Below, in pieces: positions 1 through 64,000 of a DNA stretch of 64,000 nucleotides. Within the stretch, counting starts at the first letter, position 1, and each line of letters opens with the position of its first letter. The stretch comes from Serinicoccus profundi. GTDB taxonomy: Bacteria; Actinomycetota; Actinomycetes; Actinomycetales; Dermatophilaceae. Below the pieces are notes generated by a model. That model saw nothing but the letters and a program-made list of their open reading frames with translations, ran no database searches and had not been told where the DNA came from. The stretch lies in NCBI RefSeq assembly GCF_008001015.1, contig NZ_CP042862.1, forward strand, positions 310,001 through 374,000, in the 5' to 3' direction. The position numbers and the translations under genes are program-made.

Positions 1-177
1 GTGCGGTATGCGGGCGCTGACCTGTCCGGCATCCAGCAGGCCTGGCAGGGGCTGGTCGCGGAGGTGGAGGCGCGCGGTCTCACGCCCACCGGGACCTGCC
101 GCGAGGTGTATGACGTGACGCCGTTCGACGGTGCAGGTGCGGGGTGGTCGGTGGACCTGCAGCAGCCGGTCGCCTAG
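1..177 (+). CDS. C-terminal end of a GyrI-like effector-binding regulator (partial)
   Basis: The first 59 codons are open in frame 1 and end at TAG. The window starts inside the gene, so any DNA-binding head is missing. The visible part has the pattern of the GyrI-like effector-binding domain found at the C-terminus of MerR/AraC-type regulators: a helix with AW..L, then EARGLTPTGTCREVYD, and a closing strand WSVDLQQPVA. In that family the domain binds small amphipathic ligands. Assignment rests on a short tail only, so it could also be a stand-alone GyrI-like protein. Confidence 0.5.
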   Translation: MRYAGADLSGIQQAWQGLVAEVEARGLTPTGTCREVYDVTPFDGAGAGWSVDLQQPVA

Positions 178-194
178 GCAGGGCGCGTCCAGAT

Positions 195-236
195 GGTCCC
201 GTGGGAGTGGGCGCATATGCCCACTTCCACGGGACC
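195..236. repeat. REP-like palindrome, copy 1
   Basis: An 18-base arm beginning GGTCCCGTGGGAGTGGGC pairs with a downstream arm across the 6-base loop GCATAT, with one mismatch (a possible G-U pair). It lies between the regulator tail and the nuclease-like gene. Two related palindromes follow that gene at 1378-1418 and 1439-1478, all with arms built on GTCCCGTRGGAGT. It could act as a bidirectional terminator or as a repetitive extragenic palindrome. Confidence 0.8.
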
Positions 237-281
237 TTCTATGCAGGGCTGTGGATGACGGACAGCCGGCGCGGACATCTG

Positions 282-411
282 GGTGCAGAGTTGCCGGGAG
301 AGGCCGTGCCACGGGGAGGTGACGTAGGGGTGCAGAGTTCCAGGGGAAGGGATGCCGTGAGGTGCAGAGCTCCAGGGGAGGGGCTGATGGTGGAGAGCTC
401 CAGAGGGAGGG
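282..411 (+). repeat. Four short direct repeats, leader of the nuclease-like gene
   Basis: Four imperfect copies of GGTGSAGAGYTCCAGRGGA start near 282, 329, 361 and 389 with irregular spacing. The last one supplies the purine-rich ribosome site before the ATG at 417. The tract could encode a repeat peptide only if translation began upstream. I see it as an untranslated leader made of duplicated ribosome-binding-site-like sequence. Confidence 0.6.
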
Positions 412-416
412 AGGCC

Positions 417-1376
417 ATGGGGGTGGAGAGGGCTGGGACGGGACGGACGCCGTCCGCCCGGCGTCGGGCATGGCGCCAGGAGGTAGGGCGCCAGGTGGCC
501 CGGCGGCACGGCGGCGTCGCCAACCGTGCTGACCTGCTGCGGGCGGGACTGGCCGACCACGACGTGCGCGCCGAGGTCGATCGTGGCGTGTGGCACCGCG
601 CCGGATGCCACACCCTCTGCATCGAGGGAGCGGCACCGCAGGGTGAGGGTCTGCTGTGGCGGGCGCTGTGGGAGTCGGGGCCGCGCGCAGTGCTGGACGG
701 TCCCACCTCCCTCATCGCCGCCGGTCTCCTGCACTGGGAGGAGCCCCTCGTCCACGTCTGCGTGCCGCGCAACGCCACCGTCCGCGACATCCCCGGGGTG
801 CGCTGTCACGTGGTGCGGGACATCGGCCCGACGATCCCCTTCGGCCTTCGCCGCACCAGGCCGGAGGTCGCCCTCATCCGTGCCGCCGAGTGGGCGCGCT
901 CCGACCGGGCCGCCTCGACCCTGATCGCCATGACGGTGCAGCAGCGTCTCGTCCCTCCCGCGGCGGTCCTGGACCGGTGGTCGCAGACGCGCCGGTCCTC
1001 CCGGCGGCGCCTCCTCGACTCGGTGATCCGCGACGTCTGCGACGGGGCCCACTCGATCAACGAGCTCGACGTCGCCCAGGCGTGCCGAGCGCGCGGCATA
1101 CCTGAGCCGACTCGGCAGCAGGTCCGCAGGACCTCGACCGGGACCGTCTACCTCGATCTCTTCTGGGAGGGCTTCGGGGTGCACGCGGAGGTCCAGGGCG
1201 CGCACCATCTGTGGGGCCTGAACGGGGTGGACGACGCCGTGCGCGGCAACGCCCTGGCCGTCGGGGCGCGGGGGCTGGTGAGCCTGCAGATCCCGGTCCT
1301 GGGCTGGCGGCTGCACCCGGAGGTCTTCCTCGACCAGATCGCCGACGCGCTGCGCGCGGGAGGGTGGGCCGCTTGA
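417..1376 (+). CDS. AbiEi-like / DUF559 (Vsr-fold) nuclease-like protein
   Basis: A 319-residue protein of a type common in actinobacteria. The N-terminal part has the winged-helix pattern of the AbiEi antitoxin family (GGVANRADLLRAGL followed by VDRGVWHRAGCHTLC). The C-terminal part, YLDLFWEGFGVHAEVQGAHH, resembles the Vsr/DUF559 endonuclease core, with D, E and a following H in the expected order. Whether it cuts DNA is not known; in this family the domain may serve as antitoxin or regulator. The ATG at 417 was chosen because GGGAGGGAGG precedes it; an in-frame ATG at 387 is possible. No partner toxin is adjacent. REP-like palindromes flank the gene on both sides. Confidence 0.65.
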   Translation: MGVERAGTGRTPSARRRAWRQEVGRQVARRHGGVANRADLLRAGLADHDVRAEVDRGVWHRAGCHTLCIEGAAPQGEGLLWRALWESGPRAVLDGPTSLIAAGLLHWEEPLVHVCVPRNATVRDIPGVRCHVVRDIGPTIPFGLRRTRPEVALIRAAEWARSDRAASTLIAMTVQQRLVPPAAVLDRWSQTRRSSRRRLLDSVIRDVCDGAHSINELDVAQACRARGIPEPTRQQVRRTSTGTVYLDLFWEGFGVHAEVQGAHHLWGLNGVDDAVRGNALAVGARGLVSLQIPVLGWRLHPEVFLDQIADALRAGGWAA

Positions 1377-1377
1377 G

Positions 1378-1418
1378 GGTCCCGCGAAAGTCGCAGGATA
1401 TGCCGACTCCTACGGGAC
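1378..1418. repeat. REP-like palindrome, copy 2
   Basis: Directly after the nuclease-like gene. The left arm GTCCCGCGAAAGTCG pairs with the right arm CGACTCCTACGGGAC, imperfectly, around a centre containing GGATATGC. It is related to the palindromes at 195-236 and 1439-1478. It probably also ends transcription of the preceding gene. Confidence 0.7.
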
Positions 1419-1438
1419 GCTGCGGGGTTGCTGCCGAT

Positions 1439-1478
1439 GGTCCCGTAGGAGTTGGCAGATATCCCGACTCCCACGGGA
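1439..1478. repeat. REP-like palindrome, copy 3
   Basis: Arms GTCCCGTAGGAGTTGG and CCGACTCCCACGGGAC pair at 14 of 16 positions. It stands in the same orientation as copy 2, about 60 bases further on, giving a tandem pair. It ends about 75 bases before the paaN start. Confidence 0.75.
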
Positions 1479-1554
1479 CGCTGCGGCGCTGCCGCTCTCC
1501 TCACCCCGAGATGCCGTGCCGACGCGACGCCGCGACCTCGTTACCCTGAGGAGC

Positions 1555-3255
1555 ATGGCGAAGACCGCGACGACGCACCCGCTCCTGGACCAGCACGCCG
1601 AGACCATCGAGGCCGCGACGCAGGCGCTGCGGGAGCGCAGCTACTACAGCCGCTACCCGGAGTCACCGAGCCCCCGGGTGTATGGCGAGGGCTCGCCGGA
1701 GCGGGGGCAGCTCGCCCACCAGGAGACGCTCAACAAGGAGATCGACGGCCTGGCCGACCAGCCCACGACCGGGCGCAGCGTCAGCTCGGAGAAGAGCCCC
1801 TACGGCCCGACGCTGGGCGTGCGCTACCCCGAGCTCGACGTCGACGCAGCGATGGCGGCCGCTCAGGCCGCGATCCCCGCCTGGCGCGACGCCAGCGCCG
1901 AGGTCCGCGCGGCCGTGCTCACCGAGGTCGTCGAGCGCATCAACGCCCGCTCCCACGAGATGGCGCACGCCGTCATGCACACGAGCGGCCAGCCGTTCGT
2001 CATGTCCTTCCAGGCCGGCGGCCCGCACGCCCAGGACCGCGCGCTCGAGGCGATCGTCGTCGCCCTGGAGGAGCAGCGCCGCGTCCCGGCGTCGGTCACC
2101 TGGGAGAAGCCGGCGAAGGGCGACCCGATCCGCATGCAGAAGGACTACCGCCTCGTCCCCCGCGGCGTCGCGCTCGTCATCGGCTGCAACACCTTCCCGA
2201 CCTGGAACGCCTACCCCGGCATCTTCGCCAGCCTGGCCACCGGCAATCCTGTCGTCATCAAGCCCCACCCCCGCGCGGTCCTGCCCCTCGCGCTCACCGT
2301 CCAGATCGCCCGCGAGGTGCTGGCCGAGGCCGGCTTCGACCCGGCCCTCGTCCAGCTCGCCGCGGAGGACGACGGCGGCACGCTCGCCAAGGATCTCGCG
2401 CTCCACCCGGCGGTCAAGATCATCGACTACACCGGCGGCCCCGGCTTCGGCCGCTGGCTGGAGACCGAGGCGGTCGCCGCCGGCAAGCTCGTCTACACCG
2501 AGAAGGCCGGCCTCAACACCGTCGTCGTCGACTCCACCGACGACCTGCGCGGCATGCTCGGCAACCTCACCTTCTCCTTCTCCCTGTACTCCGGCCAGAT
2601 GTGCACGGCCCCGCAGAATGTCTACGTCCCCGCCACCGTCACCACCGACGAGGGCGAGCTGTCCGCGGAGGAGTTCGCCGGCAAGCTGGGTCAGGCGATC
2701 AGCGCCTTCACCGGTGACGACGCCAAGGCTGTGGAGATCCTCGGGGCGACGGTCAACGACGACGTCCGCAGCCGCGTGACGGACGTCCCGGCGCTCGCGC
2801 AGAGCCTCGGCGGAGACGTCGTCCTCGACTCCCGGCCGGTGTCCCACCCCAGCTATCCCGACGCCGTCGTCCGCACCCCCGCCCTCATCGGCGTCGATGC
2901 CGGCAACGAGACGGCATACACCACCGAGTGCTTCGGCCCGGTCGCCTTCGTCGTCCGCACCGCGGACACGGCGGAGTCGCTGCGCCGGTTCGTGCAGACG
3001 GTCGCCGAGCACGGTGGCATGACCGCCGCGGTCTACTCCACCGACGAGCAGGTGCTCGACGACGCCCGGGACGCGGCGGCCGACGCCGGGGTCGCGCTGT
3101 CGGAGAACCTCACCGGCCAGATCTTCGTCAACCAGACGGCCGCGTTCTCCGACCTGCACGGCACGGGCGCCAACCCGGCCGCCAACGCCGCCTACGCCGA
3201 CGCAGCCTTCGTCGCCAACCGCTTCCGCGTCATCACCAGCCGGCGCCACGTCTGA
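1555..3255 (+). CDS. paaN: PaaN-type aldehyde dehydrogenase, phenylacetate degradation
   Basis: A 566-residue member of the aldehyde dehydrogenase superfamily of PaaN type. Visible are the characteristic N-terminal segment (ALRERSYYSRYPESPSPRVYG), the NAD-binding region around IGCNTFPTWNAYPG and the catalytic cysteine at about residue 350 in SGQMCTAPQN. In the phenylacetate pathway this family is associated with oxidation of a ring-opened aldehyde intermediate; the exact role of the stand-alone actinobacterial form is less settled. No other paa gene is in the window, so it is an orphan here. The ATG at 1555 follows CTGAGGAGC, a good ribosome site. Length is normal. Confidence 0.85.
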   Translation: MAKTATTHPLLDQHAETIEAATQALRERSYYSRYPESPSPRVYGEGSPERGQLAHQETLNKEIDGLADQPTTGRSVSSEKSPYGPTLGVRYPELDVDAAMAAAQAAIPAWRDASAEVRAAVLTEVVERINARSHEMAHAVMHTSGQPFVMSFQAGGPHAQDRALEAIVVALEEQRRVPASVTWEKPAKGDPIRMQKDYRLVPRGVALVIGCNTFPTWNAYPGIFASLATGNPVVIKPHPRAVLPLALTVQIAREVLAEAGFDPALVQLAAEDDGGTLAKDLALHPAVKIIDYTGGPGFGRWLETEAVAAGKLVYTEKAGLNTVVVDSTDDLRGMLGNLTFSFSLYSGQMCTAPQNVYVPATVTTDEGELSAEEFAGKLGQAISAFTGDDAKAVEILGATVNDDVRSRVTDVPALAQSLGGDVVLDSRPVSHPSYPDAVVRTPALIGVDAGNETAYTTECFGPVAFVVRTADTAESLRRFVQTVAEHGGMTAAVYSTDEQVLDDARDAAADAGVALSENLTGQIFVNQTAAFSDLHGTGANPAANAAYADAAFVANRFRVITSRRHV

Positions 3256-3266
3256 GGCTCGAGGGT

Positions 3267-4112
3267 ATGCCTTCTGCCGAGCACGACGCCTCCGTCCAGG
3301 GCGGCGGGTCTGACCCCCAGCCGCCCGAGCCCGCCGAGCCGGCGGCGGTCCGCCTGCGGGCCGTGGCGGACGGCGTGGTGGCCTTCGCCGGGCTGTCCGG
3401 GCTGCGCGCCCAGACTCCGGAGGACGCGGTCACGACGCTCCTCGCCCTCGTGGAGCAGGGCTTCGCCGCCGGTCGTCACCGGGTGGAGGCAGAGGTGCGG
3501 GCCGATGACGACGACGCCCGGCGCCTGCTCCAGCGGGCCGGTCTGCGCCCGGAGGGCGTGGGCCGGGGCCGGGGCACGACCCGCGAGGGCCGCCCGGTCG
3601 ACCTGCTGCGCCTGGCCCGACTGGTCGACGACCCGCCCCCGGGCGCGCCGGGCGCGTTCCTCGGCATGCTCAACGCCACCCTGCCCCGCAAGCGGCTCAT
3701 CGCCCAGGGCCTCGTGCGCGACGACGCGGGTCGGGTGCTCCTGTGCGAGCTGACCTACAAGACCGACTGGGACCTGCCCGGCGGCGTCGTCGACCCGCGG
3801 GAGTCACCGCGACAGACGGTGCAGCGCGAGCTGTGGGAGGAGCTGGGCCTCGACCTTGCGGTCGGCGAGCTGCTCACGGTCAACTGGCTGCCGCCCTACA
3901 AGCAGTGGGACGACGCGCTCCTCCTGGTCCACGACCTGGGGGTGCAGCCAGGCCTCGCCGACCGGGTGACGCTGCAGGCCAGCGAGCTGCGGGCCGTGCA
4001 CTGGGTGGACCCGGCCGACATCGACCAGCACGTCGCGCCCTACGTCGCACGCCACCTGCGCTCCCTCCTCGACGACGGCCCGGGCGAGCTCGAGGACGGC
4101 CACCGCATCTGA
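3267..4112 (+). CDS. Nudix hydrolase with N-terminal acetyltransferase-like segment
   Basis: A 281-residue protein in two parts. Residues about 25-115 look like the second half of a GNAT-type acetyltransferase (..LLQRAGLRPEGVGRGRG), and residues about 125-275 are a Nudix domain. The Nudix box runs from about residue 171: GGVVDPRESP then RELWEELG, which supplies the metal-binding glutamates. Nudix enzymes cleave nucleoside diphosphates linked to other groups; the substrate cannot be read here. The start ATG is part of the motif GGTATGCC and lies 11 bases after the paaN stop, so the two may be co-transcribed. The N-terminal domain may be a degenerate, non-catalytic partner. Confidence 0.8.
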   Translation: MPSAEHDASVQGGGSDPQPPEPAEPAAVRLRAVADGVVAFAGLSGLRAQTPEDAVTTLLALVEQGFAAGRHRVEAEVRADDDDARRLLQRAGLRPEGVGRGRGTTREGRPVDLLRLARLVDDPPPGAPGAFLGMLNATLPRKRLIAQGLVRDDAGRVLLCELTYKTDWDLPGGVVDPRESPRQTVQRELWEELGLDLAVGELLTVNWLPPYKQWDDALLLVHDLGVQPGLADRVTLQASELRAVHWVDPADIDQHVAPYVARHLRSLLDDGPGELEDGHRI

Positions 4113-4146
4113 GCCGCGGCCAGGGCGTGGGTGGCAGGATGCCCGC

Positions 4147-5175
4147 ATGACCCACGACGCCCGCCCCGTGCAGACCGCCCGCACCACCACCGCCGTCCGC
4201 GAGGCGGGAGAGCCGACCTCGCCCACCCTGCTCCTCATCCACGGCAATGTCTCCTCGTCGGCCTTCTTCGACCGGCTCATCGAGAACCTCGCCAGCGAGT
4301 TCCACGTCCTCGCGCCCGACTTCCGGGGGTATGGCGACTCCGCCCGGGAGACCATCAACGCCACCCGCGGCGTCGCGGACCTCTCCAACGACATCGCCGC
4401 GCTCCTGGACGCGCTCGAGGTGGAGGGCGCGGTGGACGTCCTCGGCTGGTCGGCCGGTGGCAACGTCGCGCTCCAGCTCGCGATGGACCACCCGCACCGG
4501 GTGCGGCGACTCGTGCTGGAGGCGCCCGGCAGCCCGTTCGGCTTCGGCGGCAGCACCGGTCTCGACGGGCGCCCGGTGGCCGAGGACTTCGCCGGCAGCG
4601 GCGGCGGCACCGCCAACCCGGCGTTCTGCGCGGCGCTGCAGGCGGGCGACCGCGGGGAGGAGCCGACGAGCCCGCGCACGACCTTGCGCGCGTTCTACGT
4701 CAAGCCCGGGTTCACGTTCGCGCCCGAGGTGGAGGAGGCATACCTCGACTCGATGCTCAAGACCTCGGTCGGCGACGACGTCTACCCGGGCGACACGACG
4801 ACCAGCGACACCTGGCCCGGCGTCGCGCCCGGGACGACGGGGATGAACAACGCGCTGTCGCCGAAGTACCTCGACCAGTCCGGTTTCGCCGACCTCGACC
4901 CGGCCCCGCCGGTGCTGTGGATCCGGGGCGCGGAGGACCAGATCGTCTCCGACACCTCGATGTTCGACCTCGCGCAGCTGGGCAGGCTCGGCGCCGTGCC
5001 TGGCTACCCGGGGGAGGACGTCTGCCCGACGCAGCCGATGGTGGGCCAGACGCGGGCGGTGCTGGAGCAGGCCGGCGAGTTCACCGAGGTCGTCTACGAG
5101 GACTGCGGCCACAGCCCGCACCTGGAGCACCCGGAGCGCTTCGCCGAGGACGTGCGGGCCTTCCTCCGGGGCTGA
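4147..5175 (+). CDS. Alpha/beta hydrolase
   Basis: A 342-residue alpha/beta-fold hydrolase. The oxyanion region is LLLIHGNVSSS, the nucleophile elbow is GWSAGG (Ser at about residue 102) and the likely catalytic His is in CGHSPHLEHPERF near the end. A candidate acid is the Asp in IRGAEDQIVSD. No membrane or signal segment is seen, so it is probably cytoplasmic. It follows the Nudix gene by 34 bases and converges on deoD with only 15 bases between them. Substrate unknown; the family includes esterases, C-C hydrolases and haloperoxidase-like enzymes. Confidence 0.85.
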   Translation: MTHDARPVQTARTTTAVREAGEPTSPTLLLIHGNVSSSAFFDRLIENLASEFHVLAPDFRGYGDSARETINATRGVADLSNDIAALLDALEVEGAVDVLGWSAGGNVALQLAMDHPHRVRRLVLEAPGSPFGFGGSTGLDGRPVAEDFAGSGGGTANPAFCAALQAGDRGEEPTSPRTTLRAFYVKPGFTFAPEVEEAYLDSMLKTSVGDDVYPGDTTTSDTWPGVAPGTTGMNNALSPKYLDQSGFADLDPAPPVLWIRGAEDQIVSDTSMFDLAQLGRLGAVPGYPGEDVCPTQPMVGQTRAVLEQAGEFTEVVYEDCGHSPHLEHPERFAEDVRAFLRG

Positions 5176-5190
5176 CCGGCAGCCCTGACC

Positions 5191-5907
5191 TCAGGGCAGC
5201 GGCGTCGCCAGCGCGGCGTCGAGGGCGATGGTGATCATGTCGCCGAAGGTCTGCTCGCGCTCCTGCGCGCTGGTCTCCTCACCGGTGACGATGTGGTCGC
5301 TGACGGTGCAGATCGCCAACGCCTGCCGACCGTGCTGCGCGGCGAGGGTGTAGATCTCGGCGGCCTCCATCTCGACGGCGACGACGCCGTACTCCACAAC
5401 CTTGCCGGTCAGCTCGGGGCGCGAGTGGTAGAAGCTGTCGGAGCTGAAGACGGTGCCGACGAGGTGCGGGGCGTCGGCGGCCTCGGCCGCCTCGACGGCC
5501 GCGCGCAGCAGGGCGAAGTCGGCGGTCGCCGGGTAGTGGTAGCCCTGGAACCGGAGGCTGTTCATCGAGCTGTCGGTCGCGGCGGCCTGGGCGATGACGA
5601 CGTCACGCACCTTGAGCCGCTCGGTGAGCGCCCCGCAGGAGCCGACGCGCACGAGCTGCTGCACGTCATACTCGCTGATCAGCTCGTTGACGTAGATCGA
5701 CGCCGACGGCTGCCCCATGCCGGTGCCCTGCACCGAGACGCGCTCGCCGCGGTAGGTGCCGGTGAAGCCGAGCATGCCGCGCACCTCGGAGTAGCAGGTG
5801 GCGTCGTCGAGGAAGTTCTCGGCGATCCAGCGGGCGCGCAGCGGGTCGCCGGGGAGGAGGACACGGGGGGCGATCTGGCCGGGGTCGGCAGCGATGTGGG
5901 TGCTCAC
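5191..5907 (-). CDS. deoD: Purine-nucleoside phosphorylase, DeoD type
   Basis: A 238-residue protein of the hexameric (DeoD) purine-nucleoside phosphorylase family, which splits purine (deoxy)nucleosides with phosphate to base and (deoxy)ribose 1-phosphate for salvage. Visible are LLPGDPLRA near the start, the phosphate/ribose site region GTGMGQPSASIYVNEL, VRVGSCGAL, the VEMEAAEIY motif that contacts ribose, and a C-terminal CTVSDHIVTGE. The start is GTG at 5907. It stands alone and runs towards the alpha/beta hydrolase gene. Confidence 0.92.
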   Translation of the reverse strand: MSTHIAADPGQIAPRVLLPGDPLRARWIAENFLDDATCYSEVRGMLGFTGTYRGERVSVQGTGMGQPSASIYVNELISEYDVQQLVRVGSCGALTERLKVRDVVIAQAAATDSSMNSLRFQGYHYPATADFALLRAAVEAAEAADAPHLVGTVFSSDSFYHSRPELTGKVVEYGVVAVEMEAAEIYTLAAQHGRQALAICTVSDHIVTGEETSAQEREQTFGDMITIALDAALATPLP

Positions 5908-6017
5908 GCGCCCAGGGTATGCCGTGTGCTCCCGGTCTTCTCGTCGTCACCGCAGCGTCGTCTCACCGTCTTCTCCTTTTCCCCTGGTGAGGTAGGGGTG
6001 GACGAAAGGGGAGCGGT

Positions 6018-7142
6018 ATGGGGCGAGGGTGGCCTGGTGCGTTGGGGCACCGGATCTCTGCTGCGCTGCGGTGGCGGCTGCGGGCGGTGCGCGCCCGGCG
6101 CGCGGCGGCCCGCCGCGACCCGCACGCGGTGGCGCTGGAGATGGTGCGCCAGGTGGAGCGCCGTGAGCGGCCGCTGCCGACGCGGCTCGTGCGCCGGGTC
6201 TTCACCGCGCACGGCCGGGCGCTGACGGCGGCGAGCGCGCCGGAGTCGATCGCCTCCCTGATCCCCGAGATGCTCAGCGAGCCCGCGGGCCGGCAGCACG
6301 TGCGGGCGGCGGTCGCGGCGGATGCGGTGGTGCTGGCGAAGTTCGGCGTGCGGGGCGGGATCAAGCTGCGTGCGGCCTATGCCGGGGCCGACCTGACCGT
6401 CGCGGTGGACGGCTCCGGTGACCTGGCCCGCCTCGAGCGGATCCTGCACTCCCACCGGGTCGTGGGCGCCGTCGACCCCACCCTCATCCCTCCGCTGGTC
6501 TCGTCGGGGTCGCTGCCGGGTGGCGCGTGCTACGTCGTCGAGCGGTGGGTCCACGGACGGTCGGTCACGACGGGGAGCCGTCTGACCGAGGCCGCGCCGG
6601 AGGTGCTGCGTCGGCTGCGGGCGGTCCACCTGGGGCACGGCGTCGAGCAGCTGCCGCTGGGTGCCTGGTGGGACGAGATGCGGCAGGAGTGGTGGGAGGA
6701 GACGGTGCGGGCCGAGCTCGTGCCGCCTCACGTCGTCGACGCGGTCGGCGCCCTCGTCGGCCACGACGATCGCACGGTCGCGACCTCGTGGTGCCACGGC
6801 GACCTCGTGGCCTCCAACGTCATCGACACCGACGCGGGGCACGTGCTCATCGACTGGGAGCGCGCCGGGGTGGCGCCGGTCATGCTCGACGCCGCCCGGC
6901 TGCACCTCTTCTCCGGCGACCCGGAGCGCACGCTCGCCGACATCCGCCGGCAGTGGAGCTGGGAGACCGGGCCGACCGAGGTGGACCTGACTCACCAGCT
7001 CGCGCTCGCCCACGCCTACCAGCTCAGCGCCTACCCCCTGCGCCGTGCCGGGCTGGCGACGCACGCCCGCGCGGCGGTCTACGAGCGGCAGGCGCGGCGC
7101 CAGGTCGCGCGGTTGGCCCAGGTGCTCGACCTGCCGGTATGA
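6018..7142 (+). CDS. Aminoglycoside-phosphotransferase-fold kinase-like protein
   Basis: A 374-residue protein. The C-terminal half has the catalytic signature of the APH/choline-kinase fold: WCHGDLVASNVI (catalytic loop with Asp) followed by VLIDWERAG (metal-binding Asp). The N-terminal 100 residues are Arg- and Ala-rich and do not show a clear nucleotide-binding lobe. The substrate could be a sugar, an amino alcohol or an antibiotic; nothing nearby decides it. The ATG at 6018 follows GAAAGGGGAGCGG. The region between it and deoD (110 bases) holds the divergent promoters. Confidence 0.75.
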   Translation: MGRGWPGALGHRISAALRWRLRAVRARRAAARRDPHAVALEMVRQVERRERPLPTRLVRRVFTAHGRALTAASAPESIASLIPEMLSEPAGRQHVRAAVAADAVVLAKFGVRGGIKLRAAYAGADLTVAVDGSGDLARLERILHSHRVVGAVDPTLIPPLVSSGSLPGGACYVVERWVHGRSVTTGSRLTEAAPEVLRRLRAVHLGHGVEQLPLGAWWDEMRQEWWEETVRAELVPPHVVDAVGALVGHDDRTVATSWCHGDLVASNVIDTDAGHVLIDWERAGVAPVMLDAARLHLFSGDPERTLADIRRQWSWETGPTEVDLTHQLALAHAYQLSAYPLRRAGLATHARAAVYERQARRQVARLAQVLDLPV

Positions 7143-7165
7143 CGTGGCGCAGGTAGGTTCGACGC

Positions 7166-8389
7166 ATGCCTCGACCTCGGTCCCGGAGCCCTCGACCACT
7201 GCTCGTGGGCGCTCTCGCCCTGGCACTCGCGGGGTGCTCCGGCGGGGCTGAGGAGGCCGAGGGTGACGACGCCCGGCTCGGCGAAGTCGACGCCGAGCCC
7301 GCACCGGCCGAGAGCGAGGGGGCCGGCTCGGGAGGCAGGGACGCGGGGGACGACGCCGACGACACCCTCCCGGCGCTGGAGGTCGAGGTCGTCGCCGAAG
7401 GGCTGACCCTCCCGTGGGACGTGCAGCACCTGCCTGACGGCACCGCGCTGGTGACCGAGCGCGACGGGCGACTGCTGGCGCTGGACGGTGGGGAGGTCCG
7501 CGAGGTGGCCCTCGACATCCCGGACCTCTTCGTCGGCTCGGAGTCAGGGCTGATGGGCCTCGCGCTCGCACCTGACGGCGGCACGGCATACCTCTGCCAC
7601 GCGACGCAGTCCGGCGGCCAGCCGCAGGACGTCCGCGTCACCCGCTGGCAGCTCGACGAGGGCGCGACTGCGGCGATTACGGACGGCGTGGTGGTGGACG
7701 GTATGCCGATCACCTCCGGTCGGCACGGCGGCTGCCGCCTGCTGCTCACCGACGACGCGCTCTACGTCGGCACGGGTGACGCGGCCGACGAGACCAACCC
7801 TCAGTCGCTGGACTCCCTCGGCGGCAAGGTGCTCGCGGTGACGCCCGAGGGTGAGCCGCTGGCCGACGCGCCCTTCGTCGACGGCGACCCGCGGATCTAC
7901 ACCTATGGACACCGCAACGTGCAGGGCCTGGCCAGCCAGCCGGGCAGCGGGACGATCTGGTCGGTGGAGCACGGCTCGTCGGTCGACGACGAGGTCAACC
8001 GGCTGGAGCCGGGGGCGAACTACGGGTGGGCGCCGGGGGCGGGATACGACGAGTCGGTGCCGATGACCGACACCGAGCGCTTCCCCGACGCGGTCGAGGC
8101 GGCGTGGAGCAGCGGCGACCCGACGCACGCGACGACCGGGGCGGTCTTCCTCGACGGCGAGCAGTGGGGCGCGTGGGACGGCGCGCTCGCGACCGCCGAG
8201 CTCAAGGGGGCGGGCGTCACGGTGCTGCGGGTCGACGGCGAGCAGGTCGTGGGTGAGGACCGGATGGCCGAGCTGGAGGGCGCCTACGGCCGCCTGCGCT
8301 CGCTCACCCTCGCCGACGACGGATCCCTGTGGGTGACAACGTCCAACGGTGAGGGCGACGTCGTCCTGCGGGTGACGCCGAGGGAGTGA
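7166..8389 (+). CDS. PQQ-dependent sugar dehydrogenase lipoprotein (glucose/sorbosone dehydrogenase)
   Basis: A 407-residue exported lipoprotein: signal peptide with lipobox LALAGC, then an acidic, low-complexity linker to about residue 70, then a beta-propeller of the glucose/sorbosone dehydrogenase family. Hallmarks are LPWDVQHLPDGTALVTERDG, YVGTGDAADETNPQSL, YGHRNVQGLA and LEPGANYGWAPG. Members oxidise aldose sugars using PQQ as cofactor outside the cell; some actinobacterial members have no proven activity. No PQQ biosynthesis gene is in the window. It follows the kinase-like gene by 23 bases. Confidence 0.85.
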   Translation: MPRPRSRSPRPLLVGALALALAGCSGGAEEAEGDDARLGEVDAEPAPAESEGAGSGGRDAGDDADDTLPALEVEVVAEGLTLPWDVQHLPDGTALVTERDGRLLALDGGEVREVALDIPDLFVGSESGLMGLALAPDGGTAYLCHATQSGGQPQDVRVTRWQLDEGATAAITDGVVVDGMPITSGRHGGCRLLLTDDALYVGTGDAADETNPQSLDSLGGKVLAVTPEGEPLADAPFVDGDPRIYTYGHRNVQGLASQPGSGTIWSVEHGSSVDDEVNRLEPGANYGWAPGAGYDESVPMTDTERFPDAVEAAWSSGDPTHATTGAVFLDGEQWGAWDGALATAELKGAGVTVLRVDGEQVVGEDRMAELEGAYGRLRSLTLADDGSLWVTTSNGEGDVVLRVTPRE

Positions 8390-8418
8390 GCCTCAGGCGA
8401 CCAATGTGCCAGCCGCAG

Positions 8419-8462
8419 GGTCTAAACTACATAATGAGCCGCCAAAATATGTAGTTTAGACC
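8419..8462. promoter_or_regulatory. Perfect inverted repeat before the fic gene (likely operator)
   Basis: Two 15-base arms, GGTCTAAACTACATA and its exact complement, are separated by 14 bases and end 17 bases before the fic start codon. The arms are strikingly AT-rich for this genome. The left arm contains TACATAAT, a possible -10 element. Because the Fic protein has a C-terminal winged-helix-like segment, autoregulation by binding here is plausible. Confidence 0.7.
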
Positions 8463-8479
8463 GTCTGTGAGGGCTTCTG

Positions 8480-9532
8480 GTGCACTCCTTCCTGGATCTC
8501 GACCGGGTCCTCGGCACTGTGCCCGCGCCGGTCGTCATGGCGTTGCGTGACGTCGACCGGGGTCAAGGCAGCGAGGGTCTGTACCTCAACCAGGTCCCCG
8601 ACCTCCTCACCGAGCTAGCCCACCGCGCTCGGGTTGCGAGCATCACCGCGTCCTCCGCCCTCGAGGGTGTCGTGGTCGAGAATCGCCACCGTGCTGCTGC
8701 CATCATCGCCAACCGGCGCATCGAGCTGCGCACCCGTAGCGAGCAGGAGTTCGCCGGCTACCGCGCGGCCCTCGACTACCTCTTCGCCGACGATTGGCGC
8801 CCGCTGAATGTCGGCCTTCTGCTGCACCTGCACCGGCTGCTCTTCGCGGAGACTCCTGGATCTGGTGGGAGGTTCAAGGAGGGCGACAACCTCGTCGTCG
8901 ACCGCTCTCCAGACGGCGTCCAGACCGTCCGCTTCAAGCCGGTCCCTGCCGCACGCACCGATGACTACGTCGCCTACCTCATCGACAGCTACGCCCAAGC
9001 GATCAGGGCCGAACGACACCACCCGGTGCTCGTCGTGGGTCTCTTCGTCCTCGACCTGCTCGTCATCCATCCGTTCGACGACGGGAATGGTCGGGTGGCC
9101 CGCGTGTTGACGAATGCGCTCCTCTCGGAGGCCGGGTATGGGGTCGGCCGATTCGTGTCGCTCGAGGAACTCATCGCGGAGTCGGCTGACGAGTACTACC
9201 AGGCACTGCTGGACTCGACCCATGACTGGCACGAGCACGCGAACGATCCGTGGCCCTGGCTGACGTACTTCAGCGCCCTCCTCGCCCGCGGCTACTCCCG
9301 GTTCGCTGAGGGTGTCGCCGCTGACAGGTCTGGAGCAACGAAGTCAGAACGCGTCCGTGCGCATGTCCTGAAGCACAGCGGGCCCGTCTTCGCGATCAGT
9401 GATATCCGGGCCGCGCTGCCCGGCATCAGCGACCCCACCATCCGACTCGTCCTCCATGAGCTGAAGGATGAAGGCCTTCTCAAGCCGCAGGGCACAGGAC
9501 GCTCGGCGGTGTGGCTGCGGGTCACCACCTGA
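8480..9532 (+). CDS. Fic-domain AMP-transferase with C-terminal winged helix
   Basis: A 350-residue Fic protein. The active-site motif HPFDDGNGRVAR begins at about His197. An N-terminal inhibitory motif of the S/TxxxE(G/N) type is present at about Ser58-Gly63 (SSALEG), which in this class keeps the enzyme off by blocking ATP binding. The last 70 residues (VFAISDIRAALPGISDPTIRL...) resemble a winged helix. The family adenylylates target proteins; the target is unknown. The start is GTG at 8480. The gene overlaps the convergent VanZ gene by 11 bases. Confidence 0.88.
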   Translation: MHSFLDLDRVLGTVPAPVVMALRDVDRGQGSEGLYLNQVPDLLTELAHRARVASITASSALEGVVVENRHRAAAIIANRRIELRTRSEQEFAGYRAALDYLFADDWRPLNVGLLLHLHRLLFAETPGSGGRFKEGDNLVVDRSPDGVQTVRFKPVPAARTDDYVAYLIDSYAQAIRAERHHPVLVVGLFVLDLLVIHPFDDGNGRVARVLTNALLSEAGYGVGRFVSLEELIAESADEYYQALLDSTHDWHEHANDPWPWLTYFSALLARGYSRFAEGVAADRSGATKSERVRAHVLKHSGPVFAISDIRAALPGISDPTIRLVLHELKDEGLLKPQGTGRSAVWLRVTT

Positions 9533-10070
9533 GTACTGAAGCACCTTTACGTCCGGGCCGTGCGCCCTGCCAGGCCAAGACCAGGACCTGGGCGAGCAAC
9601 GCACCCATGGCGCCCCCGAGCGCGTTGAGGAGGACGTCGTCGATGTCTGCCGTCCGGCCCACCACGAACTGGACGACCTCGATCAGAGCGGAGAGGCCGG
9701 CCGCGATCACGATGGCCCGGAGAGTGCTCCAGCCTGCGAGGACCGCGAGGACTCCGATGGGCACGAAGAGAGCGACGTTGCCGACGAGATTGATCAACCC
9801 GACGCGCGCGTTCACATTGGCCACAGCGGCGCGTAGGCCCGCTCCTGGGATCAGGTTGATGCCGCTGTTGCCCGAGCTGCCCAGCCCGGCCCAGGTGAGG
9901 ATCATCACCGTGATGCTGGCGCCGACCAGGAGGACCGCCGCTCCAGCTCGGACCCCGCGCTCTCGACCTTTGCGCCGGGCAGTCCTTGCGGCTAGCACCG
10001 CTACCAGGACGAGACTCGCGAGCATCGTGGCCAGTGTGGGCACGAGGGGAAGCCCCGGCATACCCGTCAC
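9522..10070 (-). CDS. VanZ-like membrane protein
   Basis: A 182-residue protein with about four membrane segments and the VanZ-family signature (NLVGNVALFVPIG, then IEVVQFVVGRTADIDDVLLN). VanZ itself raises teicoplanin resistance, but most family members are of unknown role in the cell envelope. The start is GTG at 10070; an ATG three codons on is an alternative. The 3' end overlaps the Fic gene by 11 bases on the opposite strand. Confidence 0.85.
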   Translation of the reverse strand: MTGMPGLPLVPTLATMLASLVLVAVLAARTARRKGRERGVRAGAAVLLVGASITVMILTWAGLGSSGNSGINLIPGAGLRAAVANVNARVGLINLVGNVALFVPIGVLAVLAGWSTLRAIVIAAGLSALIEVVQFVVGRTADIDDVLLNALGGAMGALLAQVLVLAWQGARPGRKGASVLRW

Positions 10071-10276
10071 GACGCCCCACCTCCCTGCCGTTGTCGCGGC
10101 GCACCACCGGGGTCTACTTGCAGCCCTTCTCGAACCCTGACGGGACGACCCGCGTGGTGCCTTACCGGCTGCCCGGCCGCAACGACCAGACTACGGGGTG
10201 ACGGGTGCCGAGGGACGCGCAATTCTTTGGGCCGGATGCGGTGCAGGGAAGCATGGTCGTCTGTAGGGTCGGGACT

Positions 10277-10579
10277 ATGACCTTCGCCAATGTCGGCACC
10301 CTCGGTGCCCTTCCGGGCCAGCGAGACGCGCTCGTCGAGATCCTCACCCGTCGATCGTCAGAGCTGGATCAGGCTGGCTGCCTGCTCTACGAGGTCGGGG
10401 TGAGCGAGGACAGCCCCGACACCGTCTTCGTGGCCGAGCTGTGGACCTCCGCAGAAGCCCACCAGGCCTCGTTGAGTCTGGAGAACGTGCAAGCGGCGAT
10501 CCAGGAGGCGCGGCCGTTGCTGTCGGGCGAGATGGGTGGATTCCGCTTCGACGTCGTCGGGTCCCCGCTGCGGGCGTGA
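10277..10579 (+). CDS. Antibiotic biosynthesis monooxygenase (ABM) domain protein
   Basis: A 100-residue single-domain protein of the ABM (dimeric alpha/beta barrel) superfamily: FANVGTLGALPGQRDALVEIL, then CLLYEVGVSEDSPDTVFVAELW and the helix EAHQASL. Members include quinol monooxygenases and heme-degrading proteins; many are uncharacterised. I placed the start at the ATG at 10277, where the domain begins, rather than at an upstream GTG, because the extra residues do not resemble the family. Confidence 0.75.
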   Translation: MTFANVGTLGALPGQRDALVEILTRRSSELDQAGCLLYEVGVSEDSPDTVFVAELWTSAEAHQASLSLENVQAAIQEARPLLSGEMGGFRFDVVGSPLRA

Positions 10580-10937
10580 GGCGGCCGTGAAGGGGGCTGA
10601 GCGATGGACCGACGGCGTGTACGCCGTGGAGGGTGGTGTCGTGGACGCCGCCGGTGGGTGGGACGAGCCGGGCGCCGAGGGTGAGTGGCAACCCGTCTGC
10701 GAGGGCAGTGATCTGACCGCCAACATCGTCGTCAACAGCTGGCCCTGACTCGACCAGTGGCCCATTGCTGAAGCACGTGCCCGAAGTCTGCCGCTATTGC
10801 TATCCCTGGTTCGACCGCTCGCCCTGGCTGCCGGGAGGGTATGGATCGTCCTTGGTGCGCTCCGACTCTTCGCGTAATCGAGAGATCAGATCGGCATCAA
10901 CGTTCTCGGCCATCGTGGGCTCCCTCCGGTAGATCCG
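10580..10937. other. Intergenic region, no confident gene
   Basis: A short reading frame (about 10587-10748, plus strand, GTG start) gives a 53-residue peptide ending LTANIVVNSWP, with no recognisable family. It has no clear ribosome site. The rest holds nothing I can identify. It separates the ABM gene from the 3' end of the convergent glycosyltransferase gene. Confidence 0.4.
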
Positions 10938-12548
10938 TCACTGATTCCACCATCCGGCGGCGCAGGCCTGCACCCACTCTTCCTCACTCGGCACCAGCAG
11001 GCCCGGGTAATGGCCGTCGCGGTGGTGGTCGAATCCCACCATCGTGCTGATGAATTGGTCCTCCAATCCGACGAACTCCACGATGCAGTGGTTGACGCCA
11101 GGCCCGTAGAACAGCTGGATCACGCCGGGGTGGCGATGCAGCAGGATGTGGCCGGCCCGAACCAGATCCGGGTCTTCAATCCCGGAGTCGTCGTCCTTGC
11201 CCGCGTAGAGGACCTTCAGGCCGACCCTGGCCTCGTCGGCGTGCAGATAGCGCGTGAGGGAGGTGTCCCTCCGAGAAGGCGGTCCGCCCGGTGCTGTGTG
11301 CCCGAGTGATCGGCGCTCCCTCTGTAGCCCGTCCAGCAGCCGGTCGCACGTCTCCTCGACTCCACGCTCCTGCTGCACCAGTGCGCCGACCTCCGCCGCC
11401 CGCTCGTGCCGCTGGGTGGCGTCCAGCACTGCCAGCCGAAGAGCTTCCACCGATGTGGCGCCGACCGGCACAGGCGCTGCGGCGACGCCGATCTCGTGCG
11501 CCCGTCGCGCGAAGAACGGCTGGTCCAGGGCGAACGGCACCACCACCTGCGGCACCCCCGACCGCAGCGCCTGCGCCGTGGTGCCCGCGCCCCCGTGGTG
11601 CACGATCGCCGCGGTCCGGGGCAGGAGCAGGTCGTGCGGGGCGCCGTCGATGAAGAGGACGCGTTCGTCATACCCCTCCGGGAGTCCGGTGCCGCGCAGC
11701 GCGACCACGCGGTGCCCGGCCTCGAGCGCCCCCTCGATCGCGTGCCCGAGCGCCGCCCTGGTGACCCGCAGGCTCTGGCTGCCGAACCCGGCGTAGACCG
11801 GCGGCGGGCCGTCGCCGAGGAAGGCCTCGAGCTCGGGCTCGAGCGTGGTGCCGGCGGGGGAGTCGAGGAACGGGTAGCCGGTGAGCACGATCTGTCGCCC
11901 GCTCACCCGGCGCGGCGCGATGAGCTGCGGGGTGTGGGCGATGACGGCGGGGACGGTGAGGGTATGCCGTAGCGCCCGGAGGGAGCGTCGGCGCGGCACT
12001 CCTTGCGCGGCCAAGGCGCTGGTGACCGGAGCCGACATGGCCAGGCCGGGGAGGACGCCGCGCAGTCCGGCGCGCAGGTTGTGCAGGGAGGCGCCTTCGC
12101 GGTCGGCGAACAGGCTCGCGTCGCCGTGGCGAGACGGCAGCGCCGGGACGAAGAGGAGCACGGCCTGGGGGCGCGGGTCGTGCGCGGCGAGCTGGGCGAC
12201 CCAGCCGACGGTGAGGGCAGTGGAGATGATGGCGTCGTAGCGCGGCCAGAGGTCGATCAAGGCGCGGGCGAGCTCGGGGGCCATGGCGGCGGCCTGGGCG
12301 CGGAGGGCCCCGACCTGCCCGGCGACGCCGGTGCTGGCCATGACGGTGGAGACGTCGCCGTCGCGGTAGATCTGCATCGCGTCGACGTGGACCTCCTCGA
12401 CGGTGAGGCCGTGCTCGCGGACCCAGGGGGCGAAGTCGGTCGTCGCGGTGACCCCGACCTCGTGCCCGCGTCGCACCAGTTCTTGGGCCAGCGCGATGAC
12501 GGGTTGGTAGTCGCCGCGGCTGCCGCCGGCGAGGATCGCGATGCGCAT
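10938..12548 (-). CDS. GT-B glycosyltransferase (MGT/GT28-like) with extra C-terminal segment
   Basis: A 536-residue protein. Residues 1 to about 420 are a GT-B glycosyltransferase of the macrolide/sterol glucosyltransferase type: MRIAILAGGSRGDYQPVIAL at the start, VYAGFGSQS in the middle, and the donor-sugar site VHHGGAGTTAQALRSGVPQ with VPFALDQPFFA after it. It probably moves an activated sugar onto a lipid or small molecule. The last 115 residues (from about SRRDTSLTRYLHADEARVGL) are not part of the usual fold: they are His-, Trp- and acid-rich and end CAAGWWNQ. The ATG at 12548 matches the family's N-terminus. It is divergent from the small zinc-ribbon gene. Confidence 0.8.
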   Translation of the reverse strand: MRIAILAGGSRGDYQPVIALAQELVRRGHEVGVTATTDFAPWVREHGLTVEEVHVDAMQIYRDGDVSTVMASTGVAGQVGALRAQAAAMAPELARALIDLWPRYDAIISTALTVGWVAQLAAHDPRPQAVLLFVPALPSRHGDASLFADREGASLHNLRAGLRGVLPGLAMSAPVTSALAAQGVPRRRSLRALRHTLTVPAVIAHTPQLIAPRRVSGRQIVLTGYPFLDSPAGTTLEPELEAFLGDGPPPVYAGFGSQSLRVTRAALGHAIEGALEAGHRVVALRGTGLPEGYDERVLFIDGAPHDLLLPRTAAIVHHGGAGTTAQALRSGVPQVVVPFALDQPFFARRAHEIGVAAAPVPVGATSVEALRLAVLDATQRHERAAEVGALVQQERGVEETCDRLLDGLQRERRSLGHTAPGGPPSRRDTSLTRYLHADEARVGLKVLYAGKDDDSGIEDPDLVRAGHILLHRHPGVIQLFYGPGVNHCIVEFVGLEDQFISTMVGFDHHRDGHYPGLLVPSEEEWVQACAAGWWNQ

Positions 12549-12616
12549 GGACTGAAGTCTGCACCCGGTGGGTCGTGGGCCGGTCCTCAGGCTGGCCGCG
12601 GACATAGGCTGGCGGG

Positions 12617-12787
12617 ATGGGAAGGATCTGGGACCGCACACGGGAGTACCTCGGACTTCGGCAACCCGTGCGGGAGGGCTACCACCTATCGCGTCACCAA
12701 TCGGTCTGCGACCGGTGCGGCGCGACGGTGCAGCCGGAGAAGCACAGCCTCCACGACGAATGGCACCGGAACGCGGAGGAGGGATGA
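12617..12787 (+). CDS. Small zinc-ribbon-like protein
   Basis: A 56-residue open frame from ATG 12617 to TGA, preceded by GGCTGGCGGG. It contains CDRCG followed by several His residues, so it could bind one metal ion, but only two cysteines are present. Arg- and Glu-rich otherwise. It lies 6 bases before the next small gene, which suggests an operon. No family recognised. Real status is supported by codon pattern and the tight spacing only. Confidence 0.5.
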   Translation: MGRIWDRTREYLGLRQPVREGYHLSRHQSVCDRCGATVQPEKHSLHDEWHRNAEEG

Positions 12788-12793
12788 CTCCAC

Positions 12794-13021
12794 ATGCCAG
12801 AATCCGGCGATAGAGCCGAGAGGAAGTCCAGGAGACTGGTCCTGATTCTCGCTGTCAATGTGACCACCTTCGCGATCGCAGCCCTCGTGACCGCGCTGGT
12901 GCTCGACAGAACAGGTGTCGGCGCGAACTGGACGGCGACCTGGACGATGGCGGCGGGCGGCCTGATCATCGCCGTCCTGGCAGCCGCGTGGTGGGCAGTG
13001 CGTGGTCGTCGGGTGCGCTGA
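12794..13021 (+). CDS. Small two-segment membrane protein
   Basis: 75 residues with a charged head (ESGDRAERKSRR), two hydrophobic helices (LVLILAVNVTTFAIAALVTA and the stretch near WTMAAGGLIIAVLAAAWW) and a basic tail, giving a hairpin in the membrane. It resembles many uncharacterised actinobacterial proteins. It follows the zinc-ribbon-like gene by 6 bases. Function unknown. Confidence 0.6.
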   Translation: MPESGDRAERKSRRLVLILAVNVTTFAIAALVTALVLDRTGVGANWTATWTMAAGGLIIAVLAAAWWAVRGRRVR

Positions 13022-13158
13022 GGATCTATGAGGCAGGCCTCGGCGGGGATCGCGAAGGGTGAAGCCCCCCGGGGTCGGCTGCCCAGGAGGTGCGCCGCAT
13101 GCGGCAAAGTAGTGCGTCTCCGAGCCATCCCGCGGACGTCGGCGTGCCAAGATGAGTG

Positions 13159-13545
13159 ATGGTCGATACGAGCAGTTGGGGAGTCGCCGTTGCCGCCAGG
13201 GCTGGTGGTTTGGCCGTGCTGCTTGGCCTCGCGGGCTGCAGTTTGGACGCCGGCGATCCTGAGCCCCAACTGACGTCCGCACCCGACACCGCAGCAATCA
13301 ATGCCGCCTACGGTGCTCCCGACTCGCGGCAGCTTGAGCTCGCAGTCAATTCCTGCAATCGCGATCCGCAGGCGGAGGTCGAGGAGTCAGGCTCTGATAT
13401 CCGCGTCACCGTATCGCTGGCGGGCGTCGACTCTGGCCTCGACTGCCAGGATTCGGTCAAGGCCGAGCTCGCTTCGCCACTCGACGGGCGCCGCGTCATC
13501 GACGCCGTCAACGGCCAGCCGGTGCCGGTTCAACCAGCCGAGTAG
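13159..13545 (+). CDS. Small lipoprotein, unknown function
   Basis: 128 residues with a signal peptide and lipobox LLGLAGC, then an acidic mature part with two further cysteines (VNSCNRD and LDCQDS) that may form a disulfide outside the membrane. ATG 13159 was taken as start; an overlapping GTG three bases upstream is possible. No domain recognised. Base composition is less GC-rich than the flanking core genes, as in the whole 13-17 kb stretch. Confidence 0.65.
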   Translation: MVDTSSWGVAVAARAGGLAVLLGLAGCSLDAGDPEPQLTSAPDTAAINAAYGAPDSRQLELAVNSCNRDPQAEVEESGSDIRVTVSLAGVDSGLDCQDSVKAELASPLDGRRVIDAVNGQPVPVQPAE

Positions 13546-13782
13546 CAAGCGACATGCGGCAGAAGCGGTTGGTTGCAAGGAGGGGAACCGGCAGCAGAGG
13601 GTCAGTTTGCTTTGCCGGCGAACCAGCAGAAGGCGTCGTCGAGGGCTGGGAGCAAGACTCACTTCCGCCGACTCGCGCCTCTTCGCTGAGGTTAGTAGCG
13701 TTAACGAGTCGGCATCATCGAGTTGGGCAGACCGCCAAGGTCGATCGCGGGAGTCGTGAGGACTGCATAGGGGGGGCCGGAA

Positions 13783-14454
13783 ATGGCGCATAATGCGTCC
13801 GTGTCACGGGACCGTCGCCCTCGTCAACCTCTGCAGCTGCGCCTCCTGACTTGGTTGGCATTGGGTTGGAAGGGGAAGGGCGTCCTGTCGGTCCTGTGGT
13901 TTCTGTTGGTGATGTCGGTCATTCTAATTCATGGCCTCGTCAGCACTTCAGCATCCTCACAAATTGCCGCCGGCCTCGCGGCGTCTTCTGTGCGGGAAAC
14001 GGTGGATCGGGTGGAGGTCCGTATCAAGTATGTCCCGGGGCGTTTCGGTGGGTGGTATGAGGTGGCTGGCGTCCGGATACGTCTAGATGGCTCTCCCGGG
14101 TGGACCGAGCTGCAGGGCGTCGACGCTGCAAACACCAGTACTGTCGATGCTCCGACGATGGAGGGCTGGCAGCCGCCAACGGACGAAATCTTCTACGCAC
14201 CGCCTCTGGACGTCCTTGTACAGCGTGACGAAGCCGGAGAAGTAGTGCAGGCGATGGCTGCTACTGACTTCGACTACTTGCGCGGGCAGGCGGGTGCGGA
14301 CCGTAGGACGGAGGCGTTCTTGTTGGCTGGTGCGGTGGGCGGCGGAATCCTGTTGGTCCTGGTGAACGGTGCTCGTCTCGATCGGCGGGATCGTCGGGAC
14401 AGCACGTCTGCGTGGACAACTACGTCCCGCCGATGGCGAGGGTCGCGCTCGTGA
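13783..14454 (+). CDS. DUF3592-like membrane protein
   Basis: A 223-residue protein with one membrane segment near the N-terminus (VLSVLWFLLVMSVILIHGLV) and one near the C-terminus (FLLAGAVGGGILLVLVNGA). The extracytoplasmic part between carries VEVRIKYVPGRFGGWYEV and resembles DUF3592-type loops. Base use is AT-richer than neighbours. The next gene is a larger protein with similar loops, so the two may be related. Function unknown. Confidence 0.6.
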   Translation: MAHNASVSRDRRPRQPLQLRLLTWLALGWKGKGVLSVLWFLLVMSVILIHGLVSTSASSQIAAGLAASSVRETVDRVEVRIKYVPGRFGGWYEVAGVRIRLDGSPGWTELQGVDAANTSTVDAPTMEGWQPPTDEIFYAPPLDVLVQRDEAGEVVQAMAATDFDYLRGQAGADRRTEAFLLAGAVGGGILLVLVNGARLDRRDRRDSTSAWTTTSRRWRGSRS

Positions 14455-14617
14455 GGGTCGCGTCGCACGTCTCTGGAGGTGTCACAGGGACGTAGCGCGG
14501 TGTCCGCGGGCCTTCGCCTGGATCATCGCCTTTGGGGCCCGGCGCGTCGGGCGGTGGAGTGCACCGTTGCGTGCCGTTCTGTCCCTACACTCCGGCCATG
14601 CACTACAGCGCGCGCCG

Positions 14618-16555
14618 ATGACGCCCCCCGCCCTGCCGACCTCGGCCACCCCGACGTGGAACGACCCTCCCGGCCCACGTTGGCGCGTCGTCCGGTGGAC
14701 CGTCGTCGTCGCCGCCGTCCTGACCGTGGCCGCCTCCATCGCGACCGACCCCATGACCTGCACCTCGGCGGCACCGTGCGAGGCGGCATGGCTGTTCTCG
14801 GTCGTGGCGCCGATGCTCTTGGGCTCCGTCGTGCTGCTGTGGCGGTGGCCGCTCGCCGCGCTGCTCCTCGGCATCGGTTACGGCGTCGCAAGCGTGCTCT
14901 GGGACCCCGCCTGGGCCGGCCGGGTCGCCGCGGCCGGTTACACCCTGCTGTGCCTCACGCTGCTCCTGCGAATCCTGTCGGCCCGGCGTCGGCGCGCGGC
15001 CGAGCTGGGCTCGTCGGCCGGGACGGTCATGGTGCCGGACTGGGTGGAGCGAGCCGTGCGGGAGATGGGCCCGCCGCCGTGGCCTTTCGCGTATGCCGCG
15101 GGTGCGGTGGCCGCGCTCGTCGCGGCCGTGGTGTGCGCCGGGCTCCTCCTGGGCTCGGTGTCGACGTACGCCGAGCGGTTGCAGCGGGCGGTCGTGACCA
15201 CCGCAACCGTGGTCGAGGTCGACCCCGAGGACCCCTTCCACATCACCCTGGAGACTCTCGACGGCCGGCTGAGACCCGACCTGTACACCCTGGAGGAGTA
15301 CGCGCTCGGCGAGCGCGTCACCGTCCGGACCGACCCGGAAGACCCTGAGTGGGCCGAGCTCACGGCCGAACCGTGGGATGAGACGTTCTGGCTGAGCCTC
15401 GCCCTTGGCGCGCTCGTCCTGGCAGCGCTGCTTGGCAGCGAGGCCGTGGGCCGGCGGCGCGGGCTGATCGCGCTGACCTCAGGCAGCCACCCGGCGGTGC
15501 AGGTGTGCGCCGCACCGCTGCCCGACAGCGAGGACCTCGTGGGGCTTGCCCACCTCGATGACCCGAGCCGTCGAGTCTTCGCGGTCCTCGACGGACGGCT
15601 CGCCGTGCCGCGGGAGACCAGCGGCACCGGCACGTCGGTGTACGGCCCGCAGCGAGCAGCGAATCCCGACTCGGACGACCCCGAGGACCTGCGCTGGGCC
15701 CGGCCGACCCGTGCCGTGCTGCTCGGCGACCTTCGAGAGGGCGGGCGGTGCGCGCTGCTGCTCGGCTCGCTCATGATCCTGGCCCCTGCCCTGTCGGAGC
15801 GACCGCGGGGTGTGGTCGACCTGCCCGACCCTGCGGTCGGCCGAGCGTTGCCCACCGACCTGGAGTCCGGACCCACGACACAGGAGGAGCTGGTGCTCCT
15901 TCGGGCAGAAGCCTTCGGCGGGGCCGAACACGTCGCTGGGACCGGGGTCCGTCCGCAGCTGCCGGTCTCCGTCCCCGTCGTCGCCTGGCGCAGGGCAGTC
16001 GCGGCGGTCCAGGTCGCTGCGGGCCTGGTGGCCGTGCCCCTCCTGCTGTGGTTCGTGCGCGACCTCACCTGGTGGGAGGTCCTCGGGGCGGCGTTCCTCG
16101 CCGGCTCAGCTCTGTTTGATGGTGCTACGCGGCTGCGGCCAGCGGTACAGCTCACCGAGCAAGGGCTCGTGCATCCGCAGGGCTTGCGGTCGTGGGTGGT
16201 GCCGTGGACGGGGGTGCGTCAGGCGATGGTGCGCGACGACGTCCTCGTTCTCGAGCTCGACCCCGCCTCGGTGCCGCAGGACGCGGCGGACGCGTCCTCG
16301 GACCTGGTGTCTTTCGAGTCGCCTCGCCTCGCCTCGGCGGACCTTGCCCGGTCGACCGCGCAGGCCGTGGAGGCGCTGCGCGGACGGCAGCCTACGGTCA
16401 CAGCGACCACGGGCCAGCAGTCACCCAAGGGTGGCGCGTCGGCGGCATCTGTTGGTGCCGGTCGGCCCGGACCGGTCGCGGTGCCCCTCGTAGTGCTACT
16501 CGTCGTGCATCTGATCATCAGCGTGCTGGCCCTCGGCTACGTGATCGGCCGTTGA
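14618..16555 (+). CDS. Large multi-pass membrane protein, DUF3592-like loop
   Basis: A 645-residue protein with about eight hydrophobic segments: three in the first 150 residues, two bracketing a loop at about 165-260 (ATVVEVDPEDPFHITLETL, a DUF3592-like pattern), two around WFVRDLTWWEVLGAAFLAG and one at the C-terminus. Long cytoplasmic parts carry no catalytic motif I recognise. The ATG at 14618 overlaps the stop of an eight-codon frame starting at ATG 14598 (ATGA), which might couple translation. Function unknown; it may work with the preceding gene. Confidence 0.65.
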   Translation: MTPPALPTSATPTWNDPPGPRWRVVRWTVVVAAVLTVAASIATDPMTCTSAAPCEAAWLFSVVAPMLLGSVVLLWRWPLAALLLGIGYGVASVLWDPAWAGRVAAAGYTLLCLTLLLRILSARRRRAAELGSSAGTVMVPDWVERAVREMGPPPWPFAYAAGAVAALVAAVVCAGLLLGSVSTYAERLQRAVVTTATVVEVDPEDPFHITLETLDGRLRPDLYTLEEYALGERVTVRTDPEDPEWAELTAEPWDETFWLSLALGALVLAALLGSEAVGRRRGLIALTSGSHPAVQVCAAPLPDSEDLVGLAHLDDPSRRVFAVLDGRLAVPRETSGTGTSVYGPQRAANPDSDDPEDLRWARPTRAVLLGDLREGGRCALLLGSLMILAPALSERPRGVVDLPDPAVGRALPTDLESGPTTQEELVLLRAEAFGGAEHVAGTGVRPQLPVSVPVVAWRRAVAAVQVAAGLVAVPLLLWFVRDLTWWEVLGAAFLAGSALFDGATRLRPAVQLTEQGLVHPQGLRSWVVPWTGVRQAMVRDDVLVLELDPASVPQDAADASSDLVSFESPRLASADLARSTAQAVEALRGRQPTVTATTGQQSPKGGASAASVGAGRPGPVAVPLVVLLVVHLIISVLALGYVIGR

Positions 16556-16740
16556 CCGGTGTGAACAACGACAGGCCGCGCCGCCCTTGAGCGCAACCTG
16601 GCGGAATCTGCCTCCACGGCGTCAACCTCGAACTCCCGGCGGCAGGAGCGGACGCTACCGCGTCTTCAGCGCGGCATGGTCGGACGCTACGCGATCACAG
16701 CGGCATGTGCGGATGCGCGTTGCCTGCCACACTGGGGGCC

Positions 16741-17025
16741 GTGTACGACCTGTCCGAGTCGCAAACGAGGGAGCTGAGCCGCCTCTGGGCGGAGTTGGGC
16801 ACCTCTTATCCACTGACTTCCCCGCCTCAAACCGACGCCGAAATGCTGGCGGCGGACCTAGACTCGTGGATCGCTGGGGGGATGAGCAGCCACGGTCAGT
16901 TCACCCACGCGTCCTTCGACTACCTGGTGACTCTGAGCAACGAGCCAGGCTCTGCGGAAGACGCTCGCTCCATCGCCCACCGCGTCCTAGCGTTGGTCCG
17001 TTCCGCGGTCGAGGCCGCCGAGTAA
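16741..17025 (+). CDS. Small acidic hypothetical protein
   Basis: 94 residues from GTG 16741, mostly helical by pattern and acidic (LSRLWAELGTSYPLTSPPQT, then DAEMLAADLDSWI). No membrane segment. An upstream ATG at 16705 would add 12 residues including two cysteines. No family recognised. It lies in a run of unrelated small genes and may be an immunity-type protein, but nothing shows that directly. Confidence 0.5.
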   Translation: MYDLSESQTRELSRLWAELGTSYPLTSPPQTDAEMLAADLDSWIAGGMSSHGQFTHASFDYLVTLSNEPGSAEDARSIAHRVLALVRSAVEAAE

Positions 17026-17072
17026 TCTCTAGCCCCGAACGCGGCATGAGCGGGTATCGCAGCCCAGGCGAT

Positions 17073-17594
17073 CTATGACTCAGTGAGTGCCATGAGCAGC
17101 GGGCGAACGATGGCCTCGTACTGCCGACGATCGAACGTCAACGAGACGACGGGCTGCTCCTGCTCTGCCAGGTCGAGCGGCTCATAGTCGACCTGCCATG
17201 CGATATCGCGCCACTCGACCAGGGCCCGCGAGACCAGGAGCTCGGCGGTCAGCGCACGGCAGTTCAGATCGAAATCTGTACTGCAGACAAGCAGAGGAAC
17301 CCGACCGTCGGACATGATCGTCCACTCTCGTTCCACCGGCTCACCGAGGATTGCGCGAAGGTAGTCGGCCTGGTACTCCCGCGCGGCGTACTCGTTCTCA
17401 ATCGGCGTCACTTCCCCAGCGACATCACCAGTCGGCCACGCAACGACCTTACGCAGCGGAACGCCGTCCACCGTCCATTCGAGGTAAGGGAACTCCCGCG
17501 GGACAAACTTCCGGCGAAGCCAGCCAACCTTCTCCTCGACGTTCTCTACGACGACATCGGGCGCCGTGCCGAGCACGGAAATCGGGCGTTCCAC
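17073..17594 (-). CDS. Hypothetical soluble protein
   Basis: 173 residues, soluble, acidic. It has alternating beta-strand patterns (FPYLEWTVDGVPLRKVVAWP, then LTAELLVSRALVEWRDIAWQ) and ends with QYEAIVRPLLMALTES. Such single-domain proteins are often found as immunity proteins or as orphans in actinobacterial variable regions; that is inference only. It is convergent with the acidic small gene, and the start is an ATG at 17594. Confidence 0.55.
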   Translation of the reverse strand: MERPISVLGTAPDVVVENVEEKVGWLRRKFVPREFPYLEWTVDGVPLRKVVAWPTGDVAGEVTPIENEYAAREYQADYLRAILGEPVEREWTIMSDGRVPLLVCSTDFDLNCRALTAELLVSRALVEWRDIAWQVDYEPLDLAEQEQPVVSLTFDRRQYEAIVRPLLMALTES

Positions 17595-17866
17595 GCTATG
17601 AGTCTCGCAGGTTGCGGCGACCGCTCATCGGCGTGAGCGTGATGTCACGCCCCTCCCCGCAGGGCGCCGCTCGAACGTCCGACTCTCGGCGGATCCGGTC
17701 TGTCACGAGCCTCTGCAAGGCGCGTCCGTCGAGCGCGCGACTCTCGGCGGAGTCGTGATGGATCGACCGGCGACCAGGCGCGAGCGCCCAGCTCGCAGGT
17801 GGCCCAGAGCGGGCGGAGCGATGCTGCCCCAAAGTGGGCGGAACTGACGTCGTCGCCGGGGGCCAT
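17595..17866. other. Non-coding stretch with short direct repeats beside the integrase
   Basis: Two copies of CGACTCTCGGCGGA lie about 60 bases apart (near 17680 and 17740), and two copies of a CCMRAGYGGGCGGA-type sequence follow (near 17803 and 17827). No gene is supported. The stretch lies just downstream of the integrase pseudogene, where an attachment site or a decayed insertion sequence would be expected, but I cannot fix either. Confidence 0.45.
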
Positions 17867-18788
17867 CTACACGCCGGCGACGTAGGCGGTGAGGAAGTGG
17901 ACGCCGTGGCGGTCGAGGTTGCCGCGGACTCGGTCGTAGTGCTCGGTGGTTCTGGGGTCCGCGTGCCGGGCCAGGATCTGCGCGTCGCGCAGGGGCACGC
18001 CCGCATCCAGGGCGTTGGTGATGGCGGCGTGCCGTAGCGAGTGTGGGCTGATGTGCCTGGGGATCTTCGCCGTCTTCGCGATGCGCTGCACCATCCGGTA
18101 GACATCGCGCCGGTCGATGGGGTTGCCCGAGAGCGGTCGCAAAACCAGTCGCCCGCTGGTGCGCTCTCCTCGGCAGGCTTCGAGGACTCGCAGAACGGGG
18201 ACCGTCAGAGGCATGGCGGCGGGCTTGTTGCCCTTGCCGACCAGGTGCAGCACCCGGTGGCCCCGGAGCACATCGGTGTAGTCCTCGATCCGCACCGCTG
18301 CCGCCTCGGAGGCGCGCAGGGCGTTGATCCCGAGCAGGTAGGCCAGCGCACCGTGGTGGACGGTGATCGTCTGGGCGACCTGGAGGAAGCGGATCAGCTC
18401 CAGCCGGTCCAGGCCCTGGGTGCGGGACTCGTCACGATGGACTTTCGGCAGCCGGGCGTACACGGCCGGGTCGGCCGGGATGGTGCCGTCGATGTGCGCG
18501 AACCGGAAGTACCCCGGATGGCGTGCATGATCGTGTTCACGGAGGAGTCCATCAGGCCGGCCCTGCGAGCTCGCGGATATAGAGCTCGACGTGGGCCCGC
18601 TGGATTCCGACCAACGGGTCAAGGTCGTTGGTCTCGCACCAGGTGAACCAGCGGCCCAGTTGTGTCCGATACAGGGCATGCGTGGCTCCGGAGTAACGCG
18701 CCAGGAACGAGACCGCCGCGAGCTGCGCGTTGCTCATCGAGGACGGCTGGAACGGCAGGACCGTCCCTGAGCTGGTTGTGGTGGACAT
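17867..18788 (-). pseudogene. Tyrosine recombinase (phage-type integrase), frameshifted
   Basis: The core-binding N-terminal part is read from 18788 (SNAQLAAVSFLARYSGATHAL...YIRELAG) and stops at about 18552. The catalytic part is read in another frame to 17867 and keeps the active-site residues: Arg in LRASEAAAVRIEDY, HSLRH, ARHADPRTTEHYDR with the Tyr nucleophile. Between them the peptide GLMDSSVNTIMHAIRG appears in the third frame, so two single-base losses explain the break, one near 18560 and one at the C-run 18512-18515. If these are sequencing errors the gene is intact. The family integrates mobile elements at tRNA or other att sites. Confidence 0.8.
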
Positions 18789-18983
18789 GGTCGCCTCCTG
18801 CGGCGGCCTCGGGTCCGGGCCTCAGCCGGTGCCCGCCGCCAGCGCGACGAGGCTGCGAACGACTTCGACGCTACGCCGAGCCCACACACATCCTTTCGCG
18901 GCCATGCGACACCCGATGACGCCCGCGCGACCGTGCTCGCCAGACATCGGACCAGGGGGCTGACGGGCATAGGGTCGGTCTTC

Positions 18984-19589
18984 ATGGATGCCGAACAGCC
19001 GGGGCTCTTTCAGCTGCCCGACCGCGAGCCCCAGGTCCATCCCGAACGAGCGCAGCGCGGGAGGAACCGGGAGGTGTGGGGACTGACCACCACCGCGCAG
19101 GTCACCATCACTGATGCTTCTGCCGTGCACGCCGCGGCGCGGGCGGACGAGGGCGTCGTGATCGCCGCCTCGGGCGTTGACCGCGGCGTCGAGGACGCCG
19201 AGTCTGAGGCACCGGATGTTGCGGTGCCCGGCGATGGCGTCTTCGATGCTCTTGCCTGGCTGATCTGGCCCAGCGAGGGACTGGAGGGAGCGCTCGAGGC
19301 CGGCGCCTTGCGGATCCTGTCGGTGGAGAGCGAGGCCAAGGGGGACTCCGTCGATCACGGGACGGCCACCTGGAGGGTCACGGCCAAGCTCACTGACGTG
19401 GACGCGTTGCGAGGGCTGGCCGCCCGGGCCTGTCCGGACGAGGCAGCGGAGATCTCGGCCAGCCTGGCGGTCGCCTGGCAGCGGGCATCCGACCCGTTTG
19501 CGCCGCTGCGCAAGATTGCCGGGATCACCTGGAAGCCCGGGCGAGTCGTCGTCGAACACCTCCCGGCAAGGGCCGCCCGGAACCACTGA
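18984..19589 (+). CDS. Mobile-element-type hypothetical protein
   Basis: A 201-residue protein beginning MDAEQPGLFQLPDREPQ. It has no membrane segment; the middle is acidic and the C-terminal third carries LRGLAARACPDEAAEISASL and WQRASDPFAPLRKIAGITWK. This type sits next to integrases in many actinobacteria as I remember it, but no function is known to me. It is divergent from the integrase and heads a run of three similar-style genes. Confidence 0.6.
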   Translation: MDAEQPGLFQLPDREPQVHPERAQRGRNREVWGLTTTAQVTITDASAVHAAARADEGVVIAASGVDRGVEDAESEAPDVAVPGDGVFDALAWLIWPSEGLEGALEAGALRILSVESEAKGDSVDHGTATWRVTAKLTDVDALRGLAARACPDEAAEISASLAVAWQRASDPFAPLRKIAGITWKPGRVVVEHLPARAARNH

Positions 19590-19693
19590 AGCCACACCCT
19601 CCGGTCGGACCGCAACCCTCCAGACCTTCTCGTGGAGGTAGACGCGGGTCTCCACCGAGGCGTAGCCCTGGCGGCGGGTACAGTTCCGGCGAG

Positions 19694-20278
19694 ATGATGG
19701 TCACTGATCTGCGGCACTTCCTCGACTTGCCCGTCGATGCACCAGGCCCTGCACGCCGGCTGGCCGAGCAGCTGGGCGACCTCGTCAGCGCAGCCACCGC
19801 AGGCGACGCGGGTGCAGCCTGGGAGAGCGCGTTGCCCTGCCGCCGCCGCCCCGGCCACCGTGCCTGCCCGGGCCGGATGGTTCTGCACCGCGACTTCGAC
19901 GTCTCGGTTCCGATCCGTTGGCAGTGCAGCACCTGCGCAGACCAGGGCAGCATCAGCAACTGGGCCGAGTCACCGTTCGACCTACGCCTTCGACGGCTTG
20001 CTCGCGCCGAGCCCGTCCACCAGATCCTCATCCCCACCGACGTGGCATCGACGCTGCGTGAACTGCGTCTGCTCGACGTGGACTGTCAACGGTTGGTGTT
20101 CCGGATCCATCCCCACGCCACCGGCGCGGTCGTCTTGCCAGCCACCGAAGATGGACTGGAGGAACTAATCGGGTCCGTCGCAGCCGAAGCCAACCACGAA
20201 ACTGACCGGCGTCGGCAGCGGCGGCTCGACGTTGCCTTCGAGGTGCTCAACGACGCGGTCGGCAGCACGGGAGCCTGA
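19694..20278 (+). CDS. Conserved hypothetical protein with cysteine pairs
   Basis: A 194-residue protein with SALPCRRRPGHRACPGRM and later IRWQCSTCADQGSISNW, giving two cysteine pairs that could hold a zinc ion. The C-terminal part is a predicted helix-rich tail (ANHETDRRRQRRLDVAFEVL). It lies 3 bases before the DUF3024 gene. I recognise it only as a member of the same element-associated cluster. Confidence 0.6.
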   Translation: MMVTDLRHFLDLPVDAPGPARRLAEQLGDLVSAATAGDAGAAWESALPCRRRPGHRACPGRMVLHRDFDVSVPIRWQCSTCADQGSISNWAESPFDLRLRRLARAEPVHQILIPTDVASTLRELRLLDVDCQRLVFRIHPHATGAVVLPATEDGLEELIGSVAAEANHETDRRRQRRLDVAFEVLNDAVGSTGA

Positions 20279-20281
20279 CCG

Positions 20282-20620
20282 ATGGCCCTTCCCGAGCTGG
20301 AGGTGGTACGAGTTCATCGGTGGTGCGATCAACGAGTACCCGAGCGCGCCCAGCACCAGGTCCGTCTGGAGTGCCACGTTGCTGACCGACACCTGACCAT
20401 CGTCGAGCGGCGCGCGCCCTGGCGCGAGGACTTCGGACCCGAGTGGACCAGCCTGCCCGTCGCGCGCCTGCGCTACACCGCAAAGGACGGGACCTGGACG
20501 TTGTACTGGCGCGACCGCAACCTCCGCTTCCACCTCTACGACAAGGTCGGCCCCTCACGCACCACCGAGGACCTCCTCGACGAGATAGACCGCGACCCCA
20601 CCCACATCTTTTGGGGCTGA
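20282..20620 (+). CDS. DUF3024 family protein
   Basis: A 112-residue protein matching the DUF3024 pattern: LTIVERRAPW, then ARLRYTAKDGTWTLYWRDRN and the closing EIDRDPTHIFWG. The family is small, soluble and of unknown function, common in actinobacteria next to hypothetical genes and transposable elements. It follows the previous gene with 3 bases between stop and ATG, so the two are surely co-translated. Confidence 0.8.
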   Translation: MALPELEVVRVHRWCDQRVPERAQHQVRLECHVADRHLTIVERRAPWREDFGPEWTSLPVARLRYTAKDGTWTLYWRDRNLRFHLYDKVGPSRTTEDLLDEIDRDPTHIFWG

Positions 20621-20919
20621 CCGACCCCCGTAGCCAGCCCCCTCCGACAGTGACCGATCAACAGAGCCACCATCCACCGTCCCAACGTCGACAGATGTAG
20701 GCGGACTTCGACCAGACCACATGGCGAAACGCGGCGGCGTGACTCATTCCATCGCTACACCTTTGGATTCACGCTGGCGTTGAGGTTGACCCGTTGGGTG
20801 GACATTTTGACCGGCCAGGTGAGCCTGGCAACAAGTAGCCGCGGTGACGTGCCCGTGAGTCCACCTGCGTGCTCTCCGGCCGCCCCGTCGTGAAACGGGC
20901 CAGCCCCTATCGTGGGCAC
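20621..20919. other. Intergenic region, nothing recognised
   Basis: About 300 bases without a supported gene. It contains no clear inverted repeat. It separates the DUF3024 cluster from the next small genes and probably holds their promoter. Confidence 0.4.
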
Positions 20920-21324
20920 ATGAGCAATCTGGGGCGTTACCAGGAGATCGTCGAGCTAGCCAAGAAATCCGGCGGCGTCGATGCCATGATCGACGTGATC
21001 AAGAAGGGTGCTGTCGCTGATGCGGCACCGAGGCTCGTTGGCGCAGGTGTCGCTGCCGGTGCTGCACTGACCGTTGGTGCGGCGAAGGGCTACAGCTGGG
21101 TCAAGCGAGCCTTGGCCAGCCGACGCGAGGCGATCCAGAGTGGGGACACCGCAGAGGAGGAATTTCGCGGCATTGTCGAAGGCTCCCCTGACAGTTCCGT
21201 CCTCGCGGACCCCGCGAGCCAGGGGAGCGGCCAATGCAGTACGCCACACACAGAGGCGGCGGAGGTCTCGACGCCTGAGCCCACAACCATCGTGGAAGGA
21301 GGCGACGATGCCGACAGGCCCTAG
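20920..21324 (+). CDS. Hypothetical protein with one hydrophobic glycine/alanine segment
   Basis: 134 residues. It begins MSNLGRYQEIVELAKKSGG, continues with a Gly/Ala-rich hydrophobic stretch (LVGAGVAAGAALTVGAAKGY) that may insert in or lie on the membrane, then a charged helix, and ends in a flexible acidic tail. No family recognised. It overlaps the next gene by 17 bases, indicating co-translation. Confidence 0.55.
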   Translation: MSNLGRYQEIVELAKKSGGVDAMIDVIKKGAVADAAPRLVGAGVAAGAALTVGAAKGYSWVKRALASRREAIQSGDTAEEEFRGIVEGSPDSSVLADPASQGSGQCSTPHTEAAEVSTPEPTTIVEGGDDADRP

Positions 21325-21535
21325 CCACCACGTGATCCGGCGGGAGAACGGTCCCGCATCCCGCTGGGACGAACCCTGCCGATGCATGATCGGCCACGAT
21401 CACGACCCTGACGGGTACAGCGTCTGGGACAGCGACTTCGAACGCTGGGACCGGGAGGAAGGCCGCCACCGCGCCAACCCGAACTGCCCAGCGTGTGGGG
21501 GAGCCGGGGCATGCGCGCTCTGCGGGGACGACTAG
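21308..21535 (+). CDS. Small zinc-finger-like protein
   Basis: 75 residues, with a C-terminal double cysteine pair in NCPACGGAGACALCGDD, a typical one-zinc ribbon. An upstream CRCMIGHDHDPDG adds further possible ligands. It is acidic and soluble. The start ATG lies inside the end of the previous gene. The pair may be part of the defence-like region that follows, but this is only position. Confidence 0.55.
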   Translation: MPTGPSHHVIRRENGPASRWDEPCRCMIGHDHDPDGYSVWDSDFERWDREEGRHRANPNCPACGGAGACALCGDD

Positions 21536-22028
21536 CGGCGACGCACAATGGAAGGTGATGCAGTGCCTGGCCGCCGGCTTGCTCGCCCTGCACCCACCGC
21601 GCAGCACTAGTCCGCGCATTGGCAGAGTCGTGCGGCGTCTCCGGTCGCATCTTGGCAGAGGACCGCAGCATGACTGGCCACCTCGTGGTCTCGCCGGAGG
21701 AGGCAACGTGCCTAGGAGCTATGCCACTCCTGCAACAGGCCCCTTTGCCGTCCCCCGACCTGGCAGGGATCCGCACTTCGAGCGGCTGTCGGCAGCGTGA
21801 GGGGCGCCCCGAAGATAGGGTGCAGTCATGGTGGTGGGCAGAGAATCTGGCACGGGTCGAATCGCGCTGATGGGCGTGACGCAGGAGCAGACGCCGCTCG
21901 GCGAGGCACGGGCACCAAGGCGCCTTGCAGGATCTGGCGAAGGAGGGCGCCTCACACCGGTTCAATGATAGGCGCCCCTCGTGTGGGCTCGTGCCGTGGA
22001 ATAGCAACTGAAAGGACAGCGCTGCCCG
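21536..22028. other. Gene-poor stretch at the border of the AT-richer module
   Basis: About 490 bases in which no reading frame has convincing codon use or ribosome sites on either strand. GC content falls across its right end, where the ParB-like gene begins. It may mark the left edge of the transferred two-gene module and contain its promoter. Confidence 0.4.
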
Positions 22029-23132
22029 ATGGTTACATATCATGACATCGAAGTCCCTGTGGAAGACCTCTTGGTAGATCCAAACAATTATAGATTTCAA
22101 GACGCCCCTGACTTCGTGACCGTCAGTAAAGAACGGTTTGCGGAATCAACGGTCCAAGAGCGGGCCCTCCGGCGCCTACGCGACTCTGGCCTGAAAGAAC
22201 TCAAAGACTCCATCGTTTACAACGGTTTCCTCACTTTCGAGCGCATAGTGGTTACTCCCTACGCAGATGGACAGTATCTGGTCCTAGAGGGAAACCGAAG
22301 GGTCGCGGCTCTGAAGTCTCTGAAAAGCGACTATCAGGCGGGCGTCGATATCCCGCAAAATGTAATCTCCCGATTTGCTGCAGTCCCAGTGCTCTCGGTT
22401 GAGGGTATAGACGAGGAGCCTGACCTCCGCCTTTCGCTAATGGGCATTCGGCACGTAGGCGGCATCAAGGAGTGGGGGGCCTTCCAGCGCGCTCAATTGG
22501 TCACGCAGTTGCGCGACGAGCATGGGCTGGACACTGCCTCGGTAGCAGCTCGCTTGGGAATGACGGCGCATGAGGTAAATCGGCGCTTCAGAGCTTACAA
22601 AGCCCTTGAGCAAATGATGGATGATGAGGAGTTCGGCGATCGAGCCACTCCGGAAATGTACCCACTGTTTCATGAAGCGGTCGCCGGAAGTGCAATCAAG
22701 GATTGGCTGGAGTGGAATGAGGCCGAGAGTCGGTTCGATAATCTTGAGCAACTCCACAAATTTTACAGCCTGTTGGTTTCCAGTGGGGAGCCGAATGACT
22801 CCGAAGGCGTGGTGTCTCCTAAAATAACCAGCCGGGAGGCTGTTCGGGACCTGCGGGAAATACTGCCGCTGCAGGAGGCTAGAAGAAAGCTGTTTGACGA
22901 GGGTTCGTCCTACGCTGAAGCGCTCGCCCTCGCAAAGGCAGATGACCTGGCACAGTCTTGGGTGACGCAGGTGGCTGAGGCCGTCTTTGCGCTGAGAAAG
23001 GTTGGCGCGCTGGAATTGAGGCACCTGGATGATGACTCCCTACAGGAGGTCCGAGCGCTTCACGATCTTGCTGGAGAACTTCTAGATCTCCACGCGCTCT
23101 ACTCGCAGACTGTGGCGAACTCGGGCTCGTGA
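22029..23132 (+). CDS. ParB/Srx-fold N-terminal domain protein, defence-like
   Basis: A 367-residue protein. The first 100 residues have the ParB/sulfiredoxin fold pattern: IEVPVEDLLVDPNNYRF, LKELKDSIVYNGFL, and the box YLVLEGNRRVAALKSL, where the GNRR turn is the nucleotide-binding site in ParB. A helix-turn-helix-like part follows (DTASVAARLGMTAHEVNRRF). The rest is helical. Codon use is clearly AT-richer than the surroundings, a sign of transfer. It overlaps the next gene by four bases (GTGA), so translation is coupled. Not a chromosomal ParB: no ParA partner, and the C-terminal part differs. Probable role: DNA-sensing or nucleotide-using partner of the nuclease. Confidence 0.7.
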   Translation: MVTYHDIEVPVEDLLVDPNNYRFQDAPDFVTVSKERFAESTVQERALRRLRDSGLKELKDSIVYNGFLTFERIVVTPYADGQYLVLEGNRRVAALKSLKSDYQAGVDIPQNVISRFAAVPVLSVEGIDEEPDLRLSLMGIRHVGGIKEWGAFQRAQLVTQLRDEHGLDTASVAARLGMTAHEVNRRFRAYKALEQMMDDEEFGDRATPEMYPLFHEAVAGSAIKDWLEWNEAESRFDNLEQLHKFYSLLVSSGEPNDSEGVVSPKITSREAVRDLREILPLQEARRKLFDEGSSYAEALALAKADDLAQSWVTQVAEAVFALRKVGALELRHLDDDSLQEVRALHDLAGELLDLHALYSQTVANSGS

Positions 23133-24010
23133 GGCCTGGGCCGGCGGCCGCGGCAGGCGTCGTCGCCTCGTACGTCTCGCTCGACATGCCCCCTCGAAGA
23201 ACAGCAGCGATCCTAGCCGACATCATTCGTGGAGAAGGGTGGGGGAGCTTAGACTCCGAGGTTCAGGAAAAGGCTGAAGCATGGGAAAAGCGATTTGTTG
23301 AGAACCTGCGACGCTCTGAGGGTGCGCTAAATGCGCGCGGAGGGCACTGTGGGTTCACCTTCAACTCATCCGATAACGAACTCCTACAAGGTGCGTGTTA
23401 TCTGGAAGGGAACGAGTCCGATGTTGTCCGCGAGGCAAAACGGCGCCGATTAGCCCATGGGGAACTACTCGCTGCCTTGCAGCAATTGACTCCTGCGCAG
23501 TTCGAGGATGCGTGCAGGGGGATGCTGGTAGCTATGGGGGTAGCTGACGCACAAGTAACTCGAAGGGCGGCCGACAATGGCATTGACTTTTTTGGAAGAC
23601 TGTCATTGGACGCTGAGCTGCGGCGCGCGGTCGGCCTTCCAGGGGTTTACACGACTCTCCGTCCTTGGATGGTCGGGCAGGCTAAGCACTACATCAAAGG
23701 TCAAGCGGCTACGCCTGACCTACGTGAGCTTGTCGGATCGGTACAGCTGGCCCGGGCAGGCGCGTACCCTTCCCGTGCCCCACTCACACATTTAGACATA
23801 AGGGCTTGTGACCCTGTGTTTTATCTATTCTTTACGACGGGAACCGTTAGTAAGGACGGGTGGGGCTTGGCCGACGCCGGTGGAATCGTTACATTGGATG
23901 GACCCATGGTGGCTCAACTTCTGGCCGACCACAGCATTGGGTGGTCAGACGGCGCGTTCGACCAGGAGGAATTTGCCGCCTGGATCGCGCAGAATGGGCC
24001 AGATGTGTGA
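23129..24010 (+). CDS. Mrr-like restriction endonuclease
   Basis: A 293-residue protein with an Mrr-type PD-(D/E)XK core: LTPAQFEDACRGMLVAMG, then RRAADNGIDFFG (catalytic Asp) and MVGQAKHYIKG (the Q-x-K triad part). The N-terminal 120 residues are specific and may recognise DNA or the partner. Mrr enzymes cut modified or foreign DNA. The start is GTG overlapping the stop of the ParB-like gene. The pair shares the same low GC content. I infer a two-gene anti-phage or anti-plasmid module. Confidence 0.75.
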   Translation: MRPGPAAAAGVVASYVSLDMPPRRTAAILADIIRGEGWGSLDSEVQEKAEAWEKRFVENLRRSEGALNARGGHCGFTFNSSDNELLQGACYLEGNESDVVREAKRRRLAHGELLAALQQLTPAQFEDACRGMLVAMGVADAQVTRRAADNGIDFFGRLSLDAELRRAVGLPGVYTTLRPWMVGQAKHYIKGQAATPDLRELVGSVQLARAGAYPSRAPLTHLDIRACDPVFYLFFTTGTVSKDGWGLADAGGIVTLDGPMVAQLLADHSIGWSDGAFDQEEFAAWIAQNGPDV

Positions 24011-24480
24011 CTTGTGATAATAGGCGAAGGTCAGTTCGGTCGCGAGAACGTTCGGCGTCCGGTTCACGTGTGAAGAGTGGTCGTAGTAGAGCGCGCGCTC
24101 CGGTATAGGGATGAACGCTTACAAACGACGGGTCGGAACTTCGCTGGGCAAGTGGGCTCAGGTCGACCGGGTTAATGGTTGTCCGGCGAGGGCCTGCGAT
24201 ATGTGAAGGCGCGGTCAAGGTACTCTGCCTCGGCAGGTGCTGCATGTCCGAGCTCTACGATGACAAGCGTAGGGTGCTCGACCGAGCGCCATGCGGAATG
24301 GGGGTAGCCGAACGTCCTGTATCTGGCGGGGTCGTGATGTCACGACCCTTCTGGCTAGGTGGAGGGCCCCGCGGGGCGCGGACCACCGGACGTCACGGTG
24401 ACCCATTCTGGGCGGTATGACGCCGTTTGGGCGAGAGTCAGGATCCGCGCCCGGTACCGGGGCTGAGCGTGCTGTCACAA
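24011..24480. other. Intergenic region after the ParB-Mrr module
   Basis: About 470 bases without a supported gene. It holds an inverted repeat at 24328-24348 with nine-base arms GGGTCGTGA/TCACGACCC and a two-base centre, which may be an operator or a terminator. GC content returns to the high background within this stretch, so the right edge of the transferred module probably lies here. Confidence 0.5.
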
Positions 24481-26913
24481 TCACGACTCGACCCTGACCA
24501 CCTGGCCGCCGTCGTCCCCCGCGCCAGGCCCCATCTCGACCACCACGTCCGCCGTCCGCATCATCACGGCATCGTGCTCGGCCACCACCACGGTGTGGCC
24601 GGCCTCCGCCAGCTTGTGCAACTGAGCTGCCAATCGGTGCACGTCGGCCGGGTGCAGCCCCGTGGTCGGCTCGTCGAAGAGGTAGAGCGTCGGGCTTCGG
24701 CGTTGCTTCTGCAGCTCGGTGGCGAGTTTGATCCGCTGCGCCTCGCCGCCCGACAGCTCGGTGGCCGGCTGGCCGAGGGTGAGATACCCCAGCCCCAGCG
24801 CCTCCAACGCCCGGAGGGCGCGACCAGCAGCCGGCAGCTCGGCCAGCGCCGCGACCGCCTCTCGCACGCTCATCCGCAGCAGGTCGGCGACGGTCAGCCC
24901 GTGCCACGTGACCTCCAGCGTCACGGGGTTGAAGCGGTCCCCGCGGCACGTCGGACACGTCGCATACGTCCCCGGCAGGAAGAGCAGCTCGATCGCCACC
25001 GCGCCCTCGCCCGTGCACGTCGGGCACTGCCCCGCAGCTGTGTTGAAGCTGAACCGCCCCGGCCCGAAGCCGCGCTCCTCCGCCTCCGGGGTCGCGGCAT
25101 ACGCCTTGCGCACCGCGTCCCACATCCCGGTGTACGTCGCCAGCGTCGACCGCGGCGACCGCCCGATCGGCCGCTGCGTGATCCGCACCACCCGCGTCGG
25201 CGCACCCGTGCCGCTCGCCCGTGCCGTCCCCCGCGACCTCTCCTCGGCCATCACGCCGCCCCCGGCAGCCTCGTCCCCGGGCTCGCCGTCCTCCGCCTCG
25301 GCGTCCTCGATCCGCGCCAGCTGCTCACCCACGACGTCGTGCACCGCGTCGAGCAGGCTCGTCTTGCCCGACCCGCTCACCCCCGTCAGCACCGTGACGA
25401 CGCCCAGTCCGAGGTCGAGATCCAGGCCCCGCACGGTATGCCGTCCCAACCCGCTCAGCGACAGCGTCCCCGTCCACCGGCGCGGAGTCTGGCGGTCGCC
25501 CAGGACCTCCTCGACGTGCACGGGGTCGTCCAGGTAGGCCGCAGTCGGGGAGGCCTCGACCGACGCCAGGCCGGCCACGGGCCCGGACCACAGCACCTCG
25601 CCACCCTCGGCCCCGGCCCCCGGCCCCACGTCGATGACCCAGTCGCAGCGCTGCACGATCGCCAGGTCGTGCTCCACCACGACGACCGTGTTGCCCGCGT
25701 CGACGAGCGCCCGCAGCAGCGTCACCAGCTGCTCGGCATCGCGCGGGTGCAGCCCCGCCGACGGCTCGTCCAGCACGTAGACCACCCCGAACAGCCCCGA
25801 CCGCAGCGCCGTCGCCAGCCGGAGCCGCTGCAGCTCCCCGGACGACACCCCGCTCGCCGGCCGCCCCAGTGACAGGTGGCCCAGCCCCAGGTCGAGCAGC
25901 AGCTCCAGCCGCCCGAGCAGGTCCTCCACCAGCACTTTCTCCGCCTGCTCGACGGCAGAGGGCTCCGCCACCCCCACCAGCTCCGCCGCCCGTCCCCGCA
26001 GCACGTCGACCAGCGCACTCACCGCCAGCCCCGCCGCTTCGTCGATCGCGAGCCCCTGCCACGTGACGGCCAGGGCATCCGGCCGCAGCCGCCGGCCGCC
26101 GCACGTGGAGCACGGCCGCGTCTCGACATACCGCAGCATCCGCCGCCGCGACGTCGCGCTCTTGGTCTCGGCCAGGGTGCGCCGCACATACCGCGCGGCC
26201 GAGGAGAACGTCCCCTGATAGGGCCGGTTGATCCGCTCGGCATCCCGCGTCGGCACCACCGTCACCACCGGCTGCTCGTCGGTGAAGAGGATCCACCGTC
26301 GCGTCTCCTCGGGCAGCTCCCGCCACGGCGCGTCGATGTCGTGCCCGAGCGTGGCGACGATGTCGCGGTAGTTCTTGCCCAGCCACGCCCCCGGCCACGC
26401 CGCCACCGCGCCCTGCGCGATCGACAGCGCGTCGTCCGGCACCATCGACGCCTCGGTCGGCTCGTGCACGACGCCCAGCCCACCGCAGACCGGGCAGGCG
26501 CCGAGCGCGGTGTTGGCCGAGAAGTGGTCGGAGTCGAGCCGCTCCGCCCCGGCCGGGTAGTCACCGCACCGCGACCACAGCATCCGCAGCGTCGACCCGG
26601 TCGTCGTGATCGTGCCGACGCTCGACCGTGACCCTGGCAGGCTCCGCCCCTGCTCCAGCGCGACCGTCGGCGGCAGCCCGCGCACGTCGCGCACCTGCGG
26701 GTCGACGGCGGTGTGCAGCAGGCGGCGGGCATAGGGCGCGACCGAGTCGAGGTAGCGCCGCTGCGACTCCCCGTGGATGGTCCCGAACGCCAGGCTCGAC
26801 TTCCCCGACCCGCTCACCCCCGTCACCGCGACCAGCGCGTCGCGCGGCAGGTCGACGTCGACGTCGCGCAGGTTGTGCAGCCGGGCGCCACGGACCTCGA
26901 TCTGACCGCTCAT
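24481..26913 (-). CDS. UvrA-like ABC ATPase
   Basis: An 810-residue UvrA-family protein with two ABC modules. Walker A motifs GVSGSGKSS (near residue 35) and GVSGSGKTS, signature regions [12 protein letters not shown] and [12 protein letters not shown], and Walker B segments are all present. Zinc-type pairs appear as CPVCGG, CSTCGG and CPTC. UvrA finds DNA damage in nucleotide excision repair. At 810 residues this is shorter than housekeeping UvrA (about 950), so it is more likely the second, UvrA2-type paralogue often linked to drug or antibiotic tolerance. It stands alone with an ATG start at 26913. Confidence 0.85.
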
Positions 26914-26938
26914 CGGGTCAGGGTATGCCGCGTCCCGC

Positions 26939-27886
26939 TCACCCCTCGTGCGTGTCCGGAGGTCGGTGGTCGGGGCCGGTGGACCTGCTCCGGTCCCACA
27001 GCTCGGCCAGCTGGGGCGTCACGCCGATCGTGGTGACGTCGGAGGACGTCTCGATGCCCGCGTCGCGGAAGGCGCGCAGGACGGCTCGGATGACCCCGTC
27101 GCGCGCCTCCTTGGTCTCCAGCTGGCGGGCGCCGGACCAGAAGCGCAGCTCCAGCTCGACGGTGCGCGTCCCCACCGTGGTGAAGAGGGCCTGCGGCAGT
27201 GGCTCGTCCAGCACCGAGGGCAGCTCGGCCATCGCCTCCACGGCGACGTCGCGCACCCGCTCCAGGTCGTTGTCGTCGGCGAGCTCGACGGTGATCGTGG
27301 ACCGGACCGCCTCGAAGCCGGTCTGCACGACGACCGGGTTGGAGTGCAGGGTGCCGTTGGGGATGAGCACGAGGCGTCCGTCGAAGGTGCGGATCGAGGT
27401 GGAGCTCAGCCCCATCTGCACGACCGTGCCCGCGTGATCGAGCACCGCGATCTGGTCACCCACCCCGAAGCGGCTCCGGGCCAGGATGACGATGCCGGCG
27501 AACATGTTGCCCAGCACGGTCTGGAAGGCGATGCCCGCCGCGATCGAGATGACGCCGACCCCGCCGAGGATGTTCACCGGCCTCACGCTGGGGAAGAGGA
27601 TGGTCAGGGCCGCGCCGATGCCGAGCGCGACGACGAGCATGCCGGCCAACCGGCCGAAGACCTTGGCCGACTCCTCGCGGCGGCCTCGCCACCCGAGGGT
27701 CCGCGTGACCGCGATCCGTACGAGCTGGCCCAGCAGGATCGCCCCGACGAGCGTCGCCAGCGCTAGACCGGCTCCGGTCCAGGTCACCTGGGGCAGCACC
27801 AGGGTGGAGTCCGAGCCAGCCGAGCCAGCCCAGACAGCCGGTGCCGCGCCCAGTCCGGCAGCCAGGGCTGCCACCGGGATGCTCAC
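26939..27886 (-). CDS. MscS-type mechanosensitive channel
   Basis: A 315-residue protein with a signal-like first segment, two further membrane helices and the MscS pore helix and beta domain: GGVGVISIAAGIAFQTVLGN, then FGVGDQIAVLDHAGTVVQMG and RLVLIPNGTLHSNPVVVQ. The family opens under membrane tension to release solutes. The GTG start overlaps the stop of the upstream DUF2254 gene by four bases, so they form an operon. Confidence 0.9.
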   Translation of the reverse strand: MSIPVAALAAGLGAAPAVWAGSAGSDSTLVLPQVTWTGAGLALATLVGAILLGQLVRIAVTRTLGWRGRREESAKVFGRLAGMLVVALGIGAALTILFPSVRPVNILGGVGVISIAAGIAFQTVLGNMFAGIVILARSRFGVGDQIAVLDHAGTVVQMGLSSTSIRTFDGRLVLIPNGTLHSNPVVVQTGFEAVRSTITVELADDNDLERVRDVAVEAMAELPSVLDEPLPQALFTTVGTRTVELELRFWSGARQLETKEARDGVIRAVLRAFRDAGIETSSDVTTIGVTPQLAELWDRSRSTGPDHRPPDTHEG

Positions 27887-29277
27887 GACTGCCGCCTCGC
27901 GGACCGACCGGCGGCCTCCCGCGCATCCTCCCGGGGAGGCTCGAGCGCCTCGGTGGCGACGGCGTCCCAGTGGTCCAGCACCTCGGCATACTCCGGCAGG
28001 GTGACCGGGCGCAGCCGGTCGATGACGAAGCGCACCTGCCGGGGCACCTGCAGCGAGTCCTTGCCGTAGTGCAGGATCTCCTCGATCGCGAGGTCGATCA
28101 CCTCGGTGACGCGCTGCGGGTGGTGCACGAGACGGACCTGACCCTCGCGGTGGACCACCTCCGGGAGGTCGCGGCGGGTCACGAGCAGGCGCAGGATGCG
28201 GTGCAGCTCGTCGATGACCTGGCTCGCCGTCGTCGGGTCGTTGATGCCCGGGCTGAGGGCGCGCTCGGCGATGTCCACCAGCTTGCGCACCCCCAGGGCA
28301 GGATCCTGGTTGAAGGCGCGGTCTTTCTCGACCACGACGGACCGGCGCAGCACGTCCAGGTCGTAGCGCTTGCTCAGCTCCTGCTGCCGGTCGTCGTCGG
28401 CGTCATCCAGGATGATCCGTCGCTCGGGCAGCGCGAGCCCCCAGACCCTGACCGCCGGGGCGCCCTCGGTGACGTAGCGCCCCACCGGCGTGAGCACCTG
28501 CACCACCGCGTCGTGCTCGACCGCCCAGTCGACGAGCCTGCGATAGCCGACCTCGGCGACATACCCGTGCTCCAGTGCCTCCACCTGCAGCATGGGCACG
28601 GACTCCAACGGTGCCCACTCCCGCTCCGCCCGGACGGCGGCCGGCTCGTCGGCGGCGGGGAAGTAGCTGTCGATGACGGACATGGTCGAGTCACCGAGGT
28701 GCGACACGATCGAGGACACCTTGATCGAGGTGGTGATGTGCTGGATGAAGGCGAGGAAGGTGCCGACACTGGCCAGGACGAGCAGGAACCCCAGCGTGAT
28801 CGAGATCTGCGGGACGAAGGACTCCTCGCCCGACTCGCCCTGCACCGAGCGCAGGACGGTGAGCGCGTAGGTGAAGGTCGCCGCGAAGATGCCGAGCGTC
28901 GACTGGGTGACCCGGCTGGCCAGGAAGTCACCGAGCACCCGAGGGCTGAACTGGCTGCTGGCCAGCTGGATGACCACCATGGTGATCGAGAAGACCAGGC
29001 CGGTGACCGAGATCATCGCCCCGGCGATCGTGCTGAGCATCCCGCGCGCACCGTCGGCGCCGCCCTGGAAGACGAACGGCAGGTGCTCGTCGAAGTTCTG
29101 CTCCCACTCCGGCAGCAGCGCACCGACCACGGTCGCGACGACGACGAAGGTCATCGGCAGCACCCAGAAGGGCCGCCAGATGCGGCTCCACCGTGTCGTG
29201 CTGCGGACCTGCGGGAGGACGCCGACGTCGTCGACGTCGTCGCGGTCGCCCGGGGAGGGCTGGTCGGGAGGGTTCAT
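27883..29277 (-). CDS. DUF2254 membrane protein
   Basis: A 464-residue protein with about four membrane helices in the first 170 residues (RPFWVLPMTFVVVATVVGAL, AGAMISVTGLVFSITMVVIQ and others) followed by a large soluble part. The sequence ASSQFSPRVLGDFLASRVTQ is the DUF2254 hallmark. The family is of unknown function. ATG 29277 was chosen since GGGAGGGTT precedes it. It precedes the MscS-type gene with a four-base overlap, which hints at a shared role in membrane stress. Confidence 0.85.
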   Translation of the reverse strand: MNPPDQPSPGDRDDVDDVGVLPQVRSTTRWSRIWRPFWVLPMTFVVVATVVGALLPEWEQNFDEHLPFVFQGGADGARGMLSTIAGAMISVTGLVFSITMVVIQLASSQFSPRVLGDFLASRVTQSTLGIFAATFTYALTVLRSVQGESGEESFVPQISITLGFLLVLASVGTFLAFIQHITTSIKVSSIVSHLGDSTMSVIDSYFPAADEPAAVRAEREWAPLESVPMLQVEALEHGYVAEVGYRRLVDWAVEHDAVVQVLTPVGRYVTEGAPAVRVWGLALPERRIILDDADDDRQQELSKRYDLDVLRRSVVVEKDRAFNQDPALGVRKLVDIAERALSPGINDPTTASQVIDELHRILRLLVTRRDLPEVVHREGQVRLVHHPQRVTEVIDLAIEEILHYGKDSLQVPRQVRFVIDRLRPVTLPEYAEVLDHWDAVATEALEPPREDAREAAGRSARRQS

Positions 29278-29300
29278 AGCGGCCAACCCTCCCAGGGGGC

Positions 29301-30119
29301 TCAGTCAGCCGCGCGCCGACCCGCCGTCGCGCGGTCCGCCGATCCCGGCAGGCCGGCGCGGCCGAGCCGGGTGAGCAGGGCGAGCTGGGCGCGGCGCTCG
29401 CGGGCGAAGGTGGCGCGGGGGCTGGAGGTCCAGGTATGCCGGAAGAGTCGTTTGGCCGACGCCAGCGCCGTGGGGTCGTGCTCGAGCATGGGGGCGAGGA
29501 GGTCGTGCGCGAGCGCGACCGGGTCGTCGCCGACCCGGGTGGCCAGGCCGAGGCTGCCCGCCTCGGAGCCGGGCAGCAGGCGGCCGGTGAGGGTGAGCTC
29601 CGTGGCGACGTCGAGGCCGACCAGCTCGGCCAGCGTGCGCGTCCCGGTCATGTCGGGCACGAGCCCCCAGCGCACCTCGCGCACGGACCACGACGCGTCG
29701 GTGGTGGTGGTGCGCAGGTCGGCGCCCAGCGCGAGCTGGATGCCGGCGCCGAGGCAGTGACCATGAACGGCCGCCACCACCGGCACGGGCAGCCGCCGCC
29801 ACACCCAGCAGGCCTCCTGGAAAGTGTTGGTGCCCCGCCACGGGCGCGGCACGAAGCGGCTGCCGATGCCGACCGGGTCGCGCAGCGCCCGGCGCAGGTC
29901 CAGCCCGGCGCAGAAGGCGTCGCCCTCCCCACGGAGCACCACCGCCCGCACCCTGTCGTCGCGGCCCAGGGCCCGGGCGGTGCGGACCAGCTCGTCGAGC
30001 ATCCCCAGGGTGAGGGCGTTGAGCTTGTCCGGACGGTCGAGGACGACGTGCGCGACGCCGTCGGGGCGCCGGGTGACCCGGACATGGTCGGTGCTCGGAC
30101 GCGGCATACCTGTGAGCAT
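29301..30119 (-). CDS. Enoyl-CoA hydratase/isomerase family protein
   Basis: A 272-residue crotonase-fold protein. The CoA and oxyanion regions are FCAGLDLRRALRDP and VHGHCLGAGIQLALGADLR. The position of the first hydratase glutamate is not conserved as in classical hydratases, but EVRWGLVPDMTG follows at the usual place; it may act as hydratase, isomerase or decarboxylase. Two starts are possible, ATG 30119 and ATG 30107 (inside GGTATGCC); neither has a strong ribosome site. Upstream lie two palindromes. Confidence 0.85.
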   Translation of the reverse strand: MLTGMPRPSTDHVRVTRRPDGVAHVVLDRPDKLNALTLGMLDELVRTARALGRDDRVRAVVLRGEGDAFCAGLDLRRALRDPVGIGSRFVPRPWRGTNTFQEACWVWRRLPVPVVAAVHGHCLGAGIQLALGADLRTTTTDASWSVREVRWGLVPDMTGTRTLAELVGLDVATELTLTGRLLPGSEAGSLGLATRVGDDPVALAHDLLAPMLEHDPTALASAKRLFRHTWTSSPRATFARERRAQLALLTRLGRAGLPGSADRATAGRRAAD

Positions 30120-30179
30120 CGCAGATGGGTCCAGGCCGGGCCGCGGCCGCCGCCTCACCCTCGACACGCCCGACGCGAA

Positions 30180-30256
30180 CCGGCCCAGCCGTTCACGTGA
30201 ACGACTGGGCCGGTGCGGGTGGGCGTGTCGTCGGCTCAGGCGTTCATGTGAACGCC
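30180..30256. promoter_or_regulatory. Two related palindromes between osmC-like and crotonase genes
   Basis: GTTCACGTGAAC at 30191-30202 lies at the tip of a longer hairpin (30180-30213, outer arms CCGGCCCAG/CTGGGCCGG). A second copy, GTTCATGTGAAC, lies at 30242-30253 within GGCGTTCATGTGAACGCC. They are downstream of the osmC-like gene and upstream of the crotonase gene, both read leftwards. They may end osmC transcription or bind a dimeric regulator of the crotonase gene. Confidence 0.65.
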
Positions 30257-30290
30257 GTGGCCGACCACCCGGGTATGCGTGGTGCTGGGT

Positions 30291-30731
30291 TCAGGCCTCC
30301 AGCGCGGCGTCGAGGGTGATCTCGACCCCGGTGAGCGCCTTGCTGACGGGGCAGCCCTCCTTGGCGGCCTCCGCGGCCTTGACGAAGCCGGCCTCGTCGA
30401 GACCCTCGACCTCACCGCGCACGGTGAGGGTGATGCCGGTGAGCTTGAAGCCACCGGCCGGGTCGGCGCCGAGGGACACGTCAGCCTTGACGTCGAGGGA
30501 CTGCGGGGTGCCGCCGGCCTCGGCGACGAAGGCCGAGAGCTGCATGGCGTAGCAGGCCGAGTGCGCCGCGGCGATGAGCTCCTCGGGGGAGGTCGCGCCG
30601 TTGGCGTCGTCGGCCGAGCGCTTGGGGAAGGACACGTCGTAGGTGCCGATGCCAGAGCTGCTGAGCTCGACCTTGCCGGAGCCCTCCTGCAGGGTGCCGG
30701 TCCAGTCGGTGCGTGCGGTGCGAGTGGGCAT
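30291..30731 (-). CDS. OsmC-family peroxiredoxin
   Basis: A 146-residue protein of the OsmC type, which reduces organic hydroperoxides. The two redox cysteines are in AAAHSACYAMQLSAF and AKEGCPVSKAL, as expected. The ATG at 30731 follows AAAGGACGACGT. The ATG overlaps the motif GGCATAC on the opposite strand. It is a stand-alone gene divergent from the VOC gene. Confidence 0.92.
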   Translation of the reverse strand: MPTRTARTDWTGTLQEGSGKVELSSSGIGTYDVSFPKRSADDANGATSPEELIAAAHSACYAMQLSAFVAEAGGTPQSLDVKADVSLGADPAGGFKLTGITLTVRGEVEGLDEAGFVKAAEAAKEGCPVSKALTGVEITLDAALEA

Positions 30732-30821
30732 ACGTCGTCCTTTCATCGGGGACTGCTGTCACGGGCGTCAACCACCTGGCCGGGCCCGGCATTCCGTCGT
30801 CTGTCTGCCGGACCTGACACG

Positions 30822-31382
30822 ATGGGCGACATGGTGGCTGTGACGATGGTGACGATCGACTGCGAGGACCCGCGCAAGCTGGCGGAGTTCTGGACCGCGG
30901 CGCTGGGGACCGAGATCGCGGTCGACTGGGAGGACTACATCGTCCTGCGCGGCGCCCCGGCGATCGGGCTGCAGCGGGTGGAGAGCCCCACTCCGGGCAA
31001 GAACCGCCTGCACCTCGACCTCTCCGGCGGCGACCGGGCGCCCGAGGTGGCGCGGCTCGTCGAGCTGGGCGCCGACGTCGTGCGCACCCACGACGTGGAG
31101 GGCTTCGGCTGGACGGTGATGGTGGACCCGGCCGGCAACGAGTTCTGCGTCAGCGACCCGCACGGCGGCGACGAGGGCGGGACGACGAGCACCGACGAGG
31201 ACGGCGCGGAGGACTTCGACGCCGAACCCGACGTCGAGGGGGAGGACAGCCTCGACGAGCGCCACGGCGGCGGCGGGGCGAAGGACGACGGCCTCGACAA
31301 CGAGGACGACCTCGACGACGGTGACGATGACGACGGGCTCGACGACGATGACGACGACGACCTCGACGGGGGCGACCGGTGA
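30822..31382 (+). CDS. VOC (glyoxalase-like) protein with acidic tail
   Basis: 186 residues. Residues 1 to about 110 form a glyoxalase-like VOC domain (MVTIDCEDPRKLAEFWTAAL, LHLDLSGGDRAPEVARLVEL, WTVMVDPAGNEFCVSDP). The remaining 75 residues are almost wholly Asp, Glu and Gly, with runs such as DDDDDDDL. VOC proteins bind metal and act on small molecules; some give drug resistance. The acidic tail is unusual and its DNA is a GAC/GAT-rich, repeat-prone tract. The stop overlaps the GTG start of the next gene. Confidence 0.8.
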   Translation: MGDMVAVTMVTIDCEDPRKLAEFWTAALGTEIAVDWEDYIVLRGAPAIGLQRVESPTPGKNRLHLDLSGGDRAPEVARLVELGADVVRTHDVEGFGWTVMVDPAGNEFCVSDPHGGDEGGTTSTDEDGAEDFDAEPDVEGEDSLDERHGGGGAKDDGLDNEDDLDDGDDDDGLDDDDDDDLDGGDR

Positions 31383-32059
31383 CCGAGGCGGGTGCGGACG
31401 CAGGGGCGCAGGCGCCGGGCGCCGACCCCACCCCTCTCGTCCTGCTCCACGGCGTCGGCCAGGCGCCGATGGCGTGGGAGGACGTCGTCGTCGCGCTCTA
31501 CGGCAGCCGACGGCTGCTCACCCCCTGGGTGCCCGGGCTACGGCCGACGGAGCAGCAGGTCGTCGCGCTGAGCGACTCCGCCGCGGCGCTCGACCAGCAG
31601 CTCATGCTCGAGGGGATGCACCAGGTCGACCTGTGCGGTCTGTCCTACGGCGCGATGGTCGCGACCCGGCTGGCCGCCGACTTCCCCGAGCGGGTGCGCC
31701 GCCTCGTGCTCATCGCCGGCCAGGTGCGCCCGCCGCGCCTCGCGATGCGGGCGCAGTCGGCAGCGCTCAGGCTCGTCCCCGCCTCGCGTCTCGCCGACGC
31801 CGGTGTGTCCAAGGAGCGGCTGCTGCAGGCCCTCGAGATGTCGCGGTCGGCCGACCTCACCGACGCCCTGGCCCGCATCCAGGCGCCCACGCTCGTCCTC
31901 GTCGGAGCCAAGGACAAGGCCAACCAGCCGGGCGCGCGGGCCCTGGCCGACGGCATACCCTCCGCGCGGCTGCGCATCGTCGAGGGTGCCGGGCACGCCC
32001 TCAACGAGGACGCACCCAAGGCCCTCGTCGAGCTTCTGCGCGACTTCCTCGACACCTGA
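31379..32059 (+). CDS. Alpha/beta hydrolase
   Basis: A 226-residue alpha/beta hydrolase: LVLLHGVGQAPMAWEDVV (oxyanion), nucleophile elbow GLSYGA, acid in VLVGAKDKAN and His in EGAGHALNED. It starts with GTG overlapping the preceding stop (GTGA), so it is co-translated with the VOC gene. The sequence GGCATACC at 31950 encodes Gly-Ile-Pro using the very rare ATA codon. Substrate unknown. Confidence 0.85.
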   Translation: MTEAGADAGAQAPGADPTPLVLLHGVGQAPMAWEDVVVALYGSRRLLTPWVPGLRPTEQQVVALSDSAAALDQQLMLEGMHQVDLCGLSYGAMVATRLAADFPERVRRLVLIAGQVRPPRLAMRAQSAALRLVPASRLADAGVSKERLLQALEMSRSADLTDALARIQAPTLVLVGAKDKANQPGARALADGIPSARLRIVEGAGHALNEDAPKALVELLRDFLDT

Positions 32060-32138
32060 GCGGACCGCCCACCCTGGGCGTCTCGCGCACCTGAGCGCCC
32101 CGCGCCCCTGCAGCGCCTCGCGCACCGTGAGTACCCCC

Positions 32139-32153
32139 GGCGCCCTGGGCGCC
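32139..32153. terminator. Hairpin between convergent hydrolase and patatin genes
   Basis: GGCGCC/GGCGCC arms around CTG. There is no T-run, as is usual for high-GC actinobacteria. It lies between the 3' ends of two convergent genes, the expected place for a bidirectional terminator. Confidence 0.4.
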
Positions 32154-32169
32154 TGAGGCGACGCCGGCG

Positions 32170-33081
32170 TCAGGTGACCCCGAGGAAGTCCCGGATCGCG
32201 GGGATCTCGCGGCGTGCCTGCGCCAGCCCGGCCTCGTGGCTCGCCGCGAGCTTCGCCACGTCTCGCTCGCCGTTGCCGACCGGCATCTGCTCGGGCACGA
32301 AGAGGTAGGCCGCGCCGCTGGCCTCGAGGTCGAAGAGCTCCTCGCGCACCGCGTTGTAGCGCGCCGGCCGCGCCGCGAGCGCCTGCGGGATCGCGGGGAA
32401 GCGACGGAAGTGCTGGCGGAGGTACCAGTCGCCGCGCTGCTCCGCCTTGCGATAGCCGCGCTCCTGGGTGAGGACGACGAGGAACCTCTCGAAGCCGTCC
32501 GCCCGCGCCGCGTCCAGTGCGATGCCCGCACTCGCCCCCAGCGCGCCGTCGACATACACCCGTCCGTCGATCGTCACCGGAGGCATGACGACCGGCATCG
32601 TCGAGGAGGCGCGCACCCGCACCATGAGGTCGCGCAGCGTCGCGAGGTCCTCGCGGCCCCACCAGACCTGCTCCCCGGCGGCGGCGTCGAAGGCACCGAT
32701 CCGCACCTGCGCCGGGTTGGCCGCGAAGGTGTCCCAGTCGAAGGGCAGCGCCTGGTCCGGGAGCGAGGTCTCCTCGTAGATGTACTGCGCGTTGAACCAC
32801 CCCTGCCCCCGCGCGAACGATCGCCAGTTGCCGAAGCGCGGGTCGGAGGCGAAGTCGGTGAAGGAGTGCCGTGCCCGCCACGGGTCGTGGCTGAGGTAGT
32901 TGCACGTGTTGCTCGCGCCGGCCGAGATGCCGCCGACCCACGGCAGGTGCAATCCCGCCTCGAGCAGCGCCACCACCATCCCCGAGGTGTATGACGCCCG
33001 CATCCCCCCGCCCTCGCAGATCAGCGCGGTGTCGGTCAGCTTCTGAACCACCTCACGAGCATAGGTCCGCCGGCCCCGCAT
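32170..33081 (-). CDS. Patatin-like phospholipase
   Basis: About 303 residues. The patatin core is plain: glycine-rich oxyanion loop ICEGGGMRASYTSG, nucleophile elbow GGISAGASN and the catalytic Asp in VYVDGALGAS. The family hydrolyses acyl groups from phospholipids or related lipids. No signal peptide is seen. I chose ATG 33081, preceded by GGAGGGGG; a GTG at 33051 would start closer to the family's usual N-terminus. The upstream 32-base repeats lie just before it. Confidence 0.88.
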   Translation of the reverse strand: MRGRRTYAREVVQKLTDTALICEGGGMRASYTSGMVVALLEAGLHLPWVGGISAGASNTCNYLSHDPWRARHSFTDFASDPRFGNWRSFARGQGWFNAQYIYEETSLPDQALPFDWDTFAANPAQVRIGAFDAAAGEQVWWGREDLATLRDLMVRVRASSTMPVVMPPVTIDGRVYVDGALGASAGIALDAARADGFERFLVVLTQERGYRKAEQRGDWYLRQHFRRFPAIPQALAARPARYNAVREELFDLEASGAAYLFVPEQMPVGNGERDVAKLAASHEAGLAQARREIPAIRDFLGVT

Positions 33082-33099
33082 CCCCCTCCGCCCCTCATC

Positions 33100-33192
33100 C
33101 CCCACCGAGCGTCGTGAATGGTTGCCCCTGACCCCACCGGGCGTCGTGAATGGCTGCCCCTGACCCCACCGGGCGCCGCGAATGGTTGGCAC
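33100..33192. repeat. Tandem 32-base repeats in a divergent promoter region
   Basis: Three adjoining units, at 33100-33131, 33132-33163 and 33164-33192 (last one incomplete), each built on CCCACCGRGCGTCGTGAATG. They lie between the divergent patatin and DUF1801 genes, so they could be repeated operator sites or a slippage-made array. Not a CRISPR: there are no unique spacers. Confidence 0.85.
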
Positions 33193-33223
33193 GCCGAGGA
33201 GGAGAAGGGGCTAGGTTCGAGGC

Positions 33224-33592
33224 ATGGACCAGGCCGAAGCCGTCACGGCATACCTCGACTCGTTGCCGCCGACCGCACGGCAGCGGGTGGAGCAGATCCA
33301 CTCGGCGATCCACTCCAGCGCTGACGGGCTGGGGGAGAAGATCTCCTACGGCATCCTCACCTTCACCCTCGACGGGCGGACCGTCTGCCACACCGGCGGG
33401 TATGCCGCTCACGTCGCGGTCTACCCGGTGCCGGACGCCTCGGACGACCCTGCGCTGGCCGAGCGGATGGAGCCCTACGTCGCGGGCAGGGGGACGCTGA
33501 AGTTCCCGCACGGCGCGGAGCTGCCGCTCGACCTCATCGAGGACGTCGCCCTGGCCCACCTCGCGCGCGTCCGGGGTGCCACGAGGCCCTGA
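33224..33592 (+). CDS. DUF1801 (YdhG-like) protein
   Basis: A 122-residue protein with the DUF1801 pattern: AVTAYLDSLPPTARQRVEQI, KISYGILTFTLDGR and LKFPHGAELPLDLIEDVAL. The fold is related to frataxin-like/YdhG proteins; function is unclear. It stands alone. The hairpin CAGGGCC-CAT-GGCCCTG at 33610-33626 after its stop may be the terminator. Confidence 0.85.
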   Translation: MDQAEAVTAYLDSLPPTARQRVEQIHSAIHSSADGLGEKISYGILTFTLDGRTVCHTGGYAAHVAVYPVPDASDDPALAERMEPYVAGRGTLKFPHGAELPLDLIEDVALAHLARVRGATRP

Positions 33593-33882
33593 GGGTCGGG
33601 GCCTGAGTGCAGGGCCCATGGCCCTGTCCCACGCAGCACAGGAGCATCAGGCCTCCTTCGGTGCCAGGAAATCAGGCTGTGCGCGGGTCGTTATCCCGGG
33701 CAGATCCGCACAGGCTGGCAACGTGGTGCGCGTGTGATTGGCGGGTATGCGCGCCCGCGCGGCCAGGGCTCCGGGGCGGACGTGGCTGCAGTGGACGGGC
33801 GGTCGGCGCGGCAGTAGCGAGTCCGGGGATGGGGAGCCCAGCAGGCGGAGGACCCGCCCGCGCGGCCGACCGAGTGGTGGCC
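33593..33882. other. Intergenic region with terminator and a weak relative of the pseudoknot-like element
   Basis: Holds the hairpin at 33610-33626 and, read on the minus strand over about 33660-33745, a sequence related to the elements at 42249 and 49040: CACGCGCACCACGTTGCC, a CTGTGCG/CGCACAG pair (33677-33683 with 33707-33713), and ACGACCCGCGCACAG. The other stem of those elements is not preserved here. Confidence 0.45.
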
Positions 33883-34557
33883 TCAGCAGGTGCAGGAGCC
33901 GCCCGCGCAGCCGCACGAGGACCCGACCGGGCCGCAGCAGCCCTTGCCCTGCCAGGCGAGGACGCCCTCGCGCAGGGCGATGCCGGCGATGACGAGCCCC
34001 GCGACCGGGTCGGCCCAAGCCCAGCCGAGCGTGGCGTTGAGGACGAGCCCGAGCAGGAGCACGGCCGACAGATAGGTGCACAGCAGAGTCTGGGTGCCGT
34101 CCGCGACGACCGCGTTGGAGCCCAGCGCCCGCCCGGTCCGCCGTTGCGCCCAGGACAGCAGGGGCATGACGGCGAGCGAGGCGATGGCGAGGCCGATGCC
34201 GATCGGCGAGGCCTGCGGCTCGTGCCCGCCGAGAAGAGCACCAATCGACCCGATCGACACCAGGGCCGCGAGGGCGAAGAACGCGAGGGCCATGAGACGC
34301 AGCGCCGTGCGCTCACGCTCCTGCGGCAGATGGTGGCTGAACTGCCACAGCACGATCAGCCCGCTGCTCACCTCGACGACCGAGTCCAGCCCGAAGCCGA
34401 GCAGCGCCATCGACCCCGCGACGAGGCCGGCGGCGATCGCGATGACGGCTTCGAGGACGTTGTAGACCACCGAGGTGAGGGCCAGCGCCCTCGCGCGGCG
34501 CTGCAACGTGCGGCGACGACCGGCTGCCGCCGGGCTCTCCAGGTGCAGCATGCTCAT
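33883..34557 (-). CDS. CDF-type cation transporter with cysteine-rich tail
   Basis: A 224-residue cation-diffusion-facilitator-type transporter with about five to six membrane segments. The helix with FGLDSVVEVSSGLIVLW carries the first D-x3-E/D metal site, and DPVAGLVIAGIALREG the second. It lacks the long cytoplasmic domain of CzcD. The C-terminus is unusual: CCGPVGSSCGCAGGSCTC, six cysteines able to bind thiophilic metal. The ATG overlaps the stop of the ArsR gene (ATGA). The context shows it is the effector of a metal-responsive operon; Cd, Zn or Pb are likely. Confidence 0.82.
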   Translation of the reverse strand: MSMLHLESPAAAGRRRTLQRRARALALTSVVYNVLEAVIAIAAGLVAGSMALLGFGLDSVVEVSSGLIVLWQFSHHLPQERERTALRLMALAFFALAALVSIGSIGALLGGHEPQASPIGIGLAIASLAVMPLLSWAQRRTGRALGSNAVVADGTQTLLCTYLSAVLLLGLVLNATLGWAWADPVAGLVIAGIALREGVLAWQGKGCCGPVGSSCGCAGGSCTC

Positions 34558-34913
34558 CGGGTCGCCACCGCCCCGGTGCTCGGGCAGAGCACGACCGCGT
34601 CGCCCGTCGCGGCCAGCAGCTTCTCCGCCGCGGCGAACAGCGCGGTGACCAGGCCCGGGTCGGAGACGGCGTAGACGGAGGACCGCCCCACCGGGCGCGA
34701 GCTCACCAGCCCGCAGTCCCGCAGGCAGGCGAGGTGTCCTGAGACGGTCGACTGCGCGAGGCCGAGATGGCCGGTGAGCTGGCGGACGTTGTGCTCGCCG
34801 AGCAGCAGGTGCCGCAGGATCGCGACGCGCGAGGAGTCGGCCAGACCGTGGAAGAGGCAGGCCGCCGCCAGCGCCGCGTCGGGCTCGGCCCGCTCGACCA
34901 GCGCCCCACTCAT
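34554..34913 (-). CDS. ArsR/SmtB metal sensor, CmtR-like
   Basis: A 119-residue winged-helix repressor. The DNA-recognition helix region is STVSGHLACLRDCGLV. The CxxxC pair in this helix plus a C-terminal Cys (VVLCPSTG) matches the Cd/Pb-binding set of CmtR (Cys57, Cys61, Cys102 in the mycobacterial protein). It should leave DNA when it binds metal, opening its own operon. Overlaps of four bases with both neighbours show a tight ICMT-like/regulator/transporter operon. Confidence 0.88.
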   Translation of the reverse strand: MSGALVERAEPDAALAAACLFHGLADSSRVAILRHLLLGEHNVRQLTGHLGLAQSTVSGHLACLRDCGLVSSRPVGRSSVYAVSDPGLVTALFAAAEKLLAATGDAVVLCPSTGAVATR

Positions 34914-35527
34914 CGGCGCACCCCCTCGCCGACCGTGCCCACCCCGGGCACGAAGCGACCCACTGACGCGAGGTATGCCGCATACCCCTCCCCGTGGGTG
35001 CGGGCGAGGTAGGGCTCCTCGACGACCCTCACCTGCAGCTGGATGGCGACCGTGATGACGACGAGGGCCAGGACGGCCAGGGGGTTCGGGGTCATGAGGG
35101 TCAGCCCGAGGACGGTCAGCACCATCATCGTGAAGATCGGGTTGCGGGCCAGGCCGAAGGGCCCCTCGGTCACCAGGGTGGTGCGCTCGGTCTCATCGAC
35201 GCCGACCCGCCAGCTCGTCCCCATGGCCAGCTGGGTCCACACCGTGCCGACGACGCCCAGGAGGGCCAGCACCAAGCCGACCCACGCGAGCGAAGCGGCG
35301 CCCACCCCGGGGAGGGGAGGCATACCCAGGGCGTGGGCGAGCGCGCCGACCGGCACGAGGAGGGCGCCGATGAGGAAGAGGGCGCCCGCCCACCACCCGA
35401 GCGAGCCCGGGCGGCCGTGGAAGCCCCGCAGACCGGTGTCGCCGGTGCGCCGCCGCTGGAGCCAGGCGCGCCAGCCGAAGCCCAGCGCGGCATACAGCGC
35501 GAAGAGTGCGAGGGCGAGCCACCCCAT
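34910..35527 (-). CDS. Isoprenylcysteine carboxyl methyltransferase-like membrane protein
   Basis: A 205-residue protein with about five membrane helices and the ICMT/PEMT signature near the end: TLVTEGPFGLARNPIFTMM and EEPYLARTHGEGYAAYLASV. Bacterial relatives are uncharacterised membrane methyltransferases, quite often in metal operons. ATG 35527 follows GGAAGGACGG. The stretch CCTTCC-ATC-GGAAGG at 35534-35548 just upstream is a small palindrome overlapping the ribosome site and may be part of the operator. First gene of the operon. Confidence 0.8.
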   Translation of the reverse strand: MGWLALALFALYAALGFGWRAWLQRRRTGDTGLRGFHGRPGSLGWWAGALFLIGALLVPVGALAHALGMPPLPGVGAASLAWVGLVLALLGVVGTVWTQLAMGTSWRVGVDETERTTLVTEGPFGLARNPIFTMMVLTVLGLTLMTPNPLAVLALVVITVAIQLQVRVVEEPYLARTHGEGYAAYLASVGRFVPGVGTVGEGVRR

Positions 35528-35647
35528 GATCCGTCCTTCCATCGGAAGGAAACGATGTTAGCGGATGACGCCGATCAAGAAAGACTGCTCCGGGCAGGGT
35601 CGTGCCCCGCCCCCCGCCGCACCAGAAGGCTGGGACCAGAAGGCGGG

Positions 35648-36694
35648 TCAGGCGGGCTCGAGAGCCGCCGCCACCCGGTCGGCCACGAGCCGCGCCCACT
35701 GCCCCACGCCGATGAGCGTCGCGGAGGCCGGGCCGCACCAGTCGCCGTACCCGAGCAGGAACAGCCCCGGCACCCCCGGGACCACCGGGGTGCCGTCGGT
35801 GACGACCCGCCCGTCGCGGCGCGGCAGGTCGAGCCCCGAGAGCCAGGACAGGTCGGGGCGGAAGCCGGTGCACCAGATGATCGCGTCGAACCCCCGCTCG
35901 ACGCCGTCAGGGCCGACCGCACCCGTGCGGGTGATGCTCCGCACCATCGGCGTCGCGACGAGGCCGCCCTCGTCGCGCGCCCGCCGCACCGGCGGCACCG
36001 CGACGATGTCGCCGAGGCTCCCGACGCCACCTCCCTCACCGCGCAGCCGCGCCGACGCCACCCGGAAGAGCTCGCGCCCGTCGACGTCGTCCGGGAGGTA
36101 GCGCGGCGGCGTCAGCGTCGCCCAGGTGACCTCGGCGACGGGGAGCAGGTCGGCCGCGATCTGCGCGCCGGAGTTGGCGCCGCCGACGACGAGCACGCGC
36201 CGCCCCGCGAACTCCTCGGGCCCGGCATACCCCGAGCTGTGCCTCTGCTCGCCCTCGAAGTCACTCAGGCCGGGCACCGCCGGCACGAAGGGTCGCGTCC
36301 CGTTGCCGGTCGCGCCGATCACCGTGCCGGCCGACCAGGTGCCGGCACCGGTGACGACCTCGAAGCCCTCGCCCGAGCGCGTCACGCCGCGGACCCGCAC
36401 GGGCCGTCGGACGGGCACGGCATACCTCTCCTCGTAGCGGGCGAGGTAGTCGATGACGTGCGCGGCGTCCGGGTTGTCCGCGCCCGGCGTCGCGGGCATG
36501 CGCCAGCCGGGGAGCGAGGAGTATGCCGCGGGGGAGAAGAGGCGCAGCGAGGGCCACGTCTGGCGCCACGCGCCTCCGGGGCGCTCGGCTGCGTCGAGGA
36601 CGACGTGGTCGATGCCGCGACGCCGCAGGTAGAACGACGCCGCGAGACCGGCCTGTCCACCGCCGACGACGACGGCGGGCAGGTGCTCGGTCAC
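35648..36694 (-). CDS. ArsO-like flavin-dependent monooxygenase
   Basis: A 348-residue NAD(P)/FAD-dependent oxidoreductase. The FAD site GGGQAGLAASFYLRRRG is at the N-terminus and the NADPH site VVGGANSGAQIAADL near residue 165. PSLRLFSPAAYSSLPGW and GYGDWCGPASATLIGVG match the ArsO subgroup found in arsenic gene clusters. No ars transporter or reductase is adjacent, but a CmtR-type operon lies 100 bases upstream of its 3' end. The substrate is not certain. Confidence 0.82.
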   Translation of the reverse strand: MTEHLPAVVVGGGQAGLAASFYLRRRGIDHVVLDAAERPGGAWRQTWPSLRLFSPAAYSSLPGWRMPATPGADNPDAAHVIDYLARYEERYAVPVRRPVRVRGVTRSGEGFEVVTGAGTWSAGTVIGATGNGTRPFVPAVPGLSDFEGEQRHSSGYAGPEEFAGRRVLVVGGANSGAQIAADLLPVAEVTWATLTPPRYLPDDVDGRELFRVASARLRGEGGGVGSLGDIVAVPPVRRARDEGGLVATPMVRSITRTGAVGPDGVERGFDAIIWCTGFRPDLSWLSGLDLPRRDGRVVTDGTPVVPGVPGLFLLGYGDWCGPASATLIGVGQWARLVADRVAAALEPA

Positions 36695-36711
36695 GCGGCG
36701 AGGTTAACGGA

Positions 36712-37599
36712 CTACGGGACGAGCTCGGGGTCGCGCTCCAGCGAGCGACGGGGCGCCGTATGCAGCGTGGGTATGCCTTCCCGCGGCTCCCACTCCGAGG
36801 CGCGGGTCGTGGTCGGTCGCGACGCGACGGTCGAGGTCGGAGTCGCCGTCGGGGCGGGCACCCGGGTGGCCGACGAGGACGGGGCCTCCGACGGGTGCGG
36901 GTTGCTCGGCAGGGACTCCAGGCGGCGCCACATGGCCGCCGTCCGCCGCCGCACCACGGCCTGGTCGACGTCGATGATCGCCCGCAGGACGACCGCGCCG
37001 ACGAGCATGCCGCCGATGAGGTCGGCGGGCCAGTGGTAGCCGAGGTAGTAGGCCACGCCGATCGAGTTGACCACGATCAGCCCCATGGCCCAGCCGAGCC
37101 GAGCCCGGACGCGGGTGTCGGGGTGGGCGTAGACGGCGATGAGATAGGCCGCGGCGCCGTAGAAAAGAATGGCCTCGGAGGCGTGGCCCGAGGGATAACT
37201 GATGCCGTACCACCCGTGCTCCGCGGCCCCGCCGTTGAGGAACCGTCCGGAGACGTCATCGGCCTTCGGCGAGGTGCGTCCGAGGACGACCTTGAGCCCG
37301 CCGACGACGGCGTAGAAGCCGATCTCGGCAGCGGCGGCGATGAGGATCGGGCGCCAGGTGCGGTGCTTGCACGCCAGGAAGAAGGCGACGGCCAGCAGGA
37401 CGGGCAGGCACACAGCCTGACCTGCGACGGCGTTGGGCACCTGGTCGAGGAAGTCGGTCCACTGGGGGGTGAGCTCGTCGGACCAGAAGCCGTGGAGGGA
37501 GCGGTCCACCTCGCGCAGCGGGCCTGCGACCAGCAGCGTCACCAGCACCAGGGCACCGGTCAACGCCGGCAGGCTGGTCAGGCGGCGAAAAGTCAACAT
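36712..37599 (-). CDS. PAP2-family phosphatase
   Basis: A 295-residue protein with six membrane segments and the three PAP2 motifs: KVVLGRTSP, YPSGHASE and YYLGYHWPADLIGG. It removes phosphate from lipid phosphates such as phosphatidic acid or undecaprenyl diphosphate at the outer face of the membrane. A proline-, threonine- and serine-rich tail of about 75 residues follows, unusual for the family. The promoter region (37600-37680) is AT-rich for this genome. Confidence 0.88.
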   Translation of the reverse strand: MLTFRRLTSLPALTGALVLVTLLVAGPLREVDRSLHGFWSDELTPQWTDFLDQVPNAVAGQAVCLPVLLAVAFFLACKHRTWRPILIAAAAEIGFYAVVGGLKVVLGRTSPKADDVSGRFLNGGAAEHGWYGISYPSGHASEAILFYGAAAYLIAVYAHPDTRVRARLGWAMGLIVVNSIGVAYYLGYHWPADLIGGMLVGAVVLRAIIDVDQAVVRRRTAAMWRRLESLPSNPHPSEAPSSSATRVPAPTATPTSTVASRPTTTRASEWEPREGIPTLHTAPRRSLERDPELVP

Positions 37600-37739
37600 T
37601 GTTTCCCCACGATAGAAAAGAACTCTGTGATGAACCTGAGGCGCACCCCTGGGCCGCAGACGTCTTCAGGATACGCACTGTCAGGCCTCATTGCCCCTGA
37701 AATGACGCGGCGTGCTCCCGCCCCCGGGCGGCCGAGGCG

Positions 37740-38279
37740 TCAGACGGTGGTCAGCGGCAGGAGTGGCGCGGCGGGGAGGGTCGCCGTGATGGTGTCGCCC
37801 GGGCTGATGCTCCCGCTGCGCGTGACGACCCCCATGACGCCGGTGAGCCGCCGCACCTGCCCGTCGGTGTCCTTGCGCAGCACCTGCTTGAGCAGGCCGG
37901 GCTGGAAGTCGTTGATCTGCGAGCACGGGTTGCGCAGGCCGGTGATCTCCACCTCGGCGGTCCCGAGGACGAGGAGGGTGCCACGCGGCAGGCCCAGCAG
38001 GTCGATGCCACGGGTCGTGATGTTCTCCCCGAGCTCTCCGGGGCGGACGGTATGCCCGAGCGCGGCCAGGTCGTCGAGGAGCTCGGCGTGGATGAGGTGC
38101 ACCTGGCGCAGGTTGGGCGCGGTGGGGTCCTTGGCGACCCGGTGCAGGTGCTGGATCGTGGCGCCCGCGTGCGCGTCACCGGCCACGCCGTGACCCTCGA
38201 CCAGCTCGATCTCGGTGACCGGCTCCTTGCTGAAGTCGTGGACCGGGCTCCGGTGCACGGCGAGCACGCGTGACGTCAT
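37740..38279 (-). CDS. MOSC-domain protein
   Basis: A 179-residue single MOSC domain. It has EIELVEGHGVAGDAHAG at the start, RPGELGENITTRGIDL, and the conserved cysteine in GLRNPCSQINDF. MOSC domains carry sulfur for or handle the molybdenum cofactor; stand-alone ones can reduce N-hydroxylated compounds. ATG 38279. It lies 7 bases after the stop of the upstream TrmH-type gene, so they are likely co-transcribed. Confidence 0.88.
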   Translation of the reverse strand: MTSRVLAVHRSPVHDFSKEPVTEIELVEGHGVAGDAHAGATIQHLHRVAKDPTAPNLRQVHLIHAELLDDLAALGHTVRPGELGENITTRGIDLLGLPRGTLLVLGTAEVEITGLRNPCSQINDFQPGLLKQVLRKDTDGQVRRLTGVMGVVTRSGSISPGDTITATLPAAPLLPLTTV

Positions 38280-38286
38280 ACCGGCA

Positions 38287-39156
38287 TCATGCCCCAGCGG
38301 CGGGGCGCCCCGACCCACGCCGTCGTTGCAGCTCGTAGAGCACGATCGAGCCAGCGCTCGCGGCGTTGAGCGAGCTGGCGGTGCCGGTCATGGGGATCGA
38401 GGTGAGCAGGTCGCAGGCCTCGCGCCAGCCGCTGCTCATGCCGGTCGCCTCGCTGCCGATGACCACGACCGTCGGGCCGTCCACAGGCACCTCGGCGAGC
38501 TCGACGTCGCCGTGCTCGTCGGTGCCGATGACGGTGAACGGCAGACCCGCCGCTCGGCGCCGCTCGACCCAGGCCAGCAGCGGCTGGTGCGAGGGCAGCC
38601 GGAGCACCGGCACCGCGAAGATCGATCCGGTGCTGGCGCGCACCGAGGCCGGGTCCCACGGGTCGGCGGCGTGCCCGGTGACCACCAGGGCAGCGCCCCC
38701 GAGCGCGTCGACGGAGCGGGCGAGCGAGCCGATGTTACCGGGGTTCGCCGGCCGGTCGAAGACCACGATCGGGCCGCTCGGCTCGGACGGGAGCCGGTCG
38801 ACGTCGTCCGCAGGCAGACCGACGACCGCGAGCAGCTCGGGTGCACCGTCGCCCCGCTCGCCGAGCTCGGCCAGGAGCGTGGGAGCGACCTTCACGACCG
38901 CGCCTGGGTGCCTGCGCATGAGGTCGCGTGCCCACTCCGAGGGGCGGGCGCGGCCGTCGCTGAGCAGCGCCCGGACGGGGAATCCGGCGGTGACCGCCTG
39001 GCTGATCGGACGCACCCCCTGCACGAGCAGCTCGCCGGACTGCGTCCGCTTGCGGCGGTTGGTGAGCAGCGCCTCCCACTGCTGGAAGACCGCGTTGCGT
39101 CGCTCGACGCGGCGGGGCTGGTGCTGACCTCGGCTCACCGGCCAAGCATGGCGCAT
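38287..39156 (-). CDS. TrmH-family RNA 2'-O-methyltransferase
   Basis: A 289-residue SpoU/TrmH-type methyltransferase: [19 protein letters not shown] (motif 1), [12 protein letters not shown] (motif 2) and [20 protein letters not shown] (motif 3), which form the trefoil knot and S-adenosylmethionine site. An N-terminal substrate-binding part precedes ([20 protein letters not shown]). It methylates a ribose in rRNA or tRNA; which one cannot be read. ATG 39156 taken; a GTG six bases upstream is possible. Confidence 0.88.
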
Positions 39157-39186
39157 CGGCACCGCGGTGGTGCGACGATGGCCGGT

Positions 39187-39754
39187 ATGCAGCTCACCGA
39201 CTTTTCGAGCACGTGCGCCGCGGGGAGCTCATCGAGGGCGGCTCACCGGCGCACGCCTTCATGCACGGGGCGAGCCAGGACGCGCTGCGCGTGGTGGCCG
39301 AGCTCAACGGCTCCTACCACCCGCCGGAGCAGGTCCGGGCGCTGCTCGCCGAGCTGACCGGACGGGAGGTGCCGGAGTCGGTGACGGTCTTCCCGCCGTT
39401 CTACAGCGAGTTCGGCAAGGGCCTCGTGCTCGGGGAGGGCGTCTTCATCAACATGGGTGCCGCTTCCAGGACACCGGCGGCATCACCATCGGCGACGGCT
39501 CGCTCGTCGGCCACGGGTCGACGATCACCACCCTCAACCACGGCACCGACCCGGAGCGGCGGGGCGACATGATCCCCGCGGCGGTGACGATCGGGAGACA
39601 GGTCTGGCTCGGGGCGTCGGTCACCGTCGTGCCCGGTGTGAGCATCGGCGACGGCGCGATCGTGGGGGCCGGCGCGGTCGTCACCAAGGACGTCCCTGCG
39701 CGCACCAGCGTCGCCGGCGTCCCCGCCCGGGTCATCCGCTCGATCGACGACTGA
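39187..39754 (+). pseudogene. Maltose/galactoside O-acetyltransferase-like gene, two frameshifts
   Basis: Reading across three frames gives a normal left-handed beta-helix acetyltransferase: MQLTD, then [38 protein letters not shown], then [20 protein letters not shown] and [20 protein letters not shown]. One base is missing at the T-run 39202-39205 and one at the G-run 39455-39457. The hexapeptide repeats and the His in [12 protein letters not shown] are intact. Either a fresh pseudogene or, as likely, two sequencing errors in homopolymers. The start ATG lies in a GGTATGC motif. Confidence 0.8.
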
Positions 39755-39816
39755 GCGGACGGCATACCGGCGAAAACGCGTTGGGCTCGCCCTGTCCGCC
39801 CGGCACACTGTGGGGT

Positions 39817-40470
39817 ATGCCGTCGCTCACCCTCGAGGAGATCTGGCCGCCGTTCGGGCTTCGCGTGGAGGCGGGTGACCTCACGCTGTCCGTGCTGCGG
39901 GAGGGGGACGTCGCCGCGCTGGTGGGGCTGGTGCTCGAGGGCATCCACGACCCCGACGATATGCCCTTCCTCTTCCCCTGGACGCGGGCGCCGCGCGAGG
40001 AGCTCCCCGCCAACTACGTGCGCTACGCCGGTCGGGTCCTCGCCGGGCAGTCGCCGGAGTCCACCTCGCTGCAGCTCGTCGTGCGGAGGGCGGGGGAGGT
40101 CGTCGGCATCCAGGCCCTCGAGGGGGAGGACGTGCCGGTGACCCGGACGATGGAGACCGGCTCCTGGCTGGTCCGCCGGCTCCACGGGCAGGGCATCGGC
40201 ACTCGGATGCGGCAGGCGGTCTGCGCGCTCGCCTTCGACCACCTCGGGATCGAGCGGATCACCTCCTCGGCCTACCTCGACAACCCCTCCTCGATGGCGG
40301 TGAGCCGCGCCGTGGGCTACCAGCCCAACGGGCGCCGGTGGATCGCGCGCGAGGGCGAGCCGGCCGAGCAGCAGTCCTACGTGCTGACCCCGGGGACGTT
40401 CCGGCGCGGGGAGGAGATCCGGGTGGAGGGCGCCGCGGCGCTGCGGGAGTTCCTCGGGCTGGGCGGTTGA
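39817..40470 (+). CDS. GNAT-family N-acetyltransferase
   Basis: A 217-residue GNAT protein of the RimJ/RimL type: LTLSVLREGDVAALVGLVLE at the start, GSWLVRRLHGQGIGTRMRQA (acetyl-CoA loop, RxxGxG/A variant) and LGIERITSSAYLDNPSSMAV. The target amine is unknown; relatives acetylate protein N-termini or drugs. The ATG is in GGTATGCC. It follows the acetyltransferase pseudogene by about 60 bases. Confidence 0.85.
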   Translation: MPSLTLEEIWPPFGLRVEAGDLTLSVLREGDVAALVGLVLEGIHDPDDMPFLFPWTRAPREELPANYVRYAGRVLAGQSPESTSLQLVVRRAGEVVGIQALEGEDVPVTRTMETGSWLVRRLHGQGIGTRMRQAVCALAFDHLGIERITSSAYLDNPSSMAVSRAVGYQPNGRRWIAREGEPAEQQSYVLTPGTFRRGEEIRVEGAAALREFLGLGG

Positions 40471-40554
40471 GCGCGGGGGCCAAGCGCCGAGCGCGCGGAG
40501 CGCGCGGCCCTGCGAGATGGCGGAGGGAGGACGCCGGGCGCCGGAGCTGCTCGC

Positions 40555-40965
40555 TCAGGCAGGTGGCCAGGTCTCCACGTGGGCGTGATGACCGGGAGTT
40601 CGGGCGAACTTGCGGTCATCAGTGAGCAGGGGCAGGTCCAGCGTCTCGGCCAGGGCGACGTAGAAGGCGTCGTAGGCCGTGAGGTTGTCGCGGAGTTCGA
40701 TCACCCGCATCTGGAGGGGCTGCATGGCGTAGCGGACCAACGGCAGTCCGGCGAAGTCCTCCATCATCGCCTCGGCGCGCGCCCGGTCGATGTGCGTGCC
40801 CGGCGCTGAACTGAGCAGAAGTCCACGGACGGCAGAAGCGACCTCGGCGTCGATCAGCGCCGGCGCATGCAGTCGGCGCTCGGACGCGACCCGGGAGCGA
40901 AGAGGCTGGTCGGGCGCTCGGTTGAGCAGGAGTCGGACCACGATCGAGGCGTCGACGACCGACAT
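40555..40965 (-). CDS. vapC: VapC-type PIN-domain toxin
   Basis: A 136-residue PIN-domain RNase. Acidic active-site residues are seen in VVDASIVVRLL, LIDAEVASAV, TAYDAFYVALAE and LLTDDRKFAR. It cuts RNA, usually tRNA or rRNA, when freed from its antitoxin. It abuts the antitoxin gene directly (stop followed by ATG with no gap), the usual antitoxin-toxin order. Confidence 0.9.
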   Translation of the reverse strand: MSVVDASIVVRLLLNRAPDQPLRSRVASERRLHAPALIDAEVASAVRGLLLSSAPGTHIDRARAEAMMEDFAGLPLVRYAMQPLQMRVIELRDNLTAYDAFYVALAETLDLPLLTDDRKFARTPGHHAHVETWPPA

Positions 40966-41196
40966 TCAGCGGCGACCCTCCGCGATCATGTTGCGGATCG
41001 TGTCTGAGCCGACATCGACGCCCGCCCGACGGCTGATGCGCTCGAGCGCTTCCGTCATCGTGGGTCGGGCGGCGTCCTCGTGGATGAGATCGCGCAGGTA
41101 CTGCGACAGCGAGACCCGACGCTCGGCGGCGCGAGCGCGCAAGATGCGTGCGTCCTCGGCGGGGACGTCGCGGACCTGGAAGACCTCGGTGCTCAT
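40966..41196 (-). CDS. vapB: VapB-type antitoxin, ribbon-helix-helix
   Basis: A 76-residue protein. The N-terminal half has the FitA/VapB ribbon-helix-helix pattern (VFQVRDVPAEDARILRARAA, then SLSQYLRDLIHEDA), and the C-terminal half wraps the toxin (SDTIRNMIAEGRR). It should neutralise the adjacent PIN toxin and repress their shared promoter. The start ATG overlaps GCTCATAC in the promoter region. Confidence 0.88.
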   Translation of the reverse strand: MSTEVFQVRDVPAEDARILRARAAERRVSLSQYLRDLIHEDAARPTMTEALERISRRAGVDVGSDTIRNMIAEGRR

Positions 41197-41216
41197 ACGG
41201 TGATGCTACCGCGACT

Positions 41217-41232
41217 GCATGCAGAGTGCATG
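41217..41232. promoter_or_regulatory. Candidate VapB operator
   Basis: Just upstream of vapB, TGCATGCA (a palindrome, 41217-41224) is followed by TGCATG (41227-41232). Repeated TGCATG halves are the sort of site a ribbon-helix-helix dimer binds. It lies between the divergent vapB and pdxY starts, so it might affect both. Confidence 0.45.
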
Positions 41233-41282
41233 AAGCCGGGCAAGATGTGAGGTTGCGCTGAGGAGGTGCCATCATCGGGGCC

Positions 41283-42149
41283 ATGCGCTTCCTCTCCATC
41301 CAGAGCCACGTCGCCTACGGCCATGTCGGCAACTCGGCTGCCGTCTTCCCGCTTCAGCGCCTCGGGCACGAGGTGTGGCCGGTGCTGACGGTGAACTTCT
41401 CCAACCACACGGGGTATGGCGCGTGGGGCGGCCCGCTCATCCCCGCCGACGACGTGCGCTCGGTCGTCACTGGCATCGAGGACCGCGGCGTGCTCGGGAC
41501 GGCCGACGGGGTGCTCTCGGGCTACCTCGGCGGGGAGGAGATCGTCGACGTCGTGCTGGACGCGGTGGCGCGGGTCAAGGCGGCCAACCCCGACGCGACG
41601 TACACCTGCGACCCGGTCATGGGCAACGCCACCTCCGGGTGCTTCGTGGCTCCGGCGATCCCGCCGCTCATCCGGGAGAAGGTGCTGCCGCACGCCGACA
41701 TCATCACGCCCAACCAGTTCGAGCTCGGCTTCATGACGCACACCGAGCCGGACACCCTGGAGTCGACCCTGGCCTCGGTCGAGATCGCCCGCGACCTCGG
41801 CCCGCGCACCGTGCTCGTCACCAGCGTGCTGCGACCCGAGCGGGAGGCCGGCCCGGACGGGGGCGAGACCATCGAGATGCTCGCGGTCGACGACGCCGGC
41901 GCCTGGATCGTCGCGACGCCGCGGCTGCCGATCAAGGCCAACGGCTCCGGGGACGTCACCAGCGCCCTCTTCACCGCGCACTACCGCGAGACGGGCTCGG
42001 CGGCGACCGCCCTGGAGCGCACCGCGGCCAGCGTCTTCGAGCTGCTGCAGGTCACGATCGACTCCGGCGAGCGCGAGCTGCGGCTGGTGCAGGCACAAGA
42101 GGCCTTCGTCGCGCCGAAGGTCGCCTTTGAGGCGACGCAGGTGCGCTGA
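41283..42149 (+). CDS. pdxY: Pyridoxal kinase
   Basis: A 288-residue ribokinase-fold kinase that phosphorylates pyridoxal to its 5'-phosphate in B6 salvage. Typical segments: MRFLSIQSHVAYGHVGNSAA, VNFSNHTGYGAWGG, YTCDPVMGNATSGCFV and the catalytic region IKANGSGDVTSALFTAHY with its Asp. The PdxY type is indicated by length and the start. Stand-alone gene with its promoter next to vapB. Confidence 0.92.
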   Translation: MRFLSIQSHVAYGHVGNSAAVFPLQRLGHEVWPVLTVNFSNHTGYGAWGGPLIPADDVRSVVTGIEDRGVLGTADGVLSGYLGGEEIVDVVLDAVARVKAANPDATYTCDPVMGNATSGCFVAPAIPPLIREKVLPHADIITPNQFELGFMTHTEPDTLESTLASVEIARDLGPRTVLVTSVLRPEREAGPDGGETIEMLAVDDAGAWIVATPRLPIKANGSGDVTSALFTAHYRETGSAATALERTAASVFELLQVTIDSGERELRLVQAQEAFVAPKVAFEATQVR

Positions 42150-42248
42150 GGCACAGGTGCGCTGCGGCGCGGATCCCGGTGCCCCGCGGCTTGCGTGACT
42201 GGCGCAGGCGCCTGGGGGCCGGTCGGCCGGATGGACAGCGGCGCGGAC

Positions 42249-42352
42249 GTCACAGCGACATCACGAGCACCACGGTGCCGGGTTGTCAGGCTGTGCGTGG
42301 CACAACAACCCGCGCACAGGCCGTTGTCCTGGCGGTCGGGTGTGCGTGTGAC
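42249..42352 (+). ncRNA. Pseudoknot-like intergenic element 1
   Basis: Within the 300-base gap after pdxY. After a leader with ACATCACGAGCACCACGGTG comes an interleaved repeat: A CGGGTTGT (42279-42286), B CTGTGCG (42291-42297), A' ACAACCCG (42305-42312), B' CGCACAG (42313-42319). A pairs with A' and B with B' perfectly, and A' and B' touch. The same layout with changed but matching stems recurs at 49040-49110. The right flank GGTGTGCGTGTGAC (42339-42352) is roughly the inverse of the left flank. Whether it acts as RNA or as single-stranded DNA is open. Confidence 0.55.
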
Positions 42353-42451
42353 CTGCGTGGCTGATGTGAGTCGTTCAGGGTATGGCGTCCGCTCCGTGGC
42401 CGACCGAACCTGTGCGACGACTCGACTCACCCCGGCCGGCGCCTCGCCGGC

Positions 42452-43158
42452 TCAGAGCCGCAGGGCGTGCTCCCGCAGCTGCTCGTAGGCGGGGCGGCAG
42501 GTCCCGCGACGGCCGCGTCGTGCTCGCTGAGCTGCACCTCCCGCGGTCGGTAGGGCGCGAAGCCGGTCGAGGCGACGACGGCGTCATACCAGTGCGGCGC
42601 CCACACGCCGTCGGAGTCACGCGGTCCGGGCGGCCAGGTGAGCATGTGGTCGGTGAACTCGATGCCGAGCCAGTCGCACAGCCAGCGCAGGTAGGCCTCG
42701 GGGTCCCGCAGGAAGTCGGCCGCGTCGATCACCGGCGGGGAGCCGAGCAGGTCGAAGAGGGTGAGCTGCTGGGGCAGGCCGATGTCCTCGGGCTGGCAGG
42801 TCTCGCGGGAGCGGACGTAGGAGAAGACCACCTCTGCCGGGTCGCGGATGAGCAGCACGCTGCGCACCTGCTCGGTCCAGGACAGGTCGTCGCCGTCCAG
42901 GTAGTGGTGGGTCATGAGCTTGGAGTACGACACGGCCGCCTCGGTCGGAGCCAGCAGGCCGCGGGCCACCTCGGCCGGGTCGGTCGGCTGGGAGGCGATG
43001 ACCTCCTCGCGCGCCGGGTGCTCGATCCCGGTGCGGTGCAGGTATGCCGCGTAGAACGGCTCGTCGAAGACCTCGGCGTCCGGACGGTTCTCCCAGGACC
43101 GCATCATCGCGGTCGAGATGTTGCGGGGTCCGGACCACATGCCCAGCCGGACGGTCAC
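42452..43158 (-). CDS. Sulfotransferase-like P-loop protein (frameshift near 3' end)
   Basis: About 235 residues. LGMWSGPRNISTAMMRSWEN is the PAPS-binding-type P-loop; LLIRDPAEVVFSYVRSRET fits the sulfotransferase 3'-phosphate site, and FLRDPEAYLRWLCDWLGI follows as in that fold. It starts at GTG 43158, overlapping the stop of the upstream aminotransferase gene by four bases. As given, the frame runs on to 42427 with a nonsense-like tail; adding one base to the run at 42503-42505 restores RPAYEQLREHALRL and a stop at 42452. It is therefore probably intact in the organism. The sulfonate acceptor is unknown. Confidence 0.75.
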
Positions 43159-44093
43159 GACCCGCTCCGCCGGGCGGCGTCGGCGGCGACGTGCTCGGCA
43201 TACCAGCCCTGGAGCCGCTCCACCACCGGTCCCCGGGCTCCCGTCCCGATGGTGCGACCGTCCACCGAGCGCACCGGAACCACCCCGGCGAAGGTCCCGG
43301 TGACGAAGGCCTCCTGCGCGCTGTAGACGTCGGTGAGGCTGAAGGTGCGTTCCTGCGCGGGCAGCCCGCGGTCCCGGCAGACGCGCAGGACGTTGCCCCG
43401 GGTGATCCCGGCGAGGCAGAAGCGACCGTCGCTGGTCCAGACCTCCGGCTCCTCCGCGGTGCCCTTGACGATGAAGAAGTGGGTGCTGTTGCAGGTCGCC
43501 ACGAAGCCGTGCGGGTCGAGCATCAGCGCCTCGTCGGCTCCCGCGGTGTAGGCCTGGATGCACGCCGTGATGTCGTTGAGCTTGCTGTGGGCGTTGAGCT
43601 TGGGGTCCAGCGTGTCCGGCGTCGCGCGGCGCACGTGCGTGGTGAACAGCGTGATGCCCTCGCGCACCGTGGCCGGGAGCGGCTCCTTGTGCTCGGGGAT
43701 GATGACCACTGTCGGCGGGCCGATCGTGACCCGAGGGTCCTGGTAGGGCGTCGACTTCACCCCGCGGGAGACCATGAGCCGGATGTGCACCCCGTCGTGC
43801 ATGTCGTTGGCTCGCAGCACCTCGTAGACCGCGGCTGTGAGGTCTTCGCGCGACATGCCGAGGTCGAGCATGATCGCGGCCGCCCCCTCGACAAGGCGGT
43901 CGAGGTGCTGCTCCCAGAAGACCGGGTGGCCGTCGTGCACCCGGATCCCCTCCCAGATCCCGTCGCCGAGGACGAAGCCGGAGTCGAAGACCGAGACCAC
44001 CGCCTCGGCCCGGGGTTTGAGCGCACCGTTGACCCAGATGAGGATCTGCTCGTTGCGCGGGTCGTCGCCGTGGTCATGGGTTCCGTGAGGCAC
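43155..44093 (-). CDS. Class IV aminotransferase (branched-chain type)
   Basis: A 312-residue fold-type IV PLP enzyme. It has WVNGALKPRAEAVVSVFDSG, FWEQHLDRLVEGA, the lysine region LDPKLNAHSKLNDI, DEALMLDPHGFVATCNSTHF and the phosphate loop GRFCLAGITRGNVLRV. Such enzymes move amino groups between branched-chain or D-amino acids and keto acids, or act as lyases. The four-base overlap with the sulfotransferase-like gene suggests one pathway. The physiological substrate is not clear. Confidence 0.88.
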   Translation of the reverse strand: MPHGTHDHGDDPRNEQILIWVNGALKPRAEAVVSVFDSGFVLGDGIWEGIRVHDGHPVFWEQHLDRLVEGAAAIMLDLGMSREDLTAAVYEVLRANDMHDGVHIRLMVSRGVKSTPYQDPRVTIGPPTVVIIPEHKEPLPATVREGITLFTTHVRRATPDTLDPKLNAHSKLNDITACIQAYTAGADEALMLDPHGFVATCNSTHFFIVKGTAEEPEVWTSDGRFCLAGITRGNVLRVCRDRGLPAQERTFSLTDVYSAQEAFVTGTFAGVVPVRSVDGRTIGTGARGPVVERLQGWYAEHVAADAARRSGS

Positions 44094-44158
44094 CTGAGCA
44101 GGTTACCGAGGAGCGAGGCTCGGCCGGTCGGCGTGCGTGGTCACCGGGCCTCTGCGCG

Positions 44159-44941
44159 TCACGCACGCCTCGCGGGGACTCGGTCCGCGTGGCCGAGGTA
44201 TGCCGTGAACTCGGCTCCCGGCCGAAGCGCGGTGTCGCGCCCGATGTCGGCCGGGTCGAGGTGGAGCAGGCACAGCCCGGCGGCCTCCGCGAGCGTGGCG
44301 ATCGTCGACGGGGTCTGCCAGTGGATGACCCACTCCCGCTCGATCGTCTCCGTCGGGGCGCCCGGGGCCGTGCGCTCGTAGCGCACCTGCGTCCGCCGGG
44401 TCCTGGTGTCGTCGTCGAGGTCCTCCGACAGGGCCACGAACGACAGCTCCACCCCGGAGGGGTCGGTCGTCCGACGGGGTCGGCCGAACGCCGACGCCGG
44501 CGTGGGCTGCGGGATCCACAGCGGCACCATGACCTGCCCCTCGGGGTGGAGGTGGCGCCGGAAGCTCGCCAGCGCCCGGGCCGCCGAGGCGTCGTCGGGG
44601 AGGAGCTCGAAGGTGGGACCGGCGAGGTAGATCGACCGGTAGCGACGTCCGAGGTCCATGTCCTCCATGCGGGACACGCGCAGCACGGGCTGGAGCCCCC
44701 GAGCCCGCGCCGCCCGGGTGGCTCGCTCGATCATGTCGGGAGAGGAGTCGACGCCGTCGACCTCGAGACCCGCCTGCACGAGATCGAGCAGCGGGTGCCC
44801 GTCGCCGCACCCGACCTCGAGGGCGTGCCCGCCGAGCTCGCGGACGAACGCGGCATACCGGTCCGCGTCGAACGTCTCCGCCTTGAGTGCGGCGTAGGCG
44901 TCAGCCACGAAACCGGTGTAGAAGTCGGCCGCGTCAGTCAT
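44159..44941 (-). CDS. Class I SAM-dependent methyltransferase
   Basis: A 260-residue methyltransferase. The S-adenosylmethionine site is HALEVGCGDGHPLLDLVQAG with the acidic residue in VDGVDSSPDMI, and ..IYLAGPTFELLPDDASAARA follows as the substrate loop. The target is unknown. It is a single gene read leftwards; the 65-base space to the aminotransferase gene allows its own terminator. Confidence 0.85.
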   Translation of the reverse strand: MTDAADFYTGFVADAYAALKAETFDADRYAAFVRELGGHALEVGCGDGHPLLDLVQAGLEVDGVDSSPDMIERATRAARARGLQPVLRVSRMEDMDLGRRYRSIYLAGPTFELLPDDASAARALASFRRHLHPEGQVMVPLWIPQPTPASAFGRPRRTTDPSGVELSFVALSEDLDDDTRTRRTQVRYERTAPGAPTETIEREWVIHWQTPSTIATLAEAAGLCLLHLDPADIGRDTALRPGAEFTAYLGHADRVPARRA

Positions 44942-45073
44942 GGCATGGTCCGGACGTGCAGCAGGTGGCGCGCACGTCAGCGAAGTCCATGCGGCGGATC
45001 GTGTCAGAAGGTCGATCCCTGGGCAACGACTTTGTGGAACAGCTCCGTGGCGCAGGGGACCCTGCTCGGCGGC

Positions 45074-45105
45074 ATCCTTTTACATTGCAGTCGCAATGCA
45101 AAAAG
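45074..45105. promoter_or_regulatory. Palindromic operator before the SnoaL-like/TetR genes
   Basis: Centre CATTGC-AGTC-GCAATG with extended, nearly matching AT-rich arms (CCTTTT on the left, AAAAAGG on the right), some 30 bases in all. It ends at the ribosome site AAAAGG of the SnoaL-like gene. It is a likely binding site for the TetR protein encoded two genes downstream. Confidence 0.65.
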
Positions 45106-45111
45106 GTCATC

Positions 45112-45642
45112 ATGGTCCCCATGACGACCTCTGAGTCCGACAACGCCCTCCTGATGCGCGAGGCCTTCGCCGCCCTCCAACGACACGACCTCGACGCGTG
45201 CACCGCTCTCATGACGCCCAACTTCGTCATCAACATCGCCGGCATGCCGGCGGCGCGGCGCGGGATACCGGCCTGGAGAGGGCACGCGCGGACGATGCTC
45301 ACGGCGTTTCCCGACGTGCGCCTCTCCCTCCACGACGTCGTGGCAGCGGGTGACCGGGTCGCCGTGAGGATGACGCTGTCCGGCACGCACCAGGGTGAGT
45401 TCATGGGCGTCCGCGCCACCGGCCGGCGCGTCGAGTACGAGAGCAGCGAGATCTACCGGATCGAGGACGGCCTGATCGCCGAGGAGTGGATCTGCTCGGA
45501 CATGATGACCCTGCTCAGTCAGCTGGGTGAGGTCTCGACGACGAAGCTGGCGGCCATGTACTTCTCGGGCTACCGGTTCTGGTGCGGCGCCGCCCTCGGC
45601 GGGCTGGCGGGCCTCGCCATCGCCGGACGACGTCGGGGGTAG
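45112..45642 (+). CDS. SnoaL-like / ester-cyclase-type protein
   Basis: A 176-residue protein with an NTF2-like fold of the SnoaL type: ALLMREAFAALQRHDLDACT, WRGHARTMLTAFPDVRLSLH and DRVAVRMTLSGTHQGEFMGV, YESSEIYRIEDGLIAEEWIC. A short hydrophobic C-terminal segment (WCGAALGGLAGLAIAG) may touch the membrane and is unusual. ATG 45112 follows AAAAGGTCATC; ATG 45121 is an alternative. Probably controlled by the palindrome upstream and the TetR gene downstream. Confidence 0.75.
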   Translation: MVPMTTSESDNALLMREAFAALQRHDLDACTALMTPNFVINIAGMPAARRGIPAWRGHARTMLTAFPDVRLSLHDVVAAGDRVAVRMTLSGTHQGEFMGVRATGRRVEYESSEIYRIEDGLIAEEWICSDMMTLLSQLGEVSTTKLAAMYFSGYRFWCGAALGGLAGLAIAGRRRG

Positions 45643-45649
45643 GGAGCTC

Positions 45650-46249
45650 GTGGTGCCGAAGAAGGTCGACCATGGTCGACGACGGGACGAGATCTCGCGT
45701 GCGGTGGTCGCGGTCGCAGCCGAGCGGGGCCTGCCGGCCGTCAGTCTGCGGACGGTCGCGCAGCAGGCGGGGGTGACCTCCGGGATGGTCCAGCACTATT
45801 TCGAGAGTCGCGACGCGATGGTGGACTACGCCATGAGCGCGGCGAGCTCGCGCTTCGAGTCACGGATGACCCAAGCCGTGGAGCGTCTCGGCGACGAGCC
45901 AGGGGCGAGGCTCCTGGTCTGGACCCTCCTGTCCAGCCTGGTTCCCACCGACGAGGAACAACTCGCCGACGCCCGTGTCGCGCTCGACTTCATGGCGTCT
46001 GCAGCGACCACACCATCGGCCGCCCGACGTCTGGAGGTCGACAACGCCCGGCTCCGCGACTACCTCGCACACCAATTGCGGAGCGCCCAGCATGCAGGTG
46101 AGCTCGCCCAGGACCGCGACCCCGAGCTCGCAGCGACGGCGCTGTTCGCCCTGGCCGAGGGATTGTCTGTGCATGTCATCAGCGGGGGCCTCGACGCCGC
46201 AGATGCGCTGGCCGCCCTGGAGTCCACGCTGACGGCCTTCTTCGTCTAG
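45650..46249 (+). CDS. TetR-family repressor
   Basis: A 199-residue regulator. The helix-turn-helix region is RDEISRAVVAVAAERGLPAV and SLRTVAQQAGVTSGMVQHYF, as in TetR proteins, followed by ESRDAMVDYAMSAASSRFES. The C-terminal ligand domain is of AcrR-like type. The start is GTG 45650 (or 45653) after AGGGAGCTC, 8 bases beyond the SnoaL-like stop, so both form one operon and the repressor probably regulates it. Confidence 0.88.
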   Translation: MVPKKVDHGRRRDEISRAVVAVAAERGLPAVSLRTVAQQAGVTSGMVQHYFESRDAMVDYAMSAASSRFESRMTQAVERLGDEPGARLLVWTLLSSLVPTDEEQLADARVALDFMASAATTPSAARRLEVDNARLRDYLAHQLRSAQHAGELAQDRDPELAATALFALAEGLSVHVISGGLDAADALAALESTLTAFFV

Positions 46250-46280
46250 GCCCCTCAGGCCACGCCGGCCGGCGTGGAAG

Positions 46281-47258
46281 TCACGAGGAGATGCGCGCCG
46301 TCGCGACCCCGAGTGCCTCGGCCATCCGGCGCCGGAGGGCGACCATCGCGGGGGTCGTGGAGGCGCCGGGGAGGGCGTCCGCACCGTGGTACATCCCCTC
46401 CTCGACGTGCAGCTCGACGGCGACCCCGGCCGCCTCGAGCCGCCGGGCGTAGTCGACGTCCTCGTCGTAGAACAGGTCGAGGTCACCGACGCCGATCCAC
46501 GCCGGCGGCAGCCCGGTGAGGTCGTCGCGGCGGGCACCGACGGCATACGGGCGCTGCTCGTCCTGCCCGGCGGGGTGACCGAGGTAGGCGGACCAGCCGA
46601 CGCGGTTCGCGCCCGGCGTCCACACGAGGCGCCCGCGGTCATGCGGTCCGTGAGACAGGGTGCGGTCGTCGAGCATCGGGTAGAGGAGGAGCTGGAAGTC
46701 GACCTGCAGGCCCTCGTCATGGGCGCGCTGCGCGAGCTCGGCGGCGAGGCCACCCCCGGCGCTGGCGCCGCCGACGACGATCGGGCCGTCGGTCCCTCGA
46801 CGTTCCACGAGCCAGGTGAGCGCGGCGTGACAGTCGTCGAGCGGCGCGGGGTAGGGGTGCTCCGGCGCCAGGCGGTGGTCGACGCTCAGGACGAAGACCC
46901 CGGCGTGGTCGGCGAACATCTGGCACAGGTCGTGGTCCTGGGCGGCCGACCCCAGGACCCTTCCACCGCCGTGGATCCAGAGCAGTGCACCGTGGGGCTC
47001 ACCCGAGGTCGGGGTGTAGGTGAACGCCGGGACCGGCCCGTCCGGGGACGGCACCGAGACCTGCGTGCGCCCGGTGTCCTCGGTGTGCGGCAACCGGGCC
47101 AGAGCCGCCTTCATGAGGGGCAGGCCCCGGTCGGTGAGGGGATTCGGGGTGTATGCCGCGGGCACCCGCAGCTCGGGCCTGGCCCGGCCTACCTGCCGGT
47201 GCTTGGTCAGTCCGGCCACGGCAGCGGCCGCCAACGGGGCGGCCCAGATGAGCTTCAT
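46281..47258 (-). CDS. HSL-family alpha/beta hydrolase (esterase)
   Basis: A 325-residue esterase of the hormone-sensitive-lipase type. It has the HGGG oxyanion motif (LLWIHGGGRVLGSA), nucleophile GASAGGGLAAELAQ, acid GVGDLDLFYDED and His in MYHGADALPG. A hydrophobic first segment (LIWAAPLAAAAVAGL) may be a signal or anchor. ATG 47258 follows GAGGAGACCCC. It hydrolyses short acyl esters by family; substrate unknown. Confidence 0.88.
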   Translation of the reverse strand: MKLIWAAPLAAAAVAGLTKHRQVGRARPELRVPAAYTPNPLTDRGLPLMKAALARLPHTEDTGRTQVSVPSPDGPVPAFTYTPTSGEPHGALLWIHGGGRVLGSAAQDHDLCQMFADHAGVFVLSVDHRLAPEHPYPAPLDDCHAALTWLVERRGTDGPIVVGGASAGGGLAAELAQRAHDEGLQVDFQLLLYPMLDDRTLSHGPHDRGRLVWTPGANRVGWSAYLGHPAGQDEQRPYAVGARRDDLTGLPPAWIGVGDLDLFYDEDVDYARRLEAAGVAVELHVEEGMYHGADALPGASTTPAMVALRRRMAEALGVATARISS

Positions 47259-47408
47259 GGGGTCTCCTCGGTCGGGCGATGCCACGGGAGGCCAGTGCAC
47301 CAGATCCGGGTCGTCCGCGCACGACGGGCGGAGAGGAGTCACGACGGATTGGACGCCGGGGCAGGGGGCAGGACAAGGCGAAGCGGCTCGACCCGGAGGC
47401 CGAGTTGT

Positions 47409-47717
47409 TCAGTACCTGAACTCGAGCACGCTCTCGAGGTGCTGCGCTGAGGTGACCAGTTCGGTGCGCGGCCACGGCGGTGTCTCAGGACGCCCGCTCC
47501 ACGACAGGTGGACCAGCGCGACGCGACCGTCACCCGTCTCGACGACCGCCTCGTCCTGGGGGATCGCGCGCGCCAGCACGTGCAGGTCGACTCCGTGGAG
47601 CACGTGGCCGGGGGCGAGCTCGCGCATGAGCTCGGCATGGAGTGCTGCGGCTTCGTGGGGAGTCGGGCGGAGGTCGCGCAGCGGGTCGCTGAACTCATAC
47701 GTGCTCGTCCAGCTCAC
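47409..47717 (-). CDS. Small hypothetical protein
   Basis: 102 residues, soluble. It has PTPHEAAALHAELMRELAPG, then VLARAIPQDEAVVETGDGRV and LVHLSWSGRPE. The pattern fits a conserved actinobacterial single-domain protein that I cannot name. ATG 47717. It is separated from neighbours on both sides. Confidence 0.6.
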   Translation of the reverse strand: MSWTSTYEFSDPLRDLRPTPHEAAALHAELMRELAPGHVLHGVDLHVLARAIPQDEAVVETGDGRVALVHLSWSGRPETPPWPRTELVTSAQHLESVLEFRY

Positions 47718-47756
47718 GTGATCACACCACCAGTCGGACAGTGATCGGTGGGCTGG

Positions 47757-47981
47757 TCAGAGCCGCTCGAGCTTGGGGAAGGGGGTGACGATCCGCATCG
47801 TGCGGTTGCCGAAGTCGACGGTCACGGACTCGTTGTCCTTGCCGGTGACGCGCCCGAGCCCGTAGGTCTGGTGGGACACGCGGTCGTCGACGGCGAAGTC
47901 CGGGACAACGGGCTCGACCCGGGGGGCGAACGGGCTGCTGGCGAGGTGGCGGCGGGGAGCGTTCGATCGAGTTGTCATCAC
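47757..47981 (-). CDS. Small Tudor-like / DUF3553-type protein
   Basis: 74 residues. The C-terminal two-thirds, DRVSHQTYGLGRVTGKDNES followed by VDFGNRTMRIVTPFPKLERL, match the small beta-barrel found at the end of UvrD-type helicases and as a stand-alone protein in actinobacteria. It may bind nucleic acid or RNA polymerase. The first 25 residues are basic and probably disordered. Confidence 0.65.
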   Translation of the reverse strand: MMTTRSNAPRRHLASSPFAPRVEPVVPDFAVDDRVSHQTYGLGRVTGKDNESVTVDFGNRTMRIVTPFPKLERL

Positions 47982-48070
47982 CCCCCAGTATGCGCCCGCG
48001 CAGGGCCCCCAGCGCCACGACCGAGCGGATCGTCACCGCCGGCGAGGCTTCCCGCGGCAGTCTGCCCTGG

Positions 48071-48448
48071 TCAGGCCCGGTCGGTCTCGGGCCTGGCCCG
48101 CCAGGCGGCCAGGGAGGTGGCCACGCCCACGGGGGCCCACCAGCGCTCCAGGGGCGATCTGGAGGCGGCATTCGGCACGGTGGACAGGGCCATCGCTGCG
48201 CTGATCCCCGTCAGGAGGCGTCGCCGCACCGTGGGGCTGCCGGCGCCAGATCCGACGACGGCGGCGAGCGCGGCATACCCGACTGCTGCCGCGGCGCTCA
48301 CGGTGCGCAGGCGGTCGGGGAGCACCCCGTGATGGGCGCCCCCGTAGGACGCACGCCCCCAGGGGAGGCCGCTTGCGAGGCCGGCCTGGAAGACGCCGAC
48401 GGTGGCGAGCAGGCCGCTGGTGGTCCCGGCCCAGGTGGCAGTGGTCAT
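48071..48448 (-). CDS. Small membrane protein, four helices
   Basis: 125 residues with about four hydrophobic segments (TSGLLATVGVFQAGLASGLP, VSAAAAVGYAALAAVVGSGA, LLTGISAAMALSTVPNAASR and WAPVGVATSLAAWRA). It resembles uncharacterised small integral proteins. ATG 48448 is in the same reading frame as the methyltransferase remnant upstream, which runs into it without a stop. Confidence 0.6.
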   Translation of the reverse strand: MTTATWAGTTSGLLATVGVFQAGLASGLPWGRASYGGAHHGVLPDRLRTVSAAAAVGYAALAAVVGSGAGSPTVRRRLLTGISAAMALSTVPNAASRSPLERWWAPVGVATSLAAWRARPETDRA

Positions 48449-48915
48449 CGGCACAGTCGGCACTCTAGGTGGGGTGTCGGTGGCCGGGGGCGGCTCTTCC
48501 ATTGCGGCGATCTCGAAGCCGGCGTCGGTGAACGCCCTCGTGATGGCTTGCAAGGGGCGGTGCCACATCGTGAGCGAGACCGTTCGCCCGGCGAACTCGA
48601 ACTCGTCGGAGTACTCGCGGGTGGCGAACTAGTCCTCGTCCGGATGGGTGATCGTCCGGACCATGGGGTGGTTGACCGAGACGATGACCCGACCGCCCGG
48701 GCGCAGCACCCGGGTCATCTCGGCCAGGGGCGTGGTCCAGTCCTGGAGGTAGTGGAGGACGAGCGAGGCGATGACCTCGTCGAAGGAGTCGTCGTCGAAC
48801 GGCAACGGGTGGGCGAGGTCGTGGACGTGCAGGGGGACGGCGTCGCCGAGCCGGTCGCGGGCCAGGTCGATCATGGCCGCGCTGCCGGCGTCGACGGCTC
48901 GGTGCTGGCAGTGTC
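48449..48915 (-). pseudogene. Methyltransferase remnant, truncated with an in-frame stop
   Basis: The fragment starts at about AVDAGSAAMIDLARDRLGDA, inside the S-adenosylmethionine site of a class I methyltransferase, so the N-terminus including the glycine-rich loop is missing. It continues ..FDDDSFDEVIASLVLHYLQD, ..VLRPGGRVIVSVNHPMVRTI and reaches a TAG at 48629 where the family has Tyr (HPDED then stop then FATREYSDEF). The rest is open to about 48470. It abuts the left side of the metal island, and may have been cut when that region arrived. Confidence 0.7.
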
Positions 48916-49039
48916 TCGAGGCATGCGGTCAGTCTCGCCCGGCAGCACGGCGGCGGGGTCGCCACGTCGGGCGTCAGGCGTGTTGCCCTTCTCCCGACCG
49001 GGGGTTAGGCCTGGGTTGCCCTCCGCCCGACCGAAGAAG

Positions 49040-49110
49040 TCACACGAACATCACGCGCACCGAGGTGCCGGGAAACCCGGATGTGCCGCACTCATTTCCC
49101 GGCGCACATC
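49040..49110 (+). ncRNA. Pseudoknot-like intergenic element 2
   Basis: Leader ACATCACGCGCACCGAGGTG, nearly the same as in element 1, then A GCCGGGAAA (49067-49075), B GATGTGC (49080-49086), A' TTTCCCGGC (49095-49103), B' GCACATC (49104-49110). Both stems are perfect and interleaved, and A' touches B' as in element 1. The stem sequences differ from element 1 in matched pairs. It lies between the methyltransferase remnant and the first metal gene. Confidence 0.55.
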
Positions 49111-49141
49111 CCCGTTTCCCCCGCAGGTCGTGATGGAGGGG

Positions 49142-49238
49142 TGTAGGTTCTCGCGTGATCTGTCGGGGGAGTGGTTGGCTGACCTGCGGGGCGACAAGTT
49201 GGTGAGACGAGGGGCTGTCTCACTAACTTGTCGGGATC
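49142..49238. repeat. 97-base direct repeat, left copy
   Basis: Begins TGTAGGTTCTCG and ends GTCGGGATC. It includes a hairpin, GACAAGTTGGTGAGAC pairing with GTCTCACTAACTTGTC, which lies directly after the cadD stop and can end its transcription. A diverged copy of the same length is at 52056-52151, beyond the IS256 element. Confidence 0.75.
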
Positions 49239-49239
49239 C

Positions 49240-49839
49240 TCAGAGGCCGAACGCCCCGCCACCGACCAGGATGGCGATGCCCAGGCCGATCAGGACGATG
49301 GGGAACAGGATGTGCTCCCACCGCTCGAGGACTTCGGCGATCGGGGGGCGGGTGGCTACGAACTTGGCCAGCATGACGAGGGCCGCGACAAGCACGAGGA
49401 ACACGATGCAGTAGGCCACCACGGCCGCCGGTCCCACGCTGAGGAAGACCGGCACGTAGACGCCGATGTTGTCCCCGCCGTTGGCGAAGGTGACCCCGGC
49501 GACGGTCCAGACCGCGACGTTCTTGCCGGCGACCTTGGCGTCGTCATCATCGTCACCGTCCCCGCGCCAGGCCTGCCAGGCGGCCCATAGACCCAGAGCC
49601 AAGGGGATGAGTCCGAAGTACGGGATAACTTCCGAGGGCAGGAACGCATCCGCGCCCACGGTGACGAGCACGGCCGCGCCAAGAATGCCCGCGAACCCCA
49701 GATACTGGCCGACGGCGATCCGGGCGGTCGTCCCGGGCTGTCCCGCACCGCGGGCGAAGAACAGCGAGAGCACGATGATGTCGTCGATGTTGGTCGCGAT
49801 GAACAGGCCGATCGCCTGCAGGATCGAGGACAGGATCAT
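49240..49839 (-). CDS. cadD: CadD-family cadmium resistance transporter
   Basis: A 199-residue membrane protein with about five to six helices of the CadD family: LFIATNIDDIIVLSLFFARG, TFANGGDNIGVYVPVFLSVG and ERWEHILFPIVLIGLGIAIL, with conserved Asp residues in the membrane. It exports Cd and perhaps other divalent metals. Its ATG overlaps the stop of the cmtR gene by four bases, so the pair is one operon. A close paralogue lies at 59736-60326. The cytoplasmic loop has the run GDGDDDDD. Confidence 0.88.
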   Translation of the reverse strand: MILSSILQAIGLFIATNIDDIIVLSLFFARGAGQPGTTARIAVGQYLGFAGILGAAVLVTVGADAFLPSEVIPYFGLIPLALGLWAAWQAWRGDGDDDDDAKVAGKNVAVWTVAGVTFANGGDNIGVYVPVFLSVGPAAVVAYCIVFLVLVAALVMLAKFVATRPPIAEVLERWEHILFPIVLIGLGIAILVGGGAFGL

Positions 49840-50195
49840 GCGCGCGCCTCGGCGATGCAGCATCCGTCAATAGAGCAGGCAGGATCGAGGCACGGCGCGT
49901 TCTCGTCTACTGCGAGAGTGACCTCAACCAGTGCGTTCAGCGCCCGCGAAAGGTGTGGATCCGCGATCTCATAACGCGTCCGACGGCCCTCGAGTTCGGC
50001 GACCACGATGCCGCAGTCCCGCAGGCACGCGAGATGGTTGGACACGTTAGAGCGCGTCAACCCTAGGTCGCTCGCCAGCTCCGCCGGGTAGGCCGCCCGC
50101 TCGAGCAGCACCAGAAGAAGTCGTGACCGGGTGGGATCGGCCAGCGCCCGACCCAACCGGTTCATCACATCGAGACGAGAAGCAACGGTCAGCAC
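49836..50195 (-). CDS. cmtR: CmtR-type cadmium/lead-sensing repressor
   Basis: A 119-residue ArsR/SmtB protein very like mycobacterial CmtR: LGRALADPTRSRLLLVLLER, the recognition helix SNVSNHLACLRDCGIVVAEL with the CxxxC metal pair, and ENAPCLDPACSIDGCC, which supplies the third ligand and three more cysteines. It should repress itself and cadD until Cd or Pb binds. Start at ATG 50195. Confidence 0.92.
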   Translation of the reverse strand: MLTVASRLDVMNRLGRALADPTRSRLLLVLLERAAYPAELASDLGLTRSNVSNHLACLRDCGIVVAELEGRRTRYEIADPHLSRALNALVEVTLAVDENAPCLDPACSIDGCCIAEARA

Positions 50196-50200
50196 ACGCT

Positions 50201-50217
50201 GAACAATACAGCATTGA
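50201..50217. promoter_or_regulatory. Candidate CmtR operator/promoter
   Basis: CAATACAGCATTG, an imperfect palindrome, lies just before the cmtR start. Read on the minus strand it contains TGTATTGT, a possible -10 element. Location and AT content fit self-regulation by the adjacent repressor. Confidence 0.45.
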
Positions 50218-50265
50218 CTGAACTGGTCACGGTGACTGCAAGCGAATCAGGACGGCAGGCCTGCC

Positions 50266-50498
50266 TCAGGCATGGGCGGCGTGCTCGCGTTCGGGCGTGG
50301 TCGGGTGGTTCGAGCTGGAAGGGAACCAGAACAGCCCGAGTAGTGACGCTGTCCGGCACGAGACAAGGTGCGCCGTACCGGAAGCGCGCGAGCCAATCTC
50401 TCGGGGTCGACCTTCCGAAGCGCCGTCACGACGTCCTGGCCGTCGGCATCGACATACCGGACCTCGGTGCTCAGCAGCTGCTCGCGAGTAATTGTCAA
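50266..50498 (-). pseudogene. Fused remnants: TnsA-like start joined to a CDF-transporter tail
   Basis: From 50498 the frame reads REQLLSTEVRYVDADGQDVV, then VDPERLARALPVRRTLSRAG and QRHYSG, which resembles the start of actinobacterial TnsA-like transposase endonucleases (GQRHYxG motif). It then changes, near 50320, to about 50 bases matching the 3' end of the CDF gene at 54940 (QLEPP in one frame and EREHAAHA plus stop in another). Thus two broken genes are joined. IS256 sits immediately upstream, having removed the original start. Confidence 0.6.
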
Positions 50499-51929
50499 GA
50501 CCTGTGGATCGGCGTGTCATGCGACGTTTTGCTGGCGTCCTGATTCCTCGGGTCGTTCGACGAGCTTGCCGCGCTCGAAGGTGGCGCCGGCGCGGACGAG
50601 GGCCACGAGGTGCGGGGCGTTGACCGCGCGCCAGCGTCGTTGCGCGGACTCGATGAGCTTGAACGCCATCGCGATGCCCGCGGCGCGCGAGCCAGGACCC
50701 TTGGTGACGCGCTGACGGAGGCGGACAGTGGCGAAGGTCGACTCGATCGGGTTGGTCGTACGCAGATGCACCCAGTGCTCGGCCGGGTAGTCGTAGAACT
50801 CCAGCAGCACGTCCAGGTCGTCGGTGATCTTCGCGGCCGCCTTGGGCCACTTCGTGCCGTAGTCGGCGGCGAACGCCCTGGCGGCGGCCTCGGCGTGCTC
50901 GCGGTCCTCGGCGTTCCAGATCTCGGCCAGCGCGGCCTTGGCGCCGGGCTGGGCGGACTTGGGCAGGGCGTTGAGCACGTTTGCGATCCGGTGGAACCAG
51001 CACCGTTGCTCGCGGGTGGTGGGGAAGACTTCGCGCAGCGCGGCCCAGAACCCTAGGGCGCCGTCGCCGACGGCCAGGACCGGAGCGGCCATGCCCCGGC
51101 GCTTGCACGAGCGCAGCAGGTCGGCCCAGGACTCGGTGGACTCCCGGTGCCCGTCGTCCAGGGCGATCAGTTCCTTGGTGCCGTCGGCGCGGACCCCGAC
51201 CATGACGAGCAGGCAGACCTTGTCCTGGGTGAGGCGGACCTTGAGGTGGATCCCGTCGACCCACACGTAGACGTAGTCGGTCCCGGCCAGGGAGCGCTGG
51301 TTGAAGGCGAGGGCCTCGGCCTGCCACTGCTCGGTGAGCCGGGTGATCGTCTTGGCCGACAGTCCGGCCGAGGTGCCGAGGAACTGGGTCAGCGCCGGTC
51401 CGAAGTCGCTGGAGGACAGACCGTGCAGGTAGAGCAGCGGCAGCACCTCGGCCATCTGCGGTGACTTACGGGCCCACGCCGGCAGGATCGCCGAGCCGAA
51501 CCGCTTCCGCTCACCGGTGGCCTCATCGATCCGGCGGTCGTCGACCCGCGGTTGGCGCACCGGGACCGCGCCGGCGGCCGTGGTCACCTCTCGGGGTGCG
51601 TGGTACCCGTTGCGGACCACCAGCCGGTGACCGTGCTCGTCGACCTCCCCGGCGAACCGCTCGACGTAAGCCGCGACCTCGGCCTGCAGCGCGGCCGCGA
51701 GCATCTGCCGGGCGCCGTCACGCACGATCTCATCGAGCAACGACCCACCGTGCACGGTCGCGTCGACGTTGGACTCGGTGTTCTCCTGGACTACCTTGAG
51801 CATGGGCGTACCTTCCCGAGCCGGCGCTCCAACGCCGACCCTGATCAGAACTTGTATGGGCTTCAGATCTTGCTCGGGAGGTACGCCACTTTCACGTCAC
51901 CCCGCCGAGAGCCATCCACAGGTTCTGAT
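50494..51929 (-). mobile_element. IS256-family insertion sequence
   Basis: About 1.43 kb. Terminal inverted repeats are TCAAGACCTGTGGATCG at the left (50495-50511) and its near-match TCAGAACCTGTGGATGG on the other strand at 51912-51928. A single transposase gene fills the element. I do not see matching target duplications at the two ends, so flanking rearrangement is likely. Confidence 0.75.
50517..51803 (-). CDS. IS256-family (Mutator) transposase
   Basis: A 428-residue complete transposase. Catalytic parts: YVWVDGIHLKVRL (first Asp), VLAVGDGALGFWAALREVFP (second Asp) followed by CWFHRIANVLNALPK, and the Glu in TTNPIESTFATVRLR. Length and motifs suggest an active enzyme. ATG 51803. It moves the element by a copy-out mechanism in this family. 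Confidence 0.93.
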   Translation of the reverse strand: MLKVVQENTESNVDATVHGGSLLDEIVRDGARQMLAAALQAEVAAYVERFAGEVDEHGHRLVVRNGYHAPREVTTAAGAVPVRQPRVDDRRIDEATGERKRFGSAILPAWARKSPQMAEVLPLLYLHGLSSSDFGPALTQFLGTSAGLSAKTITRLTEQWQAEALAFNQRSLAGTDYVYVWVDGIHLKVRLTQDKVCLLVMVGVRADGTKELIALDDGHRESTESWADLLRSCKRRGMAAPVLAVGDGALGFWAALREVFPTTREQRCWFHRIANVLNALPKSAQPGAKAALAEIWNAEDREHAEAAARAFAADYGTKWPKAAAKITDDLDVLLEFYDYPAEHWVHLRTTNPIESTFATVRLRQRVTKGPGSRAAGIAMAFKLIESAQRRWRAVNAPHLVALVRAGATFERGKLVERPEESGRQQNVA

Positions 51930-51974
51930 CATTGCTCGCTGCTCGCTGTCACGAGACTCAGCGTGACACTCCCG

Positions 51975-52019
51975 CCACTTAACTTGGGACGAACCGACAC
52001 GCGTCCGCCAGTTAAGTGG
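51975..52019. repeat. Inverted repeat beside the IS element
   Basis: CCACTTAACT (51975-51984) and AGTTAAGTGG (52010-52019) form perfect ten-base arms over a 25-base centre. It could be a solo remnant of another insertion sequence end or a terminator. It lies between IS256 and the right 97-base repeat. Confidence 0.55.
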
Positions 52020-52055
52020 GACTCCGACATCTCAGATGGGATCCGACAGCCTGGC

Positions 52056-52151
52056 TGTAGGTTCTCGGGCGACCTGTCGGGCGCGCAGCCCACTGACCTG
52101 CGCAGCGACATCTTGGTGAGACTCCGGCTGTCTCAACAACTTGTCGGAATC
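52056..52151. repeat. 97-base direct repeat, right copy
   Basis: Same order of blocks as at 49142-49238 (TGTAGGTTCTCG, CTGTCGGG, TGACCTGCG, TTGGTGAGACT, GCTGTCTCA, ACTTGTCGG) in direct orientation and nearly the same length. The hairpin here is less complete. The two copies flank cadD, cmtR, the fused remnants and IS256. Confidence 0.75.
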
Positions 52152-52209
52152 TCGGCCCTGATCTGCAGACCAGGCTGGCTGGGGGTCGGCAGCATCGGTT
52201 CGTGGGCGG

Positions 52210-52640
52210 CTAGCGGGGGGCGCTCCCCGCATCTTCCTCGATCACCATCCCGAGTCGATAGAGAGCGTTGCGGCTCGCGAGCAGTTGCCCGAGCCGGATG
52301 GGGTCGTAGCAGCCGCTGCGACCTGCCCCAGACCACGCTGCCGAGGACGAGGTCCACCTGAGTCCCGCCAGCGATCGGGGTGACGGTGACGCGAAACCAC
52401 CGTCCCGGTCCGGAACGGGACGAGCGCAAGACTTCCCGACAGACTGCTATTTCTCCTGCCACAACACGTGGCCCGCGGTCTCATCGGCGGTCGGCTCCAG
52501 CGCGCGGATCCGGCGCACGTAAATGCCCTGCAGCCTGCCCTCAGTGCGGTTGCCCTTGCGCATCGTGCCGATAGCCCGGGCCCTCGTCGGGCTGCAGATG
52601 TGGTGTCCGGAACGCCGGTGACCGGCGAGCCTGTCCAACT
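52210..52640 (-). pseudogene. Degenerate gene, possibly SRPBCC-like
   Basis: Coherent protein appears in three frames: YVRRIRALEPTADETAGHVL, then AVCREVLRSSRSGPGRWFRV with TVTPIAGGTQVDLVLGSVVW, then YDPIRLGQLLASRNALYRLG to a stop at 52210. Breaks lie near 52450 and 52320 and are of opposite sense, so a real pseudogene is more likely here than simple error. The middle part suggests a SRPBCC/START-like beta-sheet protein; this is a guess. Confidence 0.5.
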
Positions 52641-52830
52641 CGGCTCAGCGGCCAACTGGTGAAGCACCGGTCGCCTACAACTGGCCATTGACACCTACCG
52701 TGTGCTTGCAGGTTGCCGCTGTACCTGCGGTGCCCCGGTTCTGGTTGCCCCGCCGAGGCGTGGTTCATCCGTCGCCCGGGGCCGCGGAGTCGCGGGGACC
52801 GGGTCGTTGCAGTCTTCGGAGAGGTATCGC

Positions 52831-53313
52831 ATGTCCCGTGCTGAGCCAGCCGAGTTCGTGGTGGACCGGCAGGTCTGGACCAGCTATCGACCCTTCCTGG
52901 TCCTCGGGTCCGTGGGGGTCGTGCTGGGTGGGTTGCTCGCTGCCGTCACAGGGCCTCTGGCGCTGCCCATGGGGTCATGGGCAGCTGCCTACCTCGTGCT
53001 AGTGGTCGGGGTCGGCCAGATCGTCCTTGCTGGCGGTCAGGCGTTCGTGGGCGGGTCGGAGCTGGCGTCGTGGCGAGTCTGGTCCGAGGTCATGGCGTGG
53101 AACCTCGGTAGCGGCATCGTTCTTGTCGGTGGTATGCCCGGGATCCCCGTGGTGGTCGCCGTTGGGGGGCTGGTGCTGCTGGCGGCCCTCGTGATCTTCG
53201 CGACCGCGGTGCGTGGCGGGGGAGCAGCCGTGGGCCTGTATCGCTTCTTCACGCTCTTCCTCGCGGCGAGCGTGGCCGTCGGGGTCGGACTCTCTGCCGT
53301 ACGCCACGGATAA
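52831..53313 (+). CDS. Multi-pass membrane protein, unknown
   Basis: 160 residues with about five hydrophobic helices (FLVLGSVGVVLGGLLAAVTG, AAYLVLVVGVGQIVLAGGQA, VMAWNLGSGIVLVGGMPGIP, VVVAVGGLVLLAALVIFATA and the last YRFFTLFLAASVAVGVGLSA). No family recognised. ATG 52831 follows GGAGAGG. It is the only rightward gene in the left part of the island and is convergent with lnt. Confidence 0.65.
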   Translation: MSRAEPAEFVVDRQVWTSYRPFLVLGSVGVVLGGLLAAVTGPLALPMGSWAAAYLVLVVGVGQIVLAGGQAFVGGSELASWRVWSEVMAWNLGSGIVLVGGMPGIPVVVAVGGLVLLAALVIFATAVRGGGAAVGLYRFFTLFLAASVAVGVGLSAVRHG

Positions 53314-53345
53314 GCCGCCCCTGGCGTGATGGCCCCCACCTTGGA

Positions 53346-54947
53346 TCAGGCGCCTGTGTGGGCCCCGGGTGATCCACGGCGAGGCAGCCGTCGCCGTGGT
53401 TGCCAGAAGAGCCCAACGGCGACGACGAGGGCGGCGGCGGGTACGACCCAGGGGCCGGTGTGGACGGCGAGGGTCTGCTCGGTGCGCACCGGCAGCTGCC
53501 CCAGCAGGGTCGCCTGGGTGTACGGGTCGCTGCGTTGGTGAACGACTCCGTCCGGGGTGATGAGTCCGGAGACACCGACGTTGCTGACGTGCGCGACGGA
53601 GCGGCCGTACTCGACCGCCCGGACCCGGGAGATGGCCAGATGCTGCACGGACTGGTCTCCCTCGCCGAACCAGGCGTTGCTCGTGGGGACCACGAGCAGC
53701 TGCGCGCCGCCGGTGACGAGGTCGCGCACTGCCCGGTCCACGACGAGCTCGAAGCAGATGGCCAGGCCCAGGTCCACGGGCCGGCCGTCGGCAAGCGGCA
53801 CCGGCACCACGCCGGGGCGGTCGCCGGCGCTGAGGTCGACGATCCGGTCCACCCACGGGCTGAGGTGCCTCAGGAGCGGGCGCAGCGGCATGACCTCACC
53901 GAAGGGCGCCAGATAGATCTTGCTGTACGTCTGGTCGAGCCCTAGCCCGGGCAGGTAGCTGAACACCATGTTGGCGGGTGGCCCGGCACCGCCCTGTCGG
54001 GACAGGCCACCGAGCACCAGCGGGGCGCCGACGGCTTCCACTGCCGCCATGATCTGGTCGTTGGCCGCCTGGCCGACCCGCGGGTCCAGCGGGTCCAGGT
54101 CGGTGGCGCCCTCGGGCCACACGACCAGGTCCGGAGCCGCAGCCTGGCCGGCGTCGACACGGGCCGCTAGCTCGTGGGTGCGGTCGGCATACCGGTTGAG
54201 CATCGTCCCCGGCTCGGCGGTCAGGGTCCGGGTGTACCCCTCGGGGATGTCTCCCTGGAGCGCGGCCACGCGCACCGGCTCTCCCCCGGTCGGGCGGGGA
54301 ACCAGCACCGGCCCGACCACCAGGACAGCGGCAGCAACCAGCGCTCCGGTGGCCCTGCCCAGGTGCGTGCGCCCAGGTGCGAGGAACCGCTGCACGGCCA
54401 CGGCGAGCAGACCACCGGTCAAGGCGAGGAGGAAGCCGAATCCCGGGACTGCCAGGAGGCTGACGGCGCCGAGCATCGGTGAGTCCGCCTGGCTGAAGCC
54501 CAGCCGTGCCCAGGGAAAGCCGCCGAACGGGGTGACCGAGCGTGCCCACTCCATCAGTACCCACGCCGCGGCACCGACGACGGGGCGGACCGCGCCCGTG
54601 CGCTGCAGCAGCGTCAGCAGCACGCCGAGGGCGGCCGGGTAGAAGGCGGAGGCCACGCTCATGGCAAGCCAGGCCGGAGCGCCGGCGTAGGTGCCGGCCC
54701 AGGTGAACATCGGCGTGAACCAGGCCAGTCCCAACAGCAACCCGGACAGCGCACCGACCCACCAAGACGCCCCGGCCGTGGCCAGCGCGAGCGCAGCGCA
54801 CCCGACGATCGCCAGCCACCACACGTCGTTCCCCGGGAACGCCAGCCACAGGGCGGCACCGCCCAGCAGACCGAGCAGCATGCGTGCCGCGAGCACCAGC
54901 AGGAAGTATCCATGGCCCGTCCGGACCGGACGGGCCAGCCTATGCAT
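53346..54947 (-). CDS. lnt: Apolipoprotein N-acyltransferase
   Basis: A 533-residue enzyme that adds the third acyl chain to lipoproteins in the membrane. Six helices come first, then a nitrilase domain with the catalytic set: Glu in VVWPEGAT, Lys in YSKIYLAPFGE and Cys in AICFELV. Actinobacteria usually carry a chromosomal copy, so an extra one in a metal operon is notable. Its start overlaps the end of the CDF gene by 8 bases, making it the last gene of the run. Confidence 0.9.
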   Translation of the reverse strand: MHRLARPVRTGHGYFLLVLAARMLLGLLGGAALWLAFPGNDVWWLAIVGCAALALATAGASWWVGALSGLLLGLAWFTPMFTWAGTYAGAPAWLAMSVASAFYPAALGVLLTLLQRTGAVRPVVGAAAWVLMEWARSVTPFGGFPWARLGFSQADSPMLGAVSLLAVPGFGFLLALTGGLLAVAVQRFLAPGRTHLGRATGALVAAAVLVVGPVLVPRPTGGEPVRVAALQGDIPEGYTRTLTAEPGTMLNRYADRTHELAARVDAGQAAAPDLVVWPEGATDLDPLDPRVGQAANDQIMAAVEAVGAPLVLGGLSRQGGAGPPANMVFSYLPGLGLDQTYSKIYLAPFGEVMPLRPLLRHLSPWVDRIVDLSAGDRPGVVPVPLADGRPVDLGLAICFELVVDRAVRDLVTGGAQLLVVPTSNAWFGEGDQSVQHLAISRVRAVEYGRSVAHVSNVGVSGLITPDGVVHQRSDPYTQATLLGQLPVRTEQTLAVHTGPWVVPAAALVVAVGLFWQPRRRLPRRGSPGAHTGA

Positions 54948-55854
54948 GGGCGGCGTGCTCGCGTTCGGCGTGGTGCGGGGGTTCGAGCTGGATGGTGGAG
55001 TGCTCGATGCTGACGGTGAAGTGGGCGGCGACGCAGTCCTGGAGCTGGGCGAGCATCTCGGCGGCGTGGCCGTCGGTGAAGCACTCCTCGTCGAGGACGA
55101 CGTGGGCGGTCAGCACGGGCAGTCCGGTGGCGATGGTGGAGGCGTGCAGGTCGTGCACGTCCTGAACGTGCGGGACGGCGAGCAGGTGGGCACGGACGTC
55201 GTCCAGGTCCAGACCCTTGGGGGTCGACTCCAGCAGGATGTGGCCGGCCTCGCGCAGGATGGCGATCGCCCGGGGCACGATGAGGGCGGCGATGACCATG
55301 CCGGCGATCGCGTCGATGCGGACCCACCCGGTGGTCGCGATGACGATGGCGCTGATGATGACGGCCACGGACCCGAGGGCGTCGTTGACGACCTCGAGGA
55401 ACGCGGCGCGCATGTTCAGGTTCGCGGCCCTACCGGTGCTGAGGACCAGCATCGAGGCGATGTTGCCGGCCAGGCCGACGATGCCGAAGAGGAGCAGGCC
55501 GGTGGAGCTGACCTCGTGCGGTTCGTAGAGCCGCCGTACGCCCTCGACGAAGGCGTAGATCCCGACCCCGAGGAGCACGGTCGCCTGGGCGCCGGCGGCG
55601 AGGACCTCTGCACGGCGGAACCCCCAGGTCCGGGCCGGGGTGGGTGGGCGCAGCGCCAGCGACGCGGCGACCAGTGCCATGGCCAGCCCGGCGGCGTCGG
55701 TGAGCATGTGCCCCGCGTCGACCAGCAACGCCAGGGAGCCGGTCCACACGGCACCGATCACCTCGGCGACCAGGATGGTCGCGGTGATCGCGAACGCGAC
55801 CGCCAGCCGGCCCCTGTGGCTGGTCCCGACGCCGTGGTCGTGACCGGCGCTCAT
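54940..55854 (-). CDS. czcD: CDF-family Zn/Co/Cd exporter, CzcD type
   Basis: A 304-residue CDF transporter: six helices with metal sites LLVDAGHMLTDAAGL (HxxxD) and AAFLEVVNDALGS (the second HD/ND-type site), then a cytoplasmic domain with LTAHVVLDEECFTDGHAAEM. The last residues are His- and Glu-rich (HHAEREHAAHA). It takes Zn, Co or Cd out in exchange for protons. The ATG overlaps the stop of the ATPase gene (ATGA). A copy of its 3' end lies at 50266-50320. Confidence 0.9.
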   Translation of the reverse strand: MSAGHDHGVGTSHRGRLAVAFAITATILVAEVIGAVWTGSLALLVDAGHMLTDAAGLAMALVAASLALRPPTPARTWGFRRAEVLAAGAQATVLLGVGIYAFVEGVRRLYEPHEVSSTGLLLFGIVGLAGNIASMLVLSTGRAANLNMRAAFLEVVNDALGSVAVIISAIVIATTGWVRIDAIAGMVIAALIVPRAIAILREAGHILLESTPKGLDLDDVRAHLLAVPHVQDVHDLHASTIATGLPVLTAHVVLDEECFTDGHAAEMLAQLQDCVAAHFTVSIEHSTIQLEPPHHAEREHAAHA

Positions 55855-57845
55855 GCAGTCGCTCCTTCCAGACGGGCGGGATCCGCCGGGGAGGCGGTCA
55901 GGGTGGGCAGCTGCCGGGTGCGTCCGGCGCGGACGCCGTTGGCGATGACCAGGACCTCGGCCAGCTCGTGGACCAGCACCACGGCTGCCAGGCCAAGCAC
56001 ACCGAACAGGGCCAACGGGATGAGGACCGCGATCAGGACCAGGGACAGCACGACGTTCTGCAGCATGATCGTCCGGGTGCGGCGAGCGTGGTCGAACGCC
56101 AACGGCAGCAGCCGCAGGTCATCGCCCATCAGGGCCACGTCGGCGGTCTCGATCGCCACGTCGGTGCCCATGGCGCCCATCGCCACGCCGACGTCCGCGG
56201 TCGCCAGCGCTGGTGCGTCGTTGACGCCGTCGCCGACCATCGCGGTCGCGCCGTGGGCGCGCAGCCCGGTGACGACCTTCGACTTGTCCTCCGGGCGCAG
56301 GTCGGCGTGCACCTGCTCGATCCCGGCCTGGGCGGCCAGCGCTGCGGCGGTGGCGTGGTTGTCGCCGGTGAGCATGGCCACGGTGTAGCGGCGGTCGCGG
56401 AAGCGGGCGATGACCTCGGCGGCCTCGGACCGCAGCTCGTCCCGGACGGCGATCGCGCCGACCGGTTGACCGTTGACCTCGACCACGACCGCGGTCGCCC
56501 CCGCCCGCTGCATACTGATGACGTCCCCGGACAGGGTGCCCGGGTCGACCCAGTCGGGCTTGCCCAGCCGGACCCGGGCACCGTCCACGGTCCCGACCAG
56601 CCCGGCGCCGACCACCGCGTCGACGTCCTGCGCGGCAGGCGCCCGGTCGGCGGCGGCCAGGATCGCTGCGGCGAGCGGGTGCTCGCTGCGGGCCTCCAGC
56701 GCGGCCGCCCAGGCCAGCACCTGCTCCCGGTCGGTCCCGGCGCTGGTGGCGACGTCGACCACGGCCGGCCGGTTGCGGGTCAGGGTGCCGGTCTTGTCCA
56801 GGGCGACGGTGCGCACCCTGCCCAAGGTCTCCATGGCGGCGCCACCCTTGACCAGGATCCCGCGGCGGCTGGCGGCCCCGATCGAGGCGACGCTGGTGAC
56901 CGGCACCGAGATCGCCAGCGCGCAGGGAGAGGCGGCGACGACCATCACCAGGGCCCGGTGCACCCACACCGACGGGTCGCCCAGGAGCGCGCCGAGAAGG
57001 GCCGTCAGGCCTGCGGCGACCAGGATGCCCGGCACCAGCGGGCGGGCGATCCGGTCGGCCAGTCGCTGGGTGGCGCCGCGGCGGGACTGCTCGGCCTCCA
57101 CGACGTGCACGATCCGGGCCAGCGAGTTGTCCTGCGCGGTGGAGGTGACCTCCACCTCCAGGGCGCCGGTGCCGTTGATCGACCCGGCGAAGACGTCCTT
57201 GCCCGGCCCGGTCTCCACCGGCATGGATTCACCCGTGATGGCCGAGGTGTCCAGGGTGCTTCGACCGGTCCGCACGGTCCCGTCGGTCGCCAGCCGCTCC
57301 CCGGGCCGCACCACCATCACGTCGCCGATGACCAGCTGTGCCGGGTCCACCACGAGCTCCCGGCCGTCGCGGAGCACGCTCGCCTCCTTGGGCACCAGGT
57401 CCAGCAGCGCCCGCAGGCCGTGCCGGGTGCGGGCCAGGGAGTACTCCTCCAGGCCCTCGCTCAGGGAGAACAGGAACGCCAGCGCAGCAGCCTCCTCGAC
57501 CTGCCCCAGCAGGGTCGCCCCGACCGCGCCGATCGTCATCAGCAGACCCACGCCGAGCTTGCCGCGCGCCAGACGGCGCAGCGCACCCGGCACGAACGTG
57601 GAGCCACCCACGAGCAGCGCCGCCGCGGCGAGCACAAGCTCGACGGTCTCCCATCCCCCGAGCCCGGCGAGGAACCCGGCCAGCAGCAGCGCACCGGAGG
57701 CCAGACCCAGCTGCACCTCCCGCACCTGCCACAGCCGGGTCGCCGGCTCCTCGACCTCTCCTGCTCGAGCTGGTGGGGCGACGGGAGCCTCGCATCCGCA
57801 CGCGTCCACCGCCACCTCCCGCTGCGGCGTCTGCGGCCCGCTCAC
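55851..57845 (-). CDS. P1B-type heavy-metal ATPase, SPC motif
   Basis: A 664-residue metal pump. It has the phosphorylation site DKTGTLTRN, the phosphatase motif TSAITGESMPVE and the hinge VGDGVNDAPALA. The membrane metal motif is SPC (VVAASPCALAISVP) rather than CPC, and a late helix has HELAEVLVIANGVR; both point to the P1B-4 subgroup, which moves Co and also Zn, Cd or Fe. The N-terminus has only a small CGC group, no full metal-binding domain. The start is GTG 57845, overlapping the cmtR-like stop. Confidence 0.88.
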   Translation of the reverse strand: MSGPQTPQREVAVDACGCEAPVAPPARAGEVEEPATRLWQVREVQLGLASGALLLAGFLAGLGGWETVELVLAAAALLVGGSTFVPGALRRLARGKLGVGLLMTIGAVGATLLGQVEEAAALAFLFSLSEGLEEYSLARTRHGLRALLDLVPKEASVLRDGRELVVDPAQLVIGDVMVVRPGERLATDGTVRTGRSTLDTSAITGESMPVETGPGKDVFAGSINGTGALEVEVTSTAQDNSLARIVHVVEAEQSRRGATQRLADRIARPLVPGILVAAGLTALLGALLGDPSVWVHRALVMVVAASPCALAISVPVTSVASIGAASRRGILVKGGAAMETLGRVRTVALDKTGTLTRNRPAVVDVATSAGTDREQVLAWAAALEARSEHPLAAAILAAADRAPAAQDVDAVVGAGLVGTVDGARVRLGKPDWVDPGTLSGDVISMQRAGATAVVVEVNGQPVGAIAVRDELRSEAAEVIARFRDRRYTVAMLTGDNHATAAALAAQAGIEQVHADLRPEDKSKVVTGLRAHGATAMVGDGVNDAPALATADVGVAMGAMGTDVAIETADVALMGDDLRLLPLAFDHARRTRTIMLQNVVLSLVLIAVLIPLALFGVLGLAAVVLVHELAEVLVIANGVRAGRTRQLPTLTASPADPARLEGATA

Positions 57846-58270
57846 GCCCCCGCCTCCTGCCCGGCGTGGGGGCGCAGCTGCTCGGGGGCCGGGTTCCCCG
57901 CGGTCCCCGCGCCGTAGTTCGGGCACAGCGCGACCGCATACCCCGACGTCGCGAGCAGGCGCTCCGCCGCGTCCAGCACGTCCAGCAGCTCCGGAGCACT
58001 GGTCAGCGAGAACATCGAGGCCCGGCCCTCCGGGCGCGAGACCACCAGGCCGCAGTCTCGCAGGCAGGCCAGGTGCGCACTGACCGTGGACTGCGCCAGC
58101 CCCAGGTGCTCCGTGAGGTCGCGCACCTTGTGCTCCCCCAGCGTCAGGTGCTGCAGGATCGCCAACCGTGACCGGTCTGACAGACCGTGGAACAGCGCGG
58201 CCGCCACGTCGAGCCCTTCAGCTCGGGTGCCGTCGCCTGGCGCGGGTGCGCTCTGTGATGTCATCGTCAT
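57842..58270 (-). CDS. ArsR/SmtB metal sensor, CmtR-like
   Basis: A 142-residue winged-helix repressor. STVSAHLACLRDCGLVVSRP carries the CxxxC pair of CmtR-type sensors, and AVALCPNYG gives the third Cys. It is closely similar to the regulator at 34554-34913, including FHGLSDRSRLAILQHL. It precedes and overlaps the ATPase gene and so controls that part of the operon. The start may be ATG 58270 or 58264. Confidence 0.88.
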   Translation of the reverse strand: MTMTSQSAPAPGDGTRAEGLDVAAALFHGLSDRSRLAILQHLTLGEHKVRDLTEHLGLAQSTVSAHLACLRDCGLVVSRPEGRASMFSLTSAPELLDVLDAAERLLATSGYAVALCPNYGAGTAGNPAPEQLRPHAGQEAGA

Positions 58271-58325
58271 GCGCCGATCATAGCCGGATGCCGGCCGTCC
58301 CGGCGCCTGAGCCGCGGCAAGCGTC

Positions 58326-58943
58326 CTAGGCGAGGGTGATCCAGTAGTCCCAGAACCGGACGGCGATCAGAGCCGCGACCACCAGGCACCATGTCGTGAC
58401 GATCGTGACGGCGTAGTCTCCGACCCACCGTGGAAGCGCCCCGGCGCGGGACCACCGGGCCAGTACCGCGACGAACGCGGCCACGGTGACGACCCAGACC
58501 ACCATGCAGTACGGGCACAGCGCACCGATGCGGTGGACGCTCTGGAAGATGAGCCAGTGCACGAACACCGTGCCCAGCGCCGTACCCGCGGTCAGGCCGA
58601 TCCAGTACCAGGACGGCAGCCGGGCGCCGCTGATGATCGTGACGGCGACGGTGACCAGGGCGGCGAAGCCGGCCACGCCCAGGATCGGGTTGGGGAACCC
58701 GAACAGCTCCGCCTGGGGGGTGCTCATCACCGACCCGCAGCTCAGCAGCGGGCTGATGCTGCAGCTGGGCACGTAGCTCGGGTCGGCGACCAGCCGGATC
58801 TTCTCCACCAGCAGCACGAACGCCGCCGACAGACCGACCCAGCCGCACACGAGCAGGACCCACCCCACGGCCCTCCCGACCGGCGCGCCGGGCTCCTGGG
58901 AAGGAGCGGTGAGCGCGGCGGGCTCAGCGGTTGACGGCTGCAT
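58326..58943 (-). CDS. Vitamin K epoxide reductase (VKOR) family protein
   Basis: A 205-residue membrane protein with four to five helices. It has the loop cysteines SCSISPLLSCGSV and the active-site CPYC (ALCPYCMVVW). Bacterial VKOR reoxidises DsbA-like thiol oxidases using quinone, so it keeps disulfide formation going outside the membrane. ATG 58943 taken; the first 80 bases overlap the end of the DsbA-like gene by 20, which supports a pair. Confidence 0.9.
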   Translation of the reverse strand: MQPSTAEPAALTAPSQEPGAPVGRAVGWVLLVCGWVGLSAAFVLLVEKIRLVADPSYVPSCSISPLLSCGSVMSTPQAELFGFPNPILGVAGFAALVTVAVTIISGARLPSWYWIGLTAGTALGTVFVHWLIFQSVHRIGALCPYCMVVWVVTVAAFVAVLARWSRAGALPRWVGDYAVTIVTTWCLVVAALIAVRFWDYWITLA

Positions 58944-59583
58944 CGATCTGGGCGCGGAAGTCGCCCTCGGAGGTGGGCTGCAGCAGCTCACCGTCCAGGA
59001 AGAAGGTCGGGGTTCCCTGGACACCCAGTGCCATGCCGTCCTGCCGGTCCTGCTCCACGCGCTGCTGGGTGGCGGGGTCGGCGACGGCGGCGTCGTAGGC
59101 GGCCATGTCCAGCCCGAGGTCCTGGGCGAACTGCCGGAACAGCGGCGCCTTGGAGTCCTGCTGCTCGCCCCATTCGCTCTGCGTCTGGTACATCCGCGTG
59201 TACATGTCCTCGAACCGGCCCTGCTGGGCCGCCGCCTCGACCGCCACCGCCGCGTTCATCGCGTTGGCGTGGCTGGGGATCGGGAAGTACCGGACCACGA
59301 ACGTCAGCTCCCCGGCGTACTCCTCGCGGATCTGCTCCACCAGCGGGTAGGCCGCCAGGCACGCCTCGCACTCGAAGTCCAGGAACTCGACCAGCACCGG
59401 CGCGCCCTCACCGGCGTCGGAGAGCACGTGGCTGTCCTCCCTCACGACCGGCACCGCCGAGCTCGTTCGCGCCGAGTCCGCGACACCGGTGCCGGACGGC
59501 GGGCGGGTCACGCCAACGGCGACGGCCACCACCGCAACGAAGACGGCGATCAGCAGGAGGGACAGGATCACGTTGCGCCGCAC
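58924..59583 (-). CDS. DsbA-like thioredoxin-fold oxidase
   Basis: A 219-residue protein with an N-terminal anchor (VILSLLLIAVFVAVVAVAVG) and an exported thioredoxin-fold domain whose active site is CEAC (FLDFECEACLAAYP); VQGTPTFFLDGELL gives the cis-Pro. It should put disulfides into exported proteins and be recharged by the adjacent VKOR. The start is GTG 59583 after AAGGAG. It overlaps the VKOR gene by 20 bases. Confidence 0.9.
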   Translation of the reverse strand: MRRNVILSLLLIAVFVAVVAVAVGVTRPPSGTGVADSARTSSAVPVVREDSHVLSDAGEGAPVLVEFLDFECEACLAAYPLVEQIREEYAGELTFVVRYFPIPSHANAMNAAVAVEAAAQQGRFEDMYTRMYQTQSEWGEQQDSKAPLFRQFAQDLGLDMAAYDAAVADPATQQRVEQDRQDGMALGVQGTPTFFLDGELLQPTSEGDFRAQIDAAVNR

Positions 59584-59735
59584 GGGCACTCCTTCATCAG
59601 GCGACACGGACGATCGGCCAGTCTGGCCGAGGATGCGGGAAGTCCCGACGCGGATCGTAGAGCCAGACCCTGAGAAGACTCTGGCCCGGTGCGACAAACG
59701 CCATTCGGACAGGGCAGGGACCGATGCGCCCCTAC

Positions 59736-60326
59736 CTACAGGCCGAAGGCGCCACCTTCGACGAGGATCGCCACGCCGAGTCCGATCAGGACCAGAGGGA
59801 ACAGGACGTGCTCCCAGCGTTCCAGGACCTCTGCGATGGGCCTACGGGTGGCGACGAACTTGGCGAGCAGGACAAGCACCATGACGAGGACGAGGAAGAC
59901 GACGCAGTAGGCCACGACCGCGCCGGCGCCGACGGTGACGAAGACGGGGACGTAGACGCCGATGTTGTCACCGCCGTTGGCGAAGGTGACACCGGCGACC
60001 GTCAGGGCGCTGATCGTCTTGTCCGCGACCCGGTCGTCATCGTCTCCGTCGCCGCGCCAGACCTTCCATGCGGTCAGCAGGCCGAGCAGCAACGGGATGA
60101 GCCCGAAGTAGGCGATCGCCGACTCGGGCAGGAAGGTCACCGCGCCCAGGGAGACCAGTACCGAGACGACGAGTATGCCGCCGAAGCCCAGGTACTGACC
60201 CACGACGATCTTCCTGGTCGTGCCGCGCAAGCCGGCGCCCCGGGCGAAGAAGAGTGACAGCACGATGATGTCGTCGATGTTGGTGGCCATGAACAGCCCG
60301 AAGGCCTGCAGGACTGAGGTGAGCAC
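59736..60326 (-). CDS. cadD: CadD-family cadmium resistance transporter, second copy
   Basis: A 196-residue paralogue of the protein at 49240-49839, sharing ATNIDDIIVLSLFFARGAGL, TFANGGDNIGVYVPVF and ERWEHVLFPLVLIGLGVAIL. The loop GDGDDDD is present too. It has no adjacent cmtR; it may respond through the operon's promoter. A weak hairpin (GCCAGA/TCTGGC, 59662-59685) lies after the stop. Confidence 0.88.
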   Translation of the reverse strand: MLTSVLQAFGLFMATNIDDIIVLSLFFARGAGLRGTTRKIVVGQYLGFGGILVVSVLVSLGAVTFLPESAIAYFGLIPLLLGLLTAWKVWRGDGDDDDRVADKTISALTVAGVTFANGGDNIGVYVPVFVTVGAGAVVAYCVVFLVLVMVLVLLAKFVATRRPIAEVLERWEHVLFPLVLIGLGVAILVEGGAFGL

Positions 60327-60381
60327 AGGGTGATGCCTTCGGTCGTGTGTGGTGGGTCAGGCGGGCGACGTGGCCACGCGG

Positions 60382-61053
60382 TCAGCCGCTGGTGTCGGTC
60401 CCGGCCGGCTGCCGTGGTGAGCGCAGCTCGAGCAGCGCCAGCAAGACGACCCCGGTGACGATCGCGGTGTCAGCCAGGTTGAACGTGGGCCACCACCCGC
60501 TGTGCAGATAGTCGGTCACCACACCGTCAAGAGAGCGATCGATCCAGTTGCCGCACCCACCACCAAGAATCGCCGTCACTGCGGCGAGCCGCCAACAGTC
60601 CCACGTCGGAGCGGCCCGCCAGGCCACGACGGCGATCGCGACGATGACCAGGCCGGTGAGCGCGACGACCAGTGCGGCCGGCGCGTCAGCGCCGAGGGAG
60701 AACGCCACCCCCGGGTTGTGACTCAGCACGAGGTCGACTGGACCCAGGGCCAGCCCCGCCTCCAGCGCGCTCTCAGCCCACGCCTTGACCAACAGGTCCG
60801 TCACCGCCACCGCCGCGGCACCGGCCACCAGGACGGCGCGACGCGGTGCCAGTTTCGTCACGGACGCTGCTGTCCATCCCACACGACGCCCACCAGGGGT
60901 CGTTGACACCCGCTGGCGGGGATCGGCCGGGGCAGAACCGGACACGCCTGCTGCTCGAGGGCCACGCGCCGCAAGGCGGTTGGAGCGCCTCTGGTTGCCC
61001 CCAGCTCCTGGCGGGTCAGGCTGGGACCCACCGGGCGGGGTTAGAATCGACAT
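60382..61053 (-). CDS. lspA: Lipoprotein signal peptidase (signal peptidase II)
   Basis: A membrane aspartic protease that removes lipoprotein signal peptides. Four helices with NPGVAFSLG and the catalytic aspartates in GGGCGNWIDRS and FNLADTAIVTG. As read from ATG 61053 it has 223 residues, about 55 more than usual, with a Pro/Arg-rich head; a GTG at 60882 would give a normal 166 residues and may be the true start. lspA copies are often carried in metal-resistance regions next to efflux pumps. Confidence 0.88.
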   Translation of the reverse strand: MSILTPPGGSQPDPPGAGGNQRRSNRLAARGPRAAGVSGSAPADPRQRVSTTPGGRRVGWTAASVTKLAPRRAVLVAGAAAVAVTDLLVKAWAESALEAGLALGPVDLVLSHNPGVAFSLGADAPAALVVALTGLVIVAIAVVAWRAAPTWDCWRLAAVTAILGGGCGNWIDRSLDGVVTDYLHSGWWPTFNLADTAIVTGVVLLALLELRSPRQPAGTDTSG

Positions 61054-61364
61054 GCGGCGATGGTAGCGAGTGACGCTGCTGTCAGCAAAGGGTAGAGTCG
61101 CACGGGCGGCCGTGTGGCCGGCTCGTCACCACCGTGGCGACCCTCAACCATCGCGTTCGGCAGGCAGAGTGGTAGCGGATGGAAGGTAAGCGGCATGGGC
61201 ACCATAGGGCGACCCCGGGTGGAGCGAGGCGGTGGACGAGCAGGACGCCCCGACCCCCTCGAGCCGGCCAGCGGTCGACGGCCTCGCCGACAGACGATCT
61301 CGGTCGTGCGCTCGCGAGGCATGCTCGCAAACGGGGCACACGGCGACTTCGACGGGCTGCTCCG
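61054..61364. other. Divergent promoter region between lspA and tlpA-like genes
   Basis: About 310 bases. The reading frame of the tlpA-like gene extends upstream to 61179 but the extra peptide is Arg/Pro-rich and unlike the family. No confident gene on either strand. It must hold the promoters for both the leftward metal/lipoprotein run and the rightward cytochrome run. Confidence 0.45.
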
Positions 61365-61961
61365 GTGACCCGCGGGCACCTCCTGGCCCTGCTCGCGGCC
61401 GTAGCAGTGGTCCTGGCCGGCTGCGGTGGCGAGGGCTCGACGATCAACGACCAAATGCGTCAGGGCGACCAGAAGGGATACGTCGCCGGTGACGGCACCA
61501 TCCAGGTGCTGGCGCCGGAGGAGCGCGAGACCGTCATCACCCTGGAGGGGACGACCCTGGAAGACGAGGCGTGGTCCTCGCAGGACCACCTGGGCGAGGT
61601 CGTGGTGGTCAACGTGTGGGGGTCGTGGTGCGGGCCGTGCGTGGAGGAGGCGCCGGACCTGGAGGAGGTGGCCACCGAGTTCGCCGAGGCGGGTGAGCCG
61701 GTGCAGTTCATCGGGGTCAACAGCCGTGACTCGGTACCCAGCGCCCTGGCCTTCCAGCAGAAGTACGACGTGTCCTACCCCTCGCTCCAGGACGACGGCG
61801 GGCGCACCCGCGCCCAGCTGCAGGGGCTGGCCGTCGCGACGCCGACCACGATGGTCCTCGACGGACAGGGGCGCCTCGCCGCCCGGGTCAGCGGACCCGT
61901 GGAGGCGTCGACGCTGCGCGGCCTGGTCGAGGACGTGCTGAAGAGTGAGTCCGCCCGGTGA
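61365..61961 (+). CDS. TlpA/ResA-type thiol-disulfide lipoprotein
   Basis: A 198-residue protein. The signal peptide ends in a lipobox (VVLAGCGG); the thioredoxin fold has WGSWCGPC as active site and VATPTTMVLDGQGRL with cis-Pro. It reduces disulfides outside the membrane, for example in apocytochrome c. I chose GTG 61365, where the signal peptide begins. The stop overlaps the ccdA start by four bases (GTGA). Confidence 0.88.
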   Translation: MTRGHLLALLAAVAVVLAGCGGEGSTINDQMRQGDQKGYVAGDGTIQVLAPEERETVITLEGTTLEDEAWSSQDHLGEVVVVNVWGSWCGPCVEEAPDLEEVATEFAEAGEPVQFIGVNSRDSVPSALAFQQKYDVSYPSLQDDGGRTRAQLQGLAVATPTTMVLDGQGRLAARVSGPVEASTLRGLVEDVLKSESAR

Positions 61962-62704
61962 GCGAGGTCGTTCTCAGCGGGCCGCTGCTGCTGGCCGCCG
62001 CGATCGCCGCGCTGGCAGGTCTCGTCTCGTTCGCCTCGCCGTGCGTGCTACCGCTGGTCCCCGGCTATGTCGGTTACCTCTCGGGAATGGCGTCGCCCAT
62101 GTCGGGCGCTCACGCGCCGGGGCGGTGGCGCCCGACGGTCGGGGCGCTGCTGTTCGTTATGGGTTTCTCGGCCGTCTTCATGGCGATGAGCGTGGTCATC
62201 TCCTCCCTGGGCATGGCCCTGGCGCAGCACCAGGGGCTGCTGCTGCGCCTGTCCGGCGCGGTCGTCCTCGGCCTCGGCCTGGTCATGCTGCTGCAGCCGA
62301 CAGCATCAGTTTCGGTGCGGTGGCGACCGGCCGCCGGGATCGCCGGGGCTCCGCTGCTCGGGGTCGCCTTTGGCCTGGGATTCAGCGCCTGCACCGGACC
62401 GGCGCTCGCCGCGATCCAGACGCTCGGCACCTCGATCCTCCCGGGGGACGACCAGGTGGGCCGCGCCCTGGTGCTGGGCACCGCATACAGCCTGGGACTG
62501 GGGGTGCCGTTCGTGCTCGCCGCCGCCGGGCTGGGCTGGGCCAGCCGCGCCTCGCGCTGGCTGCGCGACCACTACCTGCTCGTGCAGCGCGTCGGCGGCG
62601 GGCTGCTCGTCCTCCTCGGCCTGCTCATGATCGCCGGCATCTGGGCCGAGGCCATGGCGTGGGTCCAGACCCGACTGACCAGCAACTTCACCACGGTGAT
62701 CTGA
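61958..62704 (+). CDS. ccdA: Cytochrome c biogenesis protein CcdA
   Basis: A 248-residue, six-helix membrane protein that passes electrons from cytoplasmic thioredoxin to outer thiol proteins such as TlpA/ResA. The two redox cysteines are in SFASPCVLPLVPGYVGYLSG and LGFSACTGPALAAIQ. It starts at GTG 61958, overlapping the tlpA-like stop, and resB follows in the next bases. Confidence 0.92.
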   Translation: MSEVVLSGPLLLAAAIAALAGLVSFASPCVLPLVPGYVGYLSGMASPMSGAHAPGRWRPTVGALLFVMGFSAVFMAMSVVISSLGMALAQHQGLLLRLSGAVVLGLGLVMLLQPTASVSVRWRPAAGIAGAPLLGVAFGLGFSACTGPALAAIQTLGTSILPGDDQVGRALVLGTAYSLGLGVPFVLAAAGLGWASRASRWLRDHYLLVQRVGGGLLVLLGLLMIAGIWAEAMAWVQTRLTSNFTTVI

Positions 62705-62705
62705 C

Positions 62706-64000
62706 ATGGCCAGCACGCGAACACCGGAACGGATCGAGCCGTCCTATCCCAAGGACCGCACCACCTTGGGCGGCCCCCGGCTCGGCGCACTGGGCTGGGC
62801 ACGTTGGGCCTGGCGGCAGCTGACCAGCATGCGCACCGCCATCTACCTGCTTCTGCTGCTGGCGGCCGCGTCCTTCCCCGGCTCAATCTTCCCGCAACGT
62901 TCCGTGGACCCGGTGCAGGTGCGCACCTTCTTCGAGAACAACCCCGACCTGGCGCCCTGGCTGGACCGGTTGTTCCTCTTCGATGTGTTCTCCTCCCCGT
63001 GGTTCGCCTCGATCTATCTGCTGCTGGTGATCAGCCTGGTCGGTTGCATCATCCCGCGGATGCGCCAACACTGGCGTTCGATCCGAGCCCAGCCGCCGCC
63101 GGCACCCCGGCGCCTGGCCAGGCTGCACGCCCGCGCCGACGGAACCCTCACCGCCGAGGCACCCGAGGTACTGGCCGCAGCCCGGCAGTCGCTGAAGGCG
63201 AAGGGCTACCGGCTGCGCGAGGCCGAAGACGGCGATCTCTGGGTCACTGGCGAGAAGGGGTACCTGAAGGAGACCGGAAACCTGCTCTTCCATCTGGCTC
63301 TGCTGGGTGTGATCGTCGCCTTCGCCGCCGGTAACCTGTTCGGCTGGCGCGGGGAGATCATCATCCAGGAGGGGCAGTCGTGGACGGCCACTGCCGGCAC
63401 CTTCGACACGCTCAACTTCAGCCCGCTGGCCGGTGAGGGGGACATTCCCACGTTCACCGTGGAGCTCAACAAACTCGACGTAGCCTTCGAGAGTCAGGCC
63501 GAAGGCGCCCAGTTCGGCCAACCCCGCAGGTTCGACGGGTTGGCCACCGTCGAGGTCCCCGGCCGGGAACCCGAGCAGCAGGAGTTCGCAGTCAACCACC
63601 CGATCTCCGTGGCCGGAGACTCCATCTTCCTGCTCGGCAACGGCTACGCCCCCATCGTGACCATCCGCGACCCCGACGGAGAAGTCCTCTACTCCGACGC
63701 GGTCACCTTCCTCCCACAGGACAACAACTACGCCAGCGAGGGCGCCATCAAGGTCACCGCGCGAGACCCCGGCCTCGGTCTGGTCGGCGGCTTCCTACCG
63801 ACCCTGCGCATTGATCCCGAGCTGGGGATGACGTCCTCCTTCCCCGGCCTGGTCGACCCCGTGCTGGCACTGACGGCATTCGAGGGAAACCTGTTCCCCG
63901 ACGGGCGCCCGCAGTCGGTCTTCAATATCGACACCGACCAGATGACCCAGCTCACCGACGAGGAGGGCAACCCCGTCGCGATGCTGATCCGCCCGGGCGA
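62706..64000 (+). CDS. resB: Cytochrome c biogenesis protein ResB (partial at right edge)
   Basis: At least 431 residues; the gene runs off the window without a stop. The ResB pattern is clear: WRQLTSMRTAIYLLLLLAAA, SIFPQRSVDPVQV, FFENNPDLAPWLDRLFLFDV, SSPWFASIYLLLVISLVGCI and later GNLLFHLALLGVIVAFAAGN. With ResC it carries heme outward for system II cytochrome c assembly. ATG 62706 lies one base after the ccdA stop. A resC gene is expected just beyond the edge. Confidence 0.92.
   Translation, partial: MASTRTPERIEPSYPKDRTTLGGPRLGALGWARWAWRQLTSMRTAIYLLLLLAAASFPGSIFPQRSVDPVQVRTFFENNPDLAPWLDRLFLFDVFSSPWFASIYLLLVISLVGCIIPRMRQHWRSIRAQPPPAPRRLARLHARADGTLTAEAPEVLAAARQSLKAKGYRLREAEDGDLWVTGEKGYLKETGNLLFHLALLGVIVAFAAGNLFGWRGEIIIQEGQSWTATAGTFDTLNFSPLAGEGDIPTFTVELNKLDVAFESQAEGAQFGQPRRFDGLATVEVPGREPEQQEFAVNHPISVAGDSIFLLGNGYAPIVTIRDPDGEVLYSDAVTFLPQDNNYASEGAIKVTARDPGLGLVGGFLPTLRIDPELGMTSSFPGLVDPVLALTAFEGNLFPDGRPQSVFNIDTDQMTQLTDEEGNPVAMLIRPG

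Follow-up and report, generated by a model that had tools for sequence, protein, structure and literature searches.

The question raised by the window, a 64,000-nucleotide stretch of the Serinicoccus profundi chromosome, is why the seven-letter word GTATGCC recurs in it so often. The window contains 40 exact copies (19 GTATGCC and 21 GGCATAC), close to the 39 or so counted in the earlier note. In 100 dinucleotide-preserving shuffles of the window, the mean is 2.85 copies and the largest count is 7. The uneven distribution that had been described, with most copies in 0-12.5 and 24.5-49 kb, one in 13-24 kb and about three in 49-64 kb, is reproduced by the regional counts. Positions 1-12600 hold 9 copies, where the genome rate predicts 9.0, and positions 24451-49000 hold 27 (17.5 expected). 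The remaining two regions are poor, with 1 copy at 12601-24450 (8.5 expected, P=0.002) and 3 copies at 49001-64000 (10.7 expected, P=0.006). Combined, they contain 4 copies versus 19.2 expected (P=3e-5). The start codons that the motif was said to supply, at 3267 and 39817, lie within the copies at 3265 and 39815, and genes begin there according to a crude gene caller. The copies (all exact matches to GTATGCC, by strand) and the two poor regions (from counts) are as follows.

1095..1101, minus strand, copy
2913..2919, minus strand, copy
3265..3271, plus strand, copy, gives ATG start at 3267
4737..4743, minus strand, copy
5917..5923, plus strand, copy
7585..7591, minus strand, copy
7701..7707, plus strand, copy
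10057..10063, minus strand, copy
11962..11968, plus strand, copy
15091..15097, plus strand, copy, the sole one within the 12.6-24.45 kb poor region
25096..25102, minus strand, copy
25436..25442, plus strand, copy
26923..26929, plus strand, copy
27985..27991, minus strand, copy
29434..29440, plus strand, copy
30103..30109, minus strand, copy
30727..30733, minus strand, copy
31952..31958, minus strand, copy
33247..33253, minus strand, copy
33400..33406, plus strand, copy
34973..34979, plus strand, copy within the near-palindrome GGTATGCCGCATACC
35319..35325, minus strand, copy
35489..35495, minus strand, copy
36224..36230, minus strand, copy
36419..36425, minus strand, copy
36521..36527, plus strand, copy
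36771..36777, plus strand, copy
38050..38056, plus strand, copy
39761..39767, minus strand, copy, left arm of close inverted pair with 39815
39815..39821, plus strand, copy, right arm of inverted pair with 39761, gives ATG start at 39817
43042..43048, plus strand, copy
43197..43203, minus strand, copy
44198..44204, plus strand, copy
44852..44858, minus strand, copy
46542..46548, minus strand, copy
47151..47157, plus strand, copy
48272..48278, minus strand, copy
53132..53138, plus strand, copy
54186..54192, minus strand, copy
60173..60179, plus strand, copy
12601..24450, no strand, motif-poor island-like region, GC 66.0%, 1 copy versus 8.5 expected
49001..64000, no strand, motif-poor region, GC 70.1%, 3 copies versus 10.7 expected

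The word is genome-wide. The 3.48-Mb chromosome contains 2480 copies (1259 forward, 1221 reverse) compared with 144 of the reversed word (70 and 74). The count of all 7-mers against a Markov background that had been called for was run on a 464-kb genome sample, not the whole genome. In this sample, GTATGCC ranks first under an order-2 model (317 versus 24.6 expected) and second under an order-3 model (317 versus 39.5), after its own overlap TATGCCG; with its one-base overlaps it makes up the top of all 7-mers.

Selection or drive on GTATGCC acts at the DNA level, as had been proposed. When coding sequence is shuffled synonymously, 27.2 copies result, against 247 observed, and the word uses all six reading frames. 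Its density is 0.65 per kb in coding DNA and 0.73 per kb outside called genes (crude caller). In the 464-kb sample, TAT encodes tyrosine in 121 of 142 cases where the flanks read G|TAT|GCC, compared with 77 of 1744 tyrosine codons with neither flank fitting. The claim that the motif forces rare codons agrees with the use of ATA for isoleucine in GGC-ATA-C (26/78) versus 6/2902 where neither flank fits. A functionless by-product of codon usage, codon pairs or mutation has next to no chance of being the explanation. Codon-pair effects do enrich words, and GTAGACC and GTAGAGC in genome G065 are probably such a case, but for GTATGCC this reading is refuted by the frame use, the intergenic copies, the rare codons and the synonymous shuffles.

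The preferred context is G-GTATGCC-G(T). One-mismatch variants of GGTATGCCG are in clear excess at the first base, the two C and the last base, and are absent or weak within GTATG, a tolerance profile as expected of a reading protein. A HIP1-like word, kept by a resident DNA methyltransferase and biased repair, with different methyltransferases giving different words, is an unlikely explanation. Highly iterated words of cyanobacteria are linked to methyltransferases, and GTATGCC, too, is scattered, lies mostly in coding DNA and differs by lineage. However, it is not its own reverse complement, whereas HIP1 is palindromic, and the association found by testing is with a pilus locus (below). The one-base neighbour GGTATGCTG is depleted (0 versus 5.2 expected), but one-base neighbours as a group do not show the shortage that short-patch repair could produce.

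Copies are balanced with respect to replication. With dnaA at the contig start and the terminus taken as opposite dnaA, 154 of 317 copies in the 464-kb sample are on the leading strand (P=0.65), which answers the proposed check of strand bias relative to the origin. Spacing is Poisson-like (CV 1.04). Among neighbouring pairs less than 60 bp apart, 11 of 12 are inverted (two-sided binomial P=0.006, from a small number). Fold prediction joins the two arms in 10 of these 11, and four of the inverted pairs lie outside called genes. A dense word spread over the whole chromosome might be a Chi-like or KOPS-like recombination or segregation signal, but a polar chromosome-organising site of this type is disfavoured by the balanced strands. 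The preference for close inverted pairs and the abrupt change of word between genera also count against it, and it is very improbable.

One of ten frames from 12003-24007 sent to Pfam has a match (Mrr_cat), and 49001-64000 carries a Mutator-family transposase and two CadD-like transporters. In the 464-kb sample, divided into 116 segments, GTATGCC density climbs with GC (Spearman 0.42) and is 0 per kb in the six segments under 66% GC. A genome with the word CGAAGGGGG (G108) has a similar GC trend (Spearman 0.46, 40 segments). Density does not fall with AT content in the GTACGCCG genome G145 (Spearman -0.21, P=0.38, 20 segments) or in G055 (Spearman 0.19, P=0.43, 20 segments). The suggestion that gaps mark recently acquired DNA agrees with the scarcity of the word in island-like DNA of the window and in AT-rich segments of this genome's sample. 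GC content and a transposase suggest that the poor regions are foreign. The GC trend of GTATGCC is the opposite of the composition expectation for a word with three A/T bases.

Of 186 Dermatophilaceae genomes, 109 have GTATGCC, 10 have GTACGCCG, 19 have the unrelated word CGAAGGGGG, which is all-or-none, and 48 have none of the three. The comparison of related genera that had been suggested yields discrete lineage words. GTATGCC and GTACGCCG are one base apart and have GTA-GCC in common, a core that CGAAGGGGG does not contain. CGAAGGGGG has 797-1939 copies in its 19 genomes, which are 16/16 genomes of one genus and 3/3 of another; the remaining 167 have 11-80. GTACGCCG reaches at least 300 per Mb in 10 of the 186 genomes. 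The criteria for the classes were set after the data were seen: GTATGCC had to reach 150 per Mb and 1.7x control, GTACGCCG had to reach 300 per Mb, and CGAAGGGGG was assigned by genus membership. G066 (1694 versus 1014) falls just under the ratio threshold and is classed as word-less. In the classification, stand-in GTATGCC counts replaced the real ones in all 12 Phycicoccus (g2) genomes (50/30) and in 15 of 16 g52 genomes (60/40); they leave the class unchanged because the real counts are all far below threshold. Genome sizes in g2 were set to 3.9 Mb throughout, and word-class counts and the urease genus list were transcribed by hand.

Within the window's own genus, G022 has little GTATGCC (87 versus 35) and a modest candidate word (32 versus 6.0). 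No standout word is present in 283 kb pooled from 7 of the 12 Phycicoccus (g2) genomes. A distinct word, GGATGCCTC, occurs in a second family, and the out-of-family control G055 proved to carry its own strong word. Further words are candidates only: GTACGGCG (G140), GTAGCGGC (G022), CGATGCGG (G139), CGGACGC (G206), CTCCCCCG and CGTCAGC (G077), and the words of G094 and G031. Modest z values are not trusted because four of five out-of-family controls reach a top z of 6.9-7.9 at 2- to 3-fold excess. The 80-kb word test is weak, a G108 subset giving z 6.7 for CGAAGGGGG despite 1359 genome copies; nothing exceeds z 6 in G067 and G151, and G078 yields nothing in this test. The G065 words GGTCTAC and GCTCTAC were dropped as a dialect, being mainly in one or two frames (GTAGACC 78/85, GTAGAGC 58/67). 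Individual GTATGCC sites turn over: 138 of 283 (0.49) are conserved in pairwise species comparisons versus 0.41 for control 7-mers, the pairs being non-independent, and conservation between species gave little signal. The papers listed by literature searches with the bare strings GTATGCC and GGCATAC concern primers and similar, nothing usable.

The window's genome contains comEA (SLBB+HhH), comEC and a tadA-tadB-tadC-flp-TadE-TadF-TadG locus. ComEC is near universal (180 of 186 family genomes) and was rejected as a discriminator of word-bearing genomes. Type IV pili were rejected as the machine because the marker PilT is over cut-off in just 2 of 186 genomes. The part of PMC4322843 consulted reports the same tad gene order in Micrococcus luteus and a requirement for tad genes in the transformation of that species.

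The words are associated with the tad locus. A TadF-like gene is present in 39/39 word-bearing genera and absent from every genome of 6/14 word-less genera (Fisher P=1.3e-4 by genus, without correction for shared ancestry); these six could represent few loss events. It is kept in eight word-less genera, including Phycicoccus (g2). All 15 word-less genomes without TadF are also without TadE, whereas a TadE match is present in 4 of the 5 word-bearing genomes that lack TadF, weak in G129 (E 1.5e-6) and partial in G120. Weak TadF matches in G019 (E 9e-8), G130 (E 1.3e-5) and G204 (E 9e-5), two of them word-bearing, are counted as present. G120 is without TadF yet has the highest CGAAGGGGG count of its genus, so the link between word and tad must tolerate recent loss. 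The tad locus of G022 looks intact despite little GTATGCC. Urease, as a control, is not associated (21/39 word-bearing versus 9/14 word-less genera, P=0.55). By eye, the TadF C-x4-C loop has no clean match to dialect in 24 sequences. If the word were bound by an abundant protein of the nucleoid or of chromosome organisation, unconnected with DNA uptake, the Poisson-like spacing and both orientations would fit, and a reader changing its specificity would likewise yield dialects. This explanation does not predict the tad association, nor specifically that AT-rich DNA of this genome is poor in the word, and is quite unlikely.

GTATGCC, in the context G-GTATGCC-G(T), is probably a DNA uptake sequence, a self-recognition tag by which own-lineage fragments would be favoured as substrates of natural transformation. 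Among the three options of the earlier note (uptake, chromosome organisation, methylation), an uptake sequence fits best, and the best explanation is an uptake system with dialects that runs through Flp pili and ComEA/ComEC. Competence of the cells, dependence of uptake on the word and a reader within the pilus or Com machinery are our inferences. A sequence-reading protein of the competence apparatus would catch DNA of dead kin, and the Flp/Tad pilus would deliver it to ComEA, with entry via ComEC. The incoming DNA would recombine, and tag-bearing alleles would be gained more often than lost; tags would therefore accumulate where the protein code or intergenic space permits. New DNA would be tag-poor until time and recombination add tags. 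A shift in reader specificity would cause slow genome-wide rewriting and yield the dialects GTATGCC, GTACGCCG and CGAAGGGGG. The balance tips slightly towards a broader reading, in which the Dermatophilaceae and, independently, the GGATGCCTC family have a self-recognition code for Flp/Tad transformation, with words switching discretely between genera and genome-wide sexual isolation by password.

To our knowledge, sequence-specific DNA uptake is established in a few Gram-negative families; we know of no DUS-like system in Gram-positive bacteria, among which such a self-recognition code would be the first. Our literature searches found no such word-based uptake system in actinobacteria. Uptake specificity would imply a separate origin in monoderm actinobacteria with a different pilus type, and would predict natural competence, now or recent, in the 138 word-bearing species, none of which we know to be transformable. 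It would also allow competence history and recently acquired DNA to be read from a genome by a simple test. The natural dialect pair GTATGCC and GTACGCCG would be useful for finding the reader protein, and the right word on DNA might ease laboratory transformation of these environmental bacteria.

HIP1 of cyanobacteria is highly iterated, found in coding DNA, lineage-dependent and palindromic. GTATGCC is similarly iterated in coding DNA and lineage-dependent but, unlike HIP1, non-palindromic. The uptake signal sequences (USS) of Pasteurellaceae are 9-letter words in two versions within one family; the phylum and the word are different. The DUS occurs on both strands, as does GTATGCC. The stretch ATGCCGT is also in the 12-mer DUS, presumably by chance. 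In the parts of PMC3630211 consulted, the DUS of Neisseriaceae has dialects, is read by the minor pilin ComP, and occurs in inverted pairs forming stem-loops. On that account, GTATGCC resembles the DUS as a short, non-palindromic word with many copies, coding DNA included, with lineage dialects and inverted pairs predicted to form stem-loops. It is unrelated to the CTG core that all DUS dialects described there share, and CGAAGGGGG shares no core with GTATGCC. Unlike DUS hosts, these are monoderm actinobacteria with a tad/Flp locus and PilT almost absent at the cut-off used. The term "uptake sequence" is absent from the consulted part of PMC4322843 on M. luteus. The Flp/Tad-dependent transformation described there is like the tad locus found here, but in another family.

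The window contains 40 copies of GTATGCC (complement GGCATAC) on both strands, and the maximum in 100 dinucleotide-preserving shuffles is seven. An earlier note, made by a model from the sequence alone, had counted about 39 copies and placed nearly all of them outside two poor regions; the count and the regional split are both correct. In the single-contig genome (3,475,711 bp), of which the window covers bases 310001-374000, there are 1259 forward and 1221 reverse copies, and the backwards-read word occurs 144 times. In a 464-kb genome sample made up of the window and 20 stretches of 20 kb, GTATGCC exceeds its order-2 Markov expectation more strongly than any other 7-mer (317 vs 24.6). Under an order-3 model it is second (317 vs 39.5), after its own overlap TATGCCG. 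The 10-mer GGTATGCCGT is present in 87 copies vs 0.6-0.9 in the same sample.

The GTATGCC excess acts at the DNA level. The word is present in all six reading frames (4, 17 and 121 on the sense strand; 26, 22 and 57 on the opposite strand). Codon bias is rejected by synonymous-codon shuffles that preserve the protein and the next base, with 247 copies observed in called genes vs 27.2 after shuffling. The earlier remarks on rare codons hold in the 464-kb sample, where TAT and ATA are favoured inside the word context. TAT is the Tyr codon in 121 of 142 cases with G before and GCC after, and in 77 of 1744 with neither flank fitting. ATA is the Ile codon in 26 of 78 cases in GGC-ATA-C and in 6 of 2902 with neither flank fitting. 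One-base variants of GGTATGCCG are in clear excess at the first base, both C positions and the last base; within GTATG the excess is weak or absent.

The note had also proposed checks of strand bias and of related genera. The strands are balanced, with 154 of 317 sampled copies on the leading strand (P=0.65; dnaA is at the contig start and the terminus is assumed to lie opposite). A Chi or KOPS site is disfavoured by this lack of polarity, and a HIP1-type word by the fact that GTATGCC is not palindromic. A link between the word and a methyltransferase is unlikely. Spacing is approximately Poisson (CV 1.04). Among neighbouring copies less than 60 bp apart, 11 of 12 are inverted; 10 of these 11 pairs are predicted to fold with their arms paired, and four fall outside called genes. 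At window positions 34972-34986, the near-perfect palindrome GGTATGCCGCATACC encloses one copy. Density increases with local GC in this genome despite the three A/T bases of the word, and the six windows below 66% GC in the sample contain no copies. The word density of G108, a genome with the lineage word CGAAGGGGG, likewise increases with GC. The trend is not found in 20 windows each of G145 (word GTACGCCG) and G055 (another family, word GGATGCCTC).

The motif-poor regions of the window begin at 12.6 kb and 49 kb. In the first, almost all tested frames are without a recognised match. The features of the two regions are as follows.

22029-24007, + strand: candidate two-gene defence system, two adjoining frames in the first motif-poor region
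49243-60326: metal-resistance region, with a pair of CadD-like cadmium transporters separated by about 10 kb
50520-51803: Mutator-family transposase, in the motif-poor region from 49 kb

The first frame of the candidate defence system matches PADLOC PDC-M38A (E 2e-62), with a weaker match to PD-Lambda-5_A. The second matches an Mrr-type nuclease (Pfam Mrr_cat) and, weakly, PDC-S02. The further metal genes and neighbours in 49243-60326 include a cation efflux protein, a P-type ATPase, VKOR and an apolipoprotein N-acyltransferase-like protein. This region is probably acquired.

Loci of named relatives were gathered via ComEC (best 80 of 284 loci). By these, the window's genome belongs to the Dermatophilaceae/Intrasporangiaceae, and Serinicoccus is the closest among them (ComEC identity 73-76%). 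GTATGCC is common in loci of Serinicoccus, Ornithinimicrobium, Knoellia, Pedococcus, Terrabacter, Intrasporangium and Flexivirga. It is all but absent (0 or 1 copies) from seven Janibacter loci and one Marihabitans locus, where CGAAGGGG occurs 5-18 times instead; an exception is Janibacter sp. HTCC2649, with 19 GTATGCC.

Across 186 family genomes from 53 genera, GTATGCC is above threshold in 109, and 48 are below threshold for GTATGCC, GTACGCCG and CGAAGGGGG alike, with thresholds chosen after the counts were seen. CGAAGGGGG reaches 797-1939 copies in 19 genomes, comprising all 16 of genus g52 and all three of genus g61, and 11-80 copies in the remaining 167. From the named loci, g52 appears to be Janibacter. 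GTACGCCG, which differs from GTATGCCG by one base, numbers 1125-4185 copies per genome in 10 family genomes and is not enriched in the window's genome (104 vs 140). G145 is rich in GTACGCCG and low in GTATGCC (127 vs 83). A small number of genomes, such as G171, show elevated counts of the two words together (GTATGCC 1000 vs 310, GTACGCCG 1011 vs 284). Words also differ between congeners: G141 and G142 use GTATGCC, whereas in G140 this word stays near its control count (40 vs 34) and GTACGCCG and GTACGGCG take its place. Individual GTATGCC sites turn over between species, with 138 of 283 kept (control 0.41).

Five out-of-family genomes (about 80 kb each) served as word-finding controls. In four, the best words are low-fold only (z 6.9-7.9). 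The fifth, G055, yields GGATGCCTC (19 vs 0.6 in about 80 kb), which is dispersed in 1452 copies (reversed-word control 5). Seven other genomes of its family contain 35-466 copies, and genomes outside that family contain at most 76 (119 genomes of the order surveyed). At least one other family therefore has its own word. In G065, the enriched words GTAGACC and GTAGAGC fall for the most part in one or two frames, which is probably codon-pair bias. In coding DNA of G077, CTCCCCCG occurs 19 vs 1.9 times in four frames and is perhaps a ribosome-binding-like sequence or another word.

In the window's genome, comEA (SLBB and helix-hairpin-helix) adjoins comEC. ComEC is found in 180 of the 186 family genomes, and PilT is above the cut-off in two. 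TadA-type secretion ATPases (PF00437) are present in all 19 genomes examined, 18 of them from the family. The tad locus is laid out as follows.

L239 (window's genome, about 2.224-2.229 Mb of its contig) and L240-L242 (three other genomes): tad locus, order tadA-tadB-tadC-flp-TadE-TadF-TadG

Pfam recognises tadA, tadB, tadC, TadE and TadG; Flp and TadF are without a match. At E<=0.001, 166 of the 186 genomes have a TadF-like protein, with a weak match in three of them (G019, G130, G204). It is present in 133 of 138 genomes above threshold for at least one of the three words (word-bearing) and in 33 of 48 word-less genomes (P=1.3e-6), and by genus in 39/39 and 8/14 (P=1.3e-4), both tests ignoring kinship. 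The urease alpha control is not associated with the word (21/39 vs 9/14 genera, P=0.55). TadE was searched for in the 20 genomes without TadF. It is found in none of the 15 word-less genomes, so the tad locus is missing there. Of the five word-bearing genomes, four have TadE and the remaining one, G197, is a draft of 74% completeness; TadF absence here thus looks like recent decay or gaps. The matches are partial in G120 and G129, and in G129 also weak (E 1.5e-6). In these two the locus is seemingly part-lost, and they are candidates for word decay following locus loss.

Several observations, the turnover of individual sites included, argue against an uptake word tied to this locus. Eight word-less genera retain the tad locus, including g2 (12 genomes). 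This genus is Phycicoccus, as G181 is 100% identical to P. jejuensis, and G179 to P. endophyticus, across 3795 bp, and no word is found in 283 kb of Phycicoccus. G022, from the window's genus, has little GTATGCC although its locus looks intact, and G120 has the top CGAAGGGGG count in its genus without TadF. By eye, the TadF C-x4-C loop does not correspond with dialect in 24 sequences. To our knowledge, no competence is known in this family.

On sequence grounds, GTATGCC is somewhat likely to mark an uptake specificity with dialects, similar to a DNA uptake sequence (DUS). Such a specificity would account for the density, the two orientations, the frame-independence and the inverted pairs. It would also account for the scarcity of the word in AT-rich DNA, the sharp differences in word between lineages and the association with the pilus locus. 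A binding site for a protein unrelated to uptake is likewise unlikely. In the open-access literature, no paper is found on DNA uptake with Cellulomonas, Janibacter or Actinomycetota, and no uptake word is among the matches listed for Actinobacteria and DNA uptake, which include M. luteus papers. The available text of one M. luteus paper (PMC8467076) contains neither 'species-specific' nor 'foreign DNA' and names no uptake word.

The DUS-like reading is congruent with two known systems. In Micrococcus luteus, transformation requires tad genes, and the gene order of the tad locus matches the one given for this species (PMC4322843). The TadE and TadF N-termini are similar, by eye, to the M. luteus ones shown in a review (PMC6370729). 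In the Neisseriaceae, as described by Frye et al. (PMC3630211), the DUS resembles GTATGCC in being an over-represented word with dialects, inverted pairs and intragenic sites.
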